A DNA stretch of 29,962 nucleotides, from positions 858,022-887,983 of the forward strand of contig BCKL01000004.1 in the NCBI GenBank assembly GCA_001600635.1. Direction: 5' to 3'. The DNA is from Leucosporidium creatinivorum. Taxonomy: Eukaryota > Basidiomycota > Microbotryomycetes > Leucosporidiales > Leucosporidiaceae. Shown here piece after piece: positions 1-29,962 of the stretch; positions within the stretch are counted from its first letter, which is position 1, and each line of letters begins with the position of its first letter. The notes under the pieces are model-generated. The model was not told the origin of the DNA. It worked only from the letters and a program-made list of their open reading frames with translations, and ran no database searches. Position numbers and translations under genes: made by a program.

Positions 1-1004
1 TCAATCGCTCTCGGCGAAGGCCACCTCCCCGCCGAGCCACTGCTCTACCGTCACTCCAGTCTCTCCCTTGACCTTTTTCAGCACATAGCGTTCCAGATCG
101 TAGTTGGCGTACATGGCCTGCAGTCGAGAGAGCCACATAGTTAGCTCCGAGTCAGGAAAACCAGCCCTCGGCGGACTCACCACCGCGAACCTCATCGCTT
201 CAACGTGCTTCGGACCCGAGGTAGCCTTGATGGCATGTGCGCGAGACATCCAAATGCAGGTAGCAAGGTTGGAGCCGTACGAATTGGGCGCGCCGTACCA
301 ATAGGCGAGGAGGCCGCCCGCCTGTGAACAACCGGAGGAGGGTCAGCGCCGAGAAGGGTTCGGAGTAGGCAGAGAAGGTACATACCGACACTGCCTCTTC
401 GTGAGCAAGTCGATCCGCCTCGTAGAGGTCTCGGGAAGGAGAGTCGGCTGCTCGAGTGGACCGGAACGCGACGATGTACCTGCGAAGGAGGGGCAAGCCG
501 GCGCGAGAGTCAGCTCGGCGTAGAGGCAGCTTGATGTCACAGTACACACCACTCTCGCTCCACTTCTTCCGGTAGTCTCAACTCGGAAAAGTTGAAGGCC
601 TCGGCGTAGTCGTCGTAGGCATAGTTGGGCATCGTCGGCTTGAAGGCGTGCAGGGCGTGGTGCAGAGCGATGGAAGCGGCGTCCACAGTAGGTAGGCGAC
701 TGGTGGTGTATCCTACTGGGTACTGCTCCGCTCGGAGTGGTGTCGCAGGAGGTGTCGACGCTGGCAAAAGCGAGAGAAGGGGAGGGAGGTAAAGAAGGTC
801 GGCCGAGGGCGTTCTGCGCAGATCCGGCAGGTCGGTGGGAGCTCGAGGTGGTGCTGGCTGACGAGCGCGAGTGGTCGCTGCCTTGAAGGAGAATGGACAA
901 CCGCTCGGAGCTGCCAACTTGCTGGATCCGCTCGGAGAAGACGAGGAGAAGGGGCAGCTAGAAGAAGAGCTTTGCGAAGGGCCGGCGACGAGGGCGGTGG
1001 ACAT
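1..1004 (-). CDS. UPF0643-family conserved fungal protein, left copy
   Basis: Four exons (1004-550, 479-386, 321-181, 117-1) join in frame to 268 codons plus a stop. The first about 120 residues are Ser/Pro/Ala-rich and look disordered. The conserved part follows: a TMPNYAYDDYAEAFNFSEL stretch, then REWYIVAFRS across the first splice, AHEEAVSAGGLLAYWYG, NLATCIWMSRAHAIKA, and a C-terminal LERYVLKKVKGETGV block. I recognise this as the fungal UPF0643 family (the fission yeast SPAPB2B2.08 type), from memory and without a search; its biochemical role is unknown. The start is the ATG at 1004; the frame is open further upstream but without another ATG. It is divergent from acetate kinase across a 367-bp shared promoter. 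It looks identical to the right-arm copy. The stop codon is the first three bases of the window. Confidence 0.75.
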
Positions 1005-1371
1005 GACGAGGTGCAGAATCCGAGGTGAGGCAGCAGGACAAGGAGAGAAACTAGCTGTCAGGTGTGGGGAGGCGTCCGTCCGTAGGATGATGAGCGCCAG
1101 CCAGCCGAGCACGCCGAAGGCTGGCAGGGTGGCGTGCGAAAGGTTTGAGCTCGTCGAGATCACGTGATGTTCAACTACAGAGGCTCCTATTTTTGTAGTG
1201 AGCTGTTCTGTAGCTCAGCTGTTCGAGATTCCGATCAAACTCGCTCTTTTGTAGCTGACTGCACTGAGCAGTCTGCCATCGCCGAAGCTCGAACGCCGAG
1301 CCTCGTCAGGCGCTTAACCGAGTTGCGTCGCTCTTTCGCTCTTACTTGTCACTACCTACTCGACTACAGCC
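1005..1371. promoter_or_regulatory. Shared bidirectional promoter, UPF0643 / acetate kinase (left)
   Basis: A 367-bp space between two divergent start codons. It must hold the upstream control elements and 5' leaders of both genes. No TATA box is evident. A short direct repeat AGCTGTTC occurs twice around 1200-1225, and the acetate kinase side is CT-rich (TCGCTCTTTCGCTCTT near 1330), as is common in fungal leaders. The same sequence recurs at 28592-28958. Confidence 0.5.
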
Positions 1372-2909
1372 ATGCCAGCAGCACCAGACTATTGCCTCGC
1401 AGTCAACTGTGGCTCCTCATCCATCAAGTTCAAGCTGTACCAAGCTCACTCTCACCGAGTCGTCCTCGCCGGCTCCGCCTCCAACGTGCAAGGCTCGTCG
1501 CCGGCCAAGTTCACCTTCAAGCATGTACCGCAGCATGAGCAGGACTCTGGCAAGCTCTCGGAGGAGGTCAAGCGCGAGCTCGACTCGTCTACATCATATC
1601 AGGACGTGTTTGAGGAGATCCTGCGAGACGTCACCAGCGACGAGGTGTTGGGCAAAGGCGGCAAGGACCGAATCCAAGTGATTACGCATCGCATCGTGCA
1701 TGGAGGTACAGCCAAGGATCCTGTAGTGATCAAGCATGGCGACAAGAGCGAGCAGGAGACGTTGAAGCGGATGAACGAGGTGTCGGATTTCGCTCCTCTG
1801 CACGTGAGTTGGAGTGTTGCAGGTCTGTGATATAACTTCAGTGATCCTACTGACCCTCCTACAATCAACTAGAACCACCACGCGATGCTGATCGTCAAGA
1901 CTTGCCTCGAATCACTCCCTTCGGCGACCTCTGTCCTCTGCTTCGACACGCTCTTCCACACGACGATCCCTTCCTTCCGCACCACCTACGCCATCTCTAC
2001 TCCCGAGCACGACACGCCCGTACCGCTCGTTCGTTACGGATTCCACGGCCTCAGCTACGCCTCAATCCTCAAGCAGATGAGCGAAGAGCTCAGCATCCCG
2101 GCGAAGGAGGTCAACTTGGTCGTGGCGCACCTCGGCAGTGGTGGGAGTTGTTGCTTGATCCAAGGTGGAGAGAGTAGGAATACGTCGATGGGATTGACGC
2201 CTCTCGAGGGTGAGTAGCTGCAGTGGGAGCGTTCGGCCGAAGCTGGAGCTGATTCGTCGTACTCGCTCCCCACAGGGCTCCCTGGAGGAACTCGCTCTGG
2301 ATCGCTCGACGCCTCCCTCATCTTCCACCACACACCCGACTGCTCCGAGACGGTCGAGTGGTCTGGTCGACCCATCTCCAAGGCCGAGTTTGTCTTGAAC
2401 AAGGAGAGCGGCTTCAAGGGTGAGTCTCACTGCTCTACTGGCGCTGCAGCTGCTGATACTGAGTGACCACCACAGCCCTCACCGGAACGACGGACTTTGG
2501 AGAGATTACCCAACGCGCCTTCCCCGACTCGCCTTCCTCGTCGCCGAGCAAGGAGCAAGAGACCGCCCTTCTCACCTACAACCTCTACCTCGACCGACTC
2601 CTCGGTTTCCTCTACGCCTACATCTCCACTCTCTTCTCCTCCACCGCACCTCACAACAAGCTGCATGGTCTCGTCTTCTCGGGCGGCATTGGAGAGCATT
2701 CGNCGCGCCTGCGCAGGGATGTCCTGGAGCACTTCCGTTGGGTCGAGGAGCTCGCAGGAAGTCAGGGAGGAGTCGACGAGNAGGTGAACGGGGAGGGGAA
2801 GGGCAGAAGGAGGATCACCAAGGAAGGGAGCAGGATCTCGGGNTGGGTCGTCGAAACGGATGAGGAGCTCGAGTGTGTCCAGCTGGCGGTTGCAGCTGCT
2901 GGGCTATAG
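1372..2909 (+). CDS. ackA: Acetate kinase, left copy
   Basis: Acetate kinase interconverts acetyl phosphate + ADP and acetate + ATP. Four exons (1372-1803, 1873-2209, 2276-2419, 2476-2909) give 448 residues, slightly above the usual about 400. Family motifs appear in order: VNCGSSSIKFKLY (residues 11-23, phosphate-binding N-terminus), THRIVHGG (substrate Arg), CFDT with the catalytic Asp at about 169, VAHLGSGGSCC (about 228-238), PGGTRSGSLD with the second catalytic Arg, and FSGGIGEHS with the ATP-site Glu at about 378. A loop rich in Gly/Arg/Glu near the C-terminus (about 395-420) looks like a lineage insertion. Three ambiguous bases (2703, 2781, 2843) lie in the last exon. Argonaute starts only 152 bp downstream on the same strand. 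In fungi this enzyme works with phosphoketolase, which is encoded about 5 kb away. The start ATG sits in a good context and is conserved in the other arm. Confidence 0.93.
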
Positions 2910-3061
2910 AAGTAGTGAAAAGGGTTGCTTTAGTATCTGTAGCTCACCGAATCGCAAATCGAGCCTTCTCGAGCACCGAGAAGTCCTTCTAACCTCGACC
3001 GCTTCGCCTCCCTCGCTCCTTGCTCTCCTCCCACTCGTTTGCCACCCAATCTCGCCTCGCG

Positions 3062-6000
3062 ATGAATCGTCTTGAAGCAGAGATCAAAGCGCTCACGCTC
3101 TCAGCAGGTCAAACGTCGATTCGTAAGCATACTGTCTCTGCCCCTACCAACCTGCAGAAAGAGTTGACTCGAGACGATCTCTCATCTTCTCAACAGCGCT
3201 CGCCGCTCGTCAGCCTCCTGGCACGCTCGGGCGCAAGATCAAGCTACTCGCCAACACCTATGCGCTCAGGATCAAGCCTGTCACCCTCACACACTACGAT
3301 ATCGACGTCAAAGCCGTCAGGACTCGCCCCGCAGCGCCCGCTCGTCCTACGCCGCGAGTGCTCTGCACCCAAGCCCGGGACAAGTTCGTCGAGGACAAGG
3401 AGCAGGAGATGCCCAAGCTCGTCTCCACCGCCTTTGATGGAGTCAAGAACGCCTTCAGCCTCGGCAAGCTCTTCACCGAGGACAGCGCGACCTTCGACAT
3501 TGAGCTCGAGCCCGAGACTCCGACTCGCTCGGCTCCCGTCTTCAAGATCACCCTCAGCGTCGCCGCTCAGATCGACTTATCCATCCACGACGAATACATC
3601 AAGGCTACGAGAGCTGGCTCGGTGTCGGCCGACGCGGCGGCGACGGCCATCATGGGCCTCGACATCCTCCTGCGCCACGACGCTGCTAGGAAGAAGGGCG
3701 TCATCCTGTGTGCCAGCGGAAGGAAGGTGTTTGAGGAGCTCACTGGAAGTACCCACCTCGGAGGCGGCGCGATCATGTTGAAGGGCTTCTTCAGGTGAGC
3801 TGTCATCCGCTCGGCGATGGCTCGCGCTCTCCTCGGCTCGCCAACGCTGATCTCTGTGCTTCCTCTCCTCGCTCCCAGATCAATCCGCCCCACCACTACC
3901 GGCATGGTCGTCAACCTCGACACCGCCTACTCGCCCTACCTCATCTCGGGCAAGCTCCTCGCCGTCTGTTCGACCATCGTCGGCCATCCTCAGCCGGGAA
4001 GTGGTGCACCTGCGACGAGGGGAGGAAGGGGCGGGAGGGGAGGACGAGGAGGAGGCAGGGGAGGAGCGCAGATGGGCGACGGAGGCCAGCAGGTCCGCGA
4101 GTTCTCTTGCTCCGAGCTTCACGAGCTCAAGAGGAAGCTCAAGGGCGCCAAAGTCCGTGTCCTCCATCGGTGAGTCCTCGTCACCACCTTCCCGTCACTT
4201 TCACTATCTCGATGACCTATGCTGACCTCTACTTTCGCCCTACAGCTCCGATCGTCGCGCCTTCCGCATCGTCGGCTTCGGCGCTCCCTCGGGCTCGCAC
4301 GTCGTCATCATCTCCAAGAAGGGCGCCAAGTCGAGCAAACCCAAGCCAACTCCGATGGAGCGCGCCTAGCGTGCTGCTGCAGGACTCCCTACTCCGCCTA
4401 CGCCCGCGCCCGCCCCTCAAGAGAGCCTCACCGTCGCCGAGTATTTCAAGAAGACGTACCCCGCCGTGCAGGTCAACCCAGTGAGCAAAGCGAGCTTGGT
4501 CGAGTGTTCTACACTGACTGATACCCTCTGCAGGCCCTTCAATGCGTCGAGCTTCAAGGCGGCAGCTTCGTTCCGATTGAGGCCCTCGAGGTGAGCTTTG
4601 GCATCTCGACCTCGACCATAGCTGACCTTTCGCGCGCACAGCTCCTCGCCGGCAACGCGCACCCCAACACGGCTCTCAACGCGCAACAGGCGACCACCAT
4701 GATCAACGTCGCCGCCAAACCTCCCGCCGTTCGCATGGCCGAGATCAAGGCGACTCGCGCTTCGCAGGCGTACGAGGCCAACGAGACGCTCAAGGTGTGG
4801 GGTATCGAGGTCAGCTCGGACATGACCAAACTCGAGGGTCGCGTGATTCCTCCTCCTCGCGTCGAGTACAAGTCGCCTCCGCCGAGGGTCGATTCGGGGT
4901 GAGGTCTTGCCGATCCTAGAACGTCTCCAGCGCTCCCCACTGACCGTCGTTGTCTCTCGTAGCTCCTGGAACCTCATCAACTGCAAGTTCCTAGTCCCCA
5001 ACCCCAAGCCTCTCGAGCACTGGGGCGTCATCATCGTCGACTCGCCTCACAAGACTCCTCAGCCTGTCGTCGAGGGCTTCCTTCACACGCTCATGACCCA
5101 AGCGAGAGCTCGTGGGATGAACATCAAGAACTCGGCGCCCCTGTCTACCGTCTACGCTGCGACCGAGGAGCCTACCGACACGCTCCAAGCCCTTCGCAAC
5201 GCTGCCAACGACGTCGCTTCGTCGGTGAGTGACCCCTCGCCCCTTGAGACTCGCACTCGGTCAGAGCATACTTGCCGAGGAGTCCTGTACCTCGAAGGAC
5301 ATGCTTGAGGGCGCATGTCCTGATTCGACGACGTCAGCGCTAACTATCTTCTCGGCTCCTACCTCGGCGCAGCCCTTGAACCCACGTTGTACAGGGAGAC
5401 TCTCCGACGGGCGCCAGCGGATGAGAGCAAGTAATAGAGTGAAGATCAAGAGACAGCTACGCAGTTCTGGCCAAGTCCTTCCACCGCCGGCCACCGCCGG
5501 TCGGCTCTCCGTCCGCCTGCTTCCTCGACCTCGGCTCTCGCCTCCAGTCGCCTCCGAGTCTCCTGGTCCAACATCGTGCGCCGCCTCAGCTGTTCTTCGT
5601 CATTCTCCGCAACCCAAAGGTCTACGACACCTTCAAGAAGCAGGCGACGTGAGTCACACCCTTCTTCTCGCCCTTCACTCGCTGACCTCTCCCTCTTTCA
5701 GCCTCGAGCTCAAGGCGCCTCTCCTCACCCAAGTCTGCCTGGCGAGCAAGATTGGAGCGACGGGGAGGGGCATTGATCGGGTGAGTGCTGGTGGCTGCTC
5801 GCCGAGAGTTCTCTCGCTGACCTTCAACCGACAGTACTGCGGCAACGTCCTCCTCAAAGTCCACGCCAAGCTCGGCGGCGTCAACTCGCAAATCGCTCCC
5901 ACCGACCTCCCTGGATGGACGGCCAAGACGATGATGATCGGAGCTGATGTCACGTGCGCCACAGTGTTCTTCCCACCCTCGGCGCCGAGCTGACTCGCCT

Positions 6001-7297
6001 TTCCGCTCGCCTCGCCCGACAGCCATCCGACGGGAGCAACTACCGTCGGAGTCAACCCCGAGGATCTTCCCTCGTCCATCGCTGCTTCTGTCTCCACTCT
6101 ACCCGGCACAGGAGGACTTCACAGCGTCCAGATCAGGGAGCAAGGAGCACGCGTCGAGTTCATCGCCGAGCTCGAGGGTGAGTCGCTTCCCTCACGATTC
6201 GCTGACCTTACCAGCAGGCTGATCTCTTCTCTTCGCTGCCCTTTCCACTCACTACCACTTCATTCTCCCTCCCTCTTCCTCCCGCCGTTTCGGATTCGCT
6301 CGTCGGCCTTGCAGCCATGGTCAAGACTCACCTCGAGGCTTGGATCCGCTCCTCGAACGGCAGTCGACCCGAGAAGCTCATCATGTGGCGAGATGGAGTA
6401 TCCGAGGGCCAATTCGGTCCCGTCGTCGAGAGCGAGGTAGCGCAGATCAAAGCCGCCTGCCGCTCCATCGACCCTTCCTACTCGCCGAAACTCACGTTCA
6501 TCATCTGCGCGAAACGGTAAGCCCACCGCCTCTCGACTTGGAGCATTCACTTATCCACTGGGCATGCATGAGCTGACCTCTTTCGACTTGCAGTCACCAC
6601 ATCCGCTTCTTCGCCGCCGAGCACAAGGACGGCGATCAGAGGAACTCGGGCAATCTACGTGAGCGGTCTCTGGAGGCGTGCTAACGCTGCTGGCTGACTA
6701 TATCTACCTACAGCTGCTGGAACGGTCGTCGACAGCACATTCACTCACCCCTGGCTGTTCGAGTTCTACCTCCAGGCGAGCTCGGCCTTCCCCTCCCTCC
6801 TTCCCACTGCCTTCCACTGACCTTGCTGCTGTTCTATAGGCGCATGCCGGGCTCAAGGGAACGGCGAAGCCCACTCGCTATGTCGTCCTCCTCGACGAGA
6901 ACAAGTTCAGCTCGGACCACATTGAGAAGCTCGCCAAGTCGGTCGTTGCCTACTCGCTGTCGAGTCGCCGCTGATGAGCTGACAATCTTTTTCGACCGAT
7001 AGCTCCCTGTGTTACAACTTTGCGCGGGCTACTCGAGCGGTCTCTCTTGTGCCCGTCGCGTACTGTGAGCTTCATTTCGCCTCCTTCTCGGCGAAGGTGA
7101 AACTGACCCTCTTCGCCCCCTCCCTAGACGCCGACATCATCTGTACCAAGGCCCGCTCCCTCATCTACGACGACGACTCCTCAACCTCTACTGGAGGTGC
7201 TCGTCGTGCTCGTCGCCCATCGGATTGGATCCAGACTCAGCTCGACCGAACCGTCGAGGGATTCGGCGCTACGATGCCAGCGCAGTGGTTCATGTGA
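3062..7297 (+). pseudogene. AGO: Argonaute, left copy, disrupted
   Basis: Same 17-exon layout as the right-arm gene: 3062-3122, 3197-3794, 3879-4169, 4246-4480, 4534-4590, 4642-4898, 4963-5224, 5373-5648, 5702-5780, 5835-5953, 6023-6177, 6315-6516, 6594-6658, 6714-6775, 6840-6937, 7003-7064, 7128-7297. Two lesions set it apart. Codon 358, in the PAZ region (exon 4), is TAG at 4367-4369 where the right copy has GAG. A 187-bp extra segment (5388-5574) in exon 8 (MID) shifts the frame. All splice sites and the PIWI exons remain readable, with D (GADVTHP), E (ARVEFIAEL), D (WRDGVSEGQF) and D (YYADII) of the tetrad still encoded, so decay is recent. If expressed, it would give about 357 residues: N domain, L1 and part of PAZ, with an internal RGG box. 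A dominant or regulatory role for that fragment cannot be excluded. Confidence 0.85.
5388..5574. mobile_element. 187-bp insertion in left Argonaute exon 8, possibly a small inverted-terminal element
   Basis: The right-arm copy reads CCCACGT directly into CGTGCGCCG; the left copy has 187 extra bases at that junction. The ends are imperfect inverted repeats: the left edge reads ACGTTGTACAGGGAGACTC and the right edge, reverse-complemented, ATGTTGGACCAGGAGACTC (15 of 19 match, counting two flanking bases on the left). No clear target-site duplication and no coding capacity are visible. It lacks GT..AG borders at the junction, so it is not a simple intron. A deletion in the right copy is the alternative, but the right exon reads in frame through the join (PLNPRRAPPQLFFVIL), which favours insertion on the left. 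Confidence 0.35.
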
Positions 7298-7980
7298 AGG
7301 AGCCGAGAGGGGACTAGCTTGTGGCTTGGCGTATATAGCTTGATGTGAATAGCTTTCTGAAGTTGAAAAGTTCTGGTTGCTTGTCGCTCTAGAGCGCCAG
7401 CGAAGCGAAGGATCTCGGCGTTCGTTTCTCTCTCCCTCTGACCACCTCTGCCAGGTTTAGAACCTCACGGGTGGTCAGATATAGGTCGATGAGATTTCAA
7501 CCGAGAAGGGCCAGGGTAGAGGAGGATCGTAACGAAAGCGAGCAGAATCTTCGGACTCGGTGCTCGCGAATGAGAGCGTGTGCAGCTGGCGGTCGCTACT
7601 TCGGTGGCGGCGGTTGAGTAGAACCGATATAGGTGCCATCGCACATGTTACGTACTCGGTTTCATGCAGCGATGTAAGAAGTAAAAGGCTTGGAAGCGTC
7701 ACAGGCGGAGGCCCCACAGAACTGACGCCTCGACCGAGCGAGAGGGGGAGTGGAAGTCGAAGCTGTAGTGAAGTACAAGTCGGGTAGCTGCTCGGAAAGA
7801 CCAGCACGTTCCAGCAGGATCTACCGACTTGGATTGAGAGCTCCCGCGAAGGTTTCGCAGCGGAGGAGCGACCGGCGCCGACTCGAGCCTTCGCGCGGCC
7901 ATGACGAGAGCTCACAAAGCTCGGCCTTCGCTCTTCTGCTTCCTGCCATAACTCTTCGGCAACTTCTTCTCACAGCAAAC
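7298..7980. other. Argonaute 3' region and phosphoketolase promoter
   Basis: The first about 135 bp belong to the inverted repeat and hold the Argonaute 3' UTR, which includes GCGTATATAGC and is shared with the other arm. The repeat ends at 7432. The remaining about 550 bp are single-copy and should contain the phosphoketolase promoter and leader. A 146-residue open frame on the - strand (7475-7915) has no recognisable motif and is most likely chance. I see no RNA gene or clear regulatory site. Confidence 0.5.
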
Positions 7981-10900
7981 ATGCCTTCCTCTGAGGCTCC
8001 CACACCCCCCGTCATCCCCTCCGAGCTCAGCAAGACTCCCGATGCACCTCTCTCCTCCCTTGCGGTGGAGCTCGACACGAGCGACTTGAGCTCGCTTCCC
8101 AAGGGCCACCTCCAGGCCATCATCGACAACTGGCGCGCATCTTGCTACATCGCGTCGGCCCAGGTGAGTTGCCCATAGCTGTACAGGATACGCTGTAGTA
8201 CAGCGGTCGCCTACAGCTCACTAACGATGCGTCTCTCGTCCCCGCCGAATATAGATCTTTCTCCAATCCAACGCCCTCCTGACCGAGAAGTTGACCAAGG
8301 AGCACATCAAACCTCGTCTGCTCGGGCATTATGGTACAACCGGAGGTCTCGCCTTCGCCTACTCGCATACGCAAGGCCTCGTTCGTCGCAAGGGAGAGAT
8401 TGACGGCAAGGAGCCCAAGGCGCTCTTCGTCACGGGCCCTGGTCACGGAGGTAAGTTGTTAGTACTCATGGGATACCTTGCGTGCTCCGCTGTCCGCTGA
8501 CTCGCCTCTGCCCTCCAACAGCCCCCGCCATCCTCTCGGAGCTCTTCATCGAGGGTGCCATCACCAAGTTCTACCCTCAATACCCTCAGACCGAGGAGGG
8601 CTTCAGCCGCTTCGTCCGTGGATTTTCCTGGCCTGGAGGATTCCCCTCCCACGTCAACGTGAGTTCCCGATCCCGAAGCGAGCGAGTCGATTCCAGCACG
8701 TGTTCGGCGAAGCTGACCCTCGGCTCCTTCTTCTCACAGGCTGAGACCCCCGGCTGCATCCACGAGGGTGGAGAGCTTGGATATGCTCTCGCTGTAGCCT
8801 ACGGCAGCGTTTTCGACAACCCCGACCTCATCTCGGTGGTTGTCGTCGGCGATGGAGAGAGCGAGACGGGCCCCACCGCTACCGCTTGGCAGTAAGTTCG
8901 ACTCTCTGTAGAGTCTACTAGAGAGGCTGACGAACCCCACTTGTACAGCTCGCACAAGTGGCTCGACCCCAAGGAGAGCGGAGCTGTCCTCCCCATCCTG
9001 CACGTCAACGGCTTCAAGATCTCGGAGCGCACCATCCCGGGCACCATGGACAAGACGGAGCTTGCCCTTCTCTACACTGGCTACGGCTACCAGGTTCGCT
9101 TCGTCGACTACGTCAAGCAGGGCGAGCCCACCATGGGAGGAAACGATCCCGCCGACATCGCCGTGCACGAGGACATGGCCGTCACCTTCGACTGGTAAGT
9201 TCTCGGCGATTCCCCTCTCTTTGGCGCTCGCTCACGCATTCTTCGCTTTGTGCAGGGCCTACGCTGAGATTCGCAGGATCCAGGAGGCTGCTCGCAGTGG
9301 CAAACCCCTCGACAAGCCTCGCTGGCCTCTCATCATCATGCGCACTCCCAAGGGATGGACTGGCCCTCTCGCCGACCACGGAACGCAGCTCCTCAACAAG
9401 TGAGTACTCTCCCCATCTCTCCGTCTTGCTCCACAGCAGCTAACATGCCTTTCTTACAGCTTCGCCTCCCACCAAGTTCCCCTCCCAGGCGCCAAGACCG
9501 ACGACGAGCAGCTCGCACATCTCGAGAAGTGGCTCAAGTCCTACAATCCCGAGCGCTTCTTCAACACCTCCGCCAAGCCCGACGAGCCTCTCCTTAGCGA
9601 CATCTTCGAGGCCGGCCTCCCTCGCGACCAGGAGCGCCGTCTCGGCTTCCTTCAGGAGTCGTACCACGCCTACAAGCCTCTCGAGCTGAGCGACTGGAAG
9701 GAGTTCGGATACGAGAAGGGCAAGGAGGACGTCTCTTGCATGAAGGCCATCGGAAAGTATCTCTCCGACACCATCAAGAAGAACCCCGATTCGTACCGCA
9801 TCTTCTCGCCCGACGAGTTGGCGTCGAACAAGCTCGACGGAGTGTTCGACAACACTCAGCGCAACTTCCAGTGGGACCCACTTACGGCGCATGAGGGTGG
9901 GCGAGTCACTGAGATGGTGAGGCGGGCAACTTTGGCGACGTTTCCAGCTCGGCGTTGACATTCGTGCTTCTTACAGCTCTCCGAGCACACTCTTCAAGGA
10001 TGGATGCAAGGCTACACACTCACTGGACGTCATGGAACGTTCCCTTCGTACGAGGCTTTCCTCGGCATCGTCGCCAGTACGTCGTTTGCCCTCGACTGCG
10101 AGCCTACGCCGAGCTGACTTTGAACTCGCTTCACTCATCAGCCATGATGGTTCAGTACGCCAAGTTCAACAAGATGGTACGTTTGCTACATTTCTCTCGC
10201 ACTACAGCTCTGTCTCATGACAGGCCCAGTCGCTGAAACTCATCCACTTCTCCCCTCACAGGCGCTCGAGACCAACTGGCGCGGCAAGACCGCCTCGCTC
10301 AACTACATTGAGACCTCCACCTGGACTAGGCAGGAGCACAACGGATACTCTCACCAGAACGTGAGCTCTACTCGCCGATTCGTTCTTGCGCCGTCGCTGA
10401 CTCCTCGCCGTCGTCGCAGCCCGGCTTCATCTCCAGCATCCTCCAGCTTCCTACCAACATGGCTCGCGTCTACTTCCCGTGAGCTTTGATCGTACATCTT
10501 GCTAACTTCGGACATACTGACGCGCAGAACCCTCCTGCAGCGCCGACGCCAACACCTCGGTCTCGGTCATGGCTCACTGCCTCAAGTCGACTGGCTACGT
10601 CAACCTCATCGTCGGAACCAAGGCTCCCTCGCCCGTGTACCTCACTGTCGAGCAGGCCGATGCTCACTGTATCGCAGGTGCTAGCATTTGGGAGAGTGAG
10701 TGATCTTCTCTCGGTGCTGTCGAATCCAGCTGACCCCTTTTCGCTCTCTCAGACTACTCGGTCGACAAGGGAGTCGACCCCGACGTCGTCCTCGTCGGTA
10801 TCGGGTACGAGCTCACTCAGGAAGTCATCGCCGCTGCCGCCCTCTTCAAGAAGGACTACGGCTCCGACCTTCGCGTCCGAGTCGTGAACATCGTCGACCT

Positions 10901-11366
10901 CCTCGTTCTCGCTCCTCACGGCACCCACCCTCACGCTCTCTCCGAGGCCGGCTTCAACTCGCTCTTCCCTCCCCGTACCCCCATCATCGTCAACTACCAC
11001 GGCTACCCCGGACAGGTCGCCTCCCTCCTCTACGACCGCCCTCACAGCGTCGGCCGAGCTCGCTTCCACATTTCGGGCTACTCGGAACAAGGCTCAACCA
11101 CCACCCCCTTCCTCATGCTCAGCTCCAACAAGTGCGGTCGCTTCGACCTCGCCTCCAAGGCCCTCGAGCTCCTCGTCAACAACTACAACATCGAGGGCAA
11201 CATCGTCGGCGAGGAGAAGCGCTACCGTGTTGGCAAAGTCGTCGCCACCGCTTCCGCCAAGATTGCCTTCTACGCGGCTAAGAACCGTGAGATGGAACGC
11301 TACGCCATTGAAACGCAGAACGACAGCCCCGAGGTTGGTCAGGTCGCCGTCAATATTGAGGGTTAA
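7981..11366 (+). CDS. xfp: Xylulose-5-phosphate / fructose-6-phosphate phosphoketolase
   Basis: A thiamine-diphosphate enzyme that splits xylulose 5-phosphate (or fructose 6-phosphate) with phosphate to acetyl phosphate plus glyceraldehyde 3-phosphate (or erythrose 4-phosphate). Thirteen exons (7981-8163, 8255-8450, 8522-8658, 8740-8891, 8949-9194, 9256-9399, 9460-9916, 9977-10076, 10142-10176, 10262-10360, 10420-10478, 10541-10695, 10753-11366) give 858 residues, normal for fungal enzymes. Visible motifs: [13 protein letters not shown] (85-97), VTGPGHGAPA (120-129), [14 protein letters not shown] (176-189), the ThDP/Mg motif [12 protein letters not shown] (206-217), [17 protein letters not shown] mid-protein, and a C-terminal block with [15 protein letters not shown] and [17 protein letters not shown]. 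No targeting peptide is evident, so it is probably cytosolic. Acetate kinase, the next enzyme in the pathway, is present in both flanking arms. Several tiny exons (35 and 59 nt) occur. Confidence 0.95.
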
Positions 11367-11680
11367 GATGTTCGGCGTTGGAAGTCGAGAGGTTCGGCGT
11401 TGGAAGTTGAGAGGTTCGGCATTGGAAGGCCGAGGTCGGAAAAGGATCGCTTGATAGCTTGTTACTCTGCTGCTTAGTTGTCAAATAGACATTGGTTTAG
11501 TGCTCATCGGTTACAGCGTCGCGGCGAGCCCTACTTCTGGCTCCCTGCGTGAGCTGGATCGTTCGTACGAACACCGCTCCTCGGACTTGAGCAAATCGGT
11601 GCGTGATTTCGCCGCTTTCCCTCCTGCCACAACTTTGGGGAGCAGAGAGCAGGATTTGCTCCCTCCTCTGCCTACTTGCG
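11367..11680. other. Spacer between phosphoketolase and membrane-protein gene
   Basis: 314 bp holding the phosphoketolase 3' UTR with the 22-bp tandem repeat, then the presumed promoter and leader of the membrane-protein gene. The downstream frame is open back to about 11603 but without another ATG. No further feature is visible. Confidence 0.5.
11371..11435 (+). repeat. Three-copy 22-bp tandem repeat after the phosphoketolase stop
   Basis: Starting five bases after the phosphoketolase stop codon there are three consecutive units of TTCGGCGTTGGAAGTCGAGAGG (given here as the first unit's bases 11371-11392). The second unit is 11393-11414 with one change, and the third is 11415-11435, shorter and more diverged. 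It lies in the 3' UTR. No function is evident; it may be a simple duplication. Confidence 0.8.
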
Positions 11681-12553
11681 ATGACAGCGTGCTCGGTCAT
11701 TGGAATCGCAAGGGTGAGTCTCTCGAACGAGCGCCGACGACCGGCGCCCCGGGGGAGGACTTCTACGCAGACTGACTCTGTTCGGCCTGCAGGGACTCAG
11801 CACCCTCCTCGCCTCCCTGTGCTTATCCATCCTCCTGACCTACATCGTCCCGAACATTGCCTCGCTCAAGAGCCTCGCCACCTCACTGGACGTCGGCGAG
11901 GCTCAATGGCCGACTTGGGCCATCCTGCTCGCAGCTGTCTCGACCACGCTGTACATCATCTTCTCGATACTTGCTATGTGCGAAATCCCTCTGGTCCGTT
12001 GGCTGATCCTGGTAAGCCGGTCCCAAGCTCGGCGATAGCTGCTTAGCGCTAATCGCCCCATTGCAGGCCACTGCAATCGTCGACGGCGCTACGTACGGCG
12101 CTGTGGTCTTCTACAAGCAGGCTGCTACCTTGTGGTAAAACCCAATTCTCGCTTCCCCCTCTCCCTTTACCGAAGTCGAGCTGAAAATCCGAACTGACGG
12201 TTCTCGAATCTCCTCTCTACAGCGCTGGCGTCGCGAAATCCCTCACCGTCGTCCAGTGCGACAACAAATGGACAGGATGGGGATTCATGGCCCTTTTCAT
12301 CGTCTCGGGACTGTGCCAGCTCGTCAGCGGCGGGCACGGCGCGCTGCCCTCAACCTCGGCGAGCATCGGCAAAGGTCACGGCCACCCTCAAGGTCGTCGG
12401 CCTCGCGGAATGTCGGCTTGGGGGAGTAGGCGAAGACAGGAGGATGAGGAGGAGAAGATGGAGCATCAGCGTATGCTCCAGCGCAAGGCGGATCGCCGAG
12501 AGGAAATGAGCGATTCGGACGATGGATTTGATGGGAGGGGAGGGTACAGGTAG
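11681..12553 (+). CDS. Four-helix membrane protein of unknown function
   Basis: Four exons (11681-11713, 11793-12011, 12067-12134, 12223-12553) give 216 residues. Four hydrophobic segments are visible: about 6-31 (GLSTLLASLCLSILLTYIVP), 50-75 (WAILLAAVSTTLYIIFSILA), 79-98 (VRWLILATAIVDGATYGAVV) and 127-147 (WGFMALFIVSGLCQLVSG). A Cys pair in the loop before the last helix (LCAG and VQCDN) could form a disulphide. The C-terminal about 65 residues are soluble and highly charged (RRRQEDEEEKMEHQ, then an acidic SDSDDGFDG end). The layout resembles MARVEL-type tetraspan fungal membrane proteins, but I cannot assign a family. The start is the first in-frame ATG; the first exon is only 33 nt, so an upstream exon remains possible. 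Confidence 0.7.
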
Positions 12554-12846
12554 ACGTTGGGAGGAAGTCAAGTGATACTATGAGCTGCTATACGAATGGA
12601 GGAAGGCTCATATAGCCCTGTTATGGAGCTGACCGAGTTCGAGTGAACGCCGAGAGATAAGGGGGTTTCGCCAGTCTCGAGCACGCCGTGTGCCACAGAG
12701 CATCCAGAACTTATCTAGTCACCTCCGCGGCCCTCTAAAAGGCGAATGTGCTCACCCTCGCCCTCGCTCAGATGAGCCCCACGAGCTTGAAACGACGTCT
12801 AGACGTCTCTTTCCCTTCGCTCGTTCGCTGCTCTTCCCTCACTACG

Positions 12847-13685
12847 ATGGCCGACATTCCATGGCCAGGTCACGACGGGTACTTGGAGCTGTTTGGCGGC
12901 GATAACATACCAGCAGACACGAAGGATCACATGGAGTTCGCGGCGAAGATGAAGGCTAAAGCGTGGAACAGGCCGGCAGAGGCCGAGGGAAGGGCCAACC
13001 TAGCTGCTATGAGTGATTCGCAGCGTATGCAGCTTATGATGAAGGTGAGCTACCAAGTCTTGCTGTAGTGGAGTTCGCTGACCCTGCTCGCTTCGCCCTT
13101 CTTCTCCTTCCTCTATCGCCTCGACAACCTCTGCACCTTCCCATGTTCCCATCTCACCGCCGCCCACGACGATTTCAGGTTATGCTGGAGGAAGCTCAGC
13201 TCAACAAGGGCCTTACGAAGGAGCAGAAGGAGCGACGGATCAAAATGGAGAAGATTGGATGGGAGCAGGGGGACCGGTGAGTGCTTCTCGACTTCTTGGA
13301 GCTCGAGTCTGTACTGAACCTTGCTCTGGACTGCAGAGCCAAGCTCGGCTTGTGCCGATGGTACGATTGTGAGAAGCCCGAGGGGACGGCACTCTTCGCC
13401 TGCGCCTGCCACGCTCCCGACATTCGTTACTGCAGTCCAGAGTGTCAGAAGTGAGTAGTTACTGGTAGCTTACTACCACCGAAGGCGCTGCCGCAGCTCC
13501 GGCTCGTTACAATAGAGCGACTGGTGGGCTCGGCGATGGTTTTGCCAGCGTCTCGCGGCTCACGTGAGCTCAATGCTAACCCGCTCTTACTCCATCGCAT
13601 CTACCATCACCACAGGGAAGACTGGAAGCTGCAACACAAGAACCTGTGCTCGACGAGGAAGGTTCGCAAGACGGCCGAGAAGTAA
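12847..13685 (+). CDS. Small MYND-type zinc-finger protein
   Basis: Four exons (12847-13044, 13179-13276, 13337-13450, 13616-13685) give 159 residues. The N-terminal half is helical and charged (a KEQKERRIKMEKIGWEQGD stretch). The C-terminal about 50 residues form a MYND zinc finger: LCRWYDCEK, FACACHAP, YCSPECQKEDWKLQHKNLC, with Cys/His spacing as in the family. MYND domains mostly bind short proline-containing peptides, so this is probably an adaptor; no catalytic (for example SET) domain is present. The ATG at 12847 (ACGATGGCC) is preferred; an in-frame ATG at 12772 would add 25 residues. The last intron (165 bp) is unusually long for this region. Confidence 0.8.
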
Positions 13686-14194
13686 TCTCGGTGAGCGCTC
13701 CTTCCCGCTTCGCTCAGTGTGCGCCCCGCTGACCTTGCCAATCTCAAATCAGCATCATATGTATATTCTCAGACATTGTACTCTGTGCTCTACAAACTGC
13801 TGCCGCCAGTCGAGGTGCCGCGAGCGACAGTCCCCGACTTCGGCGATCACTTCCTTGACCTAGGACAGGCGCGAAAGTAGCAGGAAAGCTTTCTCGTCTC
13901 TCACATCGATGCTCAAAGATCAGCAGTCGCTTTCCAAGCGCCCATCAAGAGGTGCTCTCGCCTGCGAAAGGCGCAATTCGGCGACGACGGCGTGCGGTCG
14001 GAGCTGTAGAACAGTAGGCTCGGCTGGAATGCCAGAGCAGCAGAGTATATCCTGACGCGTTTCGAAACCTTTGGACCTTCGCCGAGAGCTGCCGCATGGC
14101 TGCCGGCCGAGCTGTCGCGATCAAAGTGGGAGGCGAGCTAAAGCGGCCGGCCAGGGTTGGCCTCTTGCATCTCACTCGTCTCTTTCGACTGGTC
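13686..14194. other. Spacer before D-lactate dehydrogenase
   Basis: 509 bp containing the MYND gene 3' UTR and the presumed promoter of the dehydrogenase gene. A 157-residue open frame on the - strand (13945-14418) runs into the next gene's first exon, has no recognisable domain and is probably a shadow. I see no RNA gene or clear regulatory motif. Confidence 0.5.
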
Positions 14195-16671
14195 ATGGCG
14201 TCGTACAGCGCCCTTTGCTCTGCTCCCAGGCTACTCGGGCGACCTGTACCATCATCTCCCATCCGCCAGCTCTCCACGCGACCCCACCCTCTCTCGTCGC
14301 GAATCACCCCTTCTGGCCCCGTTCCAGCTGGGAGGACACCACCGAGGCTCGCGCCGAAAGTACAGCGCTGGTCAACGCTCACTGCGATCCTCCTGGCTAC
14401 TCTTACCGGCTCCGCCACCTACATCGTCGGACTACAGGCCGGCAAGCCCGCTCCTGCGCTCAGCTTCAAGGAGCCCACGCAGGCCAACTTTGATACAGCA
14501 ATCAAGGAGCTGGCAACGTGGATCCCACAGGACTGCTTGGCGCAGGATAGGGACTCTCTTGTCGCGCATGGTCATTCTGACTGGGCTGGTGAGTTTGTGG
14601 GGAGGGAATCGCCGCGCGAAGGGAAGAGCTGACTGGTTTCCCTGCTGTAGCACACGATCCCAAGGGACTACCAGGAGCTGTCATCTACCCTCGGAGCACC
14701 GAGGATGTGGTGCGCATCGTCAAGCTCGCCAGCAAGTACTCGATTCCTCTGATCCCTTACTCGGGCGGAACCAGCCTCGAAGGTGAGTCGTTGCAAGCCT
14801 CTCAGAGCTCAGATCAGCTACTGACATCACCCTGTAGGACACACCGGTGCTCTCGGCTACCTCGGCAACCCCAACGACGAGGTCGCCAACAAGAAGCGGA
14901 GCGAGGGAATCGCCGTCTTGGTCGAGGACCTCAAGCCCGGACTCGCATGGACACTCGACTTCTCCGAGAATATGGGAGAGATCATCAAGATCAACGGTAA
15001 GTTGCTGCCTATCTCTGTAGCCCTCTCATAAGCTCAAGAAAGAGCGCCGAGCTCCCCTTCGCACTCGCCGAGCTTCTCGCACCTTGTCCTCGCGCCGAGC
15101 CTTCCCGCCTTTGCATTCGTTCCGAGCTGACCTGTCTTCTACATCGCTCAGCCGACGACCTCGATGTCATCGTACAGCCGGGTGTGGGCTACGAAGCTCT
15201 CAACCTCACTCTCAAGGAGCAAGGCATCCCTCTCTTCTTCCCCGTAGACCCAGCACCAGGCGCTCAAATTGGTGGCATGATCGGCACTGGAGCCTCGGGA
15301 ACCAACGCTGTCCGCTACGGCACCATGCGCGAGAACGTTATCAATCTGACGGTCGTCCTGGCTAACGGCGAGGTTATCAAGACTCGGCAGCGCGCCAAGT
15401 GAGTTTCTGCGCCTCTTCAGGGGACCTCTTGCTCACGTAGCTTCTCTATAGGAAATCTTCGGTCGGTCCTGACCTCGGAAAGCTCTTCATCGGTGCTGAG
15501 GGAACCTTAGGACTCGTCGTCGAGGGTGAGTCCTCCGCTCCTCACTTCCACCTCAGCAGATCTGTTCAAGCGCTGACCAGCCTCGCTTTCGCTTCCACAG
15601 CCACTCTCAAGCTCGCACCAAAGCTCCCCAGCACCGTGGCCGTCTCCTCCTTCCCTAACATCCAAGCCGCTGCGGACGCCGCCCGCGACCTCGTGACAGG
15701 AGGCATTGGTCTTGCCTGCATCGAGCTTTTGGACGACGTCATGGTCAAGGCAATCAACAAGAAGGGAGGAGGTATCACTTGGGACGAGAAGCCGAGGTGA
15801 GTTCACTCGGCGAAGCTCGCGAGGCGACCGCTAATCTCCCTGACCCTGCAGTCTCTTCCTCAAGTTCTCGGGAACGGAGGGTCAGATCAAGTCGGACATT
15901 GAGCGAACTCGAACTATCACCAAGAAGAACTCGGGCTCGGGCTTCACCTTCGCAAAGAACGAGCAGGAGGCGGAGGACATTTGGTACTCGAGGAAGGTCG
16001 CCCTATGGTCGGCGATCGACTATCTGCCCGGTTCGCGATGCTGGGTGACCGATGTTTGTGAGTAGATGTGCTCTCTCCGCTGCCATTCGCTCGCTGACCC
16101 TCTCCCCCCAGGCGTGCCCATGTCCAACTTCCCGACCCTCGTCGCCGAGACTCGGGTCCGCTGTTCCGCTACCTCGCGCACGAGCCACACACTGACTAAA
16201 GCTCTACACCTTCACAGGCTGATATTGAGAAGGAGGGCATCGTCGGTCCCGTTCTCGGACATGCGGGAGACGGCAACTTCCACGCCCTCCTGCTGTTCCG
16301 AAACGACGAGGAGCAGAAGAAGGTCGACGGGCTTGTGCATCGTATGGTCGAGCGTGCTCAGCGGCTGGATGGAACCTGCACGGGCGAGCATGGCGTAGGG
16401 TTTGGCAAGAGGGTGCGTTCAGTTGGCTTGCGAGGAGTCGAACGCCGAGCTAACCCTTTTCTCGGCTTGCAGGACTACATCGAGGCCGAGCTCGGCGCTG
16501 GAACCATCGAGCTACTACGGGGCATCAAGCACATCGTCGACCCTCAGAATATTATGGTGACTTGGTTTTTCGCTTCGCACTCGATCTCGGCGATGAGCTG
16601 ACCCCTTGCTCTCGCAGAACCCTGGCAAGCTGATACCCGAGCGAGGATCGTGCGCTAGTCATAGTCATTAG
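14195..16671 (+). CDS. DLD1: D-lactate dehydrogenase (cytochrome), mitochondrial, FAD-dependent
   Basis: Oxidises D-lactate to pyruvate and passes electrons to cytochrome c. Eleven exons (14195-14588, 14651-14782, 14838-14996, 15152-15398, 15452-15525, 15601-15796, 15852-16057, 16112-16155, 16218-16412, 16473-16556, 16618-16671) give 594 residues. The N-terminus is a basic, acid-free presequence ending near RQLSTRP, followed by a hydrophobic segment (about 60-80), as expected for an inner-membrane-anchored enzyme of the intermembrane space. The FAD domain shows PGAVIYPRSTEDV, PYSGGTSLEGHTGAL, PGVGYEALN and GTGASGTNAVRYGTM. The C-terminal domain has GHAGDGNFHALL (498-509), CTGEHGVGFGKR and the closing NPGKL. 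An in-frame ATG at 14096 would add 33 residues; I prefer 14195 because the targeting signal starts there. The 155-bp third intron is the longest and carries CGCCGAG three times. Confidence 0.93.
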
Positions 16672-16946
16672 AGAGAGCTGTTGATGTAAACAAACAGGCC
16701 TACAAAGCTCTTGTTCGCGTTTCGCTGAGACGTGAGGCTCGGCGAAAAGAGAGGCTCCCCCTTGCTCTTGCTTCTCTCTCCCTCGCTCGTTGCTCCTGAA
16801 GACAATTCTGTACGACAATCCCGGCCAAACTGGAAGGGACGCATCTCCTCGCATCCGCAATCGCCTGCGGCTGGCCGCCCAAAACAGCACACAACGAGCG
16901 TAATCCGATCTCGCTGCTTCCGTCTCTTCCACCTCTCCCACTCGCC

Positions 16947-18408
16947 ATGAAGGCCCTCAACGTTCCCTACAGCACCACCTCGTCGAGAGTGAAGCTGTCT
17001 ATTCTCCCACCTCTCGCCCCTGCCGTTGCCTTCACCCCGGGAGCGCACATCAGCGCGACCGTCGAGCTGCTCCGCAAGCAGTCCTCGTCGAAGAGAGCGG
17101 ATCCACCGCCGTCGCTGAGGCTGGTGGGCAGGTGTTATGGGATGCAGCCTGCACAGAACATTTGGGTAAGCGGCTGCTGAGGTGACAGGCGACAGAAGCT
17201 GAGCCTCTCCCCTCGCTCCCCTTGCAGCAAGCGCCGCCGCCGAGAGGAGCAGGAAATAGCTCAGCCGACGACGGCATTCGCTCGGATGGCGACTTCACCT
17301 TCTGCAATATCCCATTATCCCTTCTTCCACCTTCACCTCGAAGCGAACGCAGCGAGGAAGAAGCCACCTCGGCCGGCTCCTCCTCGTCGACGTCGACCAG
17401 CAACGCCGACGCCGAGGGCCGCAGGCTTTTGCACTACGGCGGGATGATCCCCGAGTTGGAGGAGGGTCAACTCCTTCCTTCTTTTGATCTTGGAAGCTCG
17501 GGAGCACAGAGATGGGCTAGGGTCACGGTCAAGTACCGCTTGAAGCTGCGAGGGGAGAGGAAGGGGCTACTCAAGAAGGACGACAAGTGAGTTCCTCGCC
17601 GCTGTTGCTGGCTGCGAGAGATGCTGAATTGAATCTTCTTCACAGGCTGTGTCTACCCATACTCGTCGAGGTGCCGTTGAGCGACTCAGAGCCGGTAGAC
17701 CTGCCCGCCGAGGAGTGGCCTTGGGTTCAAGAGACGACCGAGTTGAGCTACAAGGACGGAGAGGGGACTCATCCTTCATTCACCGCCATAGTAAGTGCTC
17801 ACTCTTCTCCAGAGTCGTCGGTAAGACCCTGCAGCGTCCACAGCAGGCTAACCATTCGCCTCGCCTCCTCCAGCTTTCCCATCAACCCCTCGCTCACGCC
17901 GGTCAAAGACTCACTTGCCGCCTCTCCTTTGACTTCCTCAACTCGCCAATATCGACATCTCTCTTCACCGAACCGCCGAGGACCACCGTGTTCCTCTCGC
18001 GACAAGCAAGAACTACACTCGCTGGCAAGCCCTTCCTTTGGCCGCCCGCGCGCTTTGTCGAGAGCGATCTGGAGCAGGTGGACGATGAAGGACTCGAGTG
18101 GGAGGGTAGTATGGAGGTTCCCGAGGGGGAGAAGACGCTCGACGGTCTAGCAGTCGGCATGGACGTGAGCTTTCGTTGCCGAGCTCGAGCTTTCGGCGAT
18201 GACTGACGTGACCTTCTTCATCTCACGCTCACAGTACCTGCTTTCCTGCGCCGTTCACGCCAAAGCTCTTTCCTCGCCTCTAGTGATAGAGATGCCCGTC
18301 TTTCTCCCTTCTACCACCCCTCGGCGTTCCCTCCACCTCGCTGCCAAGGGGAACGCCGAAGTGCTGCAGCGTGGCCGAGAAGTCACGCCGCCGCTATATA
18401 GTTGTTGA
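16947..18408 (+). CDS. Arrestin-like protein (tentative)
   Basis: Five exons (16947-17165, 17228-17586, 17646-17790, 17874-18164, 18235-18408) give 395 residues. I do not recognise a named gene. The pattern of beta-strands resembles the arrestin fold: an N-terminal VKLSIL...AFTPGAHISATVELL typical of arrestin strand openings, then WARVTVKYRLKLRGERKG and LCLPILVEVPLSD, a second half beginning AGQRLTCRLSF, and a final YLLSCAVHAKALSSPLVIE. A Ser-rich loop (about 115-135, SSSSTSTS) interrupts the first domain. Fungal arrestin-related proteins usually carry PPxY motifs that recruit a Rsp5-type ubiquitin ligase; here only a C-terminal PPLYS is present, two residues from the end. The gene is real by splice continuity; the family call is weak. 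Confidence 0.6.
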
Positions 18409-18895
18409 AGCAGTTCTTGTTGTATCATGAGCATCTAGTCAAGTTGCTAAGAGTACATCAGGCGAAAGCTGCTCTGCCGGAGAGGGGGGGGGGCCTTGCG
18501 ATCCCGTGCTCGACTCGACTCGCGCCTCGCTCGAGGGTTGGCTTTCGACCATCTGCTCCTTGCCACTTTCTCGACTCGCGGATCACTTCTTTGGTACACT
18601 CAACCTACCTTGCTACAGCGAGGAACCCCTCTACCGTCGCCCTCGACTGGTCTGGCCCATCCGTCTGACCCTCCCCTCCCACCTCCGCTATCTCGCCCTC
18701 AGTCAGCAATCCGCCCTTCGACTCGCTTCTACCTTCCGCCTGATCGCCTACAGATCTAGTACACTATCCCTAACAGTACTCGCTCGCCTCGCCCGTGCCC
18801 ATTAAACGCCTTCAAAGGGACAGCAAGGCCTCAGCGTCTCGAGACGCGCCACTTCCGGACTTCGTCTCTCGTAGCCTAGCAGGGAGCAGGCAGGG
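18409..18895. promoter_or_regulatory. ATG1 upstream region with a G10 tract
   Basis: 487 bp between the arrestin-like stop and the ATG1 start. It holds the ATG1 promoter and leader. A run of ten G (18484-18493) is the only notable sequence. The rest is pyrimidine-rich with open frames in several registers but no homologous-looking protein. No clear transcription factor site could be assigned. Confidence 0.5.
18484..18493. repeat. Poly-G tract (10 bases)
   Basis: Ten consecutive G in the ATG1 upstream region, about 400 bp before the start codon. Prone to slippage and sequencing error. Confidence 0.85.
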
Positions 18896-21800
18896 ATGCC
18901 TTCACGGCCCGTCGGGGATGTCCCTAGACGGGAATCGACCTACGACCGAGAGCGCCACCGCGACGGCGGACGTGGCGACGGCAGGGGAACGGGTGCTCCT
19001 CCTAGCAGCCGCACTCCAGCAGCAGACGACGAGGATCGCATCGGCCCATACTTGATCGGCGAGGAGATTGGCAGAGGGTCATTCGCTACAGTCTTTCGGG
19101 GAGCCCGCTATGTAAGTCGAAAAGCTGCACCTTTCGTCCCCCATCCCCGAGCGCTCCCTTTGAGCTCGTCTGGGGTTGGCGCTCCGAAAGCACGAGTGAC
19201 CTCATAGCTCACTCGGTGCACTCGCCTACAGGACACGCGCACACCTGTGGCCATCAAATCGGTCATCCGGAGCAAGCTTACTACCAAGCTGCTCGAGAAC
19301 CTCGAGTCCGAGATCTCCATCCTCAAGCGGATCACCCACCGCAACATTGTCGAGCTCAAGGACTGCCTGGTGAGTGCAGTGAACGCTTACATAATATCTA
19401 GTTGCTGACCTGACGTCCTACAGAAAACCGAGACGCACATCTACCTCATCATGGCCTTCTGCTCGGCGGGCGACCTCTCCCTCTACATCCGCAAGCGGGG
19501 CGACCTCGCAGCTCTCACCGCGTCGAACCAAGGGCTACTACCAGAAGCAGGAAGAGCACGGGAGGAGCTCAAGCCCATCATGTATCCGCATCCAAAGGAG
19601 GGAGGACTCAACGAGACTATCGTTCGCTGCTTCCTCGGCCAGCTCGGTGAGGCCTTTCGGCTGTGCTTGGAGTTCGAGCGTGCTGCTGACCTCTCCTTTC
19701 ACCCACAGTCGATGCTCTTCGGTTTCTACGGTCTCAGAATGTCATCCATCGAGACATCAAGCCTCAGGTTCGTCTTGAGTATCTCGAACGCCCGAGTCGA
19801 GGCTGTTGGCTGACGTCCTTGGACCCCGCAGAACCTCCTGCTACAGCCAGCAGACGCTTCAGACCTCGCTGCTGGTCACCCACCAGGCATTCCCGTCCTC
19901 AAAGTCGCCGACTTTGGCTTCGCTCGGTGGCTTCCTCAGCAGAGCATGGCCGAGACGCTCTGTGGATCGCCGTCAGTCCAATCACCGGCCTTGTAGAAGC
20001 TCACCACTGACTTGTCGATCTCACAGACTCTACATGGCGCCCGAGATCCTGCGGTACGAGAAGTACGACGCCAAAGCCGACCTCTGGTCGGTCGGCGCCG
20101 TCCTCTTCGAGATGAGCGTCGGCAAGCCACCTTTCCGCGCTCAAAACCACGTCGACCTCCTTCGTAAGATCGAGCGCGGCGAAGACAAGATTAAGTTTCC
20201 CGACGAGAAGCGGGTCGAGGAGGGCACCGACAAAGTGCCGACCAAGGTGGCCCCCGATCTAAAGGCTCTCATTCGGCAGCTCCTCAAACGCAACCCCACG
20301 GAGCGTATGAACTTTGAGGATTTCTTTCGGGAAGCCACCGCCGTCGCCACGGGAGGAAGCGCCAGCAACCTCGTCTCCCCCGAAGGCGTCTCGGCTCGTC
20401 ACGCGGCTGCAGCTGCCGCCGTTCGACCTGGTCGGCCAGCACCAAGCATCCCTCGCTCGACCATTCCCACTGCCTCTTCTCCCCGCACCGAAGCTCGGGA
20501 CGCCTTCATCGTCACCGCCGCTGCGGCCGCCTACGCTCAACCCGCCGCCATCCCTCCACCTTCACCCTTGCCAAGACCCACTCCTGTCGCCTCTGCATCT
20601 CCCCCTACACCTCAAATCCCCGCTTATGGAGACCCGGAACCCCTTCCGTTCGCTCGACGGACGAGCAGCACTTCGGCGACGCCCTCAGCGCCGGGGATGA
20701 AGCGACCGCCGAGCTTCGCTCCCAAGTACGTCGTCGGAGGCTCGCAGGGCGAGCAGGAGGGAGTCAAGGTCCGCGATTATGCGCAGGAGAGACGACCGAG
20801 TGCGATCAGCAGGACGAGGTGAGTTGGCGCGAGTTTCACCGCGAGCTCAGCCGAGCTGACGTTTCCTTTGAACAGTGAGCCATCATCGCCCCTGCCTGGG
20901 ACTACACCGCCGTCAGCGGTCGAGCGCTTCGCTGCCACCAACACCAAGTCGGCGGGAGACAGCATGTCGGACTCGAACGACTCGATCCTCGGTCGAGATT
21001 ACGTTGTCGTCGAGAAGCGGACTGTCGAGATCAACGCTCTGGCCGATGGTGATCTGACGTCTCGTTATCTCTTGCGACACGGTAGCTTACTCTCGTCGAC
21101 CTGCAGAGCTTGCCAGTGCACCGAAGCGGCAGAGCGCTGTCGCTCGGCGCCCCTCACGAGGCTTCCTGTCGCGGCCACCAAGCTCCATCGGCAACCCAGC
21201 CCCCGCCGCCGCGCCTTCTTCCACCTCTCCAGTCTCCCCTTACCCCCCACCCGCTCCACCCGCTCCCTCGGCCGACAATGGCTCCACCCCGCCATTCGCC
21301 ATCCCAGGCGGCCAGCGAGCCACTCCGTCCCCTCATCCCTACTCGCTCTCCTCCTCGCCTCGTCCACTCTCCTTCCTCTCCTCCTCACCTCGGAGTCTCA
21401 CTCATCCCATCGAGCGCTTCCCTGGCTCGCCCCTCGCGCTGGTCGGCAGCCCAACAGCCGCCATCGCCAAGGCGCTCAACATGGCCTCGCTCAAGATCTT
21501 CGGCTCGCCCACAGACGGCATCCTCGTTCGTCGAAGCTCAGCTCGCAAGCCGATCACTCGGTCAGCTCAGGTCGTCGACCCTGAGGAGGACAAGGTGCTC
21601 TCCGACCTCGAGGATATCGCTCAGAAGGCGCTCGTCCTCTTCGACTTCGCCGACAGCAAGATCATGCAGATCCTCCCTCCGACGCCTCAAACCTCCTCCT
21701 CGACATCGCTCGGCACCCCTTCCTACTTCTCGCACGTCGCCGCCCGCGAGCAGTCCGCCTCCAACCCCTTCAGCGCCGTCCCGACCCCTTCCTCACCTCA

Positions 21801-22458
21801 GATGAGGCGCACCTCGTCCTCCTCGTCGGATCGGCCTTTCGTCCTCGCCAACTCGGCCAAGGCAGACGTGCTCGCTGCTGAGGCCGTCGTCCTCTACCTC
21901 AAATCTCTCGCATTCCTGCACAAGGGAATCGAGAAGGCTCGGCATCACTGGTCGAACCGAGCGCCGGAGCAGGTGGCCAGCTCCGACTTTAACGAAGGTG
22001 AGCTTGGCGCGTCGATGAGCTGGGAGCCTTGCTGATGTCTCCGCTTCCACACAGCTGTCCAATGGTTCCGCCAACGCTTCAACGAGTGCTTCGACAAGGC
22101 CGACTTTGCCAAGTCGCGCTGCCAGGACGACATTCCCGAGTCGGCTACGTTCGCCGAGAAGCTCGTCTACGACCGCGCATTGGAGATCGTACGTCCCTTC
22201 TGGCTCCCCGTCTCCGCCTCCTCACTGACTCCCTTGGCTACGCAGTCTCGCGCCGCTGCGGTCAACGAGCTCCGAGGCGAGAACCCCACCGATTGCGAGA
22301 CGGCCTACGAGACGGCTCTGTGGATGCTCTACGCCATCCTCGACGAGACGATGACCGGTCAAGCCGACTCGGTGGACGACGAGGATCGGTCGACCGTCAA
22401 CAAGTTCGTTGCCAGCATTTCGGCGAGGCTGAGCGCTTTGAGGCGCAAAATCGCTTAA
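18896..22458 (+). CDS. ATG1: Autophagy-initiating Ser/Thr kinase ATG1 (ULK family)
   Basis: Starts autophagosome formation together with Atg13 and Atg17. Ten exons (18896-19111, 19232-19369, 19424-19646, 19709-19767, 19832-19971, 20027-20818, 20876-21048, 21107-21997, 22055-22188, 22246-22458) give 992 residues. Kinase domain (about 50-340): Gly loop [17 protein letters not shown] Lys, [10 protein letters not shown] (204-213), DFG at 239-241, [12 protein letters not shown] activation segment. A long Pro/Ser/Ala-rich disordered region follows. It holds [13 protein letters not shown] near residue 565, matching the conserved Atg8-interacting YxxV motif of yeast Atg1. The C-terminal about 220 residues (from [13 protein letters not shown] to the end) correspond to the tandem MIT domain that binds Atg13. 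The fourth intron uses a GTTCGT donor and must be spliced for the kinase domain to be complete. It converges with the right Argonaute. Confidence 0.95.
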
Positions 22459-22853
22459 AGTGCCATTTTTGCCCCCTTTCTATTCCATCTCCGCCCTCGA
22501 TCCCAATCCTTTCCGACTGCATCATGCTCTTGCCTCCCCCCTCATCCTCTGTACGATCTCGCAATCGCTCTCGCTCCCCCGCGCCGCGCCCCCCCCCCCC
22601 CTACTAGCAACACAACACATCGACTTAGCCCTACATTGTACTCTTGAGTAGTTGTTTCTGTCAGTTTCCACTTTGCATCCGATTCTACGCAGCGAGAGAG
22701 GGAGAGAGCCCGGCGCTTGAGAGAAACGGACGCCGAGATCCTTCGCTTCGCTGGCGCTCTAGAGCGACAAGCAACCAGGGCTTTGCAACTTCAGAAAGCT
22801 ATTCACATCAAGCTATATACGCCAAGCCACAAGCTAGTCCCCTCTCGGCTCCT
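22459..22853. other. Convergent 3' spacer between ATG1 and right Argonaute, with a C13 tract
   Basis: 395 bp shared by two 3' ends. A run of 13 C (22589-22601) lies in the single-copy part. The inverted repeat begins at about 22719, preceded by a purine-rich GAGAGAGGGAGAGAG stretch (22693-22707). The part from 22719 on matches the left Argonaute 3' region. Confidence 0.55.
22589..22601. repeat. Poly-C tract (13 bases)
   Basis: Thirteen consecutive C about 130 bp after the ATG1 stop codon and about 120 bp before the right arm of the inverted repeat. Confidence 0.85.
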
Positions 22854-25800
22854 TCACATGAACCACTGAGCGGGCAGCGTAGCGCCGAATCCCTCGACGG
22901 TTCGGTCGAGCTGAGTCTGGATCCAGTCCGATGGGCGACGAGCACGACGAGCACCTCCAGTAGAGGTTGAGGAGTCGTCGTCGTAGATGAGGGAGCGGGC
23001 CTTGGTACAGATGATGTCGGCGTCTAGGGAGGGGGCGAAGAGGGTCAGTTTCACCTTCGCCGAGAAGGAGGCGAAATGAAGCTCACAGTACGCGACGGGC
23101 ACAAGAGAGACCGCTCGAGTAGCCCGCGCAAAGTTGTAACACAGGGAGCTATCGGTCGAAAAAGATTGTCAGCTCATCAGCGGCGACTCGACAGCGAGTA
23201 GGCAACGACCGACTTGGCGAGCTTCTCAATGTGGTCCGAGCTGAACTTGTTCTCGTCGAGGAGGACGACATAGCGAGTGGGCTTCGCCGTTCCCTTGAGC
23301 CCAGCATGCGCCTATAGAACAGCAGCAAGGTCAGTGGAGGGCAGTAGGAAGGAGGGAAAGGAAGGCCGAGCTCGCTTGGAGGTAGAACTCTAACAGCCAG
23401 GGGTGGGTGACAGTGCTGTCGACGACCGTTCCAGCAGCTGTAGGTAGATGGAGTCAGCTGGACTAAGTAGCTCGGCTCGAGAGACAGCTCACGCAGATTG
23501 CCCGAGTTCCTCTGATCGCCGTCCTTGTGCTCGGCGGCGAAGAAGCGGATGTGGTGACTGCAAGCCGGGCGAGGTCATCTCGTGCACGCCGAGCAGATAT
23601 TAAAAGCTCGGGATCAGGATGAGACGGATTACCGCTTCGCACAAATGATGAAGGTGAGCTTGGGCGAGTAGGAAGGGTCGATGGAGCGGCAAGCGGCCTT
23701 GATCTGCGCCACCTCGCTCTCGACGACGGGACCAAACTGGCCCTCGGATACTCCATCTCGCCACATGATAAGCTTCTCGGGTCGAATGCCGTTCGAAGAG
23801 CGGATCCAAGCCTCGAGATGAGTCTTGACGATCGCTGCGAGGGCGACGAGCGAGTGCGAAACGGCGGGAAGGAGAGGCAGGGAGGATAAAGTGGTAGTGA
23901 GTGGAAGCGACAGCGAAGAAAAGAGGTCAGCCTGCTAGTACGACGACCGAATCGTGGGGGAAGCGACTCACCTTCGAGCTCGGCGATGAACTCGACGCGC
24001 GCTCCTTGTTCCCTGATCTGAACGCTGTGGAGGCCTCCCGTGCCGGGGAGAGTAGACACCGAAGCAGCGATGGACGAGGGAAGATCCTCGGGGTTGACTC
24101 CGACGGTGGTCGCGCCGGTGGGATGACTGTCGGGCGAGGCGAGAGGAGAGCGGAGTCAGCTCGGCGCCGAGGGTGGGAAGAACGCTGTGGCGTACGTGAC
24201 ATCAGCTCCGATCATCATCGTCTTGGCCGTCCATCCAGGGAGGTCTGTGGGAGCGATCTGCGAGTTGACGCCGCCGAGCTTGGCGTGGACTTTGAGGAGG
24301 ACGTTGCCGCAGTACTGTCGGTTGAAGGTCAGCGAGAGAACTCTCGGCGAGCAGCCACCAGCACTCACCTGATCAATGCCCCTCCCCGTCGCTCCAATCT
24401 TGCTCGCCAGGCAGACTTGGGTGAGAAGAGGCGCCTTGAGCTCGAGGCTGAAAGAGGGAGAGGTCAGCGAGTGAAGGGCGAGAAGATCGGTGTGGCTCAC
24501 GTGGCCTGCTTCTTGAAGGTGTCGTAGACATTTGGGTTGCGGAGGATGACGAAGAACAGCTGAGGCGGCGCACGACGTGGGTTCAAGGGCTGCGCCGAGG
24601 TAGGAGCCGAGAAGATAGTTAGCGCTGACGTCGTCGAATCAGGACATGCGCCCTCAAGCATGTCCTTCGAGGTACAGATCCTCTCGGCAAGTATGCTCTG
24701 ACCGAGTGCGAGTCTCAAAGGGCGAGAGGTAACTCACCGACGAAGCGACGTCGTTGGCAGCGTTGCGAAGGGCTTGGAGCGTGTCGGTAGGCTCCTCGGT
24801 CGCAGCGTACACGGTGCAGAGTGGCGTTGGATTCTTGATGTTCATCCCACGAGCTCTCGCTTGGGTCATGAGCGTATGAAGGAAGCCGTCGACGACCGAC
24901 TGAGGGGTCCTCTGCGCCGAGTCGACGATGATGACGCCCCAGTGCTCGAGAGGCTTGGGGTTGGGGACTAGGAACTTGCAGTTGATGAGGTTCCAGGAGC
25001 TATGGGAGAGAATGGCGGTCAGCGGGGAGCACCGGACAAAGCGCAGGAGCAAGACGACGAACCCCGAGTCGACCCTCGGCGGAGGCGACTTGTACTCGAC
25101 GCGAGGAGGAGGAATGACGCGACCCTCGAGCTTGGTCATGTCCGAGCTGACCTCGATACCCCACACCCTGAGCGTCTCGTTGGTCTCGTACGCCTGCGAA
25201 GCGCGAGTCGCCTTGATCTCGGCCATGCGAACGGCGGGAGGTTTGGCGGCGACGTTGATCATGGTGGTCGCCTGTTGCGCGTTGAGAGCCGTGTTGGGGT
25301 GCGCGTTGCCGGCGAGGAGCTATGGGCGCGGCGGGTCAGCCCTATGTTCGAGGTCGAGATGCCAAAGCTCACCTCGAGGGCCTCAATCGGAACGAAGCTG
25401 CCGCCTTGAAGCTCGACGCATTGAAGAGCCTGCAGAGAGTATCAGTCAGTGTAGAACACTCGACCAAGCTCGCTTTACTCACTGGGTTGACCTGCACGGC
25501 GGGGTACGTCTTCTTGAAGTACTCGGCGACGGTGAGGCTCTCTTGAGGGGCGGGCGCGGGCGTAGGCGGAGGAGGGAGTCCTGCAGCAGCACGCTCGGCG
25601 CGCTCAGTCGGAGTTGGCTTGGGTTTGCTCGACTTGGCGCCCTTCTTGGAGATGGTGACGACGTGCGAGCCCGAGGGAGCGCCAAAGCCGACGATGCGAA
25701 AGGCGCGACGATCGGAACTGTAGGGCGAGGGTAGAGGACAGCATAGGTCGCCGAGGCATCTCAGTCCGTTGTAGAGATGAGAGCGAGGACTCACCGATGC

Positions 25801-26901
25801 AGGACGCGGACTTTGGCGCCCTTGAGCTTCCTCTTGAGCTCGTGAAGCTCGGGCCGAGAGAACTCGCGAACCTGCTGTCCTCCGCCTCCCATTACCGCTC
25901 CTCCCCTGCCTCCCCTCCCTCCTCGTCCACCCCTACCTCCCCTCGTAGCAGGTGCACCACTTCCAGGCTGAGGACGGCCGACGATGGTCGAGCTGACGGC
26001 GAGGAGCTTGCCCGAGATGAGGTAGGGTGAGTAGGCGGTGTCGAGGTTGACGACCATGCCGGTAGTGGTGGGGCGGATGGACCTGGGAGCGACGGGAAGG
26101 AAGCGTAGAGTGAGCGTGGGCGAGACGAGGAGAGCGCGAGCCATCGCCGAGCGGATGACGAGCTCACCTGAAGAAGCCCTTCAACATGATCGCGCCTCCT
26201 CCAAGACTGGTGCTTCCAGTGAGCTCCTCAAACACCTTCCTTCCACTAGCACCGAGGATGACCCCCTTCTTCCGCGCAGCGTCGTGGCGAAGCAGAATGT
26301 CGAGGCCCATGATGGCCGTCGCCGCCGCGTCTGCTGAGACCGAGCCAGCTCTCGTAGCCTTGGTGAACTCGTCGAGAATGGAGAGGTCGATCTGAGCGGC
26401 GACGCTGAGGGTGATCTTGAAGGTGGGAGCCGAGCGAGTCGGAGTCTCGGGCTCGAGCTCGACGTCAAAGGTCGCGCTGTCCTCGGTGAAGAGCTTGCCG
26501 AGGCTGAAGGCGTTCTTGACTCCATCAAAGGCGGTGGAGACGAGCTTGGGCATCTCCTGCTGCTTGTCCTCGACGAACTTGTCCCAGACTTGGGTGCAGA
26601 GCACTCGCGGCGTAGGACGAGCGGGCGCTCCGGGGCGAGTCCTTATGGCTTTGATGTCGATATCGTAGTGTGTGAGAGTCACAGGCTTGATCCTGAGCGC
26701 GTAAGTGTTGGCGCGTAGCTTGATCTTGCGCCCGAGCGTCCCAGGAGGCTGACGAGCGGCGAGCGCTGTTGAGAAGATGAGAGATCGTTTCGAGTCAGCT
26801 CTTTCTGCAGGTCGGTAGGGGGCAGGGACAGCATGCTTACGAATCGACGTTTGACCTGCTGAGAGCGTGAGCGCTTTAATCTCGGCTTCGAGACGATTCA
26901 T
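22854..26901 (-). CDS. AGO: Argonaute (small-RNA-guided PIWI protein), intact right copy
   Basis: Core effector of RNA interference. Seventeen exons: 26901-26841, 26765-26168, 26082-25795, 25717-25483, 25429-25373, 25319-25063, 24999-24738, 24589-24501, 24447-24369, 24314-24196, 24126-23972, 23834-23633, 23557-23493, 23437-23376, 23311-23214, 23148-23087, 23023-22854. They join in frame to 952 residues. Order: N domain (GRKIKLRANTYALRI), L1 (GGGAIMLKGFFRSIRPT), an RGG box (about 267-281), PAZ, MID with guide 5'-phosphate residues Y608, K612, Q626 and K654, and PIWI. The tetrad D680 (GADVTHP), E727 (ARVEFIAEL), D760 (MWRDGVSEGQF), D899 (YYADII) is complete, so slicing is predicted. Exon 14 is followed by a GC-AG intron. 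Intron 6 has a GTTCGT donor (GTGAGG in the left copy) and would add 21 in-frame codons if retained. It lies 152 bp after acetate kinase. Confidence 0.93.
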
Positions 26902-27053
26902 TGCGAGGCGAGATTGGGTGGCAAACGAGTGGGAGGAGAGCAAGGAGCGAGGGAGGCGAAGCGGTCNAGGTTAGAAGGACTTCTCGGTGCTCGAGAAGGC
27001 TCGATTTGCGATTCGGTGAGCTACAGATACTAAAGCAACCCTTTTCACTACTT

Positions 27054-28591
27054 CTATAGCCCAGCAGCTGCAACCGCCAGCTGGACACACTCGAGCTCCT
27101 CATCCGTTTCGACGACCCANCCCGAGATCCTGCTCCCTTCCTTGGTGATCCTCCTTCTGCCCTTCCCCTCCCCGTTCACCTNCTCGTCGACTCCTCCCTG
27201 ACTTCCTGCGAGCTCCTCGACCCAACGGAAGTGCTCCAGGACATCCCTGCGCAGGCGCGNCGAATGCTCTCCAATGCCGCCCGAGAAGACGAGACCATGC
27301 AGCTTGTTGTGAGGTGCGGTGGAGGAGAGTAGGGTCGAGATGTAGCTGGAGAGGAAGCCGAGTAGTCGGTCAAGGTAGAGGTTGTAGGTCAGGAGGGCGG
27401 TCTCTTGCTCCTTGCTCGGCGACGAGGAAGGCGAATCTGGGAAGGCGCGCTGAATGATCTCTCCAAAATCGGTCGATCCGGTGAGGGCTGCGGTAGTCAC
27501 TCAGTATCAGCAGCTGCAGCGCCAGTAGAGCAGTGAGACTCACCCTTGAAGCCGCTCTCCTTGTTCAAGACAAACTCGGCCTTGGAGATGGGTCGACCAG
27601 ACCACTCGACCGTCTCGGAGCAGTCGGGTGTGTGGTGGAAGATGAGGGAGGCGTCGAGCGATCCAGAGCGAGTTCCTCCAGGGAGCCCTGTGGGGAGCGA
27701 GTACGACGAATCAGCTCCAGCTTCGGCCGAACGCTCCCACTGCAGCTACTCACCCTCGAGAGGCGTCAATCCCATCGACGTATTCCTACTCTCTCCACCT
27801 TGGATCAAGCAACAACTCCCACCACTGCCGAGGTGCGCCACGACCAAGTTGACCTCCTTCGCCGGGATGCTGAGCTCTTCGCTCATCTGCTTGAGGATTG
27901 AGGCGTAGCTGAGGCCGTGGAATCCGTAACGAACGAGCGGTACGGGCGTGTCGTGCTCGGGAGTAGAGATGGCGTAGGTGGTGCGGAAGGAAGGGATCGT
28001 CGTGTGGAAGAGCGTGTCGAAGCAGAGGACAGAGGTCGCCGAAGGGAGTGATTCGAGGCAAGTCTTGACGATCAGCATCGCGTGGTGGTTCTAGTTGATT
28101 GTAGGAGGGTCAGTAGGATCACTGAAGTTATATCACAGACCTGCAACACTCCAACTCACGTGCAGAGGAGCGAAATCCGACACCTCGTCCATCCGCTTCA
28201 ACGTCTCCTGCTCGCTCTTGTCGCCATGCTTGATCACTACAGGATCCTTGGCTGTACCTCCATGCACGATGCGATGCGTAATCACTTGGACTCGGTCCTT
28301 GCCGCCTTTGCCCAACACCTCGTCGCTGGTGACGTCTCGCAGGATCTCCTCAAACACGTCCTGATATGATGTAGACGAGTCGAGCTCGCGCTTGACCTCC
28401 TCCGAAAGCTTGCCAGAGTCCTGCTCCTGCTGCGATACATGCTTGAAGGCGAATTTGGCCGGCGACGAGCCTTGCACGTTGGAGGCGGAGCCGGCAAGGA
28501 CGACTCGGTGAGAGTGAGCTTGGTACAGCTTGAACTTGATGGATGAGGAGCCACAGTTGACTGCGAGGCAATAGTCTGGTGCTGCTGGCAT
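27054..28591 (-). CDS. ackA: Acetate kinase, right copy
   Basis: Mirror copy of the left acetate kinase: exons 28591-28160, 28090-27754, 27687-27544, 27487-27054, 448 residues. The same motifs are intact (VNCGSSSIKFKLY, HRIVHGG, CFDT, HLGSGGSCC, GGTRSGSLD, GGIGEHS). It differs from the left copy by a handful of substitutions outside the active site, for example FTFKHVPQHEQ versus FAFKHVSQQEQ in exon 1 and FLYAYISTLF versus FLSSYISTLL in exon 4. Exon 2 looks identical. Three N in the last exon mirror those of the left copy. Both copies look functional, giving a double dose of the step after phosphoketolase. Confidence 0.93.
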
Positions 28592-28958
28592 GGCTGTAGT
28601 CGAGTAGGTAGTGACAAGTAAGAGCGAAAGAGCGACGCAACTCGGTTAAGCGCCTGACGAGGCTCGGCGTTCGAGCTTCGGCGATGGCAGACTGCTCAGT
28701 GCAGTCAGCTACAAAAGAGCGAGTTTGATCGGAATCTCGAACAGCTGAGCTACAGAACAGCTCACTACAAAAATAGGAGCCTCTGTAGTTGAACATCACG
28801 TGATCTCGACGAGCTCAAACCTTTCGCACGCCACCCTGCCAGCCTTCGGCGTGCTCGGCTGGCTGGCGCTCATCATCCTACGGACGGACGCCTCCCCACA
28901 CCTGACAGCTAGTTTCTCTCCTTGTCCTGCTGCCTCACCTCGGATTCTGCACCTCGTC
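28592..28958. promoter_or_regulatory. Shared bidirectional promoter, acetate kinase / UPF0643 (right)
   Basis: The 367-bp mirror of 1005-1371, between divergent start codons. It appears identical to the left copy, so both acetate kinase copies should be controlled alike unless position effects intervene. Confidence 0.5.
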
Positions 28959-29962
28959 ATGTCCACCGCCCTCGTCGCCGGCCCTTCGCAAAGCTCTTCT
29001 TCTAGCTGCCCCTTCTCCTCGTCTTCTCCGAGCGGATCCAGCAAGTTGGCAGCTCCGAGCGGTTGTCCATTCTCCTTCAAGGCAGCGACCACTCGCGCTC
29101 GTCAGCCAGCACCACCTCGAGCTCCCACCGACCTGCCGGATCTGCGCAGAACGCCCTCGGCCGACCTTCTTTACCTCCCTCCCCTTCTCTCGCTTTTGCC
29201 AGCGTCGACACCTCCTGCGACACCACTCCGAGCGGAGCAGTACCCAGTAGGATACACCACCAGTCGCCTACCTACTGTGGACGCCGCTTCCATCGCTCTG
29301 CACCACGCCCTGCACGCCTTCAAGCCGACGATGCCCAACTATGCCTACGACGACTACGCCGAGGCCTTCAACTTTTCCGAGTTGAGACTACCGGAAGAAG
29401 TGGAGCGAGAGTGGTGTGTACTGTGACATCAAGCTGCCTCTACGCCGAGCTGACTCTCGCGCCGGCTTGCCCCTCCTTCGCAGGTACATCGTCGCGTTCC
29501 GGTCCACTCGAGCAGCCGACTCTCCTTCCCGAGACCTCTACGAGGCGGATCGACTTGCTCACGAAGAGGCAGTGTCGGTATGTACCTTCTCTGCCTACTC
29601 CGAACCCTTCTCGGCGCTGACCCTCCTCCGGTTGTTCACAGGCGGGCGGCCTCCTCGCCTATTGGTACGGCGCGCCCAATTCGTACGGCTCCAACCTTGC
29701 TACCTGCATTTGGATGTCTCGCGCACATGCCATCAAGGCTACCTCGGGTCCGAAGCACGTTGAAGCGATGAGGTTCGCGGTGGTGAGTCCGCCGAGGGCT
29801 GGTTTTCCTGACTCGGAGCTAACTATGTGGCTCTCTCGACTGCAGGCCATGTACGCCAACTACGATCTGGAACGCTATGTGCTGAAAAAGGTCAAGGGAG
29901 AGACTGGAGTGACGGTAGAGCAGTGGCTCGGCGGGGAGGTGGCCTTCGCCGAGAGCGATTGA
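28959..29962 (+). CDS. UPF0643-family conserved fungal protein, right copy
   Basis: Exons 28959-29413, 29484-29577, 29642-29782, 29846-29962 give 268 residues, apparently identical to the left copy, with the same WYIVAFRS, GGLLAYWYG, NLATCIW and LERYVLKK blocks. It is divergent from the right acetate kinase. The stop codon is the last three bases of the window. Function is unknown; the family name rests on recognition of the conserved blocks. Confidence 0.75.

Follow-up and report, generated by a model that had tools for sequence, protein, structure and literature searches.

Gene-bearing inverted repeat with two Argonaute copies in Leucosporidium creatinivorum: a probable old duplication homogenised in patches by gene conversion

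Introduction

How does a fungal scaffold come to carry the same genes in mirror order on both sides of a core, in two versions that differ strongly in some patches and agree fully in others? The question is raised by a stretch of 29,962 nucleotides, hereafter the window, from the basidiomycete Leucosporidium creatinivorum (assembly GCA_001600635.1, contig BCKL01000004.1, positions 858,022 to 887,983; scaffold C4 below). Most of what is known about gene-bearing palindromes whose arms convert each other comes from sex chromosomes and mating-type loci, and the initial annotation of the window regarded repeats of this kind as unusual in fungal nuclear chromosomes outside mating-type or subtelomeric regions.

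Results and Discussion

Extent and setting of the inverted repeat

The window is divided as follows:
1..7432, + strand: left arm (arm 1), continuing past a run of 2800 N to C4:853549
7433..22718, + strand: core of 15,286 bp (15.3 kb)
22719..29962, - strand: right arm (arm 2), continuing past a run of 4920 N to C4:894572

The two arms form an inverted repeat of 11 blocks with 89-99% identity, and their ends at 7432 and 22719 are also given by blastn self-comparison. Arm 1 measures 7432 bp vs. 7244 bp in arm 2, a difference made up of a 187-bp segment at 5387-5573 and eight indels of 1-3 bp. Mirror pairing of position x with position 29963-x holds to about 3140, and positions 1-1466 show no difference from their mirror. 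The window is bounded by the two N runs (2800 N on the left, 4920 N on the right), past both of which the repeat continues at 95% and brings in a fourth, MRI1-like gene; with gaps counted, the arms are therefore about 12 and 14 kb long. The three-gene repeat of 7.2-7.4 kb that had been described first is thus present, but longer than stated, and the view that its arms are two distinct versions rather than simple copies is borne out, the two occupying separate positions in one 1.5-Mb scaffold and differing by the 187-bp segment and the substitutions.

Three of the seven single Ns in the window are mirrored in both arms (2703/2781/2843, corresponding to 27260/27182/27120), which suggests positions where the arms differ and the bases could not be allotted to either. 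The assembly of this fungus looks haploid. Single Ns and N runs together suggest a scaffolded draft, so that the perfect identity of positions 1-1466 could in part be collapse by the assembler, and since the N runs are unequal in length, the hidden portions of the arms may differ as well.

As in a palindrome, two gene-bearing arms lie in inverted orientation about a spacer, and their outer as well as their inner ends differ: all four junctions (two inner, two outer) have different sequences, and no sequence beyond them is common to both sides within the surrounding 90 kb. On the right side, 5,080 bp (1,669 bp of it arm) match the other arm only, and on the left side 9 kb match themselves only, except for one 0.8-kb stretch with partial relatives. 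The inner junctions sit just downstream of the Argonaute genes. A genome search found the core to be single copy at 7433-16400 (8,968 of 15,286 bp), and for 16401-22718 there is no second copy within the surrounding 90 kb. Domains support three of the six single-copy genes that had been proposed for the core, and the limits of these three are approximate because the gene finder fused neighbouring genes across the whole core:
7981..11366, + strand: phosphoketolase (XFP), start from the gene finder and end from the open reading frame
14018..16601, + strand: FAD-linked oxidase (FAD_binding_4, FAD-oxidase_C), extent approximate
19409..22458, + strand: ATG1-like kinase (Pkinase, MIT1, MIT2), extent approximate

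Neither of the settings in which such repeats might be expected applies to the window. The mating-type marker STE3 (P/R locus) is not found on C4, its only matches (two pieces, 5 of 5 candidates scored) being at C25:435951-436551. Being located at 858-888 kb of a 1,498-kb scaffold, the window lies more than 600 kb from both ends. Three TTAGGG units match C2, C6, C15, C42 and C63, not C4, with the backwards control also giving five matches.

Genes of the arms

From the outside inwards, each arm carries an MRI1-like gene, a gap without sequence, the UPF0643-like gene, acetate kinase and Argonaute, with the following members inside the window:
1..632, - strand: small UPF0643-like gene, 144-aa model, same in both arms
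29331..29962, + strand: mirror copy of the UPF0643-like gene
1372..2909, + strand: acetate kinase of arm 1, 425-aa model, four exons, PF00871
27054..28591, - strand: acetate kinase of arm 2, 425-aa model
3062..7297, + strand: Argonaute of arm 1, with an in-frame stop codon (TAG, 4367) and, within the exon coding for Mid, the 187-bp insertion
22854..26901, - strand: Argonaute of arm 2, full-length ab initio model of 965 aa
5387..5573, + strand: 187-bp insertion, arm 1 only, MITE-like

The Pfam search confirmed acetate kinase (PF00871; gene models with Ns treated as A) and Argonaute (ArgoN, L1, L2, Mid and Piwi domains) as arm genes, and it gave no family for the small outer gene, for which the name UPF0643-like is kept provisionally. 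The arm-2 Argonaute model unites all five domains in one gene, as in eukaryotic Argonautes, with PAZ only below threshold (20.8 vs. the cut-off of 28.8 bits). Acidic motifs, which we take to be the catalytic ones, are visible by eye.

The arm-1 Argonaute is probably not full length. The 187-bp insertion has one further copy (98%) at C15:186587-186781 and, by eye, ends that match each other imperfectly as terminal inverted repeats over about 16 bp. A pseudogene with three lesions was rejected: the 1-bp deletion at 3141 falls into a likely intron (3123-3197, GTAAGC...AACAG, by eye) and does not count as a frameshift, which leaves the TAG at 4367 and the insertion. As the insertion itself contains, by eye, an in-frame acceptor that might preserve the frame by splicing, the label of pseudogene is uncertain. 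We posit that a working Argonaute may be provided by arm 2, with the arm-1 copy decaying or altered. Between the copies dS is 0.177 and dN 0.021 (939 codons), a low dN/dS.

Mosaic divergence and probable gene conversion

Divergence between the arms is strongly uneven, as illustrated by two stretches:
6849..7224, + strand: 376-bp identical stretch at the Argonaute 3' end, spanning exons and introns; mirror 22927-23302
2468..2634, + strand: acetate kinase island of old divergence with 23 differences; mirror 27329-27495

Adjacent Argonaute introns diverge by 0 to 35%. The 376-bp stretch, which we infer to be a recent conversion tract, is the longest identical run in Argonaute, vs. a maximum of 177 bp in permutations, and the variance of difference counts per 100 bp was 37.3 observed vs. 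10.8 permuted; neither value was reached in any of 1000 permutations, a test in which the likely intron 3123-3197 was counted as exon and included only from 3145 on. Within acetate kinase, the island has a dS of 0.474 (55 codons) and is flanked by 138 and 85 codons without any difference. In these two genes, identical tracts form a patchwork in diverged arms, beyond chance by permutation in the Argonaute part, and the fact that substitutions are distributed in a mosaic, not evenly, points to gene conversion. Unevenness of the mutation rate could add to this mosaic, yet it hardly explains a dS of 0 beside 0.47 within one gene. A bias of conversion towards GC is not consistently seen when identical runs of at least 75 bp are compared with the rest: GC is 0.805 vs. 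0.743 at third positions but 0.559 vs. 0.584 in non-coding sequence.

We consider it likely that the locus is an old nuclear inverted segmental duplication around the 15.3-kb core, homogenised patchwise by ectopic gene conversion, an exchange that appears to have taken place between these two arms. The arms would overwrite each other in patches by non-reciprocal exchange, which may have wiped out nearly all differences in the outer genes of the window and in scattered patches of Argonaute; the islands in between would retain the old divergence. Crossovers between the arms might also flip the core.

Other inverted pairs and the Argonaute genes

The window repeat is not a single oddity, and the initial reading is only partly supported, since the genome holds three further gene-bearing inverted pairs of a comparable kind. 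Argonaute pairs are found on C14 (99.9% alike, one copy 5'-truncated, outer and inner neighbours different on its two sides) and on C25 (88% alike, dS 0.27, dN 0.043, mosaic with 0 of 1000 permutations; gene limits approximate because the models there fused upstream sequence), and a sugar-transporter pair on C13 is 99.96% alike. No DNA match was found among the pairs on C4, C14 and C25.

By our own count, six of eight Argonaute loci belong to inverted pairs vs. two of about 34 control loci; with the window pair omitted the numbers are 4/6 vs. 2/34 (Fisher 0.002 by gene, 0.026 by pair). The controls comprised sugar transporters (9 of 189 candidates scored, nine loci by own count), aldo-keto reductases (all 49 candidates scored, estimated by eye at about 20 loci and compared by score and position only), RdRP (10 of 10 candidates, four loci, no two near each other) and STE3 (one locus). 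Among the roughly 20 aldo-keto reductase loci, scores and positions gave no inverted pair of equal score; they do contain a nearby opposite-strand pair with different scores on C26 and a direct pair on C1. We regard the excess among Argonaute loci as a lead only. A pattern exclusive to Argonaute is ruled out by the pair on C13, which shows that inverted pairs are not restricted to this family.

A tentative and rather doubtful reading goes further: the genome would preferentially keep its Argonaute genes in inverted pairs that persist for long on three scaffolds, drift apart and are re-homogenised by conversion, with one copy full and the other altered or truncated in two of the three pairs. 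Somewhat less probable still is that the inverted arrangement itself is selected for Argonaute, either as copies correctable by conversion or because dsRNA from mirror copies tunes Argonaute dosage. The proportions given above would agree with such selection, as would the altered or truncated copy in two of the three Argonaute pairs. The counts are small, however, and the search started from an Argonaute locus; a sugar-transporter pair emerged although only 9 of 189 candidates were scored, C14 also carries a direct Argonaute pair, the aldo-keto reductases on C26 lie close on opposite strands with unequal scores, and the Argonaute pairs face different ways, inward on C4 but outward on both C14 and C25.

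Artefacts and a centromere as alternatives

Two alleles (haplotypes) of one locus, joined head to head during assembly, could also produce mirrored arms. Palindromes seen in Adineta vaga in its 2013 assembly were later reportedly judged to be artefacts. According to PMC5916493 they were not found in the relative A. ricciae, and this precedent, the position of the window between two N runs, the seemingly collapsed outer arms and the mirrored Ns would all fit such a joining. It does not, however, yield two different inner junctions to a core of which no second copy was found, together with two different outer flanks, and no allele-like second copy of the tested flanks was found. Ambiguity letters are absent from L006, L009 and L010, intron differences of up to 35% are large for alleles, and on C14, too, the neighbours of the pair, outer as well as inner, differ between its two sides. 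We therefore consider allele joining improbable.

Fold-back chimeras from whole-genome amplification are palindromic (PMC6218980, PMC13265396, as far as their available text goes), the form seen here, and two of the four pairs are more than 99.8% alike; such a copy should, however, equal its source, whereas the arms on C4 and C25 have diverged with a synonymous excess and the outer flanks of the pair on C14 differ from each other, which makes this origin very improbable. A centromere, such as those of Candida tropicalis (PMC4741521), is a further alternative. A core flanked by inverted repeats is reported for centromeres of fission yeast and C. tropicalis, an anatomy that the window resembles, but this alternative is even harder to credit, given the ordinary conserved genes in both core and arms of the window and the missing DNA match of the C4, C14 and C25 pairs to one another.

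Relation to known palindromes

An old inverted duplication undergoing patchwise conversion would have several counterparts. Palindromes of the human Y lie on a non-recombining sex chromosome and have arms that are nearly identical throughout. The window shares with them the gene-bearing mirror arms and, as we infer here, arm-to-arm conversion, by which the Y arms are reportedly homogenised (Rozen et al. 2003); it differs in keeping much old divergence and in lying on a scaffold where STE3 has no match. According to the available text of PMC526376, pheromone genes of the Cryptococcus MAT locus lie in inverted repeats of about 500 bp that are likely kept alike by intra-allelic conversion. These too are inverted gene copies of a basidiomycete with inferred conversion, but the repeats are short and inside MAT, whereas those described here span about 12-14 kb with gaps, with four genes per arm and no match to STE3 on the scaffold. 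In the palindromes of Folsomia candida, as in the present genome, several gene blocks within a scaffold are inverted (11 of 15), with a synonymous divergence of about 0.2 in one; this species is an animal, and conversion is suggested there without a mosaic being shown in the part of the report available (PMC5490193).

Arm-to-arm conversion as such thus has precedents in the palindromes of the Y and in the pheromone genes of Cryptococcus. Among the matches listed, no title reported inverted Argonaute pairs in fungi and no Argonaute case was found, with most subscription papers outside the coverage. Several such palindromes in one fungus, with introns 30% apart yet apparently still exchanging, may offer a microbial model of palindrome maintenance. 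If the Argonaute bias holds true in a census, genome architecture would be tied to the evolution of RNA silencing. Were Argonaute genes indeed preferentially kept in such pairs, palindromes would serve in keeping, diversifying or dosing RNA-silencing genes away from any sex chromosome. Assemblies that collapse such arms would miscount and blend genes, for example Argonaute and acetate kinase.

Structure and extent of the inverted repeat

The initial annotation had described a gene-bearing inverted repeat, and this repeat is present in the sequence where it was placed, with arms at 1-7432 and 22719-29962. The window lies as follows:

G000:C4:858022-887983, forward strand, on a scaffold of 1,497,895 bp (genome of 27.7 Mb in 63 contigs)

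Both arms match end to end; the only exceptions are a 187-bp segment (5387-5573) and, in eight places, indels of 1-3 bp. Bases 1-1466 show no difference from their mirror in the other arm. Three single Ns occupy matching mirrored sites in both arms, while a fourth, in arm 2, lies opposite a C in arm 1. The arm length given initially (7.2-7.4 kb) holds within the window, but not as the extent of the repeat, which goes on past the window; the bordering N runs measure 2800 on the left and 4920 on the right, and both are probably scaffold gaps. Beyond them the inverted repeat is picked up again (C4:853549-855221 versus 894572-892904, 94.9% match), resulting in arms of about 11.9 and 13.8 kb, gaps included. 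At the four arm junctions the sequences diverge from each other within a few bases.

A genome search found no allele-like second copy of 9 kb of the left flank or of 5,080 bp on the right side, 1,669 bp of which belong to the arm, and the core is single copy for 8,968 of its 15,286 bp. Of the stretches L005 to L010, L006, L009 and L010 contain no ambiguity letters, L005 and L007 contain N runs, and L008 has two single Ns besides an N run. We read the assembly as haploid and the single Ns as differences between repeat copies that could not be assigned. Within the left flank, a 0.8-kb stretch (L006:8120-8938) belongs to a repeat family with six partial relatives detected at 71-84% identity, five on C4 itself (C4:772250, 775162, 1424347, 1465551 and 1465830) and one elsewhere (C22:239627). 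The right flank holds a weak inverted pair (200 bp, 68%; C4:913509-913706 and 917533-917734).

Gene content of arms, core and flanks

Acetate kinase is readable in each arm as a 425-aa model (Ns read as A; Pfam check on the arm-2 model). For the arm-2 Argonaute, the model reaches 965 aa and includes ArgoN, L1, L2, Mid and Piwi. The arm-1 copy shows a stop in frame at 4367 and carries the 187-bp insertion in its Mid-coding exon; a 1-bp indel at 3141 falls within a likely intron. One further copy of the insertion was detected in the genome (C15:186587-186781, 98%). The two copies found define an element of 187-196 bp whose terminal inverted repeats, as judged by eye, are imperfect, and the C15 copy (L011) lies between the halves of a 273-bp, 84% inverted repeat adjoining a sugar transporter. 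The part of the repeat beyond the N runs contains an IF-2B-family gene in both arms, and the best solved relatives of the right-arm copy are methylthioribose-1-phosphate isomerases (MRI1). The flanks encode a KH-domain gene (left) and VPS8 (right), and the core encodes phosphoketolase, an FAD-linked oxidase and ATG1. Acetyl phosphate is the product of phosphoketolase and the substrate of acetate kinase; two enzymes of one pathway are therefore encoded close to one arm/core junction.

Mosaic divergence between the arms

Divergence between the Argonaute arms amounts to dS 0.177 and dN 0.021 over 939 codons (dS 0.172 and dN 0.023 over 963 codons prior to removal of one intron), and intron differences range from 0 to 35%. 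Identity extends without a break for at most 376 bp, versus a permutation maximum of 177, and the variance of 100-bp difference counts is 37.3 versus 10.8; none of 1000 class-preserving permutations matched the observed run or variance. The tested part began at 3145 and went as far as the inner arm end, and the likely intron 3123-3197 counted as exon in it. Acetate kinase has 55 codons at dS 0.474, flanked by 138 and 85 codons without difference, and its first exon has a dS of 0.03. A uniform clock does not yield this mosaic; patchy conversion does. Assembler collapse could inflate the identity of the outer 3 kb, but accounts less well for the 376-bp run, which lies in an N-free part, and for a comparable mosaic on contig C25 (see below).

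The C4 repeat in this assembly is well supported as an old, mosaic inverted duplication of an already known kind. It probably works like the human Y palindromes (PMC12510652) and like the pheromone genes that lie in inverted repeats at the MAT locus of Cryptococcus, for which intra-allelic conversion has been inferred (PMC526376). In Folsomia, 11 of 15 linked blocks are described as palindromic (PMC5490193). The palindromes of Adineta vaga are a cautionary case, as its relative A. ricciae is reported to have shown none (PMC5916493).

Argonaute loci and inverted pairs

By our count the genome holds eight Argonaute loci, from a Piwi search in which all 20 candidates were scored: two on C4 (the window arms), four on C14, all inside 75 kb, and two on C25. 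These and one control pair are arranged as follows:

C14:651528-654294 and 661605-658839 (L023, L024), inverted Argonaute pair, 2767 bp, 99.9%, three differences and one mirrored N
C14, 615 kb and 688 kb (L020, L021), Argonaute pair in the same orientation, partly 85-90% alike
C25:30434-34964 and 77107-81662 (L025, L049, L050, L026), inverted Argonaute pair, 87.9%, about 42 kb apart
C13:50173-57050 and 59123-66000 (L041, L042), inverted pair, sugar transporter and Tcp11-domain gene, outer end of the right arm beyond the reached sequence

In the C14 inverted pair, the ArgoN exons of the right copy are located in the spacer; the left model is without these N-terminal exons, and on that side the spacer is occupied by a mannosyltransferase-family gene. 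The C25 pair, judged by the copy-b model, shows no stop or frame-breaking indel in its aligned part and has a dS of 0.27 and a dN of 0.043 over 976 codons; the unguided copy-a model departs in places from this reading. Its mosaic is significant (0 of 1000 permutations). C25 also holds the sole STE3 matches, near the opposite end from the Argonaute pair.

Counted by eye, six of eight Argonaute loci lie in inverted pairs versus two of about 34 control loci. These controls are nine sugar transporter loci (from 9 scored candidates out of 189), about 20 aldo-keto reductase loci and four RdRP loci, the latter two families being assessed on scores and positions only, and one STE3 locus. Among the controls one near-identical inverted pair turned up, the C13 sugar transporter pair (6,878 bp or more, 99.96%, spacer 2.07 kb). 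With the window pair left out, the counts are 4/6 versus 2/34 (Fisher's test gives 0.002 counted by gene and 0.026 counted by pair). Since paired loci do not count as independent and the control families were our own choice, we treat the Argonaute excess, a link to inverted pairs over three loci, as a lead only.

Microbotryum lychnidis-dioicae is probably a fungus of the same broad group. Two Argonautes and one RdRP are reported for it (PMC4469406), versus the eight Argonaute and four RdRP loci of L. creatinivorum.
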